A DNA stretch of 64,000 nucleotides from Symbiodinium sp. CCMP2592. Taxonomy: Eukaryota; Sar; Dinophyceae; Suessiales; Symbiodiniaceae. The notes below the pieces were generated by a model. It had not been told where the DNA came from, made no database searches, and saw only the letters and a list, made by a program, of their open reading frames with translations. Below, in pieces: positions 1 to 64,000 of this stretch. Within the stretch, counting starts at the first letter, position 1, and each line of letters opens with the position of its first letter. The DNA lies in assembly GCA_905221615.1 (NCBI GenBank), contig CAJNDT010003458.1, positions 558,001 through 622,000 on the forward strand. The letters are read 5' to 3'. Position numbers and translations under genes: made by a program.

Positions 1-309
1 GGTGAAACTGTGACACATGGGCCACTGAAGTAGGCTCACTACGATCGACGCTAATAATACCATTACAGTCAATCAGTTATTAACTGTATCACAATAGTCT
101 TCGCAACACCATGCAGCTATTGTTATCAATTGGTGTTACTAAAAGAAGTTGCCCTCCCATCTATATATGCTGGTTGTTGGGAGCACCCCGTATGGAGGTA
201 CGGGTACATCGGCCCATAGAGGGCCCACCTTACCTATCAGCAGTGGCAAAAAATGATTTAATGCGCAACCTCTAACCAACTGAACTAGTGTTATTCCAAG
301 GATTATATA
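1..309. other. AT-rich sequence, unassigned part of mitochondrial-type insert
   Basis: Base composition matches the adjoining cox1 pseudogene, and the reading frame of that pseudogene ends at 310. A locally GC-rich stretch (about 185-235) could be a mitochondrial rRNA fragment, but I cannot match it to a named one. No open frame of interest was seen. Confidence 0.35.
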
Positions 310-1332
310 CTAATCTCCATAGTCTTGTACTCTTCTAGGCATAACATTAGTAACCACTTAGATGTAATGGTGTAGACGGTAGCATAATACCACTGGAACA
401 CAACTACCATGAACAACCTAGATAACTTAACTTGTTACAACTACTAAACATAGCTAACCTAAACCATTCATACCACTAGCTGTTAACCTAGTGTTAGTAA
501 GTCATGTTGATCCTGTTATTAACCATACTTCATCTGACTGTACATATAATAGACTGAACAGAATAGCAATGACTGTACCTAATGATAAGACACAAGGAAA
601 GCGTGCAACAACATGATAAGAGTCATGTAAATCCATGTCAGCATTTCTTATTTAGCCAAGCACAATACCAGTTGGACCACCTATTATATACAGTTTATGT
701 GAAAGATCTAGTATACCAGATAGCATTAGTTGTGAACTAGTACCATTAATTATGCATTAAGTATTCAGATATATAGAACACCAAATAAAAGGTCTTAACG
801 AACCAGTTGGTAGTGATATTATCAATTTACTAAGTTGTAAAGTTAGCTCTTGTATCACTATTTGATACTGTTTGTAAATATAAGATGTGGCCAAACTAAA
901 CTTTCCTAATAGACAAATACAACTCATAGCTAAGATCATAAATAAGTTAACCAAGACGTGTAATATGCCAATTACTGTTAAACTATTGAATACCAACTGG
1001 TCCAAAGAACCAAACAAATTTGGGTAGAGTATAGGATCACTTCCAAAGTATGGTTCATAGAAGATTGTATTATCGTGTACATCTGTTAATAACATTAGCA
1101 AAGCTCCTGTCAATATTGGTGGAACTATTAACAAACTAGATGATGTAATCCCAACTGATCTGGTTATGTGTTGATAAAGTAACTAAACGTAAACCTATTA
1201 ATTTCATAATATGACAACTCATACAGAAGTTATAAAGATGCTAATGTTGATGATAGACCTGATGTAATGAAACTGTAGCTAGTAAGACTGATACCATAAG
1301 TTGTGAATGAGATTAATGAAGTACTAATAATA
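310..1332 (-). pseudogene. cox1: Decayed, divergent cytochrome c oxidase subunit 1 copy (NUMT)
   Basis: Reading the minus strand from 1332 down, family landmarks appear in the correct cox1 order: STSLISF (about 1325), SGLSSTLASL, GLRLVTLST (about 1190), PPILTGALLMLLTD (about 1120), NTIFYEP and DPILYPNLF (about 1060-1025), ISLPTGS (about 819-799), GGPTGIVLG (about 680), LHDSYHVVARF (about 627), VLSLGTVIAI (about 589) and MPRR (342). Cox1 is the catalytic core of respiratory complex IV in the inner mitochondrial membrane. Here the frame breaks several times: a stop after SLASL, a frameshift near 1150, and stops at 757 and about 651. The metal-binding residues are lost: the block that should hold GHPEVY reads GSLDQLVF, no WAHH motif is present, and VVAHFHF has become VVARFPC. 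The first third of the protein is absent. It is therefore a dead copy of an already divergent gene, in line with a transfer from a myzozoan mitochondrion. A bona fide but unusual mitochondrial contig is unlikely given the flanking nuclear-type repeats. Confidence 0.85.
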
Positions 1333-1614
1333 CAAACCATTCCTCTTATGATTACAGGATATTTATGGATATCAACTATGTGCTAACTGTTATCATCCTA
1401 CTGAGTACGTTTGTTGCTACTCATTCCATTTCATACCATTACATTATATAAACATCTGGGGCTATGAGGCCCTGGGACTACAGGTGCCTACCTAACATAG
1501 CAGGTGTTTCAACGCATAAGACTTAGCCTGGCCATCTTGAGACGTCTTCTGGCACTCAGGATATTGAAGACTGATTAAGGTCTTGATCTTCAATCCTCAC
1601 AACTAGAATGTGTG
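1333..1614. other. Boundary segment between mitochondrial-type insert and tandem repeat
   Basis: AT-rich up to about 1450 and then of mixed composition. The missing N-terminal part of cox1 is not recognisable here. No gene or repeat family found elsewhere in the window was seen. Confidence 0.3.
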
Positions 1615-2246
1615 CCACTTTTATTGTTTTCTCCAATGTTTCCGGGTTTCAGAAGCCGAAAACATTGGAAAATCCAATAAAAACCATAAAAACCATGATT
1701 TTCAATTTATGTCCAGGCGCGACACCACTTCCCGGGCGATAGTTTCAAAATCATTGTTTTTATGGTTTTTATATGTTTTTCCAATGTTTAGAGCTCCTTG
1801 TATGCGTTTTTTTTGGTTTTTCCAATGTTTTGGACTCCTGCGTGCAGTTGTTTTATTGGTTTTTCCAACGCTTTAAGCTCCTTGTCGGCCAACTTTATTG
1901 GTTTTTCCAATGTTTCGGGCTCCTTGTGGGCCACTTTTATTGTTTTTACCAATGTTTCCGGGTTTCAGAAGCCGAAAACATTGGAAAATCCAATAAAAAC
2001 CATAAAAACCATGATTTTCAATTTATGTCCAGGCGCGACACCACTTCCCGGGCGATAGTTTCAAAATCATTGTTTTTATGGTTTTTATTTGTTTTTCCAA
2101 TGTTTAGAGCTCCTTGTATGCGTTTTTTTTGGTTTTTCCAATGTTTTGGACTCCTGTGCGCAGTTTTTTTATTGGTTTTTCCAATGCTTTAAGCTCCTTG
2201 TCGGCCAACTTTATTGGTTTTTCCAATGCTTCGGACTCCTTGATTG
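1615..2246. repeat. Two tandem copies of a 316-bp unit with internal palindromes
   Basis: The unit starting CCACTTTTATTG at 1615 restarts at 1931 and the two copies are almost identical. Inside each unit a roughly 40-bp subrepeat, ending GGTTTTTCCAATG plus an ACTCCTT-like tail, occurs three to four times. The unit also carries this motif in the opposite orientation (CATTGGAAAATCCAATAAAA), which gives nested hairpins. The open frames here are low-complexity by-products. Confidence 0.85.
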
Positions 2247-2368
2247 GGATCGTGTATAGGAGCACCGTCTTATCCTACTGCAGCCCTTATCCCCTGGATA
2301 ACATAAACCTGCATCGGCTTGCTGAGCTCCGAACCTGAACAGGAAAGCAGGAAAAGGGTAGGTACGGG

Positions 2369-2625
2369 GGGGTACCACATATATATACACATACACATAC
2401 ATCTGCATATACATGCAGTAACCATCTACGTCTACATGTACATGTAAATGCACATATAGATACATGTACATATGCATATGCATAATCATATACATGGACA
2501 CATGCATATGCATATGCATATATATATATATATATATATATATGAATTTATTTCTCTCCCTCCCTCCCCTCTCTCTCTCTCTCTATGTCTATATATATAT
2601 ATATATATATATATGTACATGCATG
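2369..2625. repeat. Compound microsatellite (CATA, CATG, TA and CT tracts)
   Basis: Successive runs of ACATATA, TACATG/ATGCAT, a TA run near 2518-2543, a CT run near 2556-2585 and another TA run near 2590-2613 are visible. Open frames through it are repeat-derived. Confidence 0.9.
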
Positions 2626-2772
2626 CATCCATGCACGCATGTTTTCAGTTCACATGCACTATCACTATCCAAAGTATGTAGACATCTACATCGTTGCTTG
2701 CTAGTACTGTCTGTGTTTAGTACTATTTGCGGCAGTTGCATACTGTACTGCAAAAGCATCATCCGGTTCCAC

Positions 2773-2892
2773 ATGTCTGGAGGCGTTTGCGAACTTCTTG
2801 GAAAGCCCTGGCTGGAGGGAGCTTCAGACGCGCACCGCGCGACGACTTTGCAGCTTGGGACTGACGACTTCAGCAGGTTCTGTCTTTGGTAG
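2773..2892 (+). CDS. Short coding-like ORF, function unknown
   Basis: A 39-codon frame starts with ATG just after the compound microsatellite and ends in TAG. Its composition (CELLGKPWLEGASDAHRATT within it) looks more protein-like than its surroundings. There is no recognisable domain, and no flanking exon was found. It may be a fragment of a longer gene or chance. Confidence 0.2.
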   Translation: MSGGVCELLGKPWLEGASDAHRATTLQLGTDDFSRFCLW

Positions 2893-3468
2893 CATAAAGT
2901 TAGCAGGTTTTGAACGTTTTTGAAGTCATGTTGGATATCGGTTCAGAATGAAACCGGCTACTGACTTCAGGATTTCTGAATTACGGTCCAGCAACTAGAG
3001 AGCAGGAAGACATAGACCCTAACCCCTGCAGGGCTGGCGTCTGTGCGGCTTCTAAACTTGAAGCCTTAATCAGCGGTTGAAAAGTGCTTTACACTACCAT
3101 TCTCACAAACAGCAGCTCAAGTTATTTTGAAAGCCAAACTGCAAGTCACTGTAGCTACCTGCAGAGTTTCGGATCTTCGCCTTCTTCGCGAAGGGGGCAG
3201 AAGGTTTGTTCTCAATACACTAGGACATGATACGTGCCGAGTTTGTGCATCTCCTTGTATGTCCCCTGAGCCTTAAACCCCCTAGTAGCTAAGTGGATAC
3301 ACTCTAGACTTTTTGGGATAATATTACCCAATATGAAACTAAAAGTGTACACTATTGGGAGCTTATGAACTCAGCCACTAAGAACCCAAAACAGCATTCT
3401 TCCATTCCCTACTAACCAAAGGTGGTTAGGAGTCCTGGGTACTGGGCCTGACTGCCCTAGCCTCTTGT
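2893..3468. other. Intergenic or intronic sequence with a stray family Y arm
   Basis: No gene was recognised. At about 3403-3424 lies a single arm (ATTCCCTACTAACCAAAGGT) of the inverted-repeat element that follows at 3469, so this locus holds three copies of the arm. Confidence 0.5.
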
Positions 3469-3589
3469 CTTACCTTTGGTTAGTAGGAAATGGAAGAATG
3501 GTAGTAGTGGTAGTAGTAGTAGTAGTAGGAGTAGTAGTGGTAGTTATCATTGTAGCCCATTCCTCCATTCCCTACTAACCCAAGGTAAG
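3469..3589. mobile_element. Family Y inverted-repeat element with a GTA microsatellite loop
   Basis: The left arm CTTACCTTTGGTTAGTAGG and the right arm CCTACTAACCCAAGGTAAG are inverted copies. The loop between them has expanded into a (GTA)n tract at about 3499-3545. A second copy lies at 39491. Confidence 0.75.
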
Positions 3590-6500
3590 TTGTGAAGTAC
3601 GGTCTGTAGTATGGTTTAGGGTGCAGGGTGAGTGGTTTTTCCTTTCGCCCTAAAACCCTAAGCCCTTAGACCCTTACTCCTAGGGCTGCATGGCGCCTAA
3701 ACCCCAAGCCCTAAACCCCTACACCGACACCCCAAACTAAACCCGTTTCCTAGGCGATGGGTCGTATACCTTCGATGGCGACTGCAACAAGCCGCCGCCA
3801 CCGCACCTGTCAACTTGTCTGCAAATGCACTTTACACAGTACGGGATTAGAAAAGAGGTGACGGATGATGTATGATTGAAAACTGCGCGAGTGGTCGCAT
3901 CATAGTGAAAAACATCGAAGAGCAAGTTAATCAGAACGGTACTAACTGCAACGACAGAAAGTAGCAACAGTAATAGCACTAGCAATAAAAAACAATAAGA
4001 TCACCAAGAAGCAATAAACAATAGCAGTACTACTTAACAGCAATGATGGTGATAACAGTGTTGTTACTGTTCCCTGCTTACGTGTGCTAGGCAGACGCCA
4101 CCATGCTTGTCATAATTCTGGTCTAAACACTACAACTGTTCTTGCCGATCTAGTTGATGTTTGGTTGCTATTTGCGCGGCAGGCCTTCTCAGGGCTACCA
4201 GCTTTCGTGTTGTTTTGACAGCTGTCCTCAGGACGAACGGCTGTTCAGAGTCGTGCAGCAATGTCGGTAGTACCACCAGCCCTTGTCGACGGTTCTTATC
4301 CTTAGTACTCCCCGTCCACATGTTACTGCTGCCACTGGCGATATGTTCGCCATGGCTTGTACGCTTAAGGTACTGTTGCTACTGGTATTGTGGTCCGCAA
4401 CTCTACTGCTATTCCCGCTGCACAGTCGTGAGCACGATACGGCCGAGGGCTATAATGCTTACAACCCCCCCGGACATGCATGATTTTTGCCGAAGTGCCA
4501 TACCTCTCGAGCTTTTTGCAAGCTTTCCCACATGGAAAACGGCCCAAACCCCAAGCCATACATCAGCACCTTCGGGGTAAAACCCAGACAGTCGATAAGA
4601 ACAAACGGGAGAACTCCATCCAATAAACAAGCTTCTAGCGCACCCTATAAACCCTAAACCCATAATCCTAAACCCTCCGCCCGCTTCAAAAAGAACTCAT
4701 AGCACACTTCTGGCTTCATCATCATCCCCTAAACCCTTAACCCTAAACCTCAAGCGCTAAACCCTAAACCTCCACTTGCGAAGGAAGTTTGCAGCCGGCC
4801 TCATTCAGAAGCTGTGACTCGGCTTTTGGGGCCCCTGTGGCTGTTAGCTGCATAGGGTTTAGGCTTTAGGGGTTTAATTAGGGTTTAAGGCTTAGGGTTT
4901 TGGGTTTAGGGTTCAGGGTGTGCAGAGCTCTTTGAATTTTGGGTTTTGGACCTTTCTTACCCTAGGGCTCCAAAGAGCCCAAAGTAGGTACTACTTATAG
5001 ACTCTAAACCCTTGTATACTTGGAGCCCTAGGGTTACTGTACTGGCAATGATTGAGCGGTGATTGAGGTCTTGTTGGGTTCAAGCTGCTAGCTTTGCTGT
5101 AGTTGTTCAGGCTGACATTGATGGCGTTCAGTGTTCATGTGCTTTACAAGTCCTGTTCAGTTTGTAGCATACAGCTAACTATCTATCTGTCTATCTATCT
5201 GTGTATCCTTTTGTCGATCTATCTGTCTGTCTACCTAGCTAGCTAGAACTACACATATACCTGTATGTAGATACAGGCGTTGATGTTTGTTATCATGCGT
5301 CAGTATACAGGGAGGTATTTGAGTATATGTACGCCTGAGAAGCATCCTTGTGGTGTTCAGGTTCATGTCGTACTGGGACACTGCAGGGCGTAACAACCCT
5401 AAGCCCTATTACCCTATAACCTTATAACCCTCTAACCCTGAACCCATACCCCTGTAACCCTATACCCTATAACCTTGTAACCCGGAACCCCAAACCCTAA
5501 ACCGATATTGCACTTCCAAAACTCTTGCTGGAGCTGACCAGAGGCTCGGACGGCTGCAATCGGACCACCCCGACACTGCCATCGTGCCAATGCAGGCTTT
5601 CTTGCGCTCTGCTGGCAACATGGGCTGCCTTCTTAGGGCTCCTTTAAAGGCATTGGGTTTAGTGTTTAGGATGGGGCTTTCTTGCAGTCTGCTGGCACCA
5701 TGGGATTCGGATTTAGGGATTAGTGTCTATGACTGCTAGGACGGTTGCAGAGCAGGCTCTGCAGACTGCAGCTACCCATCAGCTATAACACCTGAGACAT
5801 TAGGGTTTAGGGTTAAGGAGTTTAGGGTCCGGTTCACATTGTTTCAGTCATGCTCAGGGTCGGCCAGTCGAGCCGGCATGGTTCAGATCTCTGATGCGTT
5901 CTGCAACCCGAAACAATGAATCTTGAAACACCCATGAAGATGAACAGTGGCCGTGGTCCCTAAACTCTAGGTTTAGTAAGCTCTAAACCTTACACCCTTG
6001 TCTTAAAACAGCAATGCACGCTTGCCGGTTGCTGGAACTCCCCGATTTACTATTGTCGCCAGAGCTTCGGTACCTGGAAACTACAGTGGCTTGTCAGAAA
6101 ACTCGGGGTCCTGTATCATGTCGCACCACCTTTATAGATAATCCAAAACGCGGAGCCCCCTATCTTTCACCCTAAACCTTTACCCTACCCCCCCAAAACA
6201 GATCCTTCGAGGTGCCTGTACGAAGATGGCCAGGACATCGTGGTTCCGTTGTCGGAGTGTTTGGTGTACAGTGAATGCCCTCATGTTGTTTGAAGCCAAT
6301 GGTTTAGGTGTTTGGGTTTAAGGAATAGGGTTTAGGCCAGGCTTTAGGGCTGAGTCCTAAATTAAACCCTCACTTTTCTCGATACTACATCTTCGCATGA
6401 AGTCGTAAACCTGTAGTACCTTCTTTTGGCGTTTTTGCTGTGCTGCACAGCACCCCGACACTTGAACCCACGAACCAAGAGCAACCAGCTGCAACGTTTC

Positions 6501-7175
6501 TCGAGGATGCCTGCCCAAATCACGTCCATGACTGCCGGCAGCTGACCTTGTCACTGGGTGCGGAAAGGCCAGGAAGCTAGCTGCAAACTATACCAATCGT
6601 AGTCGTACACAAGATGATGTACATACGACTCCCGTGGGAAGTGCACATCAAAGGGGAAAAGGAGGGACCCTTATAGGTTATTCAGGGTTCAGGTGAACCC
6701 TACACCCTAAAGTTTCTTCTTCGGACATGGGCCTTGCTACAGTTTCGTCAGCGTAATTTTGCAGTGCAGTCCCAAGCCATCTTCCGAGTGCTGATAGGTT
6801 CGTGGCCGTGGAGGGAGAGAAGATGCTGATGAGGCTCGCAGAGGGTTCGGATCTCGATTTCACTGCGATTCAAGTTTCGGGTTGGTTATCATTTTGAGGT
6901 CGGAGTATTTAGTGCATAATAATGTCTATTCTTGGATGGTCCCCAGAATTGCTCGTTACAGTGTACCGTCCCCCAAAGCCCTATGTATTCCAACTTTGAG
7001 CGGGTTTATTGCTGAGGAACTTAGTTTATCAAGGAAACTGTATTATTTATTCCCGATCCCTATTATGGTAACTTCAAAACCAGATTAACAAGAACCCCCA
7101 GCGAAGACCCCTGTACATGTACTATTTTCAGCCCATGGGCCTTGGGTTCCCTGAGTCCAAAAAACAGATGGAATA
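3590..7175. other. Gene-poor stretch with degenerate telomere-like blocks
   Basis: CCCTAAA-like tracts lie at about 3645-3745, 4640-4775 and 5390-5505. TTTAGGG-like tracts lie at about 4850-4920, 5640-5830 and 6300-6345. A CTAT/CTGT microsatellite is at 5172-5245. Frames at 4130-4660 are open on both strands for about 60-140 codons without any recognisable family. No inverted-repeat element was seen before 7176. Confidence 0.5.
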
Positions 7176-7280
7176 GGACCTAGAGTAGGCCCTTTTTCCT
7201 CGTTTTTTAGGGTTCAGGTTCCCTTATAAAGCCCCCTTTAAACCAGGCGCCCTATTTATTCCTAGGTTACTCTTGGGTCT
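7176..7280 (+). mobile_element. Family I element (intron-like MITE)
   Basis: Starts GGACCTAGAGTAGGCCC after TA and ends GGTTACTCTTGGGTCT. The imperfect terminal inverted repeat is TAGGACCTAGAGTA against TAGACCCAAGAGTA. The internal CCCTTATAAAGCCCC block is shared with the other copies. Confidence 0.8.
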
Positions 7281-7308
7281 GGAATTGAAGCTGATCTAAA
7301 GCAACCCC

Positions 7309-7399
7309 GGAAGGGTCAGTATGCACTACCATTATGGAGTTAGGCCCCAAAAGACCATCCCTGCTAGATTTTTGGAGACTTAGCTCCATAGTAGCAACA
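7309..7399. mobile_element. Family R element, degenerate
   Basis: Contains CACTACCATTATGGAGTTAG and a decayed inverted partner CTCCATAGTAG, as in the better copy at 21589. The termini are eroded. Confidence 0.5.
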
Positions 7400-7639
7400 T
7401 TCCTCTTGTGGAACTAGGTACGTAGGATCTGGATTGATATTGAATGCTCCGGTTCTGAGTCATCTGCGTTCAACACCCTAAACAGTAAACTCAACCCTAA
7501 ACCCTTAACAGAAGGTTTGTCTCACGATGATACATGCACATCAAATCGTCAGTACTTGCACCCAAAAGATAGAGTTTAGGGCCCAGGAGCCTCAAACAGA
7601 GAATCTTCAAGCCTTCACAACGCTTTAACTAACACGAAA

Positions 7640-7812
7640 CCTAAAGCCTCATGGTAACCCTTCTGGAGCCCTTATAGCACATACCCCCCTAAACCCCTAA
7701 ACCCTCAATCCCTACCCCCTAAACCCTTGAATCCTTAAACCTAAATCCCAAACCCCTCTGGCACCCTGACAGCAAGTTTTACCGGCCCCACTCTTGGACC
7801 CTCAACCCCCAT
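7640..7812. repeat. Degenerate CCCTAAA telomere-like block
   Basis: Many copies of CCTAAACCC with one- or two-base changes, all in one orientation. They lead directly into the 59-bp satellite, whose units contain the opposite orientation. Confidence 0.7.
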
Positions 7813-8262
7813 GGGGTTCAAGGGATCAGGGCTTGGCTTTGGGGCTTAGCCTTTAGGGATTTAGGGCTTTAGGGGTTCAAGGGATCAGGGCTTGGCTTTG
7901 GGGCTTAGCCTTTAGGGATTTAGGGCTTTAGGGGTTCAAGGGATCAGGGCTTGGCTTTGGGGCTTAGCCTTTAGGGATTTAGGGGTTTAGGGGTTCAAGG
8001 GATCAGGGCTTGGCTTTGGGGCTTAGCCTTTAGGGATTTAGGGCTTTAGGGGTTCAAGGGATCAGGGCTTGGCTTTGGGGCTTAGCCTTTAGGGATTTAG
8101 GGCTTTAGGGGTTCAAGGGATCAGGGCTTGGCTTTGGGGCTTAGCCTTTAGGGATTTAGGGGTTTAGGGGTTCAAGGGATAAGGGCTTGGGATTGGGGCT
8201 GAGCCTTTAAGGACTCAGGGCTTTAGGGGCGTTCAGGGATTCAGGGCTCAGGGATTGGGGCT
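7813..8262. repeat. 59-bp satellite, seven copies plus a degenerate eighth
   Basis: The phrase GGGGTTCAAGGGATCAGGG recurs at 7813, 7872, 7931, 7990, 8049, 8108 and 8167, an exact 59-bp period, with a decayed copy from about 8226. Each unit contains TTTAGGG-type words, so the satellite looks like amplified telomere-like DNA. Copies differ mainly at a GGGCTTTAGG/GGGGTTTAGG position. Confidence 0.95.
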
Positions 8263-8499
8263 GCTTTCCACGGAAAGACTTGTGATTCGAGCAATTCAAG
8301 TCTGAGTGTGGGGCTCTCACTTTGCTTCTACTTGGCTCAAGGGTGCCAGTGTTTTTCGGGTTTAGGTTAGCGCATGCAATGTGTTTGCTTCATGGCTTCA
8401 GTGGGGCTTCAAAGAAGTAGCAAGTAGGGGTTTGAGGGCTTATATAGCGTTTAGGGTGAAAGATTTCGGGCTATGTCAGCCTATGTCAGCCGCCTGCAG

Positions 8500-8557
8500 G
8501 CACGGCGATGTCATGATCTTGGACGGGGAGCGGCTATTCGGTCGGCACGAGGGGATG
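8500..8557 (+). CDS. Candidate internal exon, function unknown
   Basis: The sequence CCTGCAG precedes and GTTTGTG follows, giving AG/GT borders. The phase-1 frame reads HGDVMILDGERLFGRHEGM without stops. A His-Gly-Asp...Arg-His pattern can be seen in some 2-oxoglutarate oxygenase cores, but the fragment is too short to assign. The island at 9936 on the same strand could belong to the same gene. RNA evidence would decide; this is an exon guess from splice borders and codon-like composition. Confidence 0.3.
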
Positions 8558-8616
8558 GTTTGTGGGAGCCGAAACAAACGATTACCGAAGGGGCCAGACA
8601 TGTATGGGCCTACTGC

Positions 8617-8690
8617 AAGGGCCTTCAAAAGTAGAGTAGGGTTTGGGGGTATATTACGCTATAACTACAACGAACTCCCTAAAACCCGAT
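8617..8690 (-). mobile_element. Family K half-element
   Basis: GGGTTTGGGGGTATATTACG is the reverse complement of the family K terminus seen at 42480 and 62625 (ATAATATACCCCC followed by AACCC). No convincing opposite arm was seen. Confidence 0.45.
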
Positions 8691-9935
8691 CCTTTGCTGT
8701 ACCTATAACCAGGAATGCGCAAACCCCATTCTAGTTATGAAGGCCCCTACATTAGGGTTTGGGCTACATCGCTGAGGCTCCAACTTCGAGTCCCGACAAC
8801 CCCACATAACCCCTAACTCTCCTGAGTGTTTTAAGGGTATGCCAAGCACGCACAATGAAGTTTTTGCACATCACCTCTGCTGGACATCACCTTCTTATCG
8901 GGATTCGAACGGATTTCCCAAGGTTCGCTGCTGACAATATGGATCGTTTTGCTTTGTCGAACCAGGCTCCCCAGTGGCTGACCCTTAACAAAGCCCTCCA
9001 CCCTACAAAAGCAGCCTAGGGCGAGAACCCGCTGACGAGTGTTTGTTTGGAGTTTAGGGTCTTCCGGAACTCTGCAACCCGAAAGACCACTCGAAGGCAT
9101 GGCGTTCCCGCCGACCAGGGCAGGCGTGCAGAGTTCGGGTATTTGGGATCCCAGGGTGGCGTAATGTTGCGTAGTTTGCAGGATTTGGTGTATTGAGTTG
9201 AGGTCTCAGGTTTCGGGAGTCTAGGCTAGGTGTAAGGTTGGGGTGGTAAAGTCAACAGAAGTATTGTCGAGCTCAGCGATTGCTGGACAAGTGGGTTTAA
9301 AGGGTTTGGGGTTGGGGAAAGAATCATCGAGGTGTTCTGTTGTGAGTATCTTGACTTCAGCCTTTGGGGACCCCAAAACGCCGCACCGACGGCCCCAGAG
9401 CTAAGTCAAAGCTCCAAAAGTCGTCAGGGCCTCCAAAACCCGCAACCGCAAGGTCCCAAATCTTTGAGTACCAGGTTCCTGAGTGGTACCCGTTTGCACT
9501 TTTTTGTTTTTGGGGTTATTAAGGAACCCAGAGTCATGCCTTCAGACTGCTACGCCCTGTACCGTGAAGCGTTAAATCCAGCAATCCTGTCCAAGTTCAG
9601 TCGATGTGTGCAAGCTCAAGTTCCTGCTTGAGTGTTGTTTTAATGCTCTCGTTGAGAGAATTGTACCAAACTACAATCGAGGGTCCGGAGAAGCAAGTGG
9701 TGTTATACGGATGTAACAGGTTTCTTGGTCCCCCTAACAAAAACACTGCAAACACGAAATCCTGCCCCCACCCAATCAGAGAAGGGTTTGGGGGTATATT
9801 GTAGCACAGGATTGAAAAGGACCCCAAAGGAATAGCGTTGGTATGCATTGGCAAGTATTCAATTCAGGCTTCTCTATCAGGGTTGTTGATTCCATTCCTT
9901 AGGCTCTATAAGACTAACCATGAGGCCAACCCAAG
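8691..9935. other. Mixed sequence, no assigned gene
   Basis: Several 60-100 codon frames are open on both strands (for example 9332-9631 on plus) without recognisable domains. At about 9780-9805 there is another family K terminus (GGGTTTGGGGGTATATT). Confidence 0.35.
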
Positions 9936-9991
9936 CGCGGGTTTCGGTGAACATTTTCTTTACCACCGGCGCCGACGAGACGGCCCGGCCG
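9936..9991 (+). CDS. Candidate internal exon with a canonical donor, function unknown
   Basis: The borders are CCCAAG before and GTGAGTGTG after. The frame reads RVSVNIFFTTGADETARP with strongly coding-like codon use. The exact donor GTGAGT is the best single splice signal in the first 15 kb. Possibly from the same gene as the island at 8500. No family was assigned. Confidence 0.35.
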
Positions 9992-11148
9992 GTGAGTGTG
10001 CCTGGCCAAGAAACCCTAGAGCTACAAGGGTGGGACGAAGGTCGGTGAGGTAATCCCCAATCACCATGCTAGCAGCCGCAGCAGCATCTCCGTGCTCATC
10101 GTCGTGTTGCTGGTGATAGTGGCCACATGGGTCACAAACCCATATAAATACTTAACTCGACTTTGCTCATGACCGTCATCGGGCTTTTCCTTTGGATCAT
10201 ATCCTCAAGCTTCTCTGTTCCTGCTGGAAGAGGCTTTCTGGGCGTGCATTTAAAGCTCACAGGGTTGCGGGGTGGAGAGAACTCAGATTTTTGGGTGAGG
10301 AGCAGCTAGCCGATCGGGGGTTCTAGGAAAACGAGGCCAAGAAGGGTACAAGCAACGCGTTTTATCCGATCCCGAAAAGAGGGAGGCTGTTGGAACTCCA
10401 CTGAAGATCCCTAGACGAACTGTTAAGCCGAGCCTCTGTAGAGTTTCGGAGTCTGCGATTTTACCCTAAACCCTAAACCTTAAACCCTAAACGGGATTTT
10501 GCGAACTCGGACTCAGGGGCTTGAGCCTTCCATTCCTGCCGAGCCTGGGCAGTTGAGGTGAACCACCGGGCGGGCTCCGGTTATCAGAAACTTGGCTTGG
10601 CTGGTCCCGGGGTGCCTTGAGACCTTAAACCTACTTAAACCTAACCATAAGCCCCAAAACGCTGAATGCCAAAACGCTGAGCCCTAAAACCCTAAACCAT
10701 AAAGTCCAGAAGTGTGGCTTCGGGATGGGGTTGCGATGTGATGCGTGGGGCTCGTGGGAACAGAAGCTATCCATACTTCGGAGTTCGGTCTCCCACCCCT
10801 AAATTCGAGAGATGTCCCTACTGGTTCCGCCTTGAGTGCCTCAGACTCTTCATTCCGAAAAGCTTCTGTAGCCTTTAATGGGTATGTAGTGCGGCTTCCG
10901 GTCGCCGCTGTTTAGAGTGTTACTCAAACCGCTTAACCCCAAACCATAAACGACCAGGGTTTCAATTTTTCTTGTTTTGAAGTTCGTAGACCAAGAATTA
11001 GGATTTGGTTAGGGGTGTTGATGTGTCATGAACGGCATCCGAACCCCGAAGCTATTGAAGAGCCTTCATCCGCCACGCAAACCCCCGAAGTGACTACAGC
11101 GTGGTCGCGAGCAGAGCAACGGGCTTTCTAGTGTTACAAGGATCCCTT
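9992..11148. other. Gene-poor stretch with CCCTAAA-like islands
   Basis: Short near-perfect runs occur at about 10464-10492, with weaker ones at 10620-10705 and 10930-10950. No element or exon was recognised with confidence. Confidence 0.4.
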
Positions 11149-11244
11149 AGAAGCTGCCCCCACCCTGTAATAGTGACTATAAGGATTATAGTAGGGCCCT
11201 ATTGTATTCCTATTATACCACTATTACAGGGTGGGGGCCCCTTG
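11149..11244. mobile_element. Family J inverted-repeat element
   Basis: The arms GCCCCCACCCTGTAATAGTG and CACTATTACAGGGTGGGGGC are perfect inverted copies around an AT-rich core with GGGCCC at the centre. The left flank is TTAGAAG as in the other two copies. The right end is eroded (CCCCTTG). Confidence 0.9.
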
Positions 11245-11329
11245 ATCCGCTAGTATAGTGAGCTACTCACAAGCCATATGTGGGTATTTGAGCCTGCAAA
11301 AAGGGTAGGTTTCCTGATCTCGGGCTTCC

Positions 11330-11360
11330 GGTTTAGGGTTTAGGGTTTAGGGTTTAGGGA
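11330..11360 (+). repeat. Short perfect TTTAGGG array
   Basis: Four consecutive TTTAGGG heptamers at an interstitial position. Confidence 0.9.
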
Positions 11361-12239
11361 TCCCGCAACTCCCACGCATCGCGGAAGCTTTTGGGGATTT
11401 GCAGCCGTGTGGGGTGTCAGGACGAGCGGCAAAGGTCGCGGCGGAAAGGGCCACAGCAAGAACCGACAGGAGAAATGCTTGCACGGTGCTTGGGTTACCC
11501 TAAACCCTAAACCCTTTCGCAAGTTCTGGTGCCCACTCGAATGTCTACCTGGAGCCTAACCGCTTCTGTAAAGTGTCCGTTGCTTCAGAGGTTAGGCTTT
11601 CAGGTGTAGGAGGGGCTCTGTGAGGTAGTAGCGATCGAGCAAGAGACGCCAGCTGTACATCTCAGAAGCACTCCTTGAAATATTTTTCCCATGGACGCAT
11701 CCCTCAATGAGGAATCTTTCAGTCTTTGGTACTCCCTATTCGTTTTGTTGGGTGCGCACCGACTTGTGTAGTTAGGAGTCATATGAACAGGTAGATACCG
11801 TAAATTTTGGGCAGGGTATGACCCTCTAGGTAGCGTGTGGTGGACCTGTGCGGCATCGGACCCAGCAGGAGGGCTGGAGGCAGCCCAGTGCTCCTTCCGC
11901 TGGCGAACGCCGCAACCGACAGCTGGCTGCAAAGATGCCCTAAGCCCTAAAACCCTAAACCCCAAGCAGCCCCGAAGCTCAGTAACCCTAATTTATAAAG
12001 CCTGAGCCGGAACCCCTGCCATTGAGGCACCACAAACGGCCTAGATGGGTCTCTAGAGTCTATCGTTGGGGGTTTAGGTTTTAGTCTGTTTATGGTTTGT
12101 AGTGTTTGCTTTTAGAAATTCGAGTTCGGTCATTGACAGCTTTAAGATTTAGGGTGTGGGGTTCAGAGCTTGCGGTGTGAGGGCTTGGGGATTTGGCCTA
12201 AAGCTAGATAAGCGAATATCATGAAGTGAAGAAGAACGC
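11361..12239. other. No recognised gene; scattered heptamers
   Basis: CCCTAAACCC lies at about 11497-11515 and 11938-11965. Frames on the minus strand (11600-11965) are open but unrecognised. Confidence 0.4.
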
Positions 12240-12312
12240 ACACAGACACATACATATATCTATATATATATATATGTATATATGTACATATATTGTATAT
12301 ATGTATGTATAG
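12240..12312. repeat. TA/CATA microsatellite
   Basis: Runs of ACATA, TATATA and TATGTA, partly palindromic. Confidence 0.9.
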
Positions 12313-12543
12313 CAGTCCTTTCAGGCGCGCAAAGAAGCAGGGAGTCTTTTCAATCCTTGTGGCTTCCCGGAAACTCCAGCACTCTTTAAACCTGTCCCAA
12401 AATTGTACTTACTTGGATTCCACAAAATAAACTTGCACATGTTTGCTTCCACTACCCCGCTGCAAGAAAGCAGCGTGATCAAATCCCCGGCGGACCCTAC
12501 TGAGCCCACGTTTACAGCCGGTCTGGCAGCGCCAAGCTCATGT

Positions 12544-12652
12544 GGCAGTTTCCGAAAACAGGGGACCCTTATAATTAATGTAGTACCCCAAATAGTAGGA
12601 TCCTTATTATAGGGACCCCAAAATAAGGTACCCCTAATTTTCGGAAACTCCC
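12544..12652. mobile_element. Family E inverted-repeat element, target duplication ATGT
   Basis: The ends GGCAGTTTCCGAAAA and TTTTCGGAAACTCCC are inverted repeats. ATGT flanks both sides (12540-12543 and 12653-12656). The internal ACCCCAAATAGTAGGATCC core is shared with other E copies. Confidence 0.9.
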
Positions 12653-12656
12653 ATGT

Positions 12657-13429
12657 ACATTGCAGTTTGAGTTTGGGTTCGAGACCCCAAACCCTAAAGC
12701 CTGAACCCTACAAAGCTTGAATCCCAAACTCGGAGAGAGCGCTTTCAAGCGTCCTGAAAGTATCGCTTATACTAGCTGTATGAACCCTTATATTAATACT
12801 ATGCCACGATTTCTGGCTATCCAAGGTTGGAACCGGCCCCGGCATGGGTGACCTGGCCGACTTAGATATTCCGGGTCTATAGGGACTTGGGGTAAAGTGT
12901 CGAACATTGCTTAGCATATAGGGAGTTGGGCTTTAGAGTTTAGGGCCTAGGGCTCGTATTGTTCAAGCCCCTCCGGCAAAGGCTTAGGTGCAAACCCTAA
13001 GCCTTAAGCCATTGGATACACCTGCAATGTCATCACACCTGCAACTGCTTGCTGTGAGTATCGGCTGCAGCCAGGAGGTTGCCGAAATATCACGCCAACA
13101 CCTTTTGAATTGAAGCCGCTACTTTACAACCACAAGACCCCCCGTTCTTTAGACGGTTGCGGGCCCTCTTGCACCACTCGAACCCTGATTCCCGATTTTA
13201 CGGAATCGGCTCATCAGTTCGCTTCTTTCCTGACCCATATGGCAAGGTGTAACCCAGAGGCAGTGGGAGCAACTTCGAACCCCCCCCACACCCAAGACTC
13301 CAGTAGAGAGTAGAACTCTCTTCATTCAGTCTTCGCACCTCAGATGGTCAGGTGAGTCGGCCAATCTCGGAAAGGCGGAAGTTCCTGGCTGCGCCCTTGC
13401 TCTTGTCATTGCAGGCGCGCAAGACGAAG
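12657..13429. other. No recognised gene
   Basis: Weak CCCTAAA and TTTAGGG words occur, plus short open frames on both strands (12708-12917 minus, 13110-13313 plus) without recognisable domains. Confidence 0.35.
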
Positions 13430-13645
13430 AATGGTCAGCAGTGCCCGTAGTCGTCGTAGTAGTAGCACAGTGGTAGTAGTGGTGATGGTAGGAGCAGCAG
13501 TATCAGGAGCAGCAGCGGCAGCGGTGTCAGCAGTAAGTAGTTGCGGCCGTAGCAGGAGGAAGAAGATTGGGAAAGCAGGAGTGGCGAGAGGAGGGAGGAG
13601 GAGGACGAGCGGACGAAGAGGAGGAAGAAGAAAAGAACGAGGGAG
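13430..13645. repeat. Trinucleotide-rich tract (GTA, GCA, GGA)
   Basis: Runs of GTAGTCGTC, AGCAGC and AGGAGGAAG give opposing low-complexity frames on both strands (R-, S- or L-rich). I treat it as simple-sequence DNA rather than a gene. Confidence 0.75.
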
Positions 13646-13873
13646 GAGGGTAGATGCCAGGATGGGCTGCACGAATGTTTTTACATTTAGTGGAAGTCCG
13701 ATGCGGAAGGGTCGGCATCTGAATGGTGACGACGCGGATGGTAACCTGAAGATAGGACCATGGTGAAGGCACGGGCGATGAGGATGACCAAGATGAGACG
13801 ATGGACATGATGATGACCGTGAAGATCGCGAGGGCGATGGTGATGGTCAACACGGTGAGCAACTGGAATAATC

Positions 13874-13960
13874 GTTTCCCCCTAATATTACAACGCTCCC
13901 CCCCCCCTCCCCTAATATAAAAACTGGATTCCGGAGGTTTAATTTTTATATTAGGGGGGG
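13874..13960. mobile_element. Family Z inverted-repeat element
   Basis: CCCCTAATATAAAAA on the left and TTTTTATATTAGGGGGGG on the right form inverted arms around a short core. Another right-type arm (TTTTTATATTAGGGGGGG) lies at about 14345-14363, so a larger composite 13874-14380 is possible. Confidence 0.6.
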
Positions 13961-14029
13961 TTTCGGGTCCTGCGGGTATGAGTCGGAGTGACAGCAATTA
14001 ATTAGTAATGAGGCAGCCAGACAGCCTTA

Positions 14030-14240
14030 AACCTCGAGCCCCAAACCCTAAAAGCCTGAGCCCTAAACTTTAAGCCTTAAAGCCCTGAGCCCTAAAGCTT
14101 TAGCCCTGAGCCCTAAACCCTTAAACCCTAAAGCTCTCGTGTCTCTTTAGTACTGCTGTAATTAATCTTTGCCTCTATAATTAAAGCCCTGAGCCCTAAA
14201 CCCTTAAACCCTAAAGCTCTGGTGTCTTTAGTATTACGGT
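14030..14240. repeat. Degenerate CCCTAAA block with an 83-bp direct duplication
   Basis: GCCCTGAGCCCTAAACCC starts at 14103 and again at 14186, followed in both by TTAAACCCTAAAGCTCT and a TCTTTAGTA tail. Unique sequence was copied with the heptamers, so this is a segmental duplication and not simple slippage. Confidence 0.8.
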
Positions 14241-14465
14241 AGTCTTCCTTCAATTAAAACACATACAGATCTGCCACCCCACCTAATGTTGCCCCCTTTA
14301 AATTGAATGCGGGGCCCGAGCCCGCGAAATTCCGGGGGCCGGCAGTTTTTTATATTAGGGGGGGATTGATTGTTAGGGGGAAGCGATTAAAGATGTGAAT
14401 TGTGTAATGTGAGAATAACATTGATTTCTAGCAGTATGCTGGTAATAGTAACGTAGTCGCAATAG

Positions 14466-14960
14466 TCATGGTAGTCTTAGTTGCTTAGCAACAATGATAG
14501 TAGCAGGCAGTGATGACAATGAAAGTAAGTAGTTATCTAGATGGGACCATGACGGGGATGGTGTTGCCATGCTAAGGGTTACAGCTACCATGACGCCGAC
14601 AACAGAAGGCAAACATCGGCGTTCCTTTAAGGACGAGCCTGACCAGCAACTATAGTAAGCAGGCTCAACGCCAACAAGGAGATTTTTACGCCACTGCTGC
14701 TGCTGTTGCTGCTTTAGCGGCTGGCGCCGGTATGGTGCTGGTGCTGCCCCTGCTGCTACTGCTGGTGTTGTTGCTGGTGCTGTGCTGTTGCTGATGCTGT
14801 TGCCGGCGCCGGTGCCGGTGCCGGTGCCTCGGCGGCAGTTGTGATTATGGCAATGCTTCCGTTGCGGTGATATCGGCCAGGACCACGACGATGCTGTGGC
14901 GTCAGCAAGGACAAAGATAAAGATAGCAAGCCATGTTACAACTAAACGGAAAGACGGCAC
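14466..14960 (-). CDS. Hypothetical ORF with signal-peptide-like start and low-complexity middle
   Basis: This is a 164-codon frame with no recognised family. Residues 1-25 (MPSFRLVVTWLAIFIFVLAD) resemble a signal peptide or anchor: a basic start, a hydrophobic run and small residues after it. Residues about 45-75 are G/T and A/P rich, from GGC/GCC-type trinucleotides. A Q6 tract follows, from (CAG)n read on this strand. The second half is S-, L- and P-rich without motifs. Part of the frame is created by trinucleotide repeats that are open in other frames too, which weakens the call. No exon partner or operon-like neighbour is visible. Confidence 0.25.
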   Translation of the reverse strand: MPSFRLVVTWLAIFIFVLADATASSWSWPISPQRKHCHNHNCRRGTGTGTGAGNSISNSTAPATTPAVAAGAAPAPYRRQPLKQQQQQQWRKNLLVGVEPAYYSCWSGSSLKERRCLPSVVGVMVAVTLSMATPSPSWSHLDNYLLSLSSLPATIIVAKQLRLP

Positions 14961-14975
14961 GGGGCGCGTGCAGAG

Positions 14976-15229
14976 TTAAACCAATCGAATCCCATACAGC
15001 AGGAGGTGATTCTTAGCTTCGCTGGTTCTCGCAGAGATTCGATGCAGAAAAGTTGCCTGCTGTTTTTCGACCTGTGTGACCCGAACACGACGTGGCCATG
15101 GCTCTGTCACATCCATGTCCTTGCTGGACTTCCGTTTCCTCCATCGGAGGTCGGTCGAACGAAGCTTTCGGCGTGGCTGCAAGCTCGCCCATGAAGGCCA
15201 TTGAAGGCCCCCTAGACCCTAAACCCACA
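14976..15229. CDS. Coding-like island, strand undecided
   Basis: Three overlapping frames are open: 15006-15194 on plus, and 14976-15182 and 15013-15237 on minus. Base composition is exon-like. An acceptor-like CTCGCAG lies at about 15028-15034 on plus. I cannot decide the strand or name a family. Confidence 0.25.
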
Positions 15230-15326
15230 GGCTCCATGTACCTTTAGAGTAGATACTTACGCCTTACAGGGGTCCCCATATAGGTACTTTAAGGCCTAAG
15301 TATCTACAACAAAGGTACATGGAGTC
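15230..15326. mobile_element. Family L inverted-repeat element
   Basis: CTCCATGTACCTTTAGAGTAG and its inverted partner (CTACAACAAAGGTACATGGAG) close the element. Inner arms AGATACTTA and TAAGTATCT extend the stem. Only one copy was seen. Confidence 0.75.
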
Positions 15327-15594
15327 CTTGGGAAACCCTAAACAGTAAGATGTCCTGGGGCCTTGGATGGTGTTTCGGAATTCAGAGGTTGGCTTCGATC
15401 TTGGCTTTGCTTACGGTGGCACGTGACTGCATAGATATTTGTTGAGATACTCGGTAGACTTTAAGCCCTAAACCCCTAACTCGTATCAGAGCCCTTGCAA
15501 GCCCACAGAAGAAGCCCGAAGAGAAAGACTTTTGGACCTCTGCATGTAAGATTGGACCTAGGACTTTGAACATGTAGTACCAGTCTGGCCATAT

Positions 15595-15641
15595 GGGTGG
15601 TTGTCAAGATTATGGCCCCTTTTGGGGTTTGACAACCACCC
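15595..15641. mobile_element. Family F element, short internal deletion derivative
   Basis: GGGTGGTTGTCAAGATTATG and TTTGACAACCACCC are inverted ends only 47 bp apart, compared with about 101-207 bp in other copies. The flanks are ATAT and ATGT. Confidence 0.8.
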
Positions 15642-16033
15642 ATGTAGAGTCCCCAAGTAGTTATCTTCTCCGTGCCGTCCAGGCTCTCTACAGTCTACTA
15701 GATCGACTCCCGACAAACCTTGGGAAAGCCTCATTCATCAGCGTATATGAGCATGTTATGGGGCTTCAGGGTTTCAGCGGGTGTGCGCAGCGTTTTTTTG
15801 TACTGCTGAAATGGGGGCCATTGGAAGTATTGTGCGGACAGGTTTTAGGGAACCCGGGTCCAGCCAGCGAGAACTCTCGACCTACACTTACCCTCTCTAC
15901 GCCTTTGGCATCTTCAGCAAGCAGGGTGCAGATTTAGTTTTTACGAGGTCGCCTCCACGATGCTGCCGACCAAAGTGTGAGTGAGCTCTCCCTCCCTGCG
16001 CTTGGTCATTGTGCATGCATGTCTCGGAGTCCT

Positions 16034-16127
16034 CAAAAGGTGGGATGAAGGCAAGTAGGATTAAGGATCCCATTACATTGTAAGGACTCTTCCCACCTAC
16101 AAGTAGCTTCATCCCGCGCGCCCTTTG
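16034..16127. mobile_element. Single-copy inverted-repeat element
   Basis: The arm CAAAAGGTGGGATGAAGG is matched by CTTCATCCCGCGCGCCCTTTG, with inner arms GCAAGTAGG and CCTACAAGTAG. No other copy was seen in the window. Confidence 0.65.
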
Positions 16128-16560
16128 AAAGTCAGGTCCCTGCGAGCTGACCTGAGGGTCCAAGTGGCTGCGAAGCATCTTTGTGTTCATCTCGATGTAG
16201 TCGCGGCATATCGACGGTTGACGCCTCAAGAATTACCAGTGCTGCTCCTGTGCCTCCTTGTTATGAGTATGACTATGCGAAATCATACCCCAGAACCCTG
16301 TGCTAATTGCTAATCTGTTAAGACCCCCCATAGTAGGTGTCACTGTATGTGGCCATTCAAAACATTTGGATCCTGAGAGCTTGCCCTCGGCGGCATCTGC
16401 TCCTTTCTGGAGTCAGTCGCGGGACATCGATGTGACGCTGACACTGGAAAAGGGGTCTATAAGGGGTACTATATGGGCTACTATAAGCGTTTAGGGTTTA
16501 TAGGGTTCCTTAAAAGGTGTCTATAAGGGCTACCATAAAAAGATCTATAAGGGTACTATA

Positions 16561-16600
16561 ATATAGGGGCCTTCGTGATTAGAATAGGGTTTTGGGGGCC
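16561..16600 (+). mobile_element. Family K terminus
   Basis: GGGGCCTTCGTGATTAGAAT followed by AGGGTTTTGGGGG matches the K end seen elsewhere as CCAAAACCCTGTTCTAAT plus AAGGCCCC on the other strand. Confidence 0.55.
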
Positions 16601-16642
16601 ACTAGACCTTAATTATAAAACGGAGCCCCGAATAAGGTAACT

Positions 16643-16744
16643 AGGACCTAGAGCCCTCATTCTTCCTTTTTGGGTTCAAGTTCCATTGTAAGCCCCTTTA
16701 AACCAAAACGGGCACCCTCTTTATTCCTAGGTTACTCTTGGGTC
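16643..16744 (+). mobile_element. Family I element ending next to an exon candidate
   Basis: It has the family core (CCCCTTTAAACCAAAACGGG) and ends GGTTACTCTTGGGTC. The start (GGACCTAGAGCCC) has lost a few bases. The TCGAG at its right edge could serve as an acceptor for the island at 16748. Confidence 0.85.
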
Positions 16745-16747
16745 GAG

Positions 16748-16798
16748 CTGGGTACATTGCTCGTGAGACATGTGCTGACGAAATGCTCAAACAACTCG
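16748..16798 (+). CDS. Candidate internal exon, function unknown
   Basis: A phase-2 frame reads GYIARETCADEMLKQL between GTCGAG at the family I edge and GTAAACTG. Composition is coding-like and an amphipathic helix is plausible. No family assigned. Confidence 0.3.
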
Positions 16799-17401
16799 GT
16801 AAACTGTGTCTGGCAATTATGGGGGAGCGAGCAGTTCACCCTAAACCCTGTAATATGGAGGCCTGATCATCTCAAGATCCCACAAAAACCGTGTTCTAAT
16901 TCTTGACGCTCCTTATGTTCTACAAAACCGTGAAGTTTGAAAACCTCGCAAAGGATTAAGGCCTCGATTCAGAAAACTACGCATCTTACGTGGGTGTCCT
17001 CATAAGAACCCTTCGAAGCCTCCTATAACCTAGACCCCTGATTAACGACCCCTCTCAGGGATTAGAATGGTATCCTCAGTTAAAGGGCTCAAAAGAAATG
17101 GGAATTTGCGGAGTATGCTAGGGATCCTAATTTTCAAGCCTGAGAGACAGCGGAGTTCGAGGGATTCTACTGGGGACCCTTAATATTAAGGCCTTTGAAG
17201 TGCAGCAAAGGGGATGTATTGAACAGGGGTCCACCTTATCCGAAGAAACCCTAAGCCTTAAACTCTACCTGTCGATCCAGAAACCTGCCGATTTTGGGTC
17301 ATTTCGGGGTCATGCCTTACAAGAAAGGGGCCATGACTGCCATGACCTACCATGTTTTGGGTTTGGGGATACAGGTAAACCCATCCTCAAATCAACCCCA
17401 G

Positions 17402-17468
17402 AGTCGCCACCTCGCTCGCCAAGGCCGAAATCGGAGCCAAAGAAGGGCCGCCAAAGAAGAAAGCCAAG
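17402..17468 (+). CDS. Candidate internal exon with a basic C-terminal patch
   Basis: It is preceded by CCCCAG and followed by GTTTGG. The phase-1 frame reads VATSLAKAEIGAKEGPPKKK and then AK. The PPKKKAK patch resembles a nuclear localisation signal. The protein is unknown. The overlapping plus frame (PESPPRSP) is also open, so the phase is uncertain. Confidence 0.3.
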
Positions 17469-17719
17469 GTTTGGGGGATTCAGGGATCTACTATGGGGGC
17501 CTGAAAAAATGGAAGAGGGTTTTGGGGCCCATTATACTATTATGATTACACCGCCCAAAATAGTATAGGTAATTACTAAGGCCACTGTATTAGGCTTTAG
17601 GATTTTAGGTTCCCGGCTGGGGTCTGTAGAGAACCCTAAACCCCTGTACCTCCACAGACCGGTGAGAAAGAACCACTGGACCGCCCTGACCCCGAAACCC
17701 CTAAATCCATAACCCCCTA

Positions 17720-17851
17720 CTTGGAGGGTCGGGGGACTTAGTAAGTAGGTAGTAAGTAGACTTATAAGTACCCTAAAAGGGACCCTAATTGGGGTTATGG
17801 TACTTATAAGTCCCTAAAATAACCAGTTACTAAGTCCCCCGACCCTCCATG
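17720..17851. mobile_element. Family G inverted-repeat element
   Basis: CTTGGAGGGTCGGGGGACTT at the left is matched by AAGTCCCCCGACCCTCCA plus TG at the right, inside TA flanks. Secondary arms (AGACTTATAAGTACC against GGTACTTATAAGTCC) make a long hairpin. Confidence 0.9.
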
Positions 17852-17869
17852 TACCCTAAACCAGCCGTC

Positions 17870-18130
17870 ACAAAGCCCTAAACTTCTTCCTAAACCCGAA
17901 ACTCTGAAATCCTGATCCCTAAACCCTAATCGCTATAACCCTAGATCCCTGAACCCCAGAGCCTAAAGGCCCCTAGTTTTGACTGTAAGTCCCTAGAACC
18001 CAGACCCAGCCTGCGCCCCAAACCCTTGCTAAAGGGGCTCGGAGTTCACGATTTTGGATGTTAGAGTTTAGGGCGTTTGGGGTTTGTGGTTGAGGTTTCA
18101 TGATGGTTTAGGGTTTAGGGCTGAGTATCT
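17870..18130. repeat. Degenerate telomere-like block switching orientation
   Basis: CCCTAAA-type words dominate to about 17950 and TTTAGGG-type words from about 18060 on. Confidence 0.65.
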
Positions 18131-18267
18131 TAGGGGAGCTTAGTGGGGTTTACTGACCCTCCCACATCCTACTCCAAGTCATCATTGAGGCCGCTATAGT
18201 ACACCCCAAATAATTTAGACCCCCTAACCCCCAAACCACAAGACAAAGCGCGTTCGATTCAATGCAG

Positions 18268-18322
18268 GAGAAGAAGTTGAAGCGTGCGCGTTCGAAGCAG
18301 GCCTGCCCCTGCTTCTCTTCCG
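18268..18322 (+). CDS. Candidate internal exon, basic/cysteine peptide
   Basis: It is preceded by CAATGCAG and followed by GTTTAGGG, so the donor would be the first bases of a telomere-like run. The phase-0 frame reads EKKLKRARSKQACPCFSS. No family assigned. Together with 20428 and 20940 on the same strand it could form one gene with introns of 0.5-2 kb. Confidence 0.35.
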
Positions 18323-18475
18323 GTTTAGGGTTTTGGAGTTTGGTGGGCGTTAGGATTTAGGAGTGTTTAGGGTTTTGGGGCTTAGGGCCTAGGGCTTCTT
18401 GGGGTTTAGGATTTTGTGGTTGTGGGGTGAAGGGTTTGGGGTTTTGGGGGTTTTAGGGCTTTGGTGATGTATTTC
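18323..18475 (+). repeat. Degenerate TTTAGGG block directly after an exon candidate
   Basis: Starts GTTTAGGGTTTTGG at the putative donor and continues with TTTAGG, TTTTGGGG and similar words. Confidence 0.7.
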
Positions 18476-18776
18476 GGCCAGCATCTTCACACTTCCCTTT
18501 TAGAGGCGACGACCCTGGACCGTAGACCATGAAGACCTAGACATACACCTTGAAGCCCTGAAGCCTAAAAACCTATGGGTAGCGATTCTCCAACTTAATG
18601 TCCCCTTGTATTTAGTGTCTTTTTTAATAAGGGTGCCGTGCTGTTACCCTAAACCCTAAACCCTGTTTTGAGGGGCCTAAGAGGGGACCCTAACTTAGAG
18701 AACTACCCAGAAAGCGGAGGCTCACAGTGGACTAAAGCAGCCCTTTCTTGTCCGAATGTTGCTGGGTCATGTTTGT

Positions 18777-18880
18777 CTAACCATTGATATTTTCAGGAGC
18801 TAAGGAGCCAAAGATGATGATAATCTCTATATTTAATTAAGGAGCTAAAGAGCCAAGGAAGCCCTACAACCAGTGGTGAG
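18777..18880. mobile_element. Family W element
   Basis: Starts CTAACCATTGATATT and ends near CAACCAGTGGTGAG. The shared interior has GGAGCTAAGGAGCCAAAGATG. Copies at 41738 and 51220 (the latter inverted) define the family. The terminal repeat is short (CTAACCA). Confidence 0.75.
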
Positions 18881-18950
18881 TTGTTTGTGCTTTTCGGATT
18901 TTCAGACTCAGACTTACCGTGAAGTGAGGGCGTCGTGGCTAGCCGGATGT

Positions 18951-19010
18951 CCCAGAGATTCCCAACGCCCTCAATTAAGGAATATATACCGTAAGTTCTA
19001 CTAGGGATAT
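18951..19010. mobile_element. Family A left half, truncated
   Basis: CCCAGAGATTCCCAACGCCC followed by TCAATTAAGGAATAT matches the left arm of family A. No right arm follows. Confidence 0.6.
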
Positions 19011-19673
19011 CTATTCAAGCAGGATCCAACATTCAAGGATATTGAACGCAACAACACAAAAATCATCCCTCTAAATCCTTGATGCAACCTTCCTATGAAA
19101 CCTCCTAAATTCGGCTTGAGTCTCGGGGGCCAGCATGTTATTTTTGTCGAGATTAGTGATCTTGGTTCGAGAGGGTAGGGCACAAGGGTTGAAGGCTTTA
19201 GGGATCAGATTTTCCAGACATGAGATCTGAAGCTACAATAAGACCCAGTCTGCGGGGTTTAGGGATTCGATTTTCAGGTTCAGGGTTTCGGGCTTGGGTT
19301 CAGAATATTAGGGTGTTTGAGCGCCTGCGATGTGCAAGGCTTTGTACGGACCGGTTTTTGGAAGGGCCCCAGGGCATCGCCCTACGGGGTGTACGGAGGC
19401 TTTGTAGTGTTTCACAAAGGGATTAAAGAGGTCGTGTAGGGGTTTGTATAAAGGTTCGAGATGTGAAGCTCCCTATCCCTTTGTTACCAGAGGCGTGCAA
19501 CTAACCCAAAACAGGAACCCGCAACAAGCGATAAAGCAAACCGGAGCCCTTTGTGGGGGACTATCTTAACCTCCAACAGGCACACCTTACTGGAGGATCC
19601 CTTCTGCAGTTGACGAACTCTTTCTTTGGTTTAGGGTTGTTGGTGGAGCCCCTGGGTTCATCTTTGTTTGGTT

Positions 19674-19782
19674 CCCAGAGACTCCAATATCCCTCAATTA
19701 AGGAATATGCCTTACAGTATAGTAGGATCCCTTATATGATTTAGGGTATATTCCTTATTTAAGGCATATTGGAGTCTCCGGG
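19674..19782. mobile_element. Family A inverted-repeat element
   Basis: CCCAGAGACTCCAATATCCC and ATATTGGAGTCTCCGGG are terminal arms. Inner arms carry AATTAAGGAATAT and ATATTCCTTATTTAA. TT lies on both sides. Confidence 0.9.
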
Positions 19783-20427
19783 TTTTTTGGCAAGCTGACA
19801 GGAGTTTGGGTTCAGGATCCAGGGTGTTTTGGGTTTGGTGTTTAGGGTTTAGGGCTGAATGAACCCAGGGCTCTTGTATCCTTTACCCTGAACCCTGCTA
19901 GAAGCTGACATGGGTCTCCTCCTACGAGCTGTGACCGCCCGAAGATCCCAAACTCTCCTCTTAAAGGTCTTAGGGCTTAGAGGTCAGGGTTTTTGTGTTT
20001 TGGCCAAGCTTCCGAGCCTCTGCTGCAGGATGGTGGGTTGGGTAACCTGCAGCCGGGGACTGAGCCTTGAACCAGGGGCTCAAGCTTGAAGAGTTTTTGA
20101 ACCTTTGCGCCTCGGGTCGTTCATAAGACATAATTGTCAACGTGCATGCTCTAGGTGTTGACCAAAATTCGCGTTGCAGGGTTGTGATAGCTGAGCGGTT
20201 ATCATTTAGTTTAACTTTAATTGATCCTACGTGGCTTGTGAAACCCTGCCAAAAAAACTCCTGGAAGGTTGGATTTCATTGGGGACTTCAGCAAGTCGCT
20301 GTAAGTTTCCATTGTGTTCACGGGCCGAAGGTTTAGGGGGCACGAACCCTTGAAATCCCATGCTGGGACGATCCTAAACGTTCTTTGAAGGAGGCTTTAC
20401 AAGCAGATCCCTGTGAGAAGTTTCCAG

Positions 20428-20483
20428 GACGTGCAAGAGCTCATGGAGAATGGGAAGCCGAAAGAGAAGTTGCGAGGGTCGCT
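20428..20483 (+). CDS. Candidate internal exon, function unknown
   Basis: Good borders are visible: the acceptor AAGTTTCCAG and the donor GTAAGGA. The frame reads DVQELMENGKPKEKLRGS, hydrophilic and helix-like. The phase after it is 2, and the terminal candidate at 20940 begins with two bases before a codon, so the two would need another exon or a different junction between them. No family recognised. Confidence 0.4.
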
Positions 20484-20624
20484 GTAAGGAATGCTTTCTG
20501 ACATTGGCACCCGATGCAAATTATATGAAAAACACTTTCTTAAGAGAACAGTTTCAACGCCTCGGCGGACCTCTTCTCTCAGAGACATCGGGACCTCCAC
20601 AAAGGCTTGTCATGCAGTTTAACT

Positions 20625-20716
20625 ACCCTAAGGCCCCAAAGTAGTTCCTTTTTGGGGTTCGTATATAGAATCCTATAAGGTAATCCCCAAAAAGGAACTA
20701 CTTTGGGGCCTTTGGG
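20625..20716. mobile_element. Family B inverted-repeat element, target TA
   Basis: CCCTAAGGCCCCAAAGTAGT and ACTACTTTGGGGCCTTTGGG are terminal arms, with TA on both sides. The stem continues through TCCTTTTTGGGG and CCCCAAAAAGGA, leaving a core of about 30 bases. Confidence 0.95.
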
Positions 20717-20939
20717 TAGGCTCTAGACATTGAAGGTCTGGTGATGTTTAGGCTCGTCAAAGGAGATTCGGGTTCGGTGTTGTCGTTCTTTTTGCTCTGT
20801 TGGTCCGGATTGCCCCTGTGATATGTGACGGGCAGTTGTTGAGATCGTACCAGGACCCTCCGAATCCAAAAAGCAGCTTCTCAACCGGACTTGAAGCCCC
20901 TTTTAGCTTTTGATTCTATGCTCTATGATCAGAACCCAG

Positions 20940-20998
20940 AACGCGAAGCCTCGCTCCTCAAGCAGGAACTCGAGGCGGCCCGTGCGAAGGCACTTTGA
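20940..20998 (+). CDS. Candidate terminal exon with stop
   Basis: After the acceptor AACCCAG the frame reads REASLLKQELEAARAKAL and ends at TGA. The heptad-like spacing of Leu and Ala suggests a short coiled coil at a protein C-terminus. It could close the gene suggested by 18268 and 20428, but the family is unknown. Confidence 0.35.
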
Positions 20999-21313
20999 CG
21001 CATGTCATGTTCATAATCCGCCACTCCAGTGCCAATGCCCCTAGACACTGCACGCCCGAAACACTGAAACGCAAAGCTCAAACCCAGCCCAGCCATGCAA
21101 CCCCCTGGGAAAGACAAGACCACCGGAAACCTCAAATCCTAAACTCGAAACTCAAAACGAGAAGCGGCTGCAGCGAGGTCTGCTTATGACGAGTCTTCCG
21201 GCGGTTCAGCGGAGGTGCGAAAGAGTTCCAAGATCTCCGGAAAGCCAGTCCCAGTACCAAAAGCCGGAAGCGAAGGCAAAAACAAGTGCAGAAACCTTTA
21301 CTGTTGCTCTGCT

Positions 21314-21380
21314 AGGACTAAGCCCCTTTGAACCAAAAAAGGCACCCTTTTTGTTTCCAGGTTAGGTTACTCTTGGGTCT
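21314..21380 (+). mobile_element. Family I element, internal deletion
   Basis: CTAGGACTAAGCCCCTTTG joins the start directly to the right half and removes about 40 bases. The end GGTTACTCTTGGGTCT is intact and is followed 10 bases later by CGCAG. Confidence 0.75.
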
Positions 21381-21588
21381 CTTCAATCGCAGGGTTCGAA
21401 GTTTGAGTGGCAAAGGCACATGTTCTTCTAATCGGCGACTTCACCGATGATTGTGACCAACTCTGGTTCATTCATTCCGTCCTCATCTTGAGTTATCTAT
21501 CTCTATGTGCCCCAGTTCCTACCTGGAGTGTGTTTGCGCTGGGGGCGATCATAACTTTTCGGCCGAAGGAGATGCGCGGGGGTAATAA

Positions 21589-21698
21589 CCCAGAGGGTCC
21601 ATATACACTACTATTATGGAATTAGGTCCCCAAAAACATGGCGGCGATGGTCTTTCAGGGCCTAATTCCACAATAGTAGTGTATATGGACCCTCTGGG
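21589..21698. mobile_element. Family R inverted-repeat element, target TAA
   Basis: CCCAGAGGGTCCATATACAC and its inverted partner ending GGACCCTCTGGG are nearly perfect. TAA precedes (21586-21588) and follows (21699-21701). Confidence 0.95.
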
Positions 21699-21740
21699 TA
21701 AGAAGAATCTGGACCCGGGCCCAGAGCCCTGGCCTCACGT

Positions 21741-21947
21741 GTGGCGGTCATCAAAATTATGGTCCCTTTTTGGGGACCTAATACTACAGTCTCCTTCGGA
21801 ATTATCTTTATTTTTGTTCGTGTAAAACCCCAGAGAATAAAAACAATATTATTTTGATGATGCTTCTAAAGGCGGTATAGAATATAGTGTGGCACCTAGT
21901 ATTTAGGGTACCCCCAAAAAGGGACCATAATTTTGACAACCACCCCG
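21741..21947. mobile_element. Family F element, long version, target ACGT
   Basis: GTGGCGGTCATCAAAATTAT pairs with ATAATTTTGACAACCACC. ACGT lies on both sides (21737-21740 and 21948-21951). At 207 bp it is the longest F copy. Its interior is AT-rich and non-coding. Confidence 0.85.
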
Positions 21948-21983
21948 ACGTGCACCCAGCAATGTGCCTGCGAAGGGAGGGTT

Positions 21984-22098
21984 ACCAGAACTTCTAAAGT
22001 CCCTAATTTCAGGAATATACCTTAAACTTTAAGCCATCTTGGAGATCCTACTATATCTAATGTATGTTCCTTAATTGAGGATTTTTTGGAAGGTCCGG
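21984..22098. mobile_element. Family A element, degenerate
   Basis: Retains CAGGAATATACCTTAAA, GGAGATCCTACTAT and GTTCCTTAATTGAGG in the family order, but the termini are eroded. Confidence 0.6.
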
Positions 22099-22210
22099 AA
22101 GTGAGGGAATTTTGCATGCTGATTCGTCAGCGAAGAAGCAGCTCTTCCGTGGCAAAGCCAAAGAAGCGTGATCTCCCGCAAACATATCAAGAATACCGGA
22201 CCCTACAAGT

Positions 22211-22318
22211 ACCTTAACCTACCACAAACCTACTGTTTTGTAGGGCCCCTTTTTGATTCCGTATTAGGGTTCATCATAAGTAGATAGTAGATAATGGTAG
22301 TTTAAGGTGAGCCATGCG
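22211..22318. mobile_element. Family N inverted-repeat element
   Basis: ACCTTAACCTACCACAAACC and the inverted GTAGTTTAAGGT close the element. GTAGGGCCCC lies after the left arm as in copies 28956 and 43113. Confidence 0.75.
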
Positions 22319-22414
22319 CTCTCGAACTTTAAACCTTTAAGCCTTTGTGGGAGCCTGCTGAAGCAAATCCGACGCCAGTGCTTGGATTCGGGAGCACTTC
22401 GCCTGAAATTCGTG

Positions 22415-22535
22415 TTTAGGGTTTTAGGGTTTAGAGTTTTAGGGTTTAGGGTTTAGAGTTGAAGGGTTTAGGGTTTTTGAGGTTTATGTTTTTTTGGCTG
22501 TAGGGTTTAGGGTTTAGGATTTAGGGCTCAATTCC
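22415..22535 (+). repeat. Degenerate TTTAGGG block
   Basis: Repeated TTTAGGG and TTTTAGGG words precede an exon candidate. Confidence 0.75.
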
Positions 22536-22553
22536 GATGCCCTGTACATGCAG

Positions 22554-22621
22554 GCCGCCGATCCCAGCAAGCGCAAGCGCCAGAAGTCGGCGGAGGAGAG
22601 GGCGGAGGGCCTAAGCTTAGG
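22554..22621 (+). CDS. Candidate exon, highly charged peptide
   Basis: It is preceded by ACATGCAG. The frame reads AADPSKRKRQKSAEERAEG and then LSL, ending where GTTTAGGG begins. The KRKRQK cluster looks like a nuclear localisation signal. Telomere-like DNA lies on both sides, as if in flanking introns. No family assigned. Confidence 0.35.
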
Positions 22622-22633
22622 GTTTAGGGTTAA

Positions 22634-22760
22634 TCAAAGGGTAAAAGGAGGAACCCTTAATAAGGCCTAGGTATAGAACCTTCATGTAGCTATTATATAC
22701 CCATTATATGGTCCATTATAGGGTAGGGGTCCCCATTAAGGGTTCCTTTTTTGCCCTTCG
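22634..22760. mobile_element. Single-copy inverted-repeat element
   Basis: TCAAAGGGTAAAAGGAGGAA pairs with GGTTCCTTTTTTGCCCTTCGA. The inner GAACCCTTAATAAGG pairs with CCATTAAGGGTTC. Confidence 0.7.
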
Positions 22761-22914
22761 AGGGCCAGGGAGTTCAAGATATCGGCCGCTTGGGGCGAGA
22801 AAGCCTTGTGCTCTACCTATAGTCTTCGTTAAAGTTCCCTTTTCGGATTACTTTTATGGGATCCTAAATATGAAGTTTGGTAATCAACAAAAGGAACTCC
22901 ACTGGCGACTATAT

Positions 22915-22986
22915 GGGAGTTTCCGAAAATAGGATCCTTATTACAAGGACCCCAAAATAAGGTACCCCTAATTTTCGGAAATTCCC
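22915..22986. mobile_element. Family E element, short internal deletion, target ATAT
   Basis: GGGAGTTTCCGAAAATAGG and CTAATTTTCGGAAATTCCC are the ends, only 72 bp apart. ATAT flanks both sides. Confidence 0.9.
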
Positions 22987-23119
22987 ATATGTTGAGTGCG
23001 GCATAGAGGTTTGAGGTAGACCGGAACCATCCCCGGCCTGTAGGAGCTTCCAGCACCGCCGCCACAAGAACTCGCTTGGCCGATGGCTTCCCTGGCCTGG
23101 CTTTGACATGGGGCTGTTT

Positions 23120-23265
23120 GGGGACTAGGGTTTAGGGTTTAGGGTTTTTAGAGTTTAGGGTTTAAGGGATTTAAGGGTTTAGGGGCTTTAAGGGTTTAGG
23201 TTTTAGGGTTGAGAGGTTCAGGGCTTAAGGCGTTCAGGGTTCAGGGTTTTTGGGGGTTTGGCATA
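23120..23265 (+). repeat. Degenerate TTTAGGG block
   Basis: Near-perfect heptamers at the start decay into TTTAAGGG and TTCAGGG words. Confidence 0.75.
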
Positions 23266-24089
23266 TCGAGTTTCGCGGGGTACGCCAGAGGGGGTCCCTT
23301 AAGATTACTGTAAAGTGCCTTTGAGGGTTCTATACGGGTTCCATAGAGCTGTTGCGGCTTTTCGATGGGTTCATTTGGGGTCCCTGAGACGGGTCTCCCC
23401 GAGAAAGACCAAGCAGTGTGCTTTCTCTTAACATCCAGAGTGTTTCTGTTTAACTGACTTTTGTCTCAGTGTTTTAGCGGAGTGTGGAAACCTCGCATAT
23501 TGCATGGGGTTTAGGCTTTACTTTTTGTTTCAGAACTTAGGGTGCCGACTTAGAGTGCCTTTTTTTAGGGGTATCTGCAACTCAGGGTCGATGCAGGGCC
23601 CCCTTCGCTGCTGAAACGCCCTTTGGAGACCAGAGATAGTAGGTAGCGGTAGTAGAGGGTTTCTGGGAGCCCTAGCAGAAGAGGTGTTCTTTTACACGCT
23701 CTTATGATTCCCTTCGGCAAAAGCATCGTCAGATTTACGGGACTTGTGCCGCACTGCAAATGCCGTCGAAGCGAAATGTGCATGTTCTATTCTATCTTTA
23801 CTAAATGATGGAAGTTTTCAGCAGTTCCGAGCAGGGTGCCTTCAAGACGCTTCAAGCAAACACGGCACCATGACAACTGGGGAGTATTCTGAGTAGTCCT
23901 CATGTCAAACGTATTCCATAGCGCCATACATACAGCTATATGTGCAGTTATTCGTCCTATAGCCTACCTATGAACTCCCCTGATCCTCGCTCTAGAGTTC
24001 TCTTTACAGTGCCTGTTTTGTCCTGTACGGGGCAGCCTCCTGCACAAAAACCCGTAAACAGACACCGACAAACAACCCCAAGCTCTTTA
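23266..24089. other. No recognised gene or element
   Basis: Composition is mixed and there are short unrecognised frames (23565-23783 minus). No inverted-repeat family was identified. Confidence 0.35.
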
Positions 24090-24225
24090 AAACCTACACC
24101 CCTAAACCTCTAAACCCCCAAACCTAAATCCTAAACCCTGAAATCCTAAACCCCATACCCCAAACCCTAAGCCGCCAAATCCCAAACCCCAGAACCCTAA
24201 GGCCCCAAACCTAAATCCTTACAGT
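24090..24225 (-). repeat. Degenerate CCCTAAA block
   Basis: CCTAAACC, CCCAAACC and CCTAAATC words in one orientation. Confidence 0.7.
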
Positions 24226-24930
24226 GGACGCCAAAAAGTTGGAACATGCACACCCTAACATTCAGCACTCCATGAGCGAGCGCGTGCAAGTTCCAATTTC
24301 GGCATTATGTTCCAAAGTTGGAACATTCTGATTCTGACTGGACCGGCCGGAAAACCCAGTGTCTGTGGATGTCATCAAGGTTGGCCATGGATGATATGGA
24401 CATCATTATGCTTGGAGGGTGGGGGGGCACCCTGTGGAGGGGAAACAACCTAACCTAGCACTATCCTAAACCCTAAGCCCAGCTTCCCCTGGTTGGGGGA
24501 CCCCAAAAAAATATACAGTAAATGCTGGGCCCTAAACCCTACGTGCCCGCTTTCCCCTAAAACTTGGGGGGCTAGGCACCCTAAACCCTATGCCCGGTTT
24601 CCCCAAAAATATAGGGACCTAGGCAGATGTGTCCTAAACCACCCTGAAAAACCCTGAAACGAAACCACCCCCACACGCAAACCGCAACCCTAGGAACCGG
24701 GGGGGCGGGGGGCGGGTTGGGAGGGAGGGTTTGAGGCAACACCAACCATGTTCCAACTTTAGCCTCCAAGATCAAAGTCGGAACCTGTGGCTTGGGGCCA
24801 ATTTGCTCCAGTGGACACGTTCCAACCTCCCGGCTTCCACCATAACCCTAAACCCCCCAAACCTATAAACCCCAGAACCCCAACGAACCCCAAAGACCTG
24901 CTTAAACGAGCTCCCAGAAGTACCTATATA
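24226..24930. other. Sequence with scattered family D-like GTTGGAAC words
   Basis: AAAGTTGGAACAT occurs at about 24237 and 24313, with inverted forms (ATGTTCCAACTTT) at about 24748 and (GTTCCAACC) at 24821. These resemble family D arms but do not pair cleanly into one element. CCCTAAACCC words lie between. Confidence 0.4.
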
Positions 24931-24934
24931 CTAC

Positions 24935-25046
24935 TACTATTTGCTTAAGAACCCCAAAAAAGTAAAAAAAATATTCCTTATGGGGGTAATATAGGGATTA
25001 TTATTTTTTATTTTTTGGTGGTTTCTTAAGCAAATAGTAGACTACT
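24935..25046. mobile_element. Family T inverted-repeat element
   Basis: CTACTATTTGCTTAAGAA pairs with TTCTTAAGCAAATAGTAG around an A/T-rich core with AAAAAGTAAAAAAAAT and TTTTTTATTTTTT. Single copy. Confidence 0.85.
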
Positions 25047-25131
25047 ATGAAAATGGTCCAACAAAAAACCGACGACCTCCGAAGAAGAGGCCTGGGCCCC
25101 CCCAAAAAACCAGCCCTAAACCCTTTTCTTA

Positions 25132-25221
25132 AAGGTACTTTGAAATATTTTTTCCCTTTTTGGTTGTTATTATCTCTAAGAAACAGCTAAAATTGAAATT
25201 TTTGCTAGGGTTCTAAGTTCA
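25132..25221 (+). repeat. Family U dispersed repeat, copy 1
   Basis: Shares AAGAAACAGCTAAAATT, TTTGCTAGGGTTCTAAGT and TCAGTATAG with 42161-42255. No obvious terminal inverted repeats; possibly an internal piece of a larger element. Confidence 0.7.
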
Positions 25222-25397
25222 GTATAGTTTTTCAAAACCATAAACCCCTAAACTCCAGAATCCCACTCCTGACTAAACCCCAGAACCCAAACCCCAGAAC
25301 CCTAAACCCATAAACCCCAACGAACCCCAAACCCCAGAACCCAGGACCCTCAAACGGGTTTAGGGTTTAGTTTTTAGGGTTTAAGGCTTAGGGTACG

Positions 25398-25454
25398 GTT
25401 TAGGGTTTAGGGTTTAGGGTTTAGGGGAAGCCCTAAACCCTAAACCCTAAACCC
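25398..25454. repeat. Head-to-head telomere-repeat palindrome
   Basis: Four TTTAGGG heptamers run into a GGAAGCC centre and then immediately into CCCTAAACCC repeats. The two arms are perfect inverted copies with a spacer of three or four bases. Confidence 0.9.
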
Positions 25455-25586
25455 AACCCCAGAACTCCGAAGAAAGAGGCCTGGGCCTGGCTCCTCAGCC
25501 GGACGCAGCAGCATCCCGAGTTCCGCGCGCCCGCGGCCCAGCCGCGCAGAGGACGTTGCCGAACTCGGATTAAGGTTTCAGGTCTA

Positions 25587-25676
25587 CCCAAAGGCCCCAA
25601 AGAAGTTCCTTTTTGGGGTTCGTATATAGAATTTTAGAAGGTAATCCCAAAAAGGAACTACTTTGGGGCCTATGGG
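25587..25676. mobile_element. Family B inverted-repeat element, target TA
   Basis: CCCAAAGGCCCCAAAGAAGT and ACTACTTTGGGGCCTATGGG are the ends, between TA dinucleotides. The interior is almost identical to 20625. Confidence 0.95.
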
Positions 25677-25679
25677 TAA

Positions 25680-26060
25680 GGTCTAGGGGTTTAGGGGGGG
25701 TTTAAGTTTAAGGGTTTAGGGGTTCAGGGCTTGAGCGGTTTAGGGTTTAGGATACAGGGGATTAGGGTTTAAGTTTTAGGGGTTTAGGGTTGAGGGTCTC
25801 TTGAGTCAATCCTGTAATACGGGAGCCTTAAGAACTTGAATATGGTTTAGCGGTATTCTTCTGTTGCAACAGAGTCTAAAGGGCTGCACACGAAGTCACG
25901 TACAATTATTTAGACGTCTATAGCAGTTCATAGGAGTTTAGAGGGATTATTGGGTTTATCAGGGTTTAGGGAGTTTAGTTTTTGTGAGAGCTTAGGCTTT
26001 GTGTTTTTTTAGGGGTCGAGGGTATAGGTTTAGGTTTTATAGTGATTAGGGATTCTAATT
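25680..26060 (+). repeat. Degenerate TTTAGGG tracts
   Basis: Dense to about 25800, then sparse words (TTTAGGG, TTTAGG) to 26060, with unassigned sequence between. Confidence 0.55.
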
Positions 26061-26429
26061 GGCAAGGGCTCATTTAGGTCCTGCAGTTCGTGGGAGTCTC
26101 AGAACTAAGGGAACCCGCAAAAAATATCTAGTAACCCGTCGGATCGATGTGATAAGGATCGCCAGTAAGCCCTCTATTATGTTCAGAATATATGACGGAA
26201 CAATTGTATTCCCAAACCCTATCGTAAGTGTTTAAGGCACCACTACCATGGGTTTTGTCGAGGGGGGGTTCTGGAATCAGGCACCCACGAAGGGATCATA
26301 CAGCAGGCAAAAACCCCAAGTGCTAAACCCTAAGCCCCTGGCCAAACCCAACATACTAGAGGGGCCTTAATCATAACCTATACTATTGTGGGGGGTTCCT
26401 TATTTTAATTATGGTACATATATTTTCGC

Positions 26430-26977
26430 ATTTCCAAGCATTCAGTGGTGTTCGCAGCCTAATTAACAAACATGCAAACCAGCAGTATGCACTCAGGAAG
26501 GAAGGCGCCTGGGTATTCAACTCGCGCCACTCAAACCTGGAGCAGAAATCTGCAAAAACCCAGCCTTAGCGCAAGCAACGCTGCTGGATAAGACAAAGGT
26601 GGAGATTGACCCGGCACCATTTAAGGCAAAAGCCGTCTCCAACTCAACCAAAACGTAATGGCAAATCCTAGGCCTTAAAGGCACCAGGATAACCAAGCAA
26701 CCGTGCTACTGCTGCTGCCGTAACTGCAGGCACAAGTCAACTCAACTACCAACGTCCCGTTGGGGACGTGGTAGTGTGCGTTCAAAGCCAAGGAACCTAC
26801 ATCACACACTCATGGCCAAACCGTGCGTGCACAGAATGGCCTCAGCCTGAGCCTATTCCTCATGGGGCAAAAGAGGCAAACTGCAAGCTGTACGCCCCTC
26901 ACAGCATTAAATGAAACCGCTGTGCTTACTAACAGCACGTAGCCTCAAGGGCCACGATGCACGACATAGGGCAGCAA
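26430..26977. other. Unique-looking sequence, no gene assigned
   Basis: Telomere-like words and inverted-repeat elements stop here and resume only after 28840. A small strong hairpin (CTACCAACGTCCC and GGGACGTGGTAG) lies at about 26745-26774. This is downstream of the ubiquitin array on its own strand. Confidence 0.45.
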
Positions 26978-28374
26978 TCAACAATTGTCGTGCCGCCTTG
27001 TCTTTTCTTGTCCAAACGTCTGCATGCCACCTCGCATGTGCGGCGTCAAGTGAGGGGTCGACTCCTTCTGCAGGTTGCAATCCGAAAGAGTACGGCCACC
27101 CTCAAACTGCCTGCCAGCAAAGATCAGGTGCTGCTGGTCGGGCGGGATGCCTGCCTTATTTTGGGACTTCGCCTTGACTTTGTCGAACGTGCCACTGGCC
27201 TCAACGTCCAAGGTGAGCGTCAGGATCTTGACAAAGATCTGCATGCCGCCTCGCAAGGGCGGCGCCAAGTGAGGGGACGATTCCTTCTGCAGGTTGTAAT
27301 CGGAAAGAGTACGGCCGCCCTCAAACTGCCTGCTAGCAAAGATCAGGTGCTGCTGGTCGGGCGGGATGCCTGCCTTACTTTGGGACTTCGCCTTGATTTT
27401 GTCGAACGTGCCACTGGCCTCAACGTCCAAGGTGAGCGTCAGGATCTTGACAAAGATATGCTTGCCGCCTCGCAAGTGCGGCGCCAAGTGAGGGGACAAT
27501 TCCTTCTGCAAGTTGTACTCGGAAAGAGTACGGCCGTCCTCAAACTGCCTGCTAGCAAAGATCAGGTGCTGCTGGTCGGGCGGGATGCCTGCCTTATCTT
27601 GGGACTTCGCCTTGACTTTGTCGAACGTGCCACTGGCCTCAACCGTCAGGATCTTGACAAAGATCTGCATGCCGCCTCGCAAGTGCGGCGCCAAGTGAAG
27701 GGTCGATTCCTTCTGCAGGTAATAACCCGAAAGAGTACGGCCGCACTCAAACTGCCTGCCAGCAAAGATCAGGTGCTGCTGGTCGGCGGATGTCGGCGGG
27801 ATGCCTGCCTTATCTTGGGACTGTGCCTTGACATTGTCGAACATGCCGCTGGCCCCAACGTCCAAGGTGAGCGGCAGGATCTTGACAAAGATCTGCATGC
27901 CGCCTCGCAAGTGCGGCGCCAAGTGAAGGGTCGATTCCTTCTGCAGGTAATAACCCGAAAGAGTACGGCCGCACTCAAACTGCCTGCCAGCAAAGATCAG
28001 GTGCTGCTGGTCGGCGGATGTCGGCGGGATGCCTGCCTTATCTTGGGACTGTGCCTTGACATTGTCGAACATGCCGCTGGCCCCAACGTCCAAGGTGAGC
28101 GGCAGGATCTTGACAAAGATCTGCATGCCGCCTCGCAAGTGCGGCGCAAGTGAAGGGTCGATTCCTTCTGCAGGTTGTAATCCGAAAGAGTACGGCCGCC
28201 CTCAAACTGCCTGCCAGCACAGATCAGGTGGTGCTGGTCGGGCGGGATGCCTGCCTGAATTTGGGACTTCGCCTTGGCATTGTCGAACGTGCCACTGGCC
28301 TCAATGTCCAACGTAATCGTCTCTCCTGTCAGCGTCTTGTCAAAGATCTGCATGCCGCCTCGCAAGCGCGGCAC
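26978..28374 (-). pseudogene. Divergent tandem polyubiquitin array, truncated and frameshifted
   Basis: On the minus strand, seven ubiquitin-like units start at 28353, 28126, 27898, 27670, 27463, 27244 and 27025, each beginning MQIF or a variant (KHIF, MQTF) and joined through RGG. Spacings are 227, 228, 228, 207, 219 and 219 bp, against 228 for a 76-residue ubiquitin. Upstream of the first start only the tail of another unit (LVPRLRGG) survives. The 227-bp unit has lost one base near 28145 and shifts frame; the last unit breaks off after a few residues. The remaining units stay open for 386 codons. Shared changes include Lys48 to Arg (AGRQF), Arg42 to His (QQHL) and loss of the residues around Lys11 in most units; Lys27, Lys29, Lys33 and Lys63 remain. 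The tail LVLRLRGG has become LAPHLRGG, which should impair conjugation. Units two and three are near-identical and carry an extra PTSA. Family knowledge: such genes encode a head-to-tail precursor cleaved after each Gly76. I infer a decayed copy, although an expressed divergent ubiquitin-like polyprotein cannot be excluded. Confidence 0.85.
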
Positions 28375-28451
28375 CAGGCGAAGGCGTGCCTTCCATGGGC
28401 ACTGGGGCTACCGATAGTTCCGCGCTGCTGCGGCCATTCGAGCCCTGGTAC

Positions 28452-28468
28452 ATATATATATATATACC
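28452..28468. repeat. Short TA microsatellite
   Basis: An ATATATATATATAT run between the ubiquitin array and the next coding-like fragment. Confidence 0.85.
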
Positions 28469-28490
28469 CGTATCTTGCCACCAGCTGTGT

Positions 28491-28785
28491 TGAACGCGCA
28501 AGGCCAGCCCTTGGTGGACGAAGCGGGCTTCCGCCGTGACCTCCTCCCTCGAATGTTCTCGGCGCTGTGGAGGGGATGAAACGGTGCTACGGCTTCGTGC
28601 ATGGCCTCCCCAACATGGAACTGCGGTTCACGCCGGCCGGGCTGCAGAAATTCTGCTGGTTCGACTCCTTCAACTGGAAGCTTGCGGGCTTGCTGCAGTA
28701 TGCTGATGATCAGCTGGCAGCCGAACTTCGCCAAGTGCAGCGCCATCACGCGATCCGGTGGGCGGCCCATCCGTCCGTTCATTCC
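28491..28785 (+). pseudogene. Frameshifted coding fragment, function unknown
   Basis: GC-rich, strongly coding-like sequence. One plus frame reads QPLVDEAGFRRDLLPRMFSA and hits TGA near 28580. A second frame overlaps at GAGGGGATGAAA and continues FVHGLPNMELRFTPAGLQKF, CWFDSFNWKLAGLLQ and LAAELRQVQRHHA. The two read as one product interrupted by an indel, hence pseudogene, although a sequencing error or unseen splice could explain it. The W/F-rich segment suggests a folded domain, but I recognise no family. It lies divergently beside the ubiquitin array in the element-free zone. Confidence 0.4.
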
Positions 28786-28955
28786 TTCCGCTCATTCCTT
28801 CCATTCGAGGCCTTTCTTCCCTGCCACACACCCTTGAGCCCCTAACCCTAAGAAATCCTAACGATTCACTGGTTCAGGATCAAGTTGTATTGCTGCAACA
28901 GGTTGTAAGGAAGCCTGTGTAATAGCCACTGTTCTTCCTTTGGGTTCCTTACTAT

Positions 28956-29058
28956 ACCTTAACCTACCAAAACCCACTTTTGTGTAGGGCCCCTATAAAT
29001 TCCAGATTCGGGTTACTCATAAGAACCTCCAAAAAAGTATGTTTTCTTAGTCGAAGGT
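28956..29058. mobile_element. Family N inverted-repeat element, eroded right arm
   Basis: ACCTTAACCTACCAAAACCC and GTGTAGGGCCCC match the family. The right side keeps ACCTCCAAAAAAGTA and AAGGT only partly. Confidence 0.65.
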
Positions 29059-29122
29059 ATTATAAAGCAGCTTAAAACCTTCTTGTCTACGATCTATGCG
29101 CCGCCAGCTCTCTGGCCGGATT

Positions 29123-29155
29123 GCCTTTACAAGCTGTACGGTCGGACGACTACCC
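29123..29155 (+). repeat. Left copy of a 33-bp direct repeat flanking an element
   Basis: GCCTTTACAAGCTGTACGGT followed by a variable base and GGACGACTACCC recurs at 29370-29402 with one mismatch, on either side of the family A element. Confidence 0.9.
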
Positions 29156-29369
29156 CGAGACTCCAATATCCCTTAATGAAGAAATAGACCTTAAATTGTA
29201 GTACGATCCTTAGTATGATTTAAGGGCTCCAGGGGTGAACCTGGCCCCTGCGTTTTAGCACCTTATGCATACCATGGCACATGGACTAGACGGTTCATGT
29301 TTCAGATAGAAAGCTAGGTGTAACCGATTTAAGGTATATTCTTTAATTCAGTGATATTGGAGCCTCTGG
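29156..29369. mobile_element. Family A element split by a nested insertion
   Basis: The left arm GAGACTCCAATATCCCTTAA and right arm GATATTGGAGCCTCTGGG are 214 bp apart because about 101 bp of foreign sequence (29225-29325) sits in the core. The core octamer GATTTAAG is duplicated at 29217-29224 and 29326-29333, as expected for a later insertion with an 8-bp target duplication. Confidence 0.85.
29225..29325. mobile_element. Nested insertion with an 8-bp target duplication
   Basis: Present inside the family A core and absent from other A copies. Its ends (GGCTCC and GTAACC) show only a weak inverted repeat (GG...CC). An 8-bp duplication is typical of hAT-type or some other DNA transposons; assignment is open. 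Confidence 0.65.
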
Positions 29370-29402
29370 GCCTTTACAAGCTGTACGGTAGGACGACTAC
29401 CC
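29370..29402 (+). repeat. Right copy of the 33-bp direct repeat
   Basis: Same sequence as 29123-29155 with a single A/C difference. Other family A copies lack such long flanking duplications. Confidence 0.9.
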
Positions 29403-29615
29403 TACCACACTCTGCTTAGCCCCGAACCCGACAGAAACGTGCTACAAATCCTAAACCCCAGCCGTAAACCCTAAAACCCCAAGGCACCTCACTCTACGAT
29501 CCTAAACCCTAAAACCCACTCTACACTCAGAAAACTTACCGGAGAATTCTAAAATCCCCAGCTCTGGATCCAGGCCTCCCATCTTGTCTGGCACCAAGTG
29601 GGCCGAGGCACATGT

Positions 29616-29716
29616 GGGTAGTTGTCAAAATTAGGGTCCTGTTTTGGGCACCCTAAATATTAGGTGCCGTACTATATTAGGGACCCAAAAAGAGGGCCTA
29701 ATTTTGACAACCACCC
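29616..29716. mobile_element. Family F inverted-repeat element, target ATGT
   Basis: GGGTAGTTGTCAAAATTAGG pairs with CCTAATTTTGACAACCACCC. ATGT flanks both sides. Confidence 0.95.
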
Positions 29717-29880
29717 ATGTGTTACTGTAAGCTCCAGGGCTTAAGGTTTAAGGGCCTAGAGTTTAGGGTGTAATTTAGGGTTTGGAGTTTCAGGTGTAAT
29801 TTCAGGGCTTGGCTTTAGGGTTGAGACTTGGGACCGGGCAAGTTGGAACATCGTTGTCCTCGTACTCTCTCAATACGAAA

Positions 29881-30123
29881 TTACCGCCGATCCGCTTGCA
29901 ACCCCGCCCTTGCGATGCAACCCACACCCTCTAAGAGCTCAGAAATGCGTGACCTCTTGCAGTAGGCATCTACCATCAAGCAGTTTCTTTGAATGATTGT
30001 GGGTGTGATGACATGTTCCCCTAGCCCACACAACGCGCCGTAGCTCGGGGCCTGAATTCCCAAGTTTCCCTGCAGCAGGAGGCAGCACCCCAGGATGCCG
30101 CCGAACCTCGCTTGGCTGGGCAC
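29881..30123 (-). CDS. Coding-like ORF, function unknown
   Basis: An 80-codon minus frame includes RFGGILGCCLLLQGNLGIQ and HVITPTIIQRNCLMVDAYCK. It has a hydrophobic stretch and balanced composition, unlike repeat-derived frames nearby. The sequence GTGCCCAG just upstream on this strand could be an acceptor, so the ATG may not be a true start. No family recognised. Confidence 0.3.
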   Translation of the reverse strand: MPSQARFGGILGCCLLLQGNLGIQAPSYGALCGLGEHVITPTIIQRNCLMVDAYCKRSRISELLEGVGCIARAGLQADRR

Positions 30124-31080
30124 CCAGGGCTTCGTGGATTCAGGCTTGGGATCGAGGTTGAGGGTTAGACAGCCACATTGGGTTGATGCACTTCGTATAC
30201 AGTTACGCTACGTCCTGAAAGGGGCAGGGTAAGTGTGCGCAAGCAAGGACAGTCCACGCTCGTCCAGCTCCGGCTTCGGGCAAGACTGCGCGCTGTTCAA
30301 CACGAGAACGCAGCTCGAACCCGATCCCTACACCCTAAACCGCTGGTCGGCACGAGAGAGCGAGCCTCCAACGCAAATCTAGAGAGTCCTGAGCTTTGAT
30401 AATCTTGCCGGTGTTTGAGTCCGGACGATGCTCCCGTCTTGATGAATTAGTGCACTGGGTGAGTAAGCGACTGTCGACTTATGGTTTAGGGCCTTTTTCG
30501 CGCGTGCATCCTTGAATCGATTGAGAATTTAGGCCTCAAGGCTTTTGGATCTGAGAGTCGGCTTTCGAAGCTTATACAGGGAGGCTTGCTTTAAGGGCCG
30601 TAGTCTTGCCAGCACTGTTGCTTCTTCAACCGGTATTGCGGTTTCTGGAAACCTTGAAAGCCTCAATCCTCAACGCAGGCTTCCAGACTCTGTTTTGGAT
30701 GCCCCTCTAAAACGTATTCAGCGTATTCAGACTGTATATGAGACCAGTCGATGAGGCAGTAGACCTGGTAGGTCGAACCTTGTGAAGCCTTCACGTCCAG
30801 GAGACCATACCTCAGCTTTAGGTTCAGTATTGCAACAGGAGCTTTGAGCGTGTAGGTGTCATACGCCGTAAGCCTAGATTTGGGGCTACTGATACTCAGC
30901 CCCAAAATAGATGTTACAGGAAGAGTGCGGCCCAGGCAATTGCAATCACCACGTCCCTGGTGTATGTGCCACGGCCGCGTTTGCTGAGCCACCGAACACC
31001 CCCAGTGAGCATCAGGAGTTTCGGGCTGCCGCTCATGGGGTTTAGGTTTCTGCAATCTGGGGCAGCTTCGCACATGTAGC
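30124..31080. other. Low-repeat sequence, no assigned gene
   Basis: Overlapping 70-160 codon frames occur on both strands (30545-30754 plus, 30663-31142 minus) without recognisable domains. Telomere-like words are rare here. Confidence 0.35.
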
Positions 31081-31085
31081 AAATG

Positions 31086-31156
31086 ATTATATGCATACGT
31101 ACATACATACATACATCCAAATGCATGCATGCATACATACACAGAGACAGACAGAC

Positions 31157-31187
<31 letters not shown>

Positions 31188-31335
31188 AAGGGAGACAGAG
31201 AGAGAGAGAGAGAGAGAGATGGGAGGAGCAAGGGAGTCACGGGGCGAGGTAGCTCGAGGGAGCGAGTGAATGCTTGAATGATTGTTTGAGTCAGAGAGTC
31301 AGTGAGTGAGTGGATGAGTGAGTGAGCGAATGGTT
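31086..31335. repeat. Compound microsatellite (ACAT, ACAG, AG, TGAG)
   Basis: CATACATACATA, ATGCATGCAT, ACAGACAGAC, a long AG run and (TGAG)n follow one another without interruption. Confidence 0.95.
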
Positions 31336-31353
31336 AACACCTGCTTATCGAAC

Positions 31354-31387
31354 AAACCCTAAACCCTAAACCCTAAACCCTAAACCC
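31354..31387 (-). repeat. Short perfect CCCTAAA array
   Basis: Four to five exact heptamers. Confidence 0.9.
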
Positions 31388-31450
31388 GTTCGTTCTTCGT
31401 CGTTGGGCGGAGCCTGTTCCCAGTCTAAGGCCCCCCCTATACCCTTATAG

Positions 31451-31551
31451 TAGAAGCCAGAAAGTTGGAATATCATTATCGTAACCCCTTTAAGGTAAAT
31501 TATAGGGGATCCTACCATTAATCCATATTCCAACTTTCTGGAGTTCCCTTT
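31451..31551. mobile_element. Family D inverted-repeat element
   Basis: GAAGCCAGAAAGTTGGAATA and TATTCCAACTTTCTGGAGTTC are the arms. The interior has CCCCTTTAAGGTAAATTATA. The copy at 44654 is the same element in reverse orientation. Confidence 0.9.
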
Positions 31552-32033
31552 ATTCCTGATGCCAGCAATTTGAGGCTTGCCCTCCCACACCGTGACTGCC
31601 TGCCGCACACGGCTCGTACCGACGTTACCCAAATCCCTGCACTCTGCACGCAATAACCGCTGCATAATGTTGCGAGACAGCTCTCTATGCTGAAAGTCTG
31701 CAGTCATTGGAGTCATAGCCTAAGAATTGCTGGCGGGGTCGTAGGAACAATACAACTTCCCAGTGTTTCCTAACCCTTGACCACATATTTCGCAGCTCCC
31801 AAACCGTAAATACGACAGCTGAGCAGGGCCTAAAGCTTCAAACCTAGGCACCTCCTAAACCCCTAAACCCTAAACACGAATGAACGCCTAATTGAAACAC
31901 TGAGCCCTAGACTCTCAAACCCTAAAGCCCTAGCTCTGCAGGCTGGCGATGTTGCTAGTGGCTACGACCCACGACATCTAGCTCGCGTGGTCGCCGTGGA
32001 TCAAAGCGGTGGCTCGTCCTGGGCGATCCACTA

Positions 32034-32142
32034 CCCAAAGGGTCCTATGTACCGAAAAAGTAGAATGTAGGGTTTCCACATTAGGAATTACTATTATGAC
32101 TTAGGGAAGTATCTCCCATAACAATACATAGGACCCTGTGGG
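32034..32142. mobile_element. Family C inverted-repeat element, target CTA
   Basis: CCCAAAGGGTCCTATGTACC pairs with ATACATAGGACCCTGTGGG. CTA lies on both sides. The core includes TAGAATGTAGGGTTTCC as in the other copies. Confidence 0.95.
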
Positions 32143-32199
32143 CTATACATCCAGGTCTTTAGAGTTTCGGAGTTAGGGTTTAAGGTCCCCACTGGTAGT

Positions 32200-32424
32200 A
32201 TTGTCATGCCTAGGGCCTCAGTACTTACCTACGCTATCTTGGGGGGTTCCTTATTATAATGGGCCCCCAAAACCTTGTTCCAATTAATAAGGTATCCAAA
32301 AAGGGGACCATAATTTTGACCTAAACCCATATCTCCCTAAACCCTAAACCCTTTATAGAACCCTTATAGATCCCCTTAAGGAACCCTTTAAAGGAACCCA
32401 AAAAGGGAACCATAATTTTGACAA
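32200..32424. mobile_element. Composite of family K and family F ends
   Basis: A K-type end (CCCCCAAAACCTTGTTCCAA) at about 32264 runs into an F-type end (GGGGACCATAATTTTGACC, about 32296), and another F end (ACCATAATTTTGACAACTACCC) closes at about 32421. Left partners are missing, so these are fused fragments. Confidence 0.55.
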
Positions 32425-32495
32425 CTACCCACATGGAAGAGCTGGGGCTCCGCACTTCCGAGCCCTGGTCAGCTCTGAGGCCCTGGGCTTCATGT

Positions 32496-32598
32496 GGGAG
32501 TTTCCGAAAATTAGGGGTACCTTATTTTGGGGGTCCCTATAATAAGGATCCTACTATTTAGGGTACTATATGAGGGTCCCCTATTTTCGGAAACTCCC
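32496..32598. mobile_element. Family E inverted-repeat element, target ATGT
   Basis: GGGAGTTTCCGAAAATTAGG and CCTATTTTCGGAAACTCCC are the ends, with ATGT on both sides. Confidence 0.95.
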
Positions 32599-32639
32599 AT
32601 GTAGGACCGAGGTTTTGGGATGTGGGAAGTCCTCTAAAC

Positions 32640-33080
32640 CACGCAGTTTAGGGTTTTTGATACAGGTTTTATAGGGTTAACGGAGCATAAACCCTAAACC
32701 TTACTAGGGTGCCCTTTTGGATCCCAGAAAACAGCACCTGACTCTAACAAAAATCGTGCACAAAGGAACCCGAGACTGGCGAATGTTCCAGGAAAGCTCG
32801 GGATGTCTGCTTTGGGATGTCTGGGATCTCCAGTCTCCGATTTATGAAGAGGACCACCCTTGTTTCTAGAGTTTTCAATGAAATAGTGCAGGGCTGGGGG
32901 TTTAGGGGATTCAGGCCCTAACCCAGAATCTCAAATCTGAAACGATTCCAGCACCTCAGCTCCAAGACCCGTCCTGCTGAAACATACGAGGCAAGCTGCT
33001 TTTGGACCTTACCGTCCGTCCGCGCAGCAGCTGGGCTTCAGACCGTCCTTGATTTTTATTTTTTTAGTATGCCTATCTTA
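32640..33080. other. No recognised gene
   Basis: Degenerate heptamers lie at about 32640-32710, then mixed sequence with a T-rich run at 33051-33067 just before a family J element. Confidence 0.4.
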
Positions 33081-33175
33081 GAAGGGGCCCCCACCCTGTA
33101 ATAGTGGTATAGCCGGAATATAATAGGGCCCTAATATAATCCTTATAGTCACTATTACAGGGTGGGGGCAGCTTC
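33081..33175. mobile_element. Family J inverted-repeat element, target TA
   Basis: GAAGGGGCCCCCACCCTGTA and TACAGGGTGGGGGCAGCTTC are the ends, inside TTA and TAA flanks. It is the inverted version of the copy at 11149. Confidence 0.95.
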
Positions 33176-33446
33176 TAATGCCTATCATTGTCCGGCAGAG
33201 AGCAGAGTTGAGACCCGTACCCAAATATCCAGGCCTCAAGCCTTACCCACTCACAACAACATACCAAACCCCCAAACGCCGGAAACTTTGAATGTATGCG
33301 GCTTGGGAATCCTCAAAACACATCTATACGATCCTACAATGAGATAACTTGAGAGTCTGAGGTAGGGTTCTTGTGGACATCTTTAAGGGGTACTGTAGGA
33401 TTCTTCTGTAATGATGAAACTCAGGCTTCTTTTCGAGCAGTTTTTT

Positions 33447-33541
33447 CTAAGCCTCAGGGAGAGCCAAGGCAAACTTCTTGATTGCCGGACGCACATCACC
33501 GGCCTCAGCAAAGAGGCCCGGGACAGGGCCGGGGTTCAGCG
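33447..33541 (-). CDS. Candidate terminal exon with stop (minus strand)
   Basis: Reading minus, the frame PGPVPGLFAEAGDVRPAIKK continues FALALPEA and ends at TAG. Codon choice is GC-rich and coding-like, unlike the flanks. No clear acceptor AG was found at its start, so the border near 33541 is approximate. No family assigned. Confidence 0.35.
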
Positions 33542-33799
33542 TTCAAGTTTCGGGTTTGCCGTCTCGGGATGTTCTAAGGTTTAGGGATATGAAGCTTAGG
33601 GTTGATACGGTAGGATGTCTGTTTTGTGCAGGTTCTTGACAGTTCTGTGTCAGGGCGGGCCTAGGATGTAGGGAACGCTTTAAGGCGCTTTCGGGCTTCG
33701 GAAACTCGATCTGTACAGATTCCTGCACTCGACGGTGTCAAGGAAGGTAGGATGTTCTAGCTGGGGTGGCTCCAAGTTTTTCCCAACCCTGATTCCGGA

Positions 33800-34030
33800 G
33801 TCGGTCGACTGGGACCCGAAACCCTAAAGCCCTAAACCCTAAACCCACCAACCATGCACCTAAAAAAACACAGCATGCCTGCAAGCCACGGCTGGGCCTC
33901 ACGGTTCGGAATCCTTCGAGCTGCAGACGTCCGTTCTTTGTGTTTAGGGTTTAGGGTTTTAGCGCTTAGGGTTTAGAGTTTCAGGGTGTAGGGTTGAGGG
34001 TTTTAGGGTTTATACTCTCAAGGAGCCCAA
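33800..34030. repeat. Degenerate heptamer blocks, both orientations
   Basis: CCCTAAA words lie at about 33818-33850 and TTTAGGG words at 33940-34012, with unassigned GC-rich sequence between. Confidence 0.6.
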
Positions 34031-34296
34031 CACCCTATGCTAATCATAACGGCCCGTACCAATATTACTCCTTAAGGCACCTCATTGCCTAATTATACTA
34101 TAAAGGCGCCGGTAAAACTGTATGCTAATTCTCGAGGCCCGTGCATTAGGTTTTTTTGGGGATTCCTAATTTATACGTTATAGGTGCCCAAAGCCCTATG
34201 CTAAATAGAAAGGCCCTAAACCCCAATCACAAACCCTAAGCCATAAACCCCAAACCCATTATAGGTAGAGCCGAAGCTTGATCTGTCGGAGCCCAG

Positions 34297-34407
34297 GCTC
34301 TTGAAGGTCCGGATGCCGTGTCCTTCGATGAGGCGAGAGCACAGCTTCTGGAGTTGCTGAGGCCAGGAAGACTTTTTACCACTCTTAGGAACTGTGTTCT
34401 ATTTTGA
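34297..34407 (+). CDS. Candidate terminal exon with stop
   Basis: It is preceded by GAGCCCAG. The frame reads ALEGPDAVSFDEARAQLLEL, then LRPGRLFTTLRNC and VLF, ending at TGA. The first 24 residues are clearly coding-like with an amphipathic helix (FDEARAQLLELL). The last dozen are less so, and a non-GT donor after RPG is possible. Family unknown. Confidence 0.4.
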   Translation, partial: ALEGPDAVSFDEARAQLLELLRPGRLFTTLRNCVLF

Positions 34408-34763
34408 TTAATACAACTTACGAGACATCATAAGAATATCATTTTTATTCTGGAGTTGTTGTCCGAGTTCGTGGGGGCTGCTTAGGGTTTCGGTTGTTGG
34501 ATGAGTTAGGGCTCATAGGGTTTAGTGTTTGGGGTTCAGGATTAAGTTTTCAGGTCTTTGTGTTTGGGGTTCCCGGCTTGGGGTTCAGCTTAAGACGACG
34601 GGAGTTCCAGTTAAATCCTGCAAAATCCAAAAACCCTAATCCGCTCTTTTAAAGCCCTATGCACCCTAAGCCGTCCCAGAGGCCTCGCACGATTCTTGTC
34701 GGCCACCGCCTGAGCCAAGACCTGGAGGCCGCGTCCTTGGACTTACTTGGGTTTTAGGTTTTA

Positions 34764-34853
34764 CCTGGGGATCCAAAAACCTACAATATCCAAGGTTATG
34801 CCCTCTAAAGAAGGGGTCATAAGCTACTATTTTGTAAGGTTTGGGGATACAGG
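34764..34853. mobile_element. Family Q element, target TA
   Basis: CCTGGGGATCCAAAAACCT pairs loosely with AAGGTTTGGGGATACAGG. TA flanks both sides. ATGCCCTCTAAAGAAGGGGTCAT in the middle is a second hairpin shared with 63102. Confidence 0.8.
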
Positions 34854-35220
34854 TAGGGTTTAGGGCTTTAGGGTTGGTGGGTTTAGGGTTTAGGATAATT
34901 GTTCAATTCCATTATTGTTTAACATAGAGTGCCGAATTATAGTTAATGTTGGGGACTGTGAAAATCGACACCTCGCAAATAAACTAGAGCCCAGCCTCCG
35001 CATGTAGGACGCCGAGCTTTTCAAGACTGAAAAACATGGCAGTTTACCGTCGAAATCTTTTCAAACCGCTAGGATTTGCCAATACCAGCACCGCCCAAGT
35101 ACCCTTTGATGAAGCCCTTGTGGTCCGTAATACTGGGTATTTGGGGTATAATAGAAGGTAGTTTTGGGTGTGCTGGTCATGGTTTAGGGGTGTAGGGTAT
35201 TTAGGGCTTGAGACTGACTA

Positions 35221-35328
35221 GGACCTAGAGTAGGCCCTTATTCCCTTTTTTAGGGATCAGGTTCCCTTATGAGCCCCTTCAAACCAAACAGGGCACCCTT
35301 TCTATTCCTAGGTTATTCTTGGGTCTAG
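35221..35328 (+). mobile_element. Family I element abutting an exon candidate
   Basis: Full-length copy: GGACCTAGAGTAGGCCC at the left, GGTTATTCTTGGGTCTAG at the right. The terminal TCTAG is directly followed by an open coding-like island. Confidence 0.9.
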
Positions 35329-35385
35329 CTGAAGAAGCAAGCCCAGCTCCGAAACGCCCTGAGGAGTTGGATTGTGGGCTTGAGG
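35329..35385 (+). CDS. Candidate internal exon directly after a family I element
   Basis: A phase-0 frame reads LKKQAQLRNALRSWIVGLR, with TCTAG (element end) before it and GTTCAAG after it. It is basic, helix-like and without a known family. If real, the element supplies the acceptor. Confidence 0.35.
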
Positions 35386-35389
35386 GTTC

Positions 35390-36640
35390 AAGGGCTCTGG
35401 GTTCAGGGGTAGCCCGGAAACCAGTAACTCTAAAACCGATACATGAGGCACCATGCAAAAGCCCATACAAAGAGCCCTTGGAAACCCTACGGAAGCTTGC
35501 CTACTCTAATTATCGAGCCTCCAACCTCACCTCCCTACAGGCCTTGCAGCTTTGGCATGGCCCGCTGCTGGACATCTCCCTGCCGAGTCCTTAGAGCAGC
35601 CTGTTGGAGATTGTTTTTGATAAGCCCGACTGCCCAAAGGGTTCTTTACACGGGCTTGTAAGGGTATTACAAGAGCTTTGTGCAAACCTTAGAGGGCTTA
35701 CTTAATACCGGGACCTTATGATCTCAGAAAGGATTCTGCTTACTTTAAAACCTATAAGCGCATATACGCCATAAGCCCGAAATAACAAAACGCTGCATGG
35801 TACTGAAAACTATGCTTTCTTGTGGGATCCTCGTGCAGCCCAACTCCCTTTCAAAAGAAAGCTGCATAATACATGGGTCTTCATAATTAGTGTTACTACC
35901 CCGTTCTGGTACCCATATATGTATGCTCTCACATGCCGCAAAATCCTAATCTACTTGTTAAGGCTGGAATTTTGGGCAAGATACCTTCAGTCATATGATG
36001 AACGCCCCCTCTACGATTCAAGGGATGTGTCTTCTTATCGTGGAGTGCTGTTTTGAGGACCATGCAGGGATCCTTTTTAAGAGAATCACAGGCTCTTGCC
36101 TAAAGATCGAAGCCGTCAACCGTGTAGGGTGGATCTGCAATTGCAAAGTTGGTTCTTGCAGCATGTGTACGTTTTTTGGAAGAAGCTTGAGGCGTCCAGA
36201 GCTTACGGGTTTAGAGGGTCAGGGCTTTAGGTTGGGCTTTAGGTTTTGACTGTTAACCTCGGTGTACGTTTTGATGAGGGGCTTGCAAGGTGGCTTACCT
36301 TTTGGAGTTTGAAGCTCGGTACAGGGACAGGGTACAGTGGTGTCTCGGATATGGGGCTTCTGTGATCTTACACTTTCTCCTAAGCGCGAGACCCCGACAG
36401 CCTTACACACCAAAACTGCTGACAATGCTCTTATGAAGCAAAAGCTTGTAACCAGCCTTTGATGCGTTGCAAGGTGTTTTAAGCCCTACTGATATATTGC
36501 AGAAGCCCAATAAGCCTAGACCCGGTAAGCACTGAACCTTGCAACAAAGAAGCCTAAGGCCTTGAATCATGCAGGGCTTTAGTAGAACTCAAGACCCGAA
36601 ACCCTATGGTTTCCAAAACCTATGGCAAATGCCTGATGAC
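35390..36640. other. Low-repeat stretch with short unrecognised frames
   Basis: Frames such as 35319-35594 and 35820-36056 on plus are open but unrecognised. A C-like left arm (CCCAAAGGGTTC) lies at about 35635 without a partner. Few telomere-like words. Confidence 0.35.
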
Positions 36641-36654
36641 CCTTTAAAGGATCC

Positions 36655-36830
36655 TAAACCTGCGACCCTAAAGCCCTAAACCCTAAAGCCTAAACCCTAA
36701 ATCCCTAAACCTCAAAACCCCTAAGCCCTGAACCTTAAACCCTAAACCCTAAACCCCTAAACCCTAAACCCTAAACCTTAAACCCTAAGCCCTAAACCTT
36801 AAACCCTAAACCATAAACCCTAAAGCACTT
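36655..36830 (-). repeat. CCCTAAA block, partly ordered
   Basis: More than fifteen CCCTAAA-type heptamers with recurring variants CCTTAAA, CCCCTAAA and CCCTAAG. Confidence 0.9.
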
Positions 36831-37440
36831 ATGGCTTTCGGATCATTTGGCTCTCAAGGCTCTTCCCGGTGGACACGCGGAAGAAGCAGATTCCTCGGCG
36901 TCCAGGGCCGCTTTTGGAGTTTAGGAACCTGTTAGGAATTTCGGGCTTAGGGTTCTTTTGGAGTTTTGTTGAAGGTTTAGGGGATCTGGGTTTAGGAACT
37001 CACGGTTCAGGGTGAATCTTGGGATTGTAGGAGCGTGGAATTTTTGGGACCCTTCGATGCTTAAGCTTTGAATTGCTTTACGCGGTACGGTTGGCTTCCA
37101 AGTTTCGGGTATGGCGCGTTGCTTCACGAGGCTGTTCGGGGACATACGCCAATACAGGTCGGTCTTTTCCTTAGGCGCCCCACGTGCCTTCTATTTTGCG
37201 TTCAACATGCCACTATTCTGGACGACAGGGTCCCTATTTCCGGTACCTTAAAGGGGTTTTGGTCATTTAGGGGTCGGAAAATCTGGAACAGTTAGTAATC
37301 GTACCCCATCATAGTAGCTACATAACATATACTGTCATGGCCCCAAAGATCCAAACCACAAGCCCAGGGCTCTAAATGGACCCAGGGAGTTTGGGACTGT
37401 AGAGCTTTAGTTGGTAAAGATATTACAACTAGAGTTACTA

Positions 37441-37530
37441 CCCAGAGGCCCCAAAGTAGTTCCTTTTTGGGGTTACCCTATAGAATTCTATATATGAGCC
37501 CCAAACAGGAACTACTTTGGGGCCTTTGGG
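37441..37530. mobile_element. Family B inverted-repeat element, target TA
   Basis: CCCAGAGGCCCCAAAGTAGT and ACTACTTTGGGGCCTTTGGG are the ends, with TA on both sides. The core is inverted compared with 20625. Confidence 0.95.
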
Positions 37531-37616
37531 TAGAGGAAGAATAAGCGCAGACAGAGCAGTAGGATGAAACCCAGAGCATAGCGGCAAAGGAACAAACAGC
37601 GTCCTTGGCCTCATGT

Positions 37617-37943
37617 CTACAAGACTTTTGGCGAAAGAGTGAGGCCATGGCGTAGAGCTACGGCTGCAGCCGCTGAGCGTTGGAACAGAATCTTTGCATT
37701 CGAGCGCCCACCTTCACATGCTAGCGCGAGCACCTCGAGGGCAGCGGTAGATCCGTGGAATCGGAAGTGGTAGGGCTCTTCATGATCATTAACAGTAAGC
37801 CCTGCATCATCAAGATCATGGTCCGCAGCTGGCAATCCTTGCAGATTCCGGACCCAAACATCACCGAATAGAAGGAGCACCGCCGCGAGGATTGTAATAA
37901 AGACTCTGGTTAGGGCCTTCGCTTGCCTGCTAAAGGCTGGCAT
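37617..37943 (-). CDS. Hypothetical membrane-anchored protein
   Basis: A 108-codon frame, one of the longer non-repetitive ORFs in the window. Residues about 12-31 (TRVFITILAAVLLLFGDVWV) form one hydrophobic, membrane-type helix after a short basic start (RQAKALTR), compatible with a signal anchor. After it come an acidic stretch (HDLDDAGLTVNDHEEPYHF) and an Ala-rich helix-like part (STAALEVLALACEGG, AAAAVALRHGL), ending LSPKVL. No family recognised. The start could instead be a splice junction. It lies in sequence poor in telomere-like words, which favours a real exon. Confidence 0.35.
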   Translation of the reverse strand: MPAFSRQAKALTRVFITILAAVLLLFGDVWVRNLQGLPAADHDLDDAGLTVNDHEEPYHFRFHGSTAALEVLALACEGGRSNAKILFQRSAAAAVALRHGLTLSPKVL

Positions 37944-38335
37944 TGAGTTGTTCTGTGAGTTTCAAGCTTTCAGCGAAGGCCCTTGCCCCTAAACGGCGTT
38001 GGAGGGTTTCGGGTTTCAAGCTTAGTATAAAGCCTACGGCACTAAAACCTTGAATCTGCAGCTTCGTTTTCTTGATGATCGAACTGCCACGAGGTGTTTG
38101 ACAGTTTCCCTTGATGTCAGGGACCCTGAAAGCCAAACCGACGCCTCAAAGACAATTCCTCCCTCCAACAAGGTATCAGTACCATCCTTTGCCGTACATC
38201 GGAGAGAGGGTGCTGTTGATTGCCGTCCGGGCCTAGTGGGAAGAGGGAGAAATTTCAGTGTTCAGAAATCCGAGGTTTTAGAGTCTGACCAAATTCCCCA
38301 AAAGATCGCTGAAACCTGTGCGGCTCGTGTGAACT

Positions 38336-38438
38336 CAGGGACTTCTACATCCCTTAAGGAATATACCGTAAATTCTAGTAGGATCCCTGCTATAATTTAA
38401 GGCATATTCCTGCATTAAGGGACATTGGAGCCTCTGGG
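38336..38438. mobile_element. Family A element, left end eroded
   Basis: ATCCCTTAAGGAATATACCG and GGCATATTCCTGCATTAAGG are inner arms. The right end ACATTGGAGCCTCTGGG is kept, and the left end is changed to GGGACTTCTAC. Confidence 0.75.
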
Positions 38439-38876
38439 AACCAAGCTTACAGTATTACACCGTGATGCCTGAGCCAGTCAGATGTCTAGGATCCTGGATA
38501 CGAGACGAGACCCACATATCATCAGCGCACCGAAAACCTGCTAATGATACGGGGTCCTGAATGTGAATGGTGCTACTCCTTCGGGTCTTGCGGTTTCTTA
38601 GTACGATGACAGTACCAAACCTCCTACCGTCATGTAATTGTTCTGGCCTGTTGTAACATGATCGTCATAACGCCCTTAAGCTAAAACACATGGAATCCTG
38701 GCCCTTTCTGCAACTCTCTGGGGCATCTGATTTCGCATCGCCTGTTTAGTACGGCTCTACACATGGATCCTGTTGTTCTGGAAGTTTTTGCGGACCAATG
38801 GTTTCTCATTCACAGTGTTCTTATATCACGCTAATTCCCCCCCCCCCCCGCCCCGATCCTTTTAGGGCTGCTTGAG
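38439..38876. other. No recognised gene or element
   Basis: Mixed composition without telomere-like words. A run of 13 C lies at about 38837-38849. Confidence 0.4.
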
Positions 38877-38964
38877 ACTACTGGAAGTCCGAAAAGGACG
38901 AAGGGTTCTTAGCGGCCAAGAGCGGTGGGAGCGATCTGAGCGCTGTTGACCGCAAGACACAAGG
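38877..38964 (+). CDS. Candidate exon, function unknown
   Basis: After CTTGAG a phase-2 frame reads YWKSEKDEGFLAAKSGGSDL and SAVDRKTQ, and GTTTAGGG follows as possible donor. The lysine/serine-rich hydrophilic peptide has no recognised family. A second frame is also open, so the call is tentative. Confidence 0.3.
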
Positions 38965-39084
38965 GTTTAGGGTTAGGGGATTTAGGTTTGGGTTTAATTA
39001 GGGTTCATAGGCGTTAGGGTTTGACCCTGAACCCTAAACTCTATACGTCCTAAGGCCCTTAAGAAACAGGGAGGCTTCGGAGGA

Positions 39085-39369
39085 TTGCTTCCTGCGGACA
39101 CAGTCTTCATCGTGCACGCAGATGGAGGGACCGGTCCTGCACAGCACTCGCCAAGCTATGATCATGAATCTGCGAGCTACCTGTGTAGTTCAATGAAAAG
39201 ACTGCAAGCAGGTCAGAGCTCTTGGATTGGTTTTTGGACGCCATGCATGTTACGACTATCCGGATGTAGTGAGGCAGTCATCGGGTGTGAACGGATGCGC
39301 AAGGCAGAGCACAAGGTATTCAATAAAGTCATTCTCAGAAAGCTCCATCGTTTCACACATCAGCTGTGA
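39085..39369 (+). CDS. Unrecognised ORF
   Basis: A 94-codon frame includes LPADTVFIVHADGGTGPAQH and ends in TGA before a GT microsatellite. The first half is coding-like and the second half less so. No domain recognised, and no splice context was established. Confidence 0.2.
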   Translation: MLPADTVFIVHADGGTGPAQHSPSYDHESASYLCSSMKRLQAGQSSWIGFWTPCMLRLSGCSEAVIGCERMRKAEHKVFNKVILRKLHRFTHQL

Positions 39370-39386
39370 CCGTCATAGCTCGGCAG

Positions 39387-39425
39387 GATGTGTGTGTGTG
39401 TGTGTGTGTGTGTGCTTGTGTGTAC
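39387..39425. repeat. GT microsatellite
   Basis: Thirteen or so GT repeats with one interruption. Confidence 0.95.
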
Positions 39426-39490
39426 GCGTCTGTTGCTCTGCCGCGCGATTGTTTATCTTAAAACCCTGAACCCGAAATCCTAAGCCTAAA

Positions 39491-39575
39491 TATGGTTAGT
39501 AGGGAATGGAGGAATGGGGTACAACTATAACTTCTAATACTACCATTCTTTCATTCCCTATTAACCAAAGGTAAG
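39491..39575. mobile_element. Family Y inverted-repeat element
   Basis: GGTTAGTAGGGAATGGAGGA pairs with TCATTCCCTATTAACC, and AAAGGTAAG closes the right end. The loop is short and not a microsatellite, unlike at 3469. Confidence 0.75.
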
Positions 39576-40107
39576 TAAATCCGAGTTTCAATCCCCAACC
39601 CGAAACCTTCAAACGCACCCCCCGAAGCCCCAAACCCCTAAAATTCTGACCCTAAAGCCTTAAAGCCCCTAAACCCTTTCGGGTTCAGAGAGCAAGGAGA
39701 AAGGAGTGCGGTCCTGCATGCCTTGGGCATTGGGCCTTAGCAGCTTGCAGGGTTGAGGGTTTGGTGGTTTAGGGTACATTCGCTAATTAAATGCTGTTGC
39801 AAGGTCTGGGCATAGTTATACCTGTAGGGTCTATGTGAAGTTGGGAGTGCTGTAGGTTCCGGGTTCGGGGTTAGGGTTCATCCTTCACCGCCCGTCCGAC
39901 CAAGCCCCGAAACCCTAAACCCTACCCTCAATCCCCGAAAGCCCTGGGCTAAACTATAAAATGCAGACATTAGAGACCTAGGCGCCGCCGGAAGATTCCG
40001 ATTTGGGTCCGCAGGATGCGATTGCGACTCGGGCCGCCAACATCCCATTCTTACGGGAGTACTGCTTCCGAATTCGATTTAAGTTTACCGTCTTGGGCAG
40101 GGTTGCA

Positions 40108-40200
40108 CGGCAGCAGCAGCAGCAATAGTAGATGACAGAAGAAGAGCACACTCACACACACAGACAGACACACAGACACACACACACACACAAACACACC
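40108..40200. repeat. CAG and CA microsatellites
   Basis: GCAGCAGCAGCAGCA at 40110-40126, then a CACA/GACA tract to about 40198. Confidence 0.9.
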
Positions 40201-40378
40201 GAACAAGTGACACATTCAATGCAGCATGTTTGTTGCCGAACTTATACACCACCCGCAATAAGGAGCCCTAAACACTCGGTGGTTAAGGAGTCCGGTAAAG
40301 TATTAATTGAGAGTTGCAGTCGGCATACTTCCTGTTAAACGCACTCAAGGTATCCCCATGCCCTGCCATGCCAATGAT

Positions 40379-40486
40379 CCCAGAGACTTCAATATCCCTT
40401 AATTAAGGAATACACCTTAAATCATACCAGGGATCCTACTGTAATTTAGGGTATATTTCTAAGTAAGGGATATTGGAGTCTCTGGG
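40379..40486. mobile_element. Family A inverted-repeat element
   Basis: CCCAGAGACTTCAATATCCC and GGGATATTGGAGTCTCTGGG are the ends. The flanks GAT and ATC extend the palindrome, and AT could be a 2-bp duplication. Confidence 0.95.
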
Positions 40487-40649
40487 ATCTCCCTCTTCCT
40501 CCTTCTCCTCGTCCTCTTATCCCGAAAACACCGAACGCCCCAAAGCTTTTAGCCGCTATTTTACACCATCAATCCAAAAAGCCGCAGCCGTATCAACCCT
40601 AAGCTCCAGACCATGCAGACATCCTGAGACTGAAATGTTCAGAACACTT

Positions 40650-40754
40650 GGGAGTTTCCGAAAACCAGCGGTACATTATTTTGGGGGTCTTTATATTCAC
40701 AGGATCTTACTATTTAGGGTACTATATTAGGGTCCCCCATTTTCGGAAACTCAC
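40650..40754. mobile_element. Family E inverted-repeat element, target ACTT
   Basis: GGGAGTTTCCGAAAACCAG and CCATTTTCGGAAACTCAC are the ends. ACTT flanks both sides (40646-40649 and 40755-40758). Confidence 0.9.
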
Positions 40755-41057
40755 ACTTGCCTTAAATGCCAGACCCTCAGCGTTACAACTTCAAAGACCT
40801 TGCCCGAGGCCATAACTTACCCTAAATCTCTACCCGTTCACTCCTAGAACCTCTTGAGCAACTCCTGCTCGAAACCCTTTCAGAGCCCTGAGAGTAGGGT
40901 ATAGGTTTCTGGTTTGTGTATAGTCTGTATGCTAAACCCCAAACTTTAAACCCTCAGCCTGAACCCTGTTGTATAACCCTTTACCCTAAACTCACAACCT
41001 GAACCCTCTAGTACCCTTAACCCTAAACCCCCAACCTACACCCTGTAGTATATACTA

Positions 41058-41166
41058 GGACCTACAGTAGGCCCTTATTCCCTTTTCTAGGGTTTAGGTT
41101 CCCTTATAAACCCACTTTAAACCAAAAAGGGCACCCTTTTTATTCCAAGGTTACTCTAAGGTCTAG
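41058..41166 (+). mobile_element. Family I element upstream of an exon candidate
   Basis: GGACCTACAGTAGGCCC to GGTTACTCTAAGGTCTAG. An acceptor-like CCCAG follows 34 bases downstream at 41196-41200. Confidence 0.9.
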
Positions 41167-41200
41167 TATAATATTGAATTCCGTGGGCTGATGTTCCCAG

Positions 41201-41244
41201 TGACTGAGGAGATGGCGAGGCTGGCGATGAGGCCTGGAGCACAC
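41201..41244 (+). CDS. Candidate internal exon with good splice borders
   Basis: The borders are GTTCCCAG before and GTAAGG after. The phase-2 frame reads TEEMARLAMRPGAH. It is short (44 nt) but the donor is canonical. No family assigned. Confidence 0.35.
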
Positions 41245-41264
41245 GTAAGGTAGGGGGGCCAGGG

Positions 41265-41405
41265 TCAGAAATAGTAAAGTAGCAATAATAATAACACTAA
41301 TACTAATCATCATAGTACTTGTAATAATTTCATAGTAAGTAATAGTAAAGTAATAATACTAATATGAATCATCGTCGTACTTGTAATGCTAGTAAGAGTA
41401 ACACT
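41265..41405. repeat. TAA/TAG-rich simple sequence with an internal duplication
   Basis: AATAGTAAAGTA, ACACTAATACTAATCATCAT and GTACTTGTAAT recur in two tandem copies about 75 bp apart. Confidence 0.75.
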
Positions 41406-41737
41406 AAGCTTACTGATAATGATAGAGGGCTGTTGGATGTAGGGTATAAAACTGGATTTGGGGTTTAGGGTCTGGAGGGTTCACTGGATGTTGGGCATAA
41501 TATATTGTTTCGGGCTTGTTGTTTGGCTGATTTCGCACGGAGGGTGGCCCAGAGCTTCGGGTGAGGTTTTTTGGGCTTAGGGTTTGGGGAGCTGCTGAAT
41601 CGCTATGCAGCCCGGCTCCATACCAAACTCCTGAATCGCCGGCCAACCGCCGAGCAACGCCTCACAAGCAGGCTCTAGCTGCCCGGATGCTGAAAGCCCA
41701 GAGGCTACGAAGCCCAATCTTTGAGGTAAAACCTTAC

Positions 41738-41833
41738 CTAACCATTGATATTGGAGGAGCTAAGCCAGGGATGATGACAATCCCTATTAAATAAGGAGCT
41801 AAAGAGCCAAGGGAACCCCACAACCACTGGTTA
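41738..41833. mobile_element. Family W element
   Basis: CTAACCATTGATATTGGAGG to CAACCACTGGTTAG, with the shared AATAAGGAGCTAAAGAGCCA inside. Confidence 0.85.
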
Positions 41834-42058
41834 GTGACCCTAAATCCGAAGCCCTGGACTGTTTCCGAAGCTCATCATCGTCGATTCCTGATCCAGGGTG
41901 TGCGGGACGGTAAAAAAAAAGGAATACTTTCACCACTTATTTGAGACCCTACATTACGCAACCGGAACCTGCAAGCTTCAGGTGACATCTTAGGCTCGAA
42001 AGTTCACCAAGCTATACAAAATCTCCTCAGAATCTGGAAGATGCACACCGGAGTCGAT

Positions 42059-42165
42059 CCAGGCTGGCCGTTCATGAAGCGGCGCAACCAGCCCGGGCCC
42101 CACCTGTGGTGGCAGACGTCGTCATCGAGCTTGTCGTGGCCGTAGTCGCAGCAAAACGTAGGGGT
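42059..42165 (+). CDS. Coding-like island, frame undecided
   Basis: Two plus frames are open: VDPGWPFMKRRNQPGPHLWW and, shifted, LAVHEAAQPARAPPVVADVV. Composition is GC-rich and exon-like after ATCCAG. I cannot choose the frame. Confidence 0.25.
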
Positions 42166-42255
42166 ACTTGAAAATGATTTTTAGTTTTTTGTTATTATAA
42201 TCCCTAAGAAACAGCTAAAATTCTAAATTTTGCTAGGGTTCTAAGTTCAGTATAG
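42161..42255 (+). repeat. Family U dispersed repeat, copy 2
   Basis: AAGAAACAGCTAAAATT and TTTGCTAGGGTTCTAAGT, as at 25132. Confidence 0.7.
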
Positions 42256-42448
42256 GAAACCCTATACCAAGAACCCAAGATCCTAAACCGGGAGTGGCAG
42301 TCGTGGCTCATCTTCCGCAGCAGCAGAAGCAAAAGTGCGAGTGTTAGCGGTCGCAAGGAGCTCAAAGCGCCCCAATGGATTCTAAAGGGGATTAACTGAT
42401 TAGCGATACCAATTTTGGGCCCCTTACTATGACTCTATAATTAATATA

Positions 42449-42524
42449 GATACCAGTTTTGGGTTCCTACTTATGACTATAGCATAATATACCCCAACAC
42501 CTTGTTCTAATGATTGAGGCCCCT
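42449..42524. mobile_element. Family K element
   Basis: CCAGTTTTGGGTTCCTACTT at the left and ATATACCCCAACACCTTG plus TTCTAATGATTGAGGCCCC at the right. It serves as the reference for the K copy interrupted at 62471. Confidence 0.65.
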
Positions 42525-42529
42525 ATATC

Positions 42530-43112
42530 GCCGCCAAGGCACCGACCAATCCCTTCGAACCTCGCCAGAGCAGTGGCCGTGAGATGGTTGCCGCGGGCTT
42601 GGGAAGTGTGGTTTGGCCTACCAAACCCTACTTTCGGAACCTGATCAAGAAACCCTGGGTCTTCATCACTCTTATGAATTCTTATACATTGGGTTTATAG
42701 GACCAGGGAATCTTAATCAGGTTTTTGTATGACACTTTGAAGAAAAAGGGTTTCGGACATGCAAGCTACAACTTGGAATGGAACCAACTCAACCAGGCAG
42801 GCTCTGGGGTCAAGGTGTTCAAGTATTAGTAGTCCATGATGGCGTGTTTCAACCATTTTGCTTGCAACAACTTGATAGGCCTAACTTTGACATGCATGGT
42901 TGGAGATATCCCCGGAGCTTCACCAGTTCTTCTTCAAGCTGCAAGCAAGCAGACCGTCTGGCCTTGTGGTTGGAGCCCCTATCCTAAGGTTCAAACTTCT
43001 CAGTATGAATTGTAACCCCGGCGCTTGGGTGTGTACTTTCTCTTTCAATTCATTCTTGGGTCGCAAACCCGTCGCAGTCCCCACAAATCCTAAGCCCGGA
43101 CCCTGACCCTGG
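42530..43112. other. Unassigned sequence with open frames
   Basis: Overlapping plus frames at 42778-42987 and 42900-43106 are open (the latter contains ISPELHQFFFKLQASRPSG). No family or splice structure could be settled. Confidence 0.3.
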
Positions 43113-43219
43113 ACCTTCCTTAACCCACCAAAGCCTATTTTTTTGTAGGGACCCTATAAATCCCATATTAGGGTTTATAATAAGAACCTACAAAAAAGTA
43201 GGTTATGGTAGTTTAAGGT
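43113..43219. mobile_element. Family N inverted-repeat element
   Basis: The left CCTTAACCCACCAAAGCCTA pairs with TAGGTTATGGTAGTTTAAGG. TTTTTTGTAGG pairs with CCTACAAAAAA. Confidence 0.85.
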
Positions 43220-43657
43220 TCTTCTCAAACCGAAGCCTCAGCCCCAAACGACCAAGACGCGCCCAATCTTTCGCCAAATAAGCCCTTGACCTGAGTTCGA
43301 CAGGCCATTGAGCGAAACCTTGTATCCTTAAAGCTTTCAGCCTTCAATCCGAACCAGGACCCTAAGCCTCACACGCCCAAAGCCGTGTATGATGGAGGGG
43401 TTTTTAATTTAGAAGGCCCCGTGAACCCTAGCCCTAAACTCTTATGCCAAGCCCATTCAGTGGACAGGTCCGACACATCCCCGCAAGCCTGGGGCTCAGA
43501 GTTAGGTTGGGGGGCTTTTCGGTAGGGGTCTTGTCTGGGATCCTCACACCCTCTTCGATAGAGGTTCGGGAATCTTCAAAGGGTTGATAAGGATGGTGTG
43601 TTTAGGGTTTTGGGGTTTGCGGTTTAGTTTTCTTCGGGTTTGGTGGTTTAGGGTTTA

Positions 43658-43747
43658 CCTGTAGCCGAAAAGACCTACTTTTTTAAGGAACTATATATAG
43701 AAACCATAACAAGGAGCCCTAAAAAGGTAGGTCTTTCCGGCTACAGG
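43658..43747. mobile_element. Family O inverted-repeat element, target TA
   Basis: CCTGTAGCCGAAAAGACCTA pairs with TAGGTCTTTCCGGCTACAGG. TA flanks both sides. Confidence 0.95.
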
Positions 43748-43834
43748 TAGAGTTTAGGGCTTCAGAGTTTAGGGTTTTGGGTTCAGTCCCGGAGCGCCCT
43801 TTCGGACCGGCTAAAAAACCGGCTGCACATCTTG

Positions 43835-43943
43835 CCCAGAGACTCCAATATGCCTTAATTAAGGAATATACCTTAAATTATAGTAGGATCCCTAATATGA
43901 TTTAAGGTATATTCCTTAATTAAGGGATATTGGAGTCTCTGGG
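43835..43943. mobile_element. Family A inverted-repeat element, best copy
   Basis: CCCAGAGACTCCAATATGCC and GGGATATTGGAGTCTCTGGG are the ends. The stem continues almost perfectly through TTAATTAAGGAATATACCTT, leaving a core of about 25 bases. TG lies on both sides. Confidence 0.98.
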
Positions 43944-43991
43944 TGCCCTCGTGCCACTGCATCTGCCCGAGAAGCTGGACTCGCCTTACTA

Positions 43992-44114
43992 CTTACAGAG
44001 GCCCAGGGAACTTAGTAAGTTTTAATTATAAGTAGAGTTATAAGTACCCCAAATGGAGTGACCCCAATTAAAACCCTACTTATAACCTACTTCGAAGTCC
44101 CCTGAGCCTCCAAG
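43992..44114. mobile_element. Family G subtype (G2) element, target TA
   Basis: CTTACAGAGGCCCAGGGAAC against TCCCCTGAGCCTCCAAG. The inner arms carry TTATAAGT. It differs from G at both ends, where GAGGGTCGGG is replaced by GAGGCCCAGG. Confidence 0.8.
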
Positions 44115-44369
44115 TAGGGTTTAGGGTTTGGGATTTAGGGGATTCAGGGCCAAGAAGCGGCTTCATCTGAGGTTTGCTCCTCTGATTCTCTAACTGCTGC
44201 TAGACATGACTGACGAGCCTGTGGCGAAAAGGGGTTTTAGCCTATGGGGGTTTAGTAGGGATTAGGGTTCCCAGAATAGGGTTCATATTACGGAATCCCA
44301 CCCCAAGAATCTTAAACCCCCTTTTGGCCTCCCATCAGAAGCACTCGATGACACTAAGATTCTCCGCCT

Positions 44370-44480
44370 GTAGGTGAAGACACTGAACCCTAAAGCCCTA
44401 AGCACCCCAAAGCCCTCAAGCCCCTAAATGCCTAAACCCTAAACCCCTAAACCCGAAACCCCCAATATCCTAAAACCCAT
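44370..44480 (-). repeat. Degenerate CCCTAAA block
   Basis: CCCTAAA, CCCCAAA and CCTAAAC words before an exon candidate. Confidence 0.7.
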
Positions 44481-44554
44481 AAGCTAAGATTAACACAAAA
44501 AAACGAAAAATAACAGCAAAGTCTTCAAGAATCCTAAAAGGAGCCTTGTCCCAG

Positions 44555-44652
44555 GTTGGGGAAAGGCGGCCGTGGAGAGACTTGTGGAGGCGATCCCTGG
44601 CGTCAGTTCAGACGTGGCGGCCCGAGGGCTAGCTTCTTTGGGGCTCTTTTAA
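44555..44652 (+). CDS. Candidate terminal exon with stop
   Basis: It is preceded by TTGTCCCAG. The frame reads WGKAAVERLVEAIPGVSSDV and then AARGLASLGLF, ending at TAA two bases before a family D element. This is one of the most protein-like islands in the window (two amphipathic helices around a PG turn). No family assigned; a UBA- or helix-turn-helix-like fold would be speculation. Confidence 0.4.
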
Positions 44653-44653
44653 A

Positions 44654-44753
44654 GGGAACTCCAGAAAGTTGGAATATGGATTAATGGTAGGCTCCCCTAT
44701 AATTGACCTTAAAGGGGTTACGATACTGATATTCCAACTTTCTGGCTTCTACT
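44654..44753. mobile_element. Family D inverted-repeat element (reverse orientation)
   Basis: GGAACTCCAGAAAGTTGGAA and TTCCAACTTTCTGGCTTCTA are the ends. The core is the reverse complement of 31451. Confidence 0.95.
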
Positions 44754-44789
44754 GTAAGGGCTTGGGATCATCTAAGGGTTTGGGGTTCC

Positions 44790-45090
44790 TTCAAGAGTTT
44801 AGGGTTTAGGGTTTCGGGTTCCCTTAAGGGTTTAGGGTTTAGGGTTCCTCTAAGGGTTCAGGGTTCCTTTAAGGGTTTAGGGTTTAGGGCTCCTTTAAGG
44901 ATTTTAGGGTTTAGGGTTTTGGGGTTCCTTTAAGAGTGGAGGTTTCAGGGTTCAGGGTATAGGGCTCCTTTAAGGGATCCTTTTTCGGGATCCTTTTTTG
45001 GATCGTTTAAGGTAGGGGGTCCCTTTAAGGGATCCTTCCAGCGGGATTAACTTAGGGTTTAGGGTCTAGGGTTTAGGGATCCTTCTAGGG
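44790..45090 (+). repeat. TTTAGGG block alternating with TCCTTTAAGGG words
   Basis: GGTTTAGGG heptamers are interspersed about every 25-35 bp with GGTTCCTTTAAGGG, giving a loose composite repeat. Confidence 0.8.
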
Positions 45091-45469
45091 GGTTCTTTTA
45101 AGGGTTTTATAAGGAATGTAAAGGTTATCGTTGGTGGGGTTCTGTTGGGTTTTTGGTTTTGTTTTTCACTACAGGGCATTTATAGGTTTCATGTGTTTTG
45201 GGGGGTTCGTCTGGGTTTTGGGTTCTTTTGGGTTTAGGGCTTCGGATTTGTGGTTCCTGTTAGGTACAGTAAGAGTCTATAATAGGGCTACTATTAAGGT
45301 CCTACTATATCTATATTATGAATATTATTCAACTATTACTGAGTGCCGTACCCAAGGTTTCCTGGTTTAAAAGGTGCGTTTTAGGGTTTGCGTGGGGCTC
45401 CGAGGGTTGTCCTGACAACGGCGATCACTGGATCGCCTTGGGCTCGCGTCCGTAAAGCTCGAGGTGATT

Positions 45470-45655
45470 TAGGGTTTCTAGGGGTTTAGGGGTTTAGGGT
45501 GAAGGGGTCAGGGTTTAGGGGTTAGGGTTTAAGGGTTTAGGGATTAGGGGTTTAGGGGTTTAGGGGTTTCGGGTTTAGGGGTTTAGGGTTTCGGGGTGTG
45601 GGATTTAGTGTTTAGGGGTTTAGGACTTAGGGTTTGGGGGTTAGGCCTAGGTTCT
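45470..45655 (+). repeat. TTTAGGGG-type octamer/heptamer block
   Basis: Mostly TTTAGGGG octamers mixed with TTTAGGG. Confidence 0.85.
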
Positions 45656-45659
45656 TATT

Positions 45660-45748
45660 CAGAAACTGAGTTTAAGCTGCCAAAATAAGGACACCCTGTT
45701 GTTTACTATAGATCCCGATTATGCTAGCTTAAACTGAATTCCTTCGCG
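45660..45748. mobile_element. Single-copy inverted-repeat element
   Basis: TTCAGAAACTGAGTTTAAGCT and AGCTTAAACTGAATTCC are partial inverted arms. The core holds AAAATAAGGACACCC. Confidence 0.5.
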
Positions 45749-46004
45749 AGAACCCAGCAACATCTTGGTTGCAACAGCCCTAATCTGCTTGCCCAACAAC
45801 CTTCAGCAGATGAACCCTGCTAAGCTTTATGGATTTTGGGGATTACTACAAGGTCTCAAAATAAATCAAGGGCGACTATAAAGGTTTATACCCTTCGAGG
45901 GCTCAGGCTTTAGGATGTGTTGGCAGTATCAACAAGACAGCACGAGGACTTAGCACCCGGGGGCTACCCTGCTACAGAGGCTTCTGTGCAAACGCCGGTC
46001 GGGC

Positions 46005-46480
46005 TTAAAAAATGGCCGATCCTAAATATCCGATGACAGCACACAAAGCGTGGGGGGGGGGGGGGGGATCATCCTGAGATTGCCTTCCAAGCAGCAGTAA
46101 TGTGAGTTCGTCGGTGTGGGGCCAAATGCCAGCACTGCCTGATGAGAGAAGAAGTCGTGTACAAGCTGTTGCGGGCGTCGGAATTCGAGACTTCGTTACA
46201 TGTTGCATACATGAGAAAATGCGGTTCCTGGCCCAAGTTGCAAGAGTCCTCACTCTCTCCGGTGTTGATGACGCTGTGCCGAAGCAATGCCAAGGACAAT
46301 AGACCTGAAAACAGATTAGGTTAGGATGTGTTATATTGTGTGCAAAGTTAACTTGATATATCATATGGTGTCTTTTTATGCTGTGTTATGCATTGTTGTA
46401 CTCTCTGATTTTCGTTTATCTTAAGATGCCCGATCTCATATTATCTTATCTTGTCTTCGGTTCTATCATCCTCTCATATT
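46005..46480. other. Unassigned, G-homopolymer and TTATCTTATC-rich stretch
   Basis: A G16-type run lies at about 46051-46067. Open frames at 46005-46364 on minus are unrecognised. From 46370 the plus strand is T/ATCTTATC-rich. Confidence 0.4.
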
Positions 46481-46492
46481 GTCTTCCGTGCA

Positions 46493-46524
46493 TATATATA
46501 TATACACATCTCTCTCTCTCTCTC
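46493..46524. repeat. TA and CT microsatellites
   Basis: ATATATATATA followed by a CTCTCTCTCTCT run. Confidence 0.9.
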
Positions 46525-46680
46525 GTTATCTTATCTTCTGTTCTGTTATAACCTGAAAGGTCAAGGTGCGCTGGATGCTAAACGAGACCGACCCGACCGA
46601 CTGGCGTGGAGAGGCCGGCGAAGCCCTGAGCCCCAAGGATGCAAGGCTCAGGGCTTAGGGATTAAGGCTCTTTTAGGGTT

Positions 46681-46855
46681 CCTAAACCCTAAACCCTAAA
46701 CCCTAAACCCTAACCCTAAACCCTAAACCCCTAAACCCTAAACCCTAAACCCTAAACCCTAACCCTAAACCCTAAACCCCTAAACCCTAAACCCTAAACC
46801 CTAAACCCTAACCCTAAACCCTAAACCCCTAAACCCTAAACCCTAAACCCTAAAT
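46681..46855 (-). repeat. Higher-order CCCTAAA array, 49-bp period
   Basis: A hexamer CCCTAA occurs within the heptamers, giving TAACCCTAAA at 46711, 46760 and 46809, exactly 49 bp apart. Each period also has one octamer CCCCTAAA at a fixed position, so 6 + 8 + 5x7 = 49. About three periods are present. Confidence 0.95.
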
Positions 46856-46864
46856 TCAAAGGGA

Positions 46865-47210
46865 TCTAGAAGACTAGGGGTTTAGGGTTCAGGGGGTTTA
46901 GGGTTTAGGGATTGGGGTTTGAGGCTCCTGTGAGGGTTACTAGAAGGGATCTAGAAGTCCAGCAGTTTAAGGTTTAGGGTTCAGGGGGTTTAGGGTTGAG
47001 GGTTACTATAGAAGGGATCTATAAGTCTGGGTTTAGGGCTTAGGGGGTTTAGGGTTTAGAGGGTTGAGGGTCTTCTAAGGCTCCGCAACGGGTTCTAGAA
47101 GGCAGGTTCGGCTTCTTCTGAGGGATCTGTGAAGGCTTGAATAGGGCTTGTGGTTGCAGGTGCTAGGGTTAGGGTCTAAGGTAATTACACATTGTCAGGG
47201 TTTAGGGCCT
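46865..47210 (+). repeat. TTTAGGG words with a recurring GAAGGGATCTAGAAG module
   Basis: AAAGGGATCTAGAAG, GAAGGGATCTAGAAGTC and GAAGGGATCTATAAGTC recur at roughly 60-75 bp, each followed by TTTAGGGTTCAGGGGG. Confidence 0.7.
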
Positions 47211-47450
47211 CGTGGATTTATGGCCATGGGTATCCACGAGTGTAGCAGCTGTGCACGGTTTTAATATGGGCTTCGGCAGTTCTGTATTTTCAGACTTGAT
47301 TTGTTTGGGGCTTGTGTTGTGCCAAGGATTCCGGTAAAGATCCGAAGAGTTGGAGTGAGTTTGGGATAATTGGTGGTAAACAATATGTACTTGTAAAGCA
47401 ACAGGATACGGTTGTCCCAACTTTCTGGTATCTACTTCAAAGAGCTACAG

Positions 47451-47660
47451 GCACCAGATGTCGTCAGAGTAGATCAGCTTTGGCGACAGCTCCAGGAGAA
47501 AAACCTCGGGCGGTTGCGCACCCTGCTCGAGGAGAGTGGGCCTCTCGTCGGCCAGAAGATGACCTTCAAGAAGCTCCGCGAGGACTGGGTCGACATGTGC
47601 TTCGTAGCACATGTCCGCCATGGTGCTGGAAACCAGATGTTCCTGCTTCTTCTATCGTAG
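47451..47660 (+). CDS. Candidate exon of an unknown gene
   Basis: The acceptor AGAGCTACAG precedes an open frame: APDVVRVDQLWRQLQEKNLG, RLRTLLEESGPLVGQKM, TFKKLREDWVDMCFVAHVR and HGAGNQMFLLLLS. It ends at TAG, although TATC-GTAGGC offers a donor four bases earlier. It is 69 codons, coding-like throughout, with a predicted helix-rich N-terminal half. No family recognised. With 47853 and 48371 on the same strand it forms the densest exon cluster of the window. Confidence 0.45.
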   Translation, partial: APDVVRVDQLWRQLQEKNLGRLRTLLEESGPLVGQKMTFKKLREDWVDMCFVAHVRHGAGNQMFLLLLS

Positions 47661-47852
47661 GCGGGGCCACTGCCCTGCTGAGCCGCCTCGGCATCCGACA
47701 CTTTGAAAGAACGACCATGCCGACCGCGGCAGAGGCTCCAACCTTGCTCGATGATTCGGAGGCTTCGTCCCAGGCCCCACGACGTAGAGCCGGCGGACGT
47801 GCCAAACGGCCTCGTCCCAAGTATCGGCCACGGCCCGTTGTGCCGCACGCAG

Positions 47853-47940
47853 ATGGAGCAGAAGGCGAAGCCGCTCCAGCTGCCGCATGTCGCAGGTCTA
47901 GAGTTCTACACCCCCAGCGTGCCGCGAGCCATATTATTCT
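47853..47940 (+). CDS. Candidate exon of the same unknown gene
   Basis: It is preceded by CCGCACGCAG. The frame reads MEQKAKPLQLPHVAGLEFYT and PSVPRAI, staying open beyond. A donor CGCAG-GTCTAG lies at 47895, so the right border is uncertain. Overlapping frames are open on minus but look less protein-like. Confidence 0.3.
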
Positions 47941-48203
47941 TGGATTCTGGCTACACAGGCTTTCGGCATACGACAGCTAGCAAATCGTCCTACATGTATT
48001 GCCATACCATGATAAAAAAAGAAGACACCCCACTGCCCGAATGTAGCTCCCAAGGCCCCTGTATGAAGGCTTTTGATTTCACGGGTTGAGGATGGTGCTG
48101 AGTGTCTAGGGTATTGGGGAACCTTCGTTAATCCAGGGCTAGCGATTCAAGAGTTCGGGTTTTAGGGTTTAGGGTGGTGAGGGTTTTATGGTTTAGTGGT
48201 TTA

Positions 48204-48335
48204 CTTGGAGGGTCGGGGGACTCAGTAACTGGTTATTTTAGGGACTTTTAAGTACCATAACCCCACTTAGGGTCCCTTTTAGGGAACTTAAAAGTCTACT
48301 TACTACCCACTTACTAAGTCCCCCGACCCTCCAAG
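48204..48335. mobile_element. Family G inverted-repeat element, target TA
   Basis: CTTGGAGGGTCGGGGGACTC and AGTCCCCCGACCCTCCAAG are the ends. The core is in reverse orientation compared with 17720. TA flanks. Confidence 0.95.
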
Positions 48336-48370
48336 TAAGGTTAGGGGACCAATAGCAGCAAACTGTGCAG

Positions 48371-48446
48371 GCCAGGGTGTTCTACACCTCGGCGAGGGGA
48401 CGCGACGACTCCTTCCGTGCGTCCCGTGGGCTGACGGACCGTGCGG
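48371..48446 (+). CDS. Candidate internal exon with good borders
   Basis: The acceptor AACTGTGCAG precedes and GTGAAATT follows. The phase-0 frame reads ARVFYTSARGRDDSFRASRG and LTDRA. It is GC-rich and basic, likely the continuation of the gene with exons at 47451 and 47853; the family G element at 48204 would then sit in its intron. Confidence 0.4.
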
Positions 48447-49022
48447 GTGAAATTTGTCGTGCTTGTGGTTGAGAAGGTGTAGGTTTAAGTTCTGTAATGT
48501 GCAGTGCTTGCGGTTTTATGTCACTGCATCGAAGCTTGTGCGTTCACTCCCCAAAGCCCGACCCCGCAGAGTTCATACTATGACGAAGCCATCGGGTTGA
48601 ACTTGTTATGTGGACCCAGGATATGTGTATCTATGTGTGTATGTATATATGATGTATATGTAATTATGTTTATGTATATGCATGCATATGTTCATATACA
48701 TAGAGAGAGAAGCAGAAGGAGGTTGTTTCAGGGTTGATGAGGGTTGCGTTCCAGTGCCGGGGCTTGTAGGTCTACATGTTTTTTGCATGTTTGGTGGCTT
48801 GAGGGTTGAATGGCTAAGTCAAGTCTGGCTGTGCCTGAGTCTGCCTGAGACGGCATGTCTTACCCTCCACCTCTTAGCTGTTTAGAGAGGCTTATACGGT
48901 TTTTTTCAAAAGCGTGTTGAAGAGAGGTACCTTCACCGACAGTGACTACGATCCCTTTACCGTCTTCATAGAAGTATACCATGACATCCAAGGATTTTTC
49001 GAATCGTTGAAGCCCCCTACAT
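48447..49022. other. No recognised gene; ATGTATAT-type microsatellite
   Basis: TATGTGTGTATGTATATATG simple sequence lies at about 48620-48705 and is followed by unassigned sequence with short frames. Confidence 0.4.
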
Positions 49023-49125
49023 GGGCGTTTCCGAGAATAGGGGACCCTAATACGGTACCCTAAATGGTAGGAGCCTTAATTACAAGGACTACCAACTAAG
49101 GTACCCCTAATTTTCGGAAACTCCC
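49023..49125. mobile_element. Family E inverted-repeat element, target ACAT/ATAT
   Basis: GGGCGTTTCCGAGAATAGG and CTAATTTTCGGAAACTCCC are the ends. ACAT at 49019 and ATAT at 49126 differ by one base. Confidence 0.9.
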
Positions 49126-49363
49126 ATATTGCCAGGCTTCTTACAAAGGGGCTCGGGTACCGGAGGTTGGCGTTTAAGGTTCAGGGTTTGCGGAACCCGA
49201 AAAAGCCTAAGATCCATAAAAGCCCTAGAACTAACTCTACAACCCTAGTATCCTACTCCCCTACATTGGGAAACTCTGAGCCCCCATTTCGGTTATTAAG
49301 ATTGCTATTGTTTCTCATAAGTTACCTAAACCCTAAACCGCTCATAAGGGCCCTGAGCTGCAG

Positions 49364-49477
49364 GACGTGCACGTGCAGTGGGAAGATGCCCCTGGCGCGC
49401 CGCCTTTAGGGGCTTTCTTGACGGAGCAGGCGCCTGGAAAAGCGTCTTGGGGCTTTAGTGGGTTTCAGGGTTTTTGA
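49364..49477 (+). CDS. Candidate terminal exon with stop
   Basis: After GAGCTGCAG the frame reads DVHVQWEDAPGAPPLGAFLT, EQAPGKAS and WGFSGFQGF, then TGA. The first 28 residues are coding-like. The end reads through TTTAGTGGGTTT telomere-like DNA, so a donor may lie before it. Family unknown. Confidence 0.3.
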   Translation, partial: DVHVQWEDAPGAPPLGAFLTEQAPGKASWGFSGFQGF

Positions 49478-49479
49478 GT

Positions 49480-50105
49480 CTTTTTGAGGGTTTGGGACTT
49501 TATAGGGGTTTTGGGGTTTTGGGGGTTATAGGGTTAAAAAATTTGTTAGCAACTACTATTTCCTTTTTCTAACTATGCACCACCCGCTCGGGCGTTTCAA
49601 CTCAAAGACCCGAACCCACCCCCTTAGCTAAAACCCACCCCGGACCCAACAGAAACTCAACGAAGCGTCCCACCATAGGCCACCCGTTCCCCGTAACACA
49701 GATAAACACATCATAGTTCGCAAACCCTAAACCTCAGACCCCCCTTAGGTGGGAAAACGGACATGGTCAGGTCAAAGAGCTTAGCGAATCTATAGCAGGA
49801 ATAAGGTCATACTTTTCGGGATCTACAGAGGGCTTTATGGGGCTTGCTTAGAGGATTGAAGTGCAGGGTGCAGGGGTTTAAAGGGGGTCCAAGGTGCATG
49901 GGTTCGATCTGGCTTTTGCGATATAGGTTTTTATTCTAACGCTTCTATAAGCTTACTAAAAGCAAGTGTAGAAGGGCGATCTTTAAGGTTTCAGAGGTTT
50001 TCCGGTGAGGGTGTTGGGTTTAGGGGCTAGGGGCTCGGGTGTAGGGGTTTAAGGATAGAGTGTGAGGTTAAAAGGGTTTCCTAGGGCTTTGTCAGTGCTT
50101 CGAAC
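49480..50105. other. No recognised gene; sparse telomere-like words
   Basis: TTTTGGGGTT and TTTAGGGG words occur to 49540, then mixed sequence. Nothing assignable was seen. Confidence 0.4.
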
Positions 50106-50119
50106 GTATTCGCCAAGAG

Positions 50120-50690
50120 ACATGCATGCATGCATAGATACCTACATACAAGTACCAACATAGATACCTACATCCATGCGTGCATACATACCAGCTTAGA
50201 CACCGTTGTACATACATACATACATACATACATACATACACATACACACACATACATACATACATACATACATACATACATACATACATACATACATACA
50301 TACAACACATACATACATACATACATACATACATACATGCATACATACATGCATACATACATACATACATACATACATACATACATACACATACATACAT
50401 ACACACACATACATACATACACACACACATACATACATACACACATACATACATACATACATAAATACATACATACATACATACATACACATACATACAT
50501 ACATACATACATACATACATACATACATCTTACATACATACATACATACATAAATACATACATGCATGCATGCATGCATGCATACATACATACATACAAC
50601 ATGCGTACATCGATACGTAACTACATCCGTACATATATCTATGCATACATGCATGCATACATACCTACGTTCATACATGTCTGCATGAAA
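50120..50690. repeat. Long ACAT (CATA) microsatellite
   Basis: About 570 bp of ACAT tetranucleotides with interspersed CACA and CATG variants. Open frames of 90-188 codons on both strands (YIHT- and MYVC-type) are products of the repeat. Confidence 0.98.
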
Positions 50691-50699
50691 TCCTAAGCT

Positions 50700-51219
50700 T
50701 ACGCGCGACATCCCTGCACAGGCTTTGATCGAGGCCTTCTCCAGCTTTGGCCACTCCCTTAGAAAGAGAAGTATGTGTTGTTTTTGGGGGGTTCGAGGTT
50801 GAGGATTTAGAGCGTTTGGGGCTGGGGAGATTCAAAAGTCAGGCTTTCTAGGCTTTATGGGATGCTGTTGGATGTATACACATATTGATGGACCTTTTTT
50901 GTTCACTGTCATTGCTGTCATGGTTGGTTTCGAGTACGTGCTTGCACGCGCAAGTCAGCGCCGCGCATGCGGAGTCTGAAACCTGAAGGGGTTCGGGTCC
51001 TGCGGACAGTAAAAACACTACCAACAGAGAAGACCCACTAGACGCTGGACACATTCTGCCCATCTGACTCATCGTAGTCATTTCACCTAACCAGGACCAC
51101 TGGAAACGATCACAGCATAAGTGTCAAACGACGCCCGGAAGCCCCCTGAGTCCTGACTGACCATTCATCCAGGCGGCGCTAGGCAGTCTGCAAGGCCAAT
51201 GTAGAAGCTTGAAAAACTA
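50700..51219. other. Low-repeat sequence, no gene assigned
   Basis: A 77-codon minus frame (50848-51081) is open without recognisable motif. Confidence 0.35.
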
Positions 51220-51312
51220 ACCAGTGGTTGTGGGGTTCCCTTGGCTCTTTAGCTCCTTATTTAATAGGGATCATCATCATCCCTGGCTCCTTAGCTCCTC
51301 CAATATCAATGG
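51220..51312. mobile_element. Family W element (reverse orientation)
   Basis: CTAACCAGTGGTTGTGGGGT to CCTCCAATATCAATGG, the reverse complement of 41738. Confidence 0.85.
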
Positions 51313-51328
51313 AAAGAAAATTATCAAT

Positions 51329-51430
51329 CCCTAGGGGTCCATGTAATCATGTAGTACATACATTGGCCTTAGTGTAGTCCCTATTTAGGTACATTGGGGG
51401 TATGCTATATGAGTACATGGACCCTTAGGG
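51329..51430. mobile_element. Family M inverted-repeat element
   Basis: CCCTAGGGGTCCATGTAATC and GAGTACATGGACCCTTAGGG are the ends. The core ACATTGGCCTTAGTGTAGTC recurs at about 60268, in a copy lacking its left end. Confidence 0.8.
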
Positions 51431-51639
51431 AACGTTATTCTTTGGGGCATCACACTTTTGAGTCGATGAGGCAACCGCAGATTTTTCGAGCCGACTAAGA
51501 AATCGACCCAACGCCCTGAATGCAAAAGGGGCCCGAAGAAGTATTCATGCAGTGCGTATATAGAAATGCACCACCCTAAACCCTAAAACCCTAAGCCCTA
51601 AACCCCAAGAGCCCTCTGAAAGTTATGAGAAGCCCCTAC

Positions 51640-51965
51640 CTATAGACCCCCCAACTACCCTCTAATATACCCCAAATACCTACAACTAAGGGCTATTAGG
51701 GCTCCATTAAAGGGCCATTGGGGGGTCCTGGTAGGAGGCCCTTGGGCCCCCTATCCCTACACCCCCTATGTTCATAGGGATCCTTAGGGGTGTAGGGGGG
51801 AGGGGTTTAGGGTTTAGGGTTTAGGGGTTTAGGGTTTAGGGTTTAGGGTTTGAGGGGTGTAGGGGACTATTTTTCCTTAAATAGGCCTTATTAGTCCTTA
51901 TTATGGGCCTTAAGGCCCCCTACCCCCCCTCCCCCTACACCCCTAAGGATCCCTATGTAGGGGAA
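51640..51965. mobile_element. Large inverted-repeat element (family V) around a TTTAGGG array
   Basis: TTCATAGGGATCCTTAGGGG with TGTAGGGGGG at about 51770-51800 is inverted at 51925-51962 (CCCCCTACACCCCTAAGGAT and CCCTATG). Between them lie about ten TTTAGGG-type repeats. Similar CTTAAATTGG and CCTTATTA words occur at 52286-52430. Confidence 0.65.
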
Positions 51966-52285
51966 AGTGCCGAGGCATGGTGGTCTGTGCAGCCCTTAGG
52001 ACGGTTCCGTGGCTTTGGGGTTGGTCCGCACAAGGTGTGAGGCTTTGGTTTTAGGGGTTTCGGGTTTCGGGCATAATTAGGGTTTTTTGGGGGTTTGAGG
52101 TTTGGGGATTTAGGGGTTCGGGCTTTGGGTCTAGCGTTTAAGACGGTAGGGTGTAGGGGTTTAGGGCTTCAGGGGTTTAGGCTTGCGGGGTAGATAACCT
52201 CAGTTTGTCTGCGTGAATGCCGAGGAGATTAATTAAGCTTTCGTGGTATCATGTAGAGGTCCACATGCCATGGAGACCTACACCA

Positions 52286-52430
52286 TGGGGACCCTTCGGG
52301 AGGTAAGGGGGAAGGGGGGAACGGGACTATACTTCCTTAAATTGGCTTTATTAGGTCCTTATTAAATATGGGAAGTCAGGCCCCTTACCCCACCGTCCCT
52401 CTACGCTCCTATGGGTCCCTATGACTACAT
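52286..52430. mobile_element. Family V-related element
   Basis: GGACTATACTTCCTTAAATTGG with TTATTAGGTCCTTATTA matches 51865-51905, flanked by G-rich then C-rich arms. Confidence 0.6.
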
Positions 52431-52809
52431 AGCCACCGACTACGTACAAGAAACATAGATATGCAGCACTCTTTTTTTTCTACTTGTAGGCTATATTCGC
52501 CCCCTAGGCATGTGTTCTGCATAAGAGGAACCAACACCGAAGCTACAACTGTTGGGCGTGTCTGAAACTGAAACCCCACAAGCACAGCCGTCCCGAAATG
52601 ACCGGTTGGGCATTCCTGAGATAACGAGCATAGTTTCGGCTTTCGTTTTTAATTTCCGGCACTTCCCGCCTACCATACGCCCATGGCATTACAGCCTGCA
52701 TTAGGAGAATTATGAAGGCCCCTGTTCTCTACTGATAAGTCGGCCAGGTGCTCGAATTCCTCGACGGCCAACGACGCAGGAGCGGGAAGCAAGGTAGAAC
52801 TAAGACTAA

Positions 52810-52926
52810 CCTAGAGGCTCCACATATACTACCGTTATGGAATTATAGGTCCCACAAGACCATTCTTATTGTGATTTTGGGCACCAAATTCCACAATAAT
52901 TAGTAGTATATATATGGAGCCTTATG
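52810..52926. mobile_element. Family R element, diverged
   Basis: CCTAGAGGCTCCACATATAC pairs with GTATATATATGGAGCCTTATG. The internal TTATGGAATTATAGGTCCC is shared with 21589. Confidence 0.8.
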
Positions 52927-53034
52927 ACTAGGCCACCAAAAAACGTAGGCACACTGGAGGGGCTCCTAACGTAGTAGAACAGTCTGCGAACTCATGAAGC
53001 AACGACGTCCCCCAAACCTTGAACCCTAGACCCA

Positions 53035-53130
53035 CGGTTTAGGGTTGAGGGTTTAGGGGTTTAGGGTTTAGTGTTTAGGATTAGGGTTTAGGGTTTAGGG
53101 GTTTAGGGGTTTAGGGTTTTCGGTGTAGGG
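53035..53130 (+). repeat. TTTAGGG/TTTAGGGG block
   Basis: About ten heptamers or octamers. Confidence 0.85.
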
Positions 53131-53190
53131 TCTAAGAGCCTTCGCAGTTAAGAAGCGCTCCGGGCCTAGAATCTCATGGAAGCTTAAGGT

Positions 53191-53402
53191 CCCAAAGGGT
53201 CCTACGGTTGATGATATAAATCCTGCATGACCCATAATAAGGAATATACCATAATTCCCATAGTTTAGGGTCCTTAAGGTAATGCAGGTTTTATATCATC
53301 AACCGTATGTACTGTTATGGGAGATACTTGCCTAAGTCATAATAGCAGTTCCTAACATGGAAACCCTACATTCTACTATATCGGTACATAGGACCCTATG
53401 AG
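53191..53402. mobile_element. Family C element interrupted in its left arm by family H
   Basis: CCCAAAGGGTCCTA (53191-53204) continues after the insertion as TATGTACTGTTATGGGAGAT (53306 on), restoring the C arm. The right arm TACATAGGACCCTATG has a mutated end. Confidence 0.9.
53205..53305. mobile_element. Family H inverted-repeat element nested in family C, target TA
   Basis: CGGTTGATGATATAAATCCTG and CAGGTTTTATATCATCAACCG are the ends. TA is duplicated on both sides, and removal restores a normal C arm. Only copy in the window. Confidence 0.95.
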
Positions 53403-53699
53403 AATTTCAAGGTGTTCGCATGTTGCAGGGTTTTAGGGCTTTCTTATGTTGGCTTCGTGGTTTAGCTTAGGGCTTTCCAATGTTCGCTTAGGGATTTAAG
53501 CAGCGTAAAGTGTTTTCTTGTGTTACTTTCGGGCTTCAGCGCTGTCTTGCGGGTGCCCAAATTGAAATATATCCCCAAAGACTGAGATACTTGTGACGGA
53601 AGCCAGTAACACCCGTTGACAAGAAACCCCTAAACGGGACCCTCAAAGAAAAGCCGCAGGCCGAGGTGCTGGGCACAGAATTTACCACTCTCATCTTAG

Positions 53700-53775
53700 G
53701 GCGCCTCACTAGTAAGTAGAGTACAGCATATCCCAAAACTCTGTTCTAATAAGAGGCGTTATTATATATCAAGGG
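53700..53775. mobile_element. Family K half-element
   Basis: CATATCCCAAAACTCTGTTC and TAATAAGAGG match the K right end. Confidence 0.5.
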
Positions 53776-53999
53776 CCCTTTTTAAGTTTTACCGAAGACT
53801 GAACACGAAAGCCAGCACGTAAACCTGAAGTCCTCCCAAGCCCTAAACCTAAAGCCTAAACCTTGAACCTAAACCTGGTATACCTGGAAAGGGCAAGTTC
53901 TAAATCCTAGAACCTAAATTCATGAGGCCCGAAGGCACGATCTTGGAATCAACAAAACGAAGTGAAGCCCGAAGTGTACTTAGTCCCCCCCAACTGGTC

Positions 54000-54047
54000 C
54001 TACAATAGTTTCAGGTATATTCCTTAATTGATACTGGAGTCTCTGGG
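54000..54047. mobile_element. Family A right half, truncated
   Basis: AGGTATATTCCTTAATTGATA and CTGGAGTCTCTGGG are kept. No left arm. Confidence 0.75.
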
Positions 54048-54237
54048 AACCCTTAACCCTATAGGTCCCTTAAAGGAACCCTGAACAATTATCATCCATT
54101 ATTCAGGCCCCTATAGTAACCTCAGCAGAACAGGAGCCGCAGTCGTTTGCCTTTGTGTCCTTCCTGGATTGTGAGGACCGCTCTGCTGTCAAAAAGCACC
54201 TTTTTGTCACATGGGTCTCGAGGTTTGATATAGGGGC

Positions 54238-54430
54238 TTAGGGTTTAGGGTTTAGGGTTTAGGATTAGAATTGAGTTCCTTTAAAGGGGTCCATAAGCGT
54301 TACTATGCCCCGCTGTCAAAGCACCCTTTTTATCCCATCGGGCTTAAAGTTTGAAGGTTTAGGATCAAGGGGTTCGGATTTGGGGTTTGGGCTAGGGTTT
54401 AGGGGTTTAAGGTTTAGGGGTTATCAGTAT
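54238..54430 (+). repeat. Degenerate TTTAGGG block
   Basis: Near-perfect to 54265, then looser to 54425. A K-type end (CCCCCCAAAAAACCCTATTC) follows at about 54438. Confidence 0.7.
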
Positions 54431-54493
54431 AATTCACCCCCCAAAAAACCCTATTCTAATTTATTAAGGCCCTTACAATATGTTTGAGACATG

Positions 54494-54579
54494 CCTTAAC
54501 CCTGAAGAACCTACTTTTTTGCGGTTCCTTATTGTGACTTCTTTATACAAGTCTTCAAAAAGGCGATTCCGGGTCAAGG
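54494..54579. mobile_element. Family P inverted-repeat element
   Basis: CCTTAACCCTGAAGAACCTA pairs with GCGATTCCGGGTCAAGG. Second copy at 63393. Confidence 0.8.
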
Positions 54580-54659
54580 TCTTGGGTACCTTTATAAGGA
54601 ACCTAGGACTACAAAAAGGGATTACGGGTACTACTGGGCATCCTGGATTCAGGCCCTTA

Positions 54660-54904
54660 CTTAGAGGGTCGAGGGGACTTAGTAACTGGTTATTTTAGGG
54701 ACTTCTCAGTACCATAACCCCAAGTAGGGCCCCTTTGAGGGTACGTATAAGTCTACTTACTAACCCAAAGGGTCCTATGTTCCGATATAGTAGAATGTAG
54801 GGTTTCCATATGAGGAAATACTATTATGACTTAGGGAAGTATCCCCCATAACAGTACATAGGACCCTTTGGGTAACTACTTACTAAGTCCCCCGGCCCTC
54901 CAAG
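54660..54904. mobile_element. Family G element split by a family C insertion
   Basis: CTTAGAGGGTCGAGGGGACT at the left and AAGTCCCCCGGCCCTCCAAG at the right. Compared with 48204 the sequence is interrupted after CTACTTACTAA, and TAA is repeated when G resumes. Confidence 0.95.
54764..54872. mobile_element. Family C element nested in family G, target TAA
   Basis: CCCAAAGGGTCCTATGTTCC and GTACATAGGACCCTTTGGG are the ends. TAA on both sides (54761-54763 and 54873-54875). Confidence 0.98.
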
Positions 54905-54964
54905 CATGGGGCTTGGAGAAGATCCAGGCTTGGAGGGTCCGGGTTTAGGGGTTTAAAAGAGTTA

Positions 54965-55073
54965 CCCAGAGACTCCAATACCCCTTAATTAAGGAATATT
55001 CTTTAAATCATATTAGGGATCCTACTCTAAGTTCAGGTATATTCCTTGATTAAGGGATATTGGAGTCTTTGAG
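54965..55073. mobile_element. Family A inverted-repeat element
   Basis: CCCAGAGACTCCAATACCCC and GGGATATTGGAGTCTTTGAG are the ends. TA on both sides. Confidence 0.95.
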
Positions 55074-55243
55074 TAGTCTGACGGCGACTTAGAAAGTCGG
55101 TTATAGGTAGGGTTATATAGGGCTCTACAAGGGATCTATAGGGTTTAGGATATAAGTATGGTTATAATTGGGGTAACTCCATATATGGGTTCTTGTAACT
55201 CTACTGCTAACCTACTTGCTAAGTACCCGGGGCCTCTAAGTAG
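55074..55243. mobile_element. Family G2-like element, eroded
   Basis: GACTTAGAAAGTCGGTTATA at the left and ACCTACTTGCTAAGTACCCG with GGGCCTCTAAGTA at the right, around TATAAGTATGGTTATAATTGG. Confidence 0.6.
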
Positions 55244-55440
55244 TCCAAGGCCCTGAGGCCTAAACTCTCAACTCCCAGCTGTGGCTAAGCCCTGCACTGG
55301 CACTACACCCTACAGACTCTCATGATATAACCCTCCTAAATCCTAAACCTAAACCCTAAACCTTAAACCCTAAGCCTCGAACCCTAGCTCTGATGTCTAA
55401 ACTCCTGATCTTCAGCGGGTTTAGGGTTTAGGGTTGGACT

Positions 55441-55800
55441 CTACAGTTCCTGATGCCCGGATCGTTTCACTTGTTTCGGGTCAGGACGCCCACCGGGTTT
55501 CAAAGAAGCCCGCCGTAGAGGCCACCTGAGGGCTGGAGCCCAGGGTCCAAGGGGTTTGGACTTGGGGTTCTGGGGTTCAGGCTTTAGTGGCTTAGGAGTT
55601 AGGGGTTGAGGGTTCAGGGTTTGGGGTTCAGGGTGTCCGTTAAAAATTTTGATTTGGGGATTGTTGCACACTCGCTGCCACCCTCTCAGGGGTTTCCAGC
55701 TGGCCCACCTCTTTCTACATGCAGGCGTAGAGATCGGTCGCGGTTTCCGTGCCGTGCCTGCTCCGACCGTAGGTCGTCGTGCACTACAGACTACGATGGG
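55441..55800. CDS. Coding-like region, strand undecided
   Basis: A 139-codon minus frame (55441-55860) contains RPTVGAGTARKPRPISTPAC. Two plus frames (55606-55935 and 55649-55984) overlap it. GC-rich exon-like stretches at about 55470-55545 and 55680-55800 are separated by TTCAGGGTTTGGGG words, as if by an intron. Confidence 0.25.
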
Positions 55801-55837
55801 AGTTACAGAAAACAAAGGGCACCGAATACCTCCCCAA

Positions 55838-55905
55838 TATATATATATATATACATACATATGTATATGTATATGTATATATATATATATTTATATTTAT
55901 ACACA
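55838..55905. repeat. TA/TATG microsatellite
   Basis: ATATATATATATATAC, then TATGTATATG and TATATATATAT. Confidence 0.95.
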
Positions 55906-56163
55906 CTCATTGTTGCAAGCGCTGTGGTGTACTAGCCATGCATTATGCAGTCACAGAGCCAAAAGCAGTTCTGCCAAAACTTGAATCCTTGGGAGAGGCT
56001 GTCATAAAGGGGCCTAATTTCTGAACCATTAGCGTCACATTAAACACCATTTAATTTTTAGGCCCCATAGTATCTTGAAGCGCATGGTGGTGACATACCT
56101 CGCTGGGCTCTATTAGCCTAAGGCTCTAAGGACTCATATTTGAAGGCTTTTAGTCCTAAAGAC

Positions 56164-56187
56164 CATCTTATATATATATATATATAT
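56164..56187. repeat. TA microsatellite
   Basis: About ten TA repeats. Confidence 0.9.
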
Positions 56188-56304
56188 GGCTTTTGGGCCA
56201 TTTAGAGTCTGAGGGTTAGATATTTTAAGCAGCATGGGGTGAGGTTTGCCGCTGTGCATGGTCGAGGACTTGGAGATCTAAGGGCTTGTGGCATTTACGG
56301 GGTA

Positions 56305-56520
56305 ATGGAGGGTTTAGGGTTCAGGGTTTAGGGTTCAGGGTTTGGGGTTTAGGGTTGAGGGTTTAGGGTTCAGGGTTTGGGGTTTAGGGTTGAGGGTTTA
56401 GGGTTCAGGGTTTAGGGTTTAGGGTTCAGGGTTTAGGGTTCAGGGTTCAGGGTTTAGGGTTGAGGGTTTAGGGTTTAGGGTTCAGGGTTTAGGGTTTAGG
56501 GTTCAGGGTTCGAGGTTTAA
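56305..56520 (+). repeat. Variant telomere array with ordered TTTAGGG, TTCAGGG, TTGAGGG and TTTGGGG
   Basis: About thirty heptamers in one register. The order TTTAGGG-TTCAGGG-TTTGGGG-TTTAGGG-TTGAGGG recurs near the left side (35-bp period), becoming irregular to the right. Confidence 0.9.
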
Positions 56521-56776
56521 GGATGCAGCGGTTTGGGGTTGACGGAATGCTGCGTGGATCGTTTCGGGTTCAGGTAGCTTGGCACTCCTCCGTGTGTCAT
56601 ACGGTTAGTATCACCATGACTAGCTGTTAGTATCACCATGATTAGCAGCTGCCGTTATTATTATATACTATGATTTGTTCAACAAACTCCGGACCCTCAA
56701 CCCCAAACCTGAAAGGTTCCTATCACTGGGACTTGGACGGTGGAGTTGCGCCCCAGGCGCCGGCTGTTGGCAGAGA

Positions 56777-56886
56777 TGTCCGAGACTCCATTATCCCTTG
56801 ATTACGGAATATTCCTTAAATCATATTAGGGATCCTACTATTAATTAAGGAATATTCCTTCATTAAGGGATATTGGAGTCTCTGGG
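56777..56886. mobile_element. Family A inverted-repeat element
   Basis: GAGACTCCATTATCCCTTGA and GGGATATTGGAGTCTCTGGG are the ends. The left terminus (GTCCGAGAC) is eroded. Confidence 0.85.
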
Positions 56887-56990
56887 TTCCGAGACAAGAC
56901 CATACGCCCGTACGCAGATCCTGAAGCACCGCTTTGAGGTTAGTGCCATCCTCCAGCCCCGCAGCCCTACACAATAGACTAGGGCTACCG

Positions 56991-57098
56991 TAGAAGCTAG
57001 AAAGTTGGAACATCATTATCCTCATGCCTTTAAGGTAAAGTAGAGGCAATCCTAGCACTAATCATCCTGAATCCATGTTCCAACTTTTCCGGGGTTCA
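56991..57098. mobile_element. Family D inverted-repeat element
   Basis: GAAGCTAGAAAGTTGGAACA pairs with TGTTCCAACTTTTCCGGGG. The interior CCTTTAAGGTAAAGTA is shared with 31451. Confidence 0.85.
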
Positions 57099-57103
57099 CC
57101 ATA

Positions 57104-57209
57104 GGATCTAGAGTAAGACCTTATTCCCTTTTTGTAGAGTTCAGGTTCCCTTATAAGCCCCTTTAAAGCAAGAAGGGTACCATTTTTTTCTAGGTCACTC
57201 TTGGGTCTA
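57104..57209 (+). mobile_element. Family I element
   Basis: GGATCTAGAGTAAGACC to GGTCACTCTTGGGTCTAG. The downstream sequence TATAGTAGAAGTTCATACCC is also found after the copy at 60118, so the flank was duplicated with it. Confidence 0.9.
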
Positions 57210-57299
57210 GTATAGTAGAAGTTCATACCCCCAGAATGATAAGGTATACCATTTGAAATGGCAGGCTTTCGGCTTTTATTTGCTAAGTTGTGCAGCCTT

Positions 57300-58120
57300 T
57301 AAAAGGTACAGCATGTAGGAGGCTTGTTGGGGTGCAGAATTGGGGCTGACAGCGCACGCATTCGAGAATTGCGGTTCGTGCTGAGGGCTTTGAGGACTTT
57401 CGTCTTTAGAGCGTAGGGTTTAGGGCCAGTGAAGGGATTGAACGATGGTGGTTTCCTTCGTGGTCAGGGTTCTCTTGAGGTTTTGACCTTCCTGGCCTGG
57501 GTTCAGGGTTTAGGTGCTTTTTCACTGTTTCGAGGATCCACTCTACAAGGCTCTGGAACCTCTCTCGCAAACCCTTCAACCTTAAAGAGTCCGAAACGTT
57601 CGCCACCCAAAATCTGAAGCCTGAAGCGCTTGAAACTATGAATGCCAAATCTTGATCCCGACATCCTGAACCCTGCATCCTAAAGCCGAACCTAGACAGT
57701 TTAGGGTTTAGTACACCTTTTGAAAACTCAGCAACATAGAAACGTCATCAAGCCGAAGAGAAATGTCCACCCCTCAATCCTTCTGTCCCCCAAGCTAGGA
57801 AATCCCAAAACCCAAACCCTTGTGGGAAGGCTTGCAAAGTTCGGCAACAGCTCCGACAAGCGGGTGGCTTTCTGCAGACGGGGTTGTTTCAGTGTGTGTG
57901 TGTGTGTTCTCAATGGGTTTTGCATTTGTTTGTAGCGTAGCGAGAGGATTTTCAAGGGTCCGGCAAGGGTCTTGCATTGATTTAAGCTCTTCGTTGGGGG
58001 GCTCTTACAACTAGTGTTTGGGGTGTATGGTTGAGGGCTTGAGGGGGGTTTCCTACATTGGAGCCGCTTGTCCAGAGGTCCTTGTAATAAGGAGACTACA
58101 CCAACTTTACTGAAACCTTT
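57300..58120. other. No assigned gene; scattered words and a GT run
   Basis: Short frames are open at 57406-57678 minus and 57429-57617 plus. GTGTGTGTGTGT lies at about 57893-57906. No exon could be argued. Confidence 0.35.
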
Positions 58121-58121
58121 T

Positions 58122-58225
58122 GGACCTAGAGTAGGCCCTTATTCCGGGTTTTTTGGGGTTCAGGTTCCCTTATAAGCCCCTTTAAACCAAAAAGGGTGGT
58201 ATTCCTCGGATACTGTTGGGTCTAG
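58122..58225 (+). mobile_element. Family I element
   Basis: GGACCTAGAGTAGGCCC to CTGTTGGGTCTAG. An acceptor-like GCTCACAG lies 35 bases downstream. Confidence 0.9.
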
Positions 58226-58265
58226 ACCTCCGCTGGGTGCCCTGTGCCGCTTTTTCGGCTCACAG

Positions 58266-58334
58266 CATGGATGTAGTTCGTTGTCTCTTCTCTCAAACGC
58301 GCCTTGGTCGACCTTGAGGATCCCTTTTGGCGAT
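58266..58334 (+). CDS. Weak exon candidate
   Basis: From GCTCACAG to GTGTTTT the phase-0 frame reads HGCSSLSLLSNAPWSTLRIP and FGD. Another frame (LKRALVDLEDPFWR) is also open and looks more protein-like, so the acceptor may differ. It is followed by degenerate TTTAGGG and a family I element. Confidence 0.25.
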
Positions 58335-58498
58335 GTGTTTTAGTTTGGGTTTTTTGTGATGTTCCGAACCGGAGCCTTTTGGGGTTGAGGAGCTTAGGGT
58401 TCAGGGGATTAGGGTTTAGGGGTTTAGGGCTTAGAGTTTCGACCCTAACAGCCTTCAAAGCCCTAGGCCCTAAGCTCCTGAAACTTTCTCAGAGGCTA

Positions 58499-58599
58499 GG
58501 ACCTAGAGTAGGCCTTGATCCCCTTGTTTGTTCCCTGGTAAGCTCCTTTACACCTTACAAAGGGCACCTTTGTTATTACTAGGTTACTCTTGGGTCCAG
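58499..58599 (+). mobile_element. Family I element just upstream of an exon candidate
   Basis: GGACCTAGAGTAGGCCTTG to GGTTACTCTTGGGTCCAG. Its end lies about 5 bases before the acceptor CCCAG used by the following island. Confidence 0.9.
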
Positions 58600-58604
58600 C
58601 CCAG

Positions 58605-58703
58605 GTGATGGCTCAGCGGATGATGGCTTCGGTGCAACATCAGGTGGCTCAGGCGCTGATCCAAATGAACCCGGCCAACTTCAAGACCAAGGACAAGGGT
58701 TGA
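58605..58703 (+). CDS. Candidate terminal exon with stop
   Basis: After CAGCCCAG the frame reads VMAQRMMASVQHQVAQALIQ, then MNPANFKTKDKG and TGA. It is Gln/Met/Ala-rich, helical and strongly coding-like: one of the best islands in the window. No family assigned. Its upstream intron would contain the family I element at 58499 and telomere-like DNA. Confidence 0.45.
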   Translation: MMAQRMMASVQHQVAQALIQMNPANFKTKDKG

Positions 58704-58950
58704 GTCTGCGTGTTTCCGATTTAGGGTTTAGGGGTTGAGGGTTCGGGACTTATTGCATACGTATGTTATGCTCGAAGGGAATAAACTGACATGCACTAGC
58801 ATATGGACTCTTCTATACTCGTCACGCTACATACGGGGTAGAGTCGGGGCTTAGTGTTGCTGTTGCTGTGACCGTGCGCATTTAGAAATTCTGGGTGCAG
58901 GAGTGCAGGTTGAGGTTTGATTGGGGTTTAGGGTTCAGGGTTTCACTATT

Positions 58951-59089
58951 GGGGGCCCAACAAGAACAAATGCATAAGCATTATATGGGGATATCCCTAC
59001 CATATTGGGCTTCATTATAAGGGGATTTATATGGGATATCCCTATTCTAATTTTTGCTTGTGTGTGTTTTTGGGGCCCTACATTAGGGT
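58951..59089. mobile_element. Single-copy long inverted-repeat element
   Basis: GGGGGCCCAACAAGAACAAA pairs imperfectly with TTTTTGGGGCCC. GGGGATATCCCTA occurs in the left and TGGGATATCCCTA in the right half. Confidence 0.55.
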
Positions 59090-59099
59090 GTTAAACTCC

Positions 59100-59420
59100 C
59101 AAACGTTCACTAAGACCTATACATAAATTGAGAAGAGCTTGCAGCTTACTAGTTGCAGGTTACACCCCTAAACCGTGAAACCTTAAAGCAAGGATTCAAC
59201 CTTAAACGCTACACCCCCTAAAACCCACACCGCTAAGCCCCTAGACCCCCAAACTCCTACCCTAGACCCTAAACCCCCGTATGAGATCTGTTTTCAGTGT
59301 AAGCCGAATAACCGGCTGGACCTCTGCAGAAAAAGGCCCCATGCACTTTAAAAAAAAAAAAAACCCCAAACCTTAAACCCTACATCCGAAGCAGTAAACC
59401 CTAAGCCAATCAGCCTCTAG
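59100..59420 (-). repeat. Degenerate CCCTAAA words and a poly-A run
   Basis: CCTAAACC-type words lie at about 59165-59275 and 59365-59405, with A13 at 59349-59361. Confidence 0.6.
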
Positions 59421-59502
59421 GAGAAGAGTGTGAGACAAGCGCAGACGTCGGCTTCTTTGATTCCAAGGCCTCCGCAAGATCCCCCATCTGGCCGTGTGAC
59501 AC
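59421..59502 (+). CDS. Candidate internal exon with good borders
   Basis: The acceptor CAGCCTCTAG and donor GTAAGATG frame an open phase-0 stretch: EKSVRQAQTSASLIPRPPQD and PPSGRVT. It is proline/serine-rich, as in linkers. No family assigned. Confidence 0.4.
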
Positions 59503-59668
59503 GTAAGATGAGGAGCTGCTCATGTCGATTTGGTGTTTCAGTCAGTTTGGGAGATTCCTTTAAAGGGATTGATACGGGTTACTATAAGGGGTCCATAGTA
59601 GGGTTCTATGGTATAGGGGCCTAAATATGTCGACCCGGTGTTTCAGTTATTTTGGGGGTGGGTTCCTT

Positions 59669-59777
59669 CCCAAAGGGTCCTATGTACGGTTATGGGAGAT
59701 ACTTCCCTAAGTCATAATGGTAATTCCTAATATGGAAACCCTACATTCTACTATATCGGTACATAGGACCCTTTGGG
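59669..59777. mobile_element. Family C inverted-repeat element, target CTT
   Basis: CCCAAAGGGTCCTATGTACG and GTACATAGGACCCTTTGGG are the ends. CTT on both sides. The core is in the opposite orientation to 32034. Confidence 0.98.
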
Positions 59778-59872
59778 CTTTAAAGGGGTCGATGGTATAG
59801 GGGCGTAAATATGTCGCCCCCTGTTTCAATCTAGCTAACACGGAAATCGAAAAGTTAGCCATAGCGTCATCA

Positions 59873-59945
59873 ACACACACACATACATACATACGTACAT
59901 ACATACATACATATGTATGTATATATATATATATATATATATGTA
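59873..59945. repeat. CACA, CATA and TA microsatellite
   Basis: ACACACACAC, then CATACATACGTACATAC, then ATATATATATATAT. Confidence 0.95.
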
Positions 59946-60117
59946 TATGCACATATATTCATGTTTCCCAAAACCTTATTCTTTTTAAGTTGAAGTCAAG
60001 GCAACGTTGGGACCTCTACGACAGCACCTTGCTTTAAGGGTCGCAGTCTCTTGCGGGCCACAGTAGTCGGAGCCTGTGCCCCCTTCTCCTGAAGGGGCTG
60101 GCTTCCTTCATTTCCTA

Positions 60118-60218
60118 GGGCCTACAGTAAGCCCTTATTCCCTTTTTGTAGGGTTCAGGTTCCCTTGTAAGCGCCTTTAAACCAAAAAGCGCACCCTTTT
60201 TATTCCTAGGTTTGGATC
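60118..60218 (+). mobile_element. Family I element
   Basis: GGGCCTACAGTAAGCCC to CCTAGGTTTGGATCTAG. The right end has lost the TACTC part. Confidence 0.85.
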
Positions 60219-60261
60219 TAGTAGAAGTTCATACCCCCAGAATGATAAGGTATACCCTCTG

Positions 60262-60343
60262 AAATAGTATATACGTTGGCCTTAAAGTACTTCCTATATA
60301 GGTACATTGGGCCCAAAGTATATGCTATATGGGTACATGCACC
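60262..60343. mobile_element. Family M element, left end missing
   Basis: ACGTTGGCCTTAAAGTACTT and TATGCTATATGGGTACATG match 51329. Confidence 0.65.
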
Positions 60344-60350
60344 TTCACAG

Positions 60351-60450
60351 TAGAAGCCCAAAAGTTGGAAACCCCGTAGCCTCAATCCGCAATGTATAGG
60401 AATCCCAGCACTATTTTGCCTTAATCCGGTTTCCAACTTTATGGCTTCTA
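60351..60450. mobile_element. Family D inverted-repeat element
   Basis: TAGAAGCCCAAAAGTTGGAA and TTCCAACTTTATGGCTTCTA are the ends, with compensating differences from other D copies in the outer stem. Confidence 0.9.
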
Positions 60451-60617
60451 AACGAAACCCTATAGATCCCTTTATAAAGGAACCCTAAAGGTCCCTTAAA
60501 GGAACCCTAAAGATCCCAAAATTGTCTTCTCTTGGGTCTAAACTCCGAATCCCGGGTCCCAGCTCCGAGAGCTGAGCGGGTAAGCGACAGCGACCCAAGG
60601 TCCTCTAGGATCCTTCA

Positions 60618-60731
60618 GGGTTTAGGGTTTAGGGTTTAGGGTTTAGGGTTTAGGGTTTAGGGTTTAGGATTTAGGGTTTAGGGTTTAGGGTTTAGGGTTT
60701 AGGGTTTAGGGTTTAGGGTTTAGGGTTTAGG
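60618..60731 (+). repeat. Near-perfect TTTAGGG array
   Basis: About sixteen heptamers with one TTTAGGA variant. The longest uninterrupted telomere-type run in the window, at an interstitial position. Confidence 0.98.
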
Positions 60732-60734
60732 TGG

Positions 60735-60830
60735 TTCAAGGGGGGAGGGTACAAGGAATCCTTAGGGGAACCTTAGGGAGTACTAGGGTGAGTTAGGGAT
60801 CACTAGGCTATGTACCCCCCTTGGAGCCCC
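60735..60830. mobile_element. Inverted-repeat element next to a telomere array
   Basis: CAAGGGGGGAGGGTACA pairs with TGTACCCCCCTTGG. The inner TTAGGGAGTACTAGG has near-palindromic symmetry. Confidence 0.55.
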
Positions 60831-60889
60831 CTCGATTTAGGATACTACAAAAGGTCCCGGACCAAAGTCGTAAAAATGAAGCCTCTAGC

Positions 60890-61065
60890 GGTTTAGGGTT
60901 TAGGGGTCTAGGGGTTTAGGAGTTTAGGAGTTTAGGGTTTAGGGGTTTAGGGTTTTAGGGGTTTAGGGTTTAGGGGTTTAGGGTTAGTTTAGGGTATAGG
61001 GTTTGGGGTTTAGGGGTTCAGGGTTTAGGGTATAGGGTATAGGGTTTAGGGTTAGTTTTCCAGTT
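60890..61065 (+). repeat. TTTAGGG/TTTAGGGG block
   Basis: Mixed heptamers and octamers with TATAGGG variants. Confidence 0.9.
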
Positions 61066-61077
61066 TTCCGTCATTTC

Positions 61078-61179
61078 CCCAGAGACTCCAATATCCGTTG
61101 ATTGTACGGCAAATTACAGTCGGATCCTTACTATGATTTAAGGTGCATTCCTTAGTTAAGGGATATTGGAGTTTCTGGG
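61078..61179. mobile_element. Family A inverted-repeat element
   Basis: CCCAGAGACTCCAATATCCG and GGGATATTGGAGTTTCTGGG are the ends. The left inner arm is diverged (TTGATTGTACGG). Confidence 0.9.
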
Positions 61180-61217
61180 CAGCCTCTCAATCTTTGGGTT
61201 TTCTTACATTCGTACTA

Positions 61218-61308
61218 CCGACAGGCCCCAAAGAGTTCCTTTTTGGGGATTACCTTATAGGATTCTATATACGAACCCCCCAAAAGGAACTACTTTGGGG
61301 CCTTAGGG
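61218..61308. mobile_element. Family B inverted-repeat element, target TA
   Basis: GGCCCCAAAGAGTTCCTTTTT pairs with AAAAGGAACTACTTTGGGGCC. TA flanks. Confidence 0.9.
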
Positions 61309-61538
61309 TAGCCTGACTTGTTAATGCCTGCATAATTTACTAATTACCACTATTATTCCTTAGGGTTACTTTTTATGAATATACTGAAAAGGAGCCCAAA
61401 ACCTTATTCCAATGCTTACGGACCTACCGTAAACCACTATCCCCCCAAGTCAGCAAGCCTAAACCCTAAACCCCAAACCCTACACTCTAAACCCTACACC
61501 CTGAACCCTAAACCGCTCGGTCCCCTGGAGGAGCCCAG

Positions 61539-61576
61539 TTGAGAAGCACGCCGATGGGGGATACGGAGAAGCGCCA
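61539..61576 (+). CDS. Candidate micro-exon
   Basis: From GGAGCCCAG to GTGAGCC the phase-2 frame reads EKHADGGYGEAP. It is only 38 nt, but both borders are good. No family assigned. Confidence 0.3.
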
Positions 61577-61680
61577 GTGAGCCTTGCCTCTGGATCTTCG
61601 AAGAGAGCCCTTTTACCCCTTAATTAGGGTTTAGGGTTTAGGGGTGTCGGGTTTAAGAATTGGTTTTAGGTTCAATGCTT

Positions 61681-61775
61681 AGAGGCCCAGGGGACTTAGT
61701 AAGTCGGTTAGAAGTGGGGTTTTATTTGGGGTGATTGCATTTAGATTACTTATAATTCTAATTATAACCGATCTT
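61681..61775. mobile_element. Family G2 left half, cut at a family A element
   Basis: AGAGGCCCAGGGGACTTAGT is the G2 left end. The right arm is absent and a family A element begins at 61776. Confidence 0.7.
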
Positions 61776-61884
61776 CCCAGAGAGCCCAGTACCCCTTAAG
61801 TAGAAAATGTACCTTAAACTATAAGGGGATTCATATTGTGGTTTAAGCTATATTCCCTAATTAAGGGGTATTGGGCTCTCTGGG
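61776..61884. mobile_element. Family A subtype with paired changes in both arms
   Basis: CCCAGAGAGCCCAGTACCCC and GGGGTATTGGGCTCTCTGGG are perfect partners although each differs from the family norm (GAGACTCCAATATCCC) at four positions. Confidence 0.98.
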
Positions 61885-62111
61885 TTCGACTTGGTTTTAG
61901 GTTCAATGCACTGTTGTCACCCCAGGCCCTAAACCCTAAATCCCAATCCCATTTGAGGATTCCTCTCAAACCACGACATCCCTACTGCCTCGAACCCCGA
62001 AGCACACAAAGTGAAGCCTGAATCCCCTGGTCCTAAACCCTAGACCCTTTAACCCCTATACCCCAAATCCCCAAGCATTTGAGGATACTCCTCAATGGAG
62101 TGCAACTGCAG

Positions 62112-62150
62112 ATTCCCAGCGAGGATTCCGAGGAGGACAGGAGGTCGCGG
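62112..62150 (+). CDS. Candidate micro-exon
   Basis: After CAACTGCAG the phase-0 frame reads IPSEDSEEDRRSR, followed by GTTCCT. It is acidic then basic. No family assigned. Confidence 0.25.
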
Positions 62151-62470
62151 GTTCCTGGGTACTGGAGTATCATACCTTTAATTCTTTGTTTGGGGGTTAA
62201 GGGTTATTCAGGCATTAAGGTTATCTAGATTTGAGGTTTAGGCTTTAGGCTTATTTCGGGGTCTAGGTTTACTTGAAAGAACCACTATGAAAGAAAAAGT
62301 GAACACTTTCTTTGCCCCTGGTCATGCCTGGTCCACTTGAAAGCACCCTAAACCCAAAACCCTAAACTGCGGTCATCCCTGGTCCACTTCCAAGCCCAGG
62401 TTCGCTCGCGATTCCATGGCCCAGCTTTAGAGTGGTTGCTCTGAGCAGTTCAGAGGTGAGGTTGAATAGA

Positions 62471-62659
62471 GGGGCCTAACTATTTACCAGTACTGTTTTG
62501 GGGGGGTTCGTTCTTATGATGTTAGCTTAGAAGGGGCCCCCACCCCGTAATAGTGACTATAAGGATTATATTAGGGCCCTATTATATTCCTATTACAGGG
62601 TGGGGGCCCCTTCTAAATCATAGCATAATATACCCCCAAACCCTATTCTAATTAGTAGT
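62471..62659. mobile_element. Family K element interrupted by family J
   Basis: The left GGGGCCTAACTATTTACCAG and right ATATACCCCCAAACCCTATT with CTAATTAGTAG are K arms. J occupies 62530-62613. The sequence either side of J aligns to the uninterrupted K at 42449. Confidence 0.75.
62530..62613. mobile_element. Family J inverted-repeat element nested in family K, target TA
   Basis: GAAGGGGCCCCCACCCCGTA and TACAGGGTGGGGGCCCCTTC are the ends. Shorter core than other J copies. Confidence 0.95.
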
Positions 62660-62689
62660 TCAGAGTTGGGTTCTATGTTGTTTGGTGGT

Positions 62690-62915
62690 TCAGGGGATTA
62701 CGGTTCCTTTCAGGGTTCCTTTAAGGGATCTATAGGGTTTAGGGTGTAGGAGTATAGGGTTTAGGGTTTAGGGGTCTAGGAGTCAAGGTTTAGTTGCTTT
62801 TCTGGTTTGGGAGTTTTAGGGGTTTGGAGGTTTGCCTGATGAATTCGTGATACTATTCCTGCTGTCGGTGGGTCGGTCGACGGGCAGGGTTTAGGGTTCA
62901 AGGTTTAGGGTTTTG
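62690..62915 (+). repeat. Degenerate TTTAGGG words
   Basis: Dense at 62725-62790 and 62885-62915. Confidence 0.65.
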
Positions 62916-63101
62916 GGTTTGCATGCATCCCTGCGTGCTTGGACTCATGTATGTCCACACACACACACACAAACACACCCCAGCTTCTTCCGCGCCGTCC
63001 CCTCCCTCCTCAATCAGTATCCAACAAAATAGCAGAGCCGACCAAGAATCTACGTAGCGCGACTCACTCCGAACCCTAAACCAAAATCCCCTGAAGCCCT
63101 A

Positions 63102-63197
63102 CCTGCGGATCCCAAGTCTACTCTTTTCAGGGTTCTACCCTCTACATAAGGGGTCATAACCCGCTAGTTTTCAGGGTTTGGGGATACGCGATACAGG
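63102..63197. mobile_element. Family Q element, target TA
   Basis: CCTGCGGATCCCAAGTCTAC and GGGTTTGGGGATACGCG with ATACAGG are the ends. ACCCTCTACATAAGGGGTCAT is shared with 34764. TA flanks. Confidence 0.8.
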
Positions 63198-63392
63198 TAA
63201 AGCTCATAGTTTTGAGCTTGAACCCCTAAACCTTAAACTCTATCTTAAACCCCAAACTCTTAAACCCTAGCCCAGGAGCCGGGAACATTTGCGAATGAAC
63301 TAGTGGGCCAACCCACATCGCAGCTGCTGCAGCAGGCAAGCCTGTGCAAGCTAAGACCGTCTATGCCTCTCGTCTGCGTATTTGGGGTTTAC

Positions 63393-63481
63393 GTTAGCCC
63401 TGAATAACCTACCCTTTCAAGGTCCTCTATTATGATTTCCTTATAAAAGTCCTTAAAAATGTAGGTTCTTCAGGGTTAAGG
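63393..63481. mobile_element. Family P inverted-repeat element
   Basis: GTTAGCCCTGAATAACCTAC pairs with GTAGGTTCTTCAGGGTTAAG. Confidence 0.85.
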
Positions 63482-64000
63482 TAGGGTTTAGGATTTACGG
63501 TTTGGGTTTAGGATTTAGGGTTTGGGGTTAGGATTTAGGATTCAGGGTTTAGGGTGTAGGGGGCAGCACAGTAAATTGTAATATGATTCCTGGCGGTTCC
63601 TTATCTTTCTGTACCATTGTGTCTGCGTGCGGTAGACGCCTGAGTAGTTCGTATATACCTCAAAACCCTGTTCTAATGAATAAGGCCCCTGTATGTTCTC
63701 AACTTTTGTATGGCTTGGTCGGGGCCCTCTCGTTCAGCCAGTACTGCTGATGGACAAAGTTCTGAAATATCCGGCATGGATTCTGCAGGACAGGACCTGA
63801 CAAGCCCTCTAAAACACTGCTTAGACCTTTAGGACGTCTCATAATGCCTCACGAAATATTTTAAGCACGCTCCGTACATAGGTCTAACCCCTTATTGAGG
63901 CAGTCCAAGCACACTGCTGAAGCCAAGAGCTACATAACCACACCCAAACTGCCCTCTTAACAGCAGCCCTGAACCCATCTTATGGTTTAATGTTCGTGGT
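63482..64000. other. Telomere-like words, a family K end, then unassigned sequence
   Basis: TTTAGG/TTTAGGG words to 63560, a K end (CCTCAAAACCCTGTTCTAAT) at about 63657-63676, then no recognisable feature to the window end. Confidence 0.45.

Follow-up and report, generated by a model that had tools for sequence, protein, structure and literature searches.

Inventory of short repeated elements

The window, i.e. the whole 64-kb stretch of DNA analysed here, carries 59 inverted repeats with a score of at least 14, compared with a mean of 0.05 and a maximum of one in 20 dinucleotide shuffles, which confirms that the dense field of short palindromic elements described in the first-pass annotation is real; 40 of the 59 remain once simple, telomere-like or AT-only arms are dropped. 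Self-comparison of the window, 20 10-kb stretches and small loci of the same genome yields 43 repeat clusters; the family count omits the repeat of polyubiquitin and the tandemly duplicated segment 1660-2105. Window copies occur in 27 clusters, some with just two copies in the sample, so that the elements do not all belong to one family. The copies number 80 (8,254 bp in total), a count in which two are halves of a single element (3469-3589) and several are partial; 77 lie between 7100 and 63600 and the remaining three at 3283-3588. The earlier estimate of about seventy copies in about twenty families thus stands as regards the many short elements, with its figures revised to 80 copies and some 20 to 27 families. 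Across the whole sample (284 repeat nodes), the median repeat measures 106 bp (interquartile range 86-117), and the repeats are short and non-coding, coding capacity being judged by length alone.

Terminal inverted repeats are present in the named F families. Most copies had been described as nearly perfect hairpins, a claim that finds no support, since only 46 of the 80 reach even the inverted-repeat threshold (score of at least 12). No inverted repeats were found among the window copies of fam10, fam16, fam20, fam23, fam24 and fam32-34, and none of the ten window copies of fam3, among the two largest families (sites 7173, 35218 and others), scores as one; the fam3 ends form short and imperfect inverted repeats only. 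A selection of the copies is listed below by family, with positions in the window and without strand (TSD, target site duplication).

19674..19782, F0, ends CCCAGAGACTCC, TSD TT
38334..38438, F0, TSD AA
40379..40486, F0, TSD AT
43835..43943, F0, near-perfect 53-bp arms (50/53), TSD TG; DNA fold -49.2 kcal/mol, z -18.9
54965..55073, F0, TSD TA
56778..56886, F0, decayed TSD (AT/TT)
61078..61179, F0, no TSD (TC/CA)
61776..61884, F0, TSD TT
31448..31550, F1, TSD TA
44652..44754, F1, TSD TA
60348..60453, F1, decayed
17718..17853, F2, ends TACTTGGAGG, no clear TSD
48202..48337, F2, no clear TSD
53205..53305, F3, ends CGGTTGATGATATAAATCC, TSD TA
12543..12653, F4, ends TGGGAGTTTCCG, TSD TG
22914..22987, F4, TSD TA
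32495..32599, F4, TSD TG
40649..40755, F4, TSD CT
49022..49126, F4, decayed TSD (CA/TA)
29615..29717, F5, TSD TG
11147..11243, F6, damaged right end, no TSD
33078..33178, F6, 8-bp TSD TGCCTATC
62527..62616, F6, decayed 8-bp TSD (6/8)
15224..15332, F7, TSD AAA
51329..51430, F7, decayed TSD (AAT/AAC)
21589..21698, F7-like, own cluster fam31, TSD TAA
43656..43749, F8, ends TACCTGTAGCCG, no clear TSD
63390..63483, F8
20624..20718, F9, ends TACCCAAAGGCCCC, no clear TSD
25585..25678, F9, flanks AGGTC/AGGTC
37439..37532, F9
61216..61310, F9
22634..22761, F10, copy without TSD
32034..32142, F11, TSD CTA
53306..53415, F11 (repeat extent)
59669..59777, F11, TSD CTT
24934..25040, F13, TSD ACTA
3469..3589, F14, TSD TTGT
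39485..39575, F14, TSD TAAG/TAAA
7173..7282, fam3, ends CTAG(G/A)ACC, no TSD
16641..16747, fam3
35218..35328, fam3, TSD CTGA, non-hairpin; fold no better than shuffles, z 0.37
41055..41166, fam3, TSD TATA
57101..57210, fam3
58119..58225, fam3, TSD ACCT
58496..58599, fam3, no TSD
60116..60265, fam3 (repeat extent)
18773..18885, fam20, no clear TSD; further copies 41738-41835, 51212-51320

Target site duplications and nested insertions

Exact matches between the two flanks of each copy were counted and compared with the expectation from permuted flanks. Duplications of 2 bp are found in F0 (13 of 22 copies, 1.95 expected), F3 (10 of 12, 3.36 expected) and F4 (8 of 15, 1.5 expected; an alternative 4-bp reading one base inward gives 6 of 15 against 0.71), and duplications of 3 bp in F11 (5 of 8, 0.14 expected) and F7 (5 of 7, none expected; 7 of 11 against 0.30 when based on alignments). 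The scan tries many offsets and lengths, and few copies underlie the 4-bp duplications of F13 (3 of 4) and F14 (2 of 3) and the 5-bp duplication of F10 (2 of 4), with none expected in each case. Additionally, F6 presents an 8-bp duplication (3 of 11, none expected), a length shared with hAT elements, and the alignment of fam3 a 4-bp duplication (9 of 19, 0.11 expected). In F1, at least 12 of 24 aligned rows have TA at either flank, as read by eye, and two of four window rows have it exactly. Finding duplications from alignments was convincing for fam0, fam3 and fam7 and blurred by end gaps in ten other families. No clear duplication was seen for F2, F8 (one copy in the permuted-flank test), F9, F12, F15 or most of the smallest clusters, and exact duplications are missing in many copies generally, including 9 of the 22 F0 copies.

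Where the duplication is resolved, each family has its own ends and duplication length, as first proposed; the lengths do differ by family, and their set is wider than the 2, 3 and 4 bp then named, with 5 bp in F10, 8 bp in F6 and a single case of 9 bp. About seven insertion classes result (2 bp irrespective of sequence, 2 bp restricted to TA, and 3, 4, 5, 8 and 9 bp), of which the 5-bp class comes from two F10 copies and the 9-bp class from one insertion. Since these amount to about seven kinds of insertion, several transposase types are probably at work. A single transposase with a flexible staggered cut could account for the loose end motif (TA)CYYRRAGGNYC, common by eye to F0, F7, F9, F11, F15 and F2, and for the duplications of 2 or 3 bp in F0, F7 and F11; that it moved every family is improbable, as the ends of F1 (TA), F6 (8 bp) and F13, F14 and fam3 (4 bp) are unrelated and their duplication lengths are their own.

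Three elements of the window are interrupted by others, which provides filled sites for comparison with empty ones.

29153..29370, F0 copy interrupted by a more recent insertion
29226..29325, 100-bp insertion in this F0 copy, 9-bp TSD GATTTAAGG; the flanks, once rejoined, agree with intact F0
54658..54911, F2 copy interrupted by an F11 copy
54764..54872, F11 element inside F2, ends CCCAAAGGGTCC, TSD TAA
21741..21946, F5 copy interrupted by 99 bp of inserted DNA (21784-21882, 2-bp TA duplication)

The GATTTAAGG site is spanned by 22 F0 query copies, 11 of which give a duplication of 9 bp, eight 8 bp, one 7 bp and two 6 bp. At the F11 insertion, TAA adjoins the element ends and the automatic overlap is 0, 2 or 4, and at the insertion in F5 the 2-bp duplication appears in four of six spanning comparisons. 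Neither the 100-bp nor the 99-bp insertion has a second copy in the sample.

Multicopy families, abrupt ends, target site duplications and filled versus empty sites are thus observed directly. Based on the abrupt termini, the family-specific duplications and the empty sites in nested insertions, the elements are very probably miniature inverted-repeat transposable elements (MITEs), short non-autonomous DNA transposons of the dinoflagellate moved by transposase from elsewhere. Each family would represent a relic of about 100 bp that keeps little beyond the end sequences needed by the transposase. Such an enzyme, encoded elsewhere and acting in trans, would cut the element out and paste it at a staggered target cut, and repair would leave a duplication whose length is set by the family. 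Known MITEs share the short, multicopy nature, the family-specific ends and duplications and the nested insertions with empty sites; the difference lies in about seven duplication classes within one 64-kb window and a genome sample, and in the absence of an autonomous partner among the places examined (see below).

Hairpin arms

The palindromes could also arise, or be kept, by template switching during replication, in which one arm corrects the other. The outer arms (positions 1-20) are indeed more alike within a copy than under random pairing in eight of ten families (the exceptions being F4 and F6), and the inner arms (21-45) show such an excess in F2, F7 and F11, where loose searching for F7 and F11 also gathered members of related families. 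However, the inner arms of the other seven families show no excess, four of them (F1, F3, F4 and F6) even the reverse. Arm homogenisation, promising on these small sets, failed on a larger F0 set and was dropped: among the matches listed, 38 of 50 F0 copies could be used, and their within-copy arm identity falls below the permuted mean. Moreover, target duplications and empty sites require insertion, which makes an origin by template switching very unlikely.

A second possibility is that the hairpins owe their retention to a role as RNA structures, such as small-RNA precursors or structured RNAs. Five of six folded copies beat all shuffles, among them the F0 copy at 43835. However, shared double changes in the inner arms of the same 38 F0 copies number 6, compared with 9.5 in permutations, no Rfam match was obtained at gathering thresholds, and no hairpin is detected in the large family fam3. 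The arms of the 38 F0 copies do not covary, and therefore neither an RNA hairpin nor arm correction is seen; retention as RNA is extremely unlikely. Under the MITE reading, the arms of F0, the sole family tested on a larger set, would decay independently once inserted.

Copy number, transposases and introners

Exact two-arm patterns match 2,555 places genome-wide for F0 and 15,444 for F1 (of 50 F1 matches among those listed, two look unrelated), with reversed controls at 0 for both, so that these families are not single-copy hairpins, an outcome that the first-pass annotation had named as contrary to its reading. For F6, 40 places were scored among 799 candidates, and high copy number is established for these three families, in which it was counted. 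The 20 stretches (189,860 bp) contain 12 F1 and two F0 pattern matches, and because the patterns are about 4.5 times as dense there as in the genome overall, extrapolation of copy number from the stretches was rejected. Exact spliced-leader 21-mers number 429 in the genome (reversed control 0), which marks it as that of a dinoflagellate. Viral contigs gave no matches in three pattern scans. A 17-mer scan of genome contigs returned 19 bacterial or archaeal records, approximately the chance expectation for 257 billion bases by our own arithmetic.

Autonomous elements with the same ends had been suggested as a check. A transposase profile search of the genome gave no match for PF13359, ten for PF13358 (DDE_3) and 23 for PF12762, while for PF02992 (CACTA) the absence of matches is uninformative as the controls were silent too. 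Twelve of the 33 matched places (PF13358 and PF12762) were examined over about 1.5 kb on each side, a reach that would miss ends lying farther away, and at 11 of them no pair of family ends flanks the gene within that distance. At the twelfth (L042), the gene is bracketed by an F2-like end (at 37, four mismatches) on one side and by an F2 MITE's right end (2680) on the other; this bracketing is read as chance, and the 12 places offer no convincing flanking ends. Like Tc1/mariner-type MITEs, F1 has a TA target duplication and ends CAGTAGAAG.., and a CAGT- start is common in Tc1/mariner; the F1 ends nevertheless bracket none of the six DDE_3 places examined (of ten matches).

Dinoflagellates have been proposed to gain introns from exceptionally diverse MITE-like introners, and the families described here might be introners themselves, whose genic copies are spliced out and create introns while the intergenic copies form the unselected remainder. 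Published accounts describe introners of Symbiodinium, Polarella and Amoebophrya that combine inverted ends with direct repeats of differing length (PMC9860276, PMC7789003, PMC11453091, the last relaying Roy et al., 2023, Curr Biol), features also present here. Those of Symbiodinium microadriaticum carry 4-bp duplications and terminal inverted repeats according to PMC9860276, and 4-bp duplications occur here in fam3, F13 and F14; for E. voratum, PMC11114475 gives introner elements in about 5% of genes. Unlike such introners, the present elements are densest in TTTAGGG-rich DNA (across the 20 stretches, Spearman 0.81 with TTTAGGG density and -0.50 with GC), and none of ten gaps between adjacent kinesin matches resembles any family at E 0.01, a small sample given the published proportion of genes, in which at most six gaps are likely introns and those of C28, C240, C545 and C5328, with equal open-frame length on both sides, may be read-through inserts. 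Overall, an introner identity is a serious possibility that falls slightly short of an even chance.

With dinoflagellate MITE-like introners already in print, the window is a very rich case, uncommonly varied, of mobile elements whose kind is already known. Some 27 families, about seven insertion chemistries, nesting and thousands of copies where counted provide a set for dating bursts, for pairing families with transposases and for asking which of them can give rise to introns. Unrelated families are alike in size, at about 105 bp, a similarity that lends itself to testing. It is conceivable, if rather doubtful, that unrelated lineages with staggers of 2, 3, 4, 5, 8 and 9 bp converged on this size and on the TTTAGGG-rich compartment, and that a feature of the host rather than the transposase sets size and place; the nucleosome-poor chromatin of dinoflagellates is an example of such a feature. 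Insertion into the TTTAGGG repeats themselves shows no clear preference, these repeats being present in 57 of 502 element flanks and in 492 of 5,080 locus-matched controls.

Repeat families and their abundance

The window (G000:C3458:558001-622000, within the 1.098 Gb host assembly G000) holds 59 inverted repeats in a seed-and-extend scan, 40 of them with non-simple arms, compared with 0.05 in dinucleotide shuffles (n = 20). A self-comparison that pooled the window with 20 stretches of 10 kb from the same genome and with small loci yielded 43 clusters, certain of which have just two copies each in this sample. Within the window, 80 copies covering 8,254 bp fall into 27 clusters, a count that leaves out a polyubiquitin repeat and one tandem duplication; the roughly twenty families and seventy copies proposed in the first-pass annotation are borne out. 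Its description of most copies as nearly perfect hairpins was too strong, since 46 of the 80 reach the inverted-repeat score and the ten copies of one cluster, fam3, form no hairpin. The families have abrupt termini. What surprises is how many insertion chemistries occur together, and that the elements are so alike in size, at about 105 bp.

Exact search patterns built from both arms of a family matched 2,555 genome places for family F0 and 15,444 for family F1, with 0 for either reversed control; by eye, two of the 50 F1 matches listed (C1:1032620 and C1:1033348) seem unrelated. Of 799 candidates for F6, 40 places were scored. If the pattern counts are corrected for the proportion of sampled copies that fit the pattern, F0 and F1 come to roughly 20,000 copies each and all elements together to the order of 200,000-300,000, by hand arithmetic on few matches. 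The 20 stretches sit on contigs drawn from the F6 match list; in them, patterns are about 4.5 times as dense as in the genome at large, and 174 elements occupy 9.5% of their 189,860 bp. Two F1 copies (C1:1441230 and C1:1443188) appear by eye to join the left half of one subfamily to the right half of another, which suggests recombination or template exchange between subfamilies. The dinoflagellate spliced-leader 21-mer matched the genome 429 times, compared with 0 for its reversed control, and the host is therefore taken to be a dinoflagellate.

Target sites and the decay of the hairpins

Copies with a target site duplication (TSD), by family: TSD length, copies, number expected
Exact TSDs, expectation from permuted flanks
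F0: 2 bp, 13/22, 1.95
F3: 2 bp, 10/12, 3.36
F4: 2 bp, 8/15, 1.5 (alternative 4-bp reading, one base inward: 6/15, 0.71)
F11: 3 bp, 5/8, 0.14
F7: 3 bp, 5/7, 0
F13: 4 bp, 3/4, 0
F14: 4 bp, 2/3, 0
F10: 5 bp, 2/4, 0
F6: 8 bp, 3/11, 0
Alignment-based method
fam3: 4 bp, 9/19, 0.11
F7: 3 bp, 7/11, 0.30
F0: 2 bp, 12/23, 2.45

The TSDs of the small families are the weaker ones, because the scans tried many offsets and lengths. Those of F0 vary (TG, TA, AT, CA, TT and CT), so its insertion is not TA-specific; by eye, F1 is flanked by TA on both sides in 12 or more of the 24 rows. No clear duplication emerged from the TSD scans for F2, F8, F9, F12 and F15, nor from the alignment-based method in the ten other families it listed. 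Three insertions lie inside family copies:

29153-29370: F0 copy split by a 100-bp insertion, 9-bp TSD GATTTAAGG
54764-54872: F11 element splitting an F2 copy, TAA on each side
21784-21882: 99-bp insertion splitting an F5 copy, 2-bp duplication in 4/6 queries

For the first, 22 query copies gave a duplication of 9 bp in 11 cases, 8 bp in eight and 6 or 7 bp in three. By eye, its joined flanks differ from the intact F0 copy at 43835-43943 at 5 of 46 bases, none of them within 7 bases of the junction, and the joined F2 flanks differ from the intact F2 copy at 17718-17853 at 3 of 48 bases, one of them at the junction. A second copy of the insertions in F0 and F5 was not found in the sample. Such empty sites, combined with TSDs, are the signature of cut-and-paste insertion.

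In small sets, outer arms are more alike within a copy than random pairs in eight of ten families, and inner arms in three of ten. Across 38 F0 copies chosen by exact outer arms, the inner arms decay independently at about 11% per arm: paired changes show no excess (6 versus 9.5 expected) and arm identity within a copy lies below the permuted mean. The two arm consensuses of F0 are identical at 43 of 46 positions. Given this independent decay, the F0 palindrome is best read as a property of the founder, neither corrected nor selected as RNA. A search of Rfam families at gathering thresholds returned no match.

Proposed mobilisation and relation to known elements

The elements are best read as miniature non-autonomous DNA transposons (MITEs) mobilised in trans. 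The distinct TSD lengths, along with ends that are unrelated to one another, lead us to infer that several transposase types moved the families. Profile searches of the genome found transposase-like genes, with 10 DDE_3 and 23 IS1595-type matches. Autonomous elements sharing the family termini, a search for which was suggested in the first-pass annotation, were sought around 12 such places, covering about 1.5 kb to each side, and no convincing match was obtained: in 11 of them no two family ends bracket the gene, and at locus L042 the gene has an F2-like end with four mismatches on one side and, opposite it, the distal end of an F2 MITE, an arrangement that we read as chance. The DDE_4 profile (PF13359) has 0 matches in the genome; Transposase_21 also has 0, with its controls equally silent.

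The DDE_3 genes (PF13358) at loci L033-L038, on contigs C3890, C558, C2846 and C4595, are Tc1-like, and L036 additionally matches PF01498. The next same-strand open frame at L036 has weak matches, under the Pfam cut-offs, to DnaJ and to a geminivirus-type Rep domain. Three DDE_3 matches on C2846 are spaced about 3.57 kb apart. The IS1595-type genes (PF12762) include L039-L044; several lie in open frames of more than 300 aa, and two are confirmed by Pfam.

Published accounts describe introners of Symbiodinium microadriaticum that carry terminal inverted repeats and 4-bp TSDs (PMC9860276), introners of Amoebophrya bearing inverted as well as direct repeats (PMC7789003) and introner elements in about 5% of genes of E. 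voratum (PMC11114475); for Polarella, a summary gives 15 introner families, each comprising at least 100 introns (PMC11453091). Among the papers that full-text searches on MITEs or inverted repeats in dinoflagellates listed, no title or abstract opening describes the present families. On both grounds, we file them as a very rich new example of an already known kind of element. None of ten gaps, each lying between two neighbouring kinesin matches, resembles a family at E 0.01; four of them, whose two flanks share one open-frame length, may be inserts that are read through, which leaves at most six likely introns.

Other features and telomere-like heptamers

757-1182, minus strand: cytochrome oxidase subunit 1 fragment (1qle_A, E 3.6e-8), in the low-G+C first 2 kb
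1609-2242: 316-bp tandem duplication with inverted repeats, after the cytochrome oxidase fragment
26978-28407, minus strand: diverged ubiquitin repeat array (PF00240)
50209-50678: long degenerate TACA microsatellite, about 119 copies

The cytochrome oxidase fragment, which has no Pfam match, is probably nuclear mitochondrial DNA. Both strands of the ubiquitin array are open across about 1.2 kb, and it may be either a gene or a decaying array.

Telomere-like heptamers (TTTAGGG/CCCTAAA) are interspersed in the window, with 380 exact occurrences, and also in loci L010-L012, L014, L020, L022, L027 and L028. Elements are not clearly next to TTTAGGG (57/502 flanks versus 492/5,080 controls). Heptamer and element densities are correlated across the 20 stretches (Spearman 0.81). 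The heptamers range from 0 to 97 per 10-kb stretch of the genome, a spread that looks as if the genome had two compartments.
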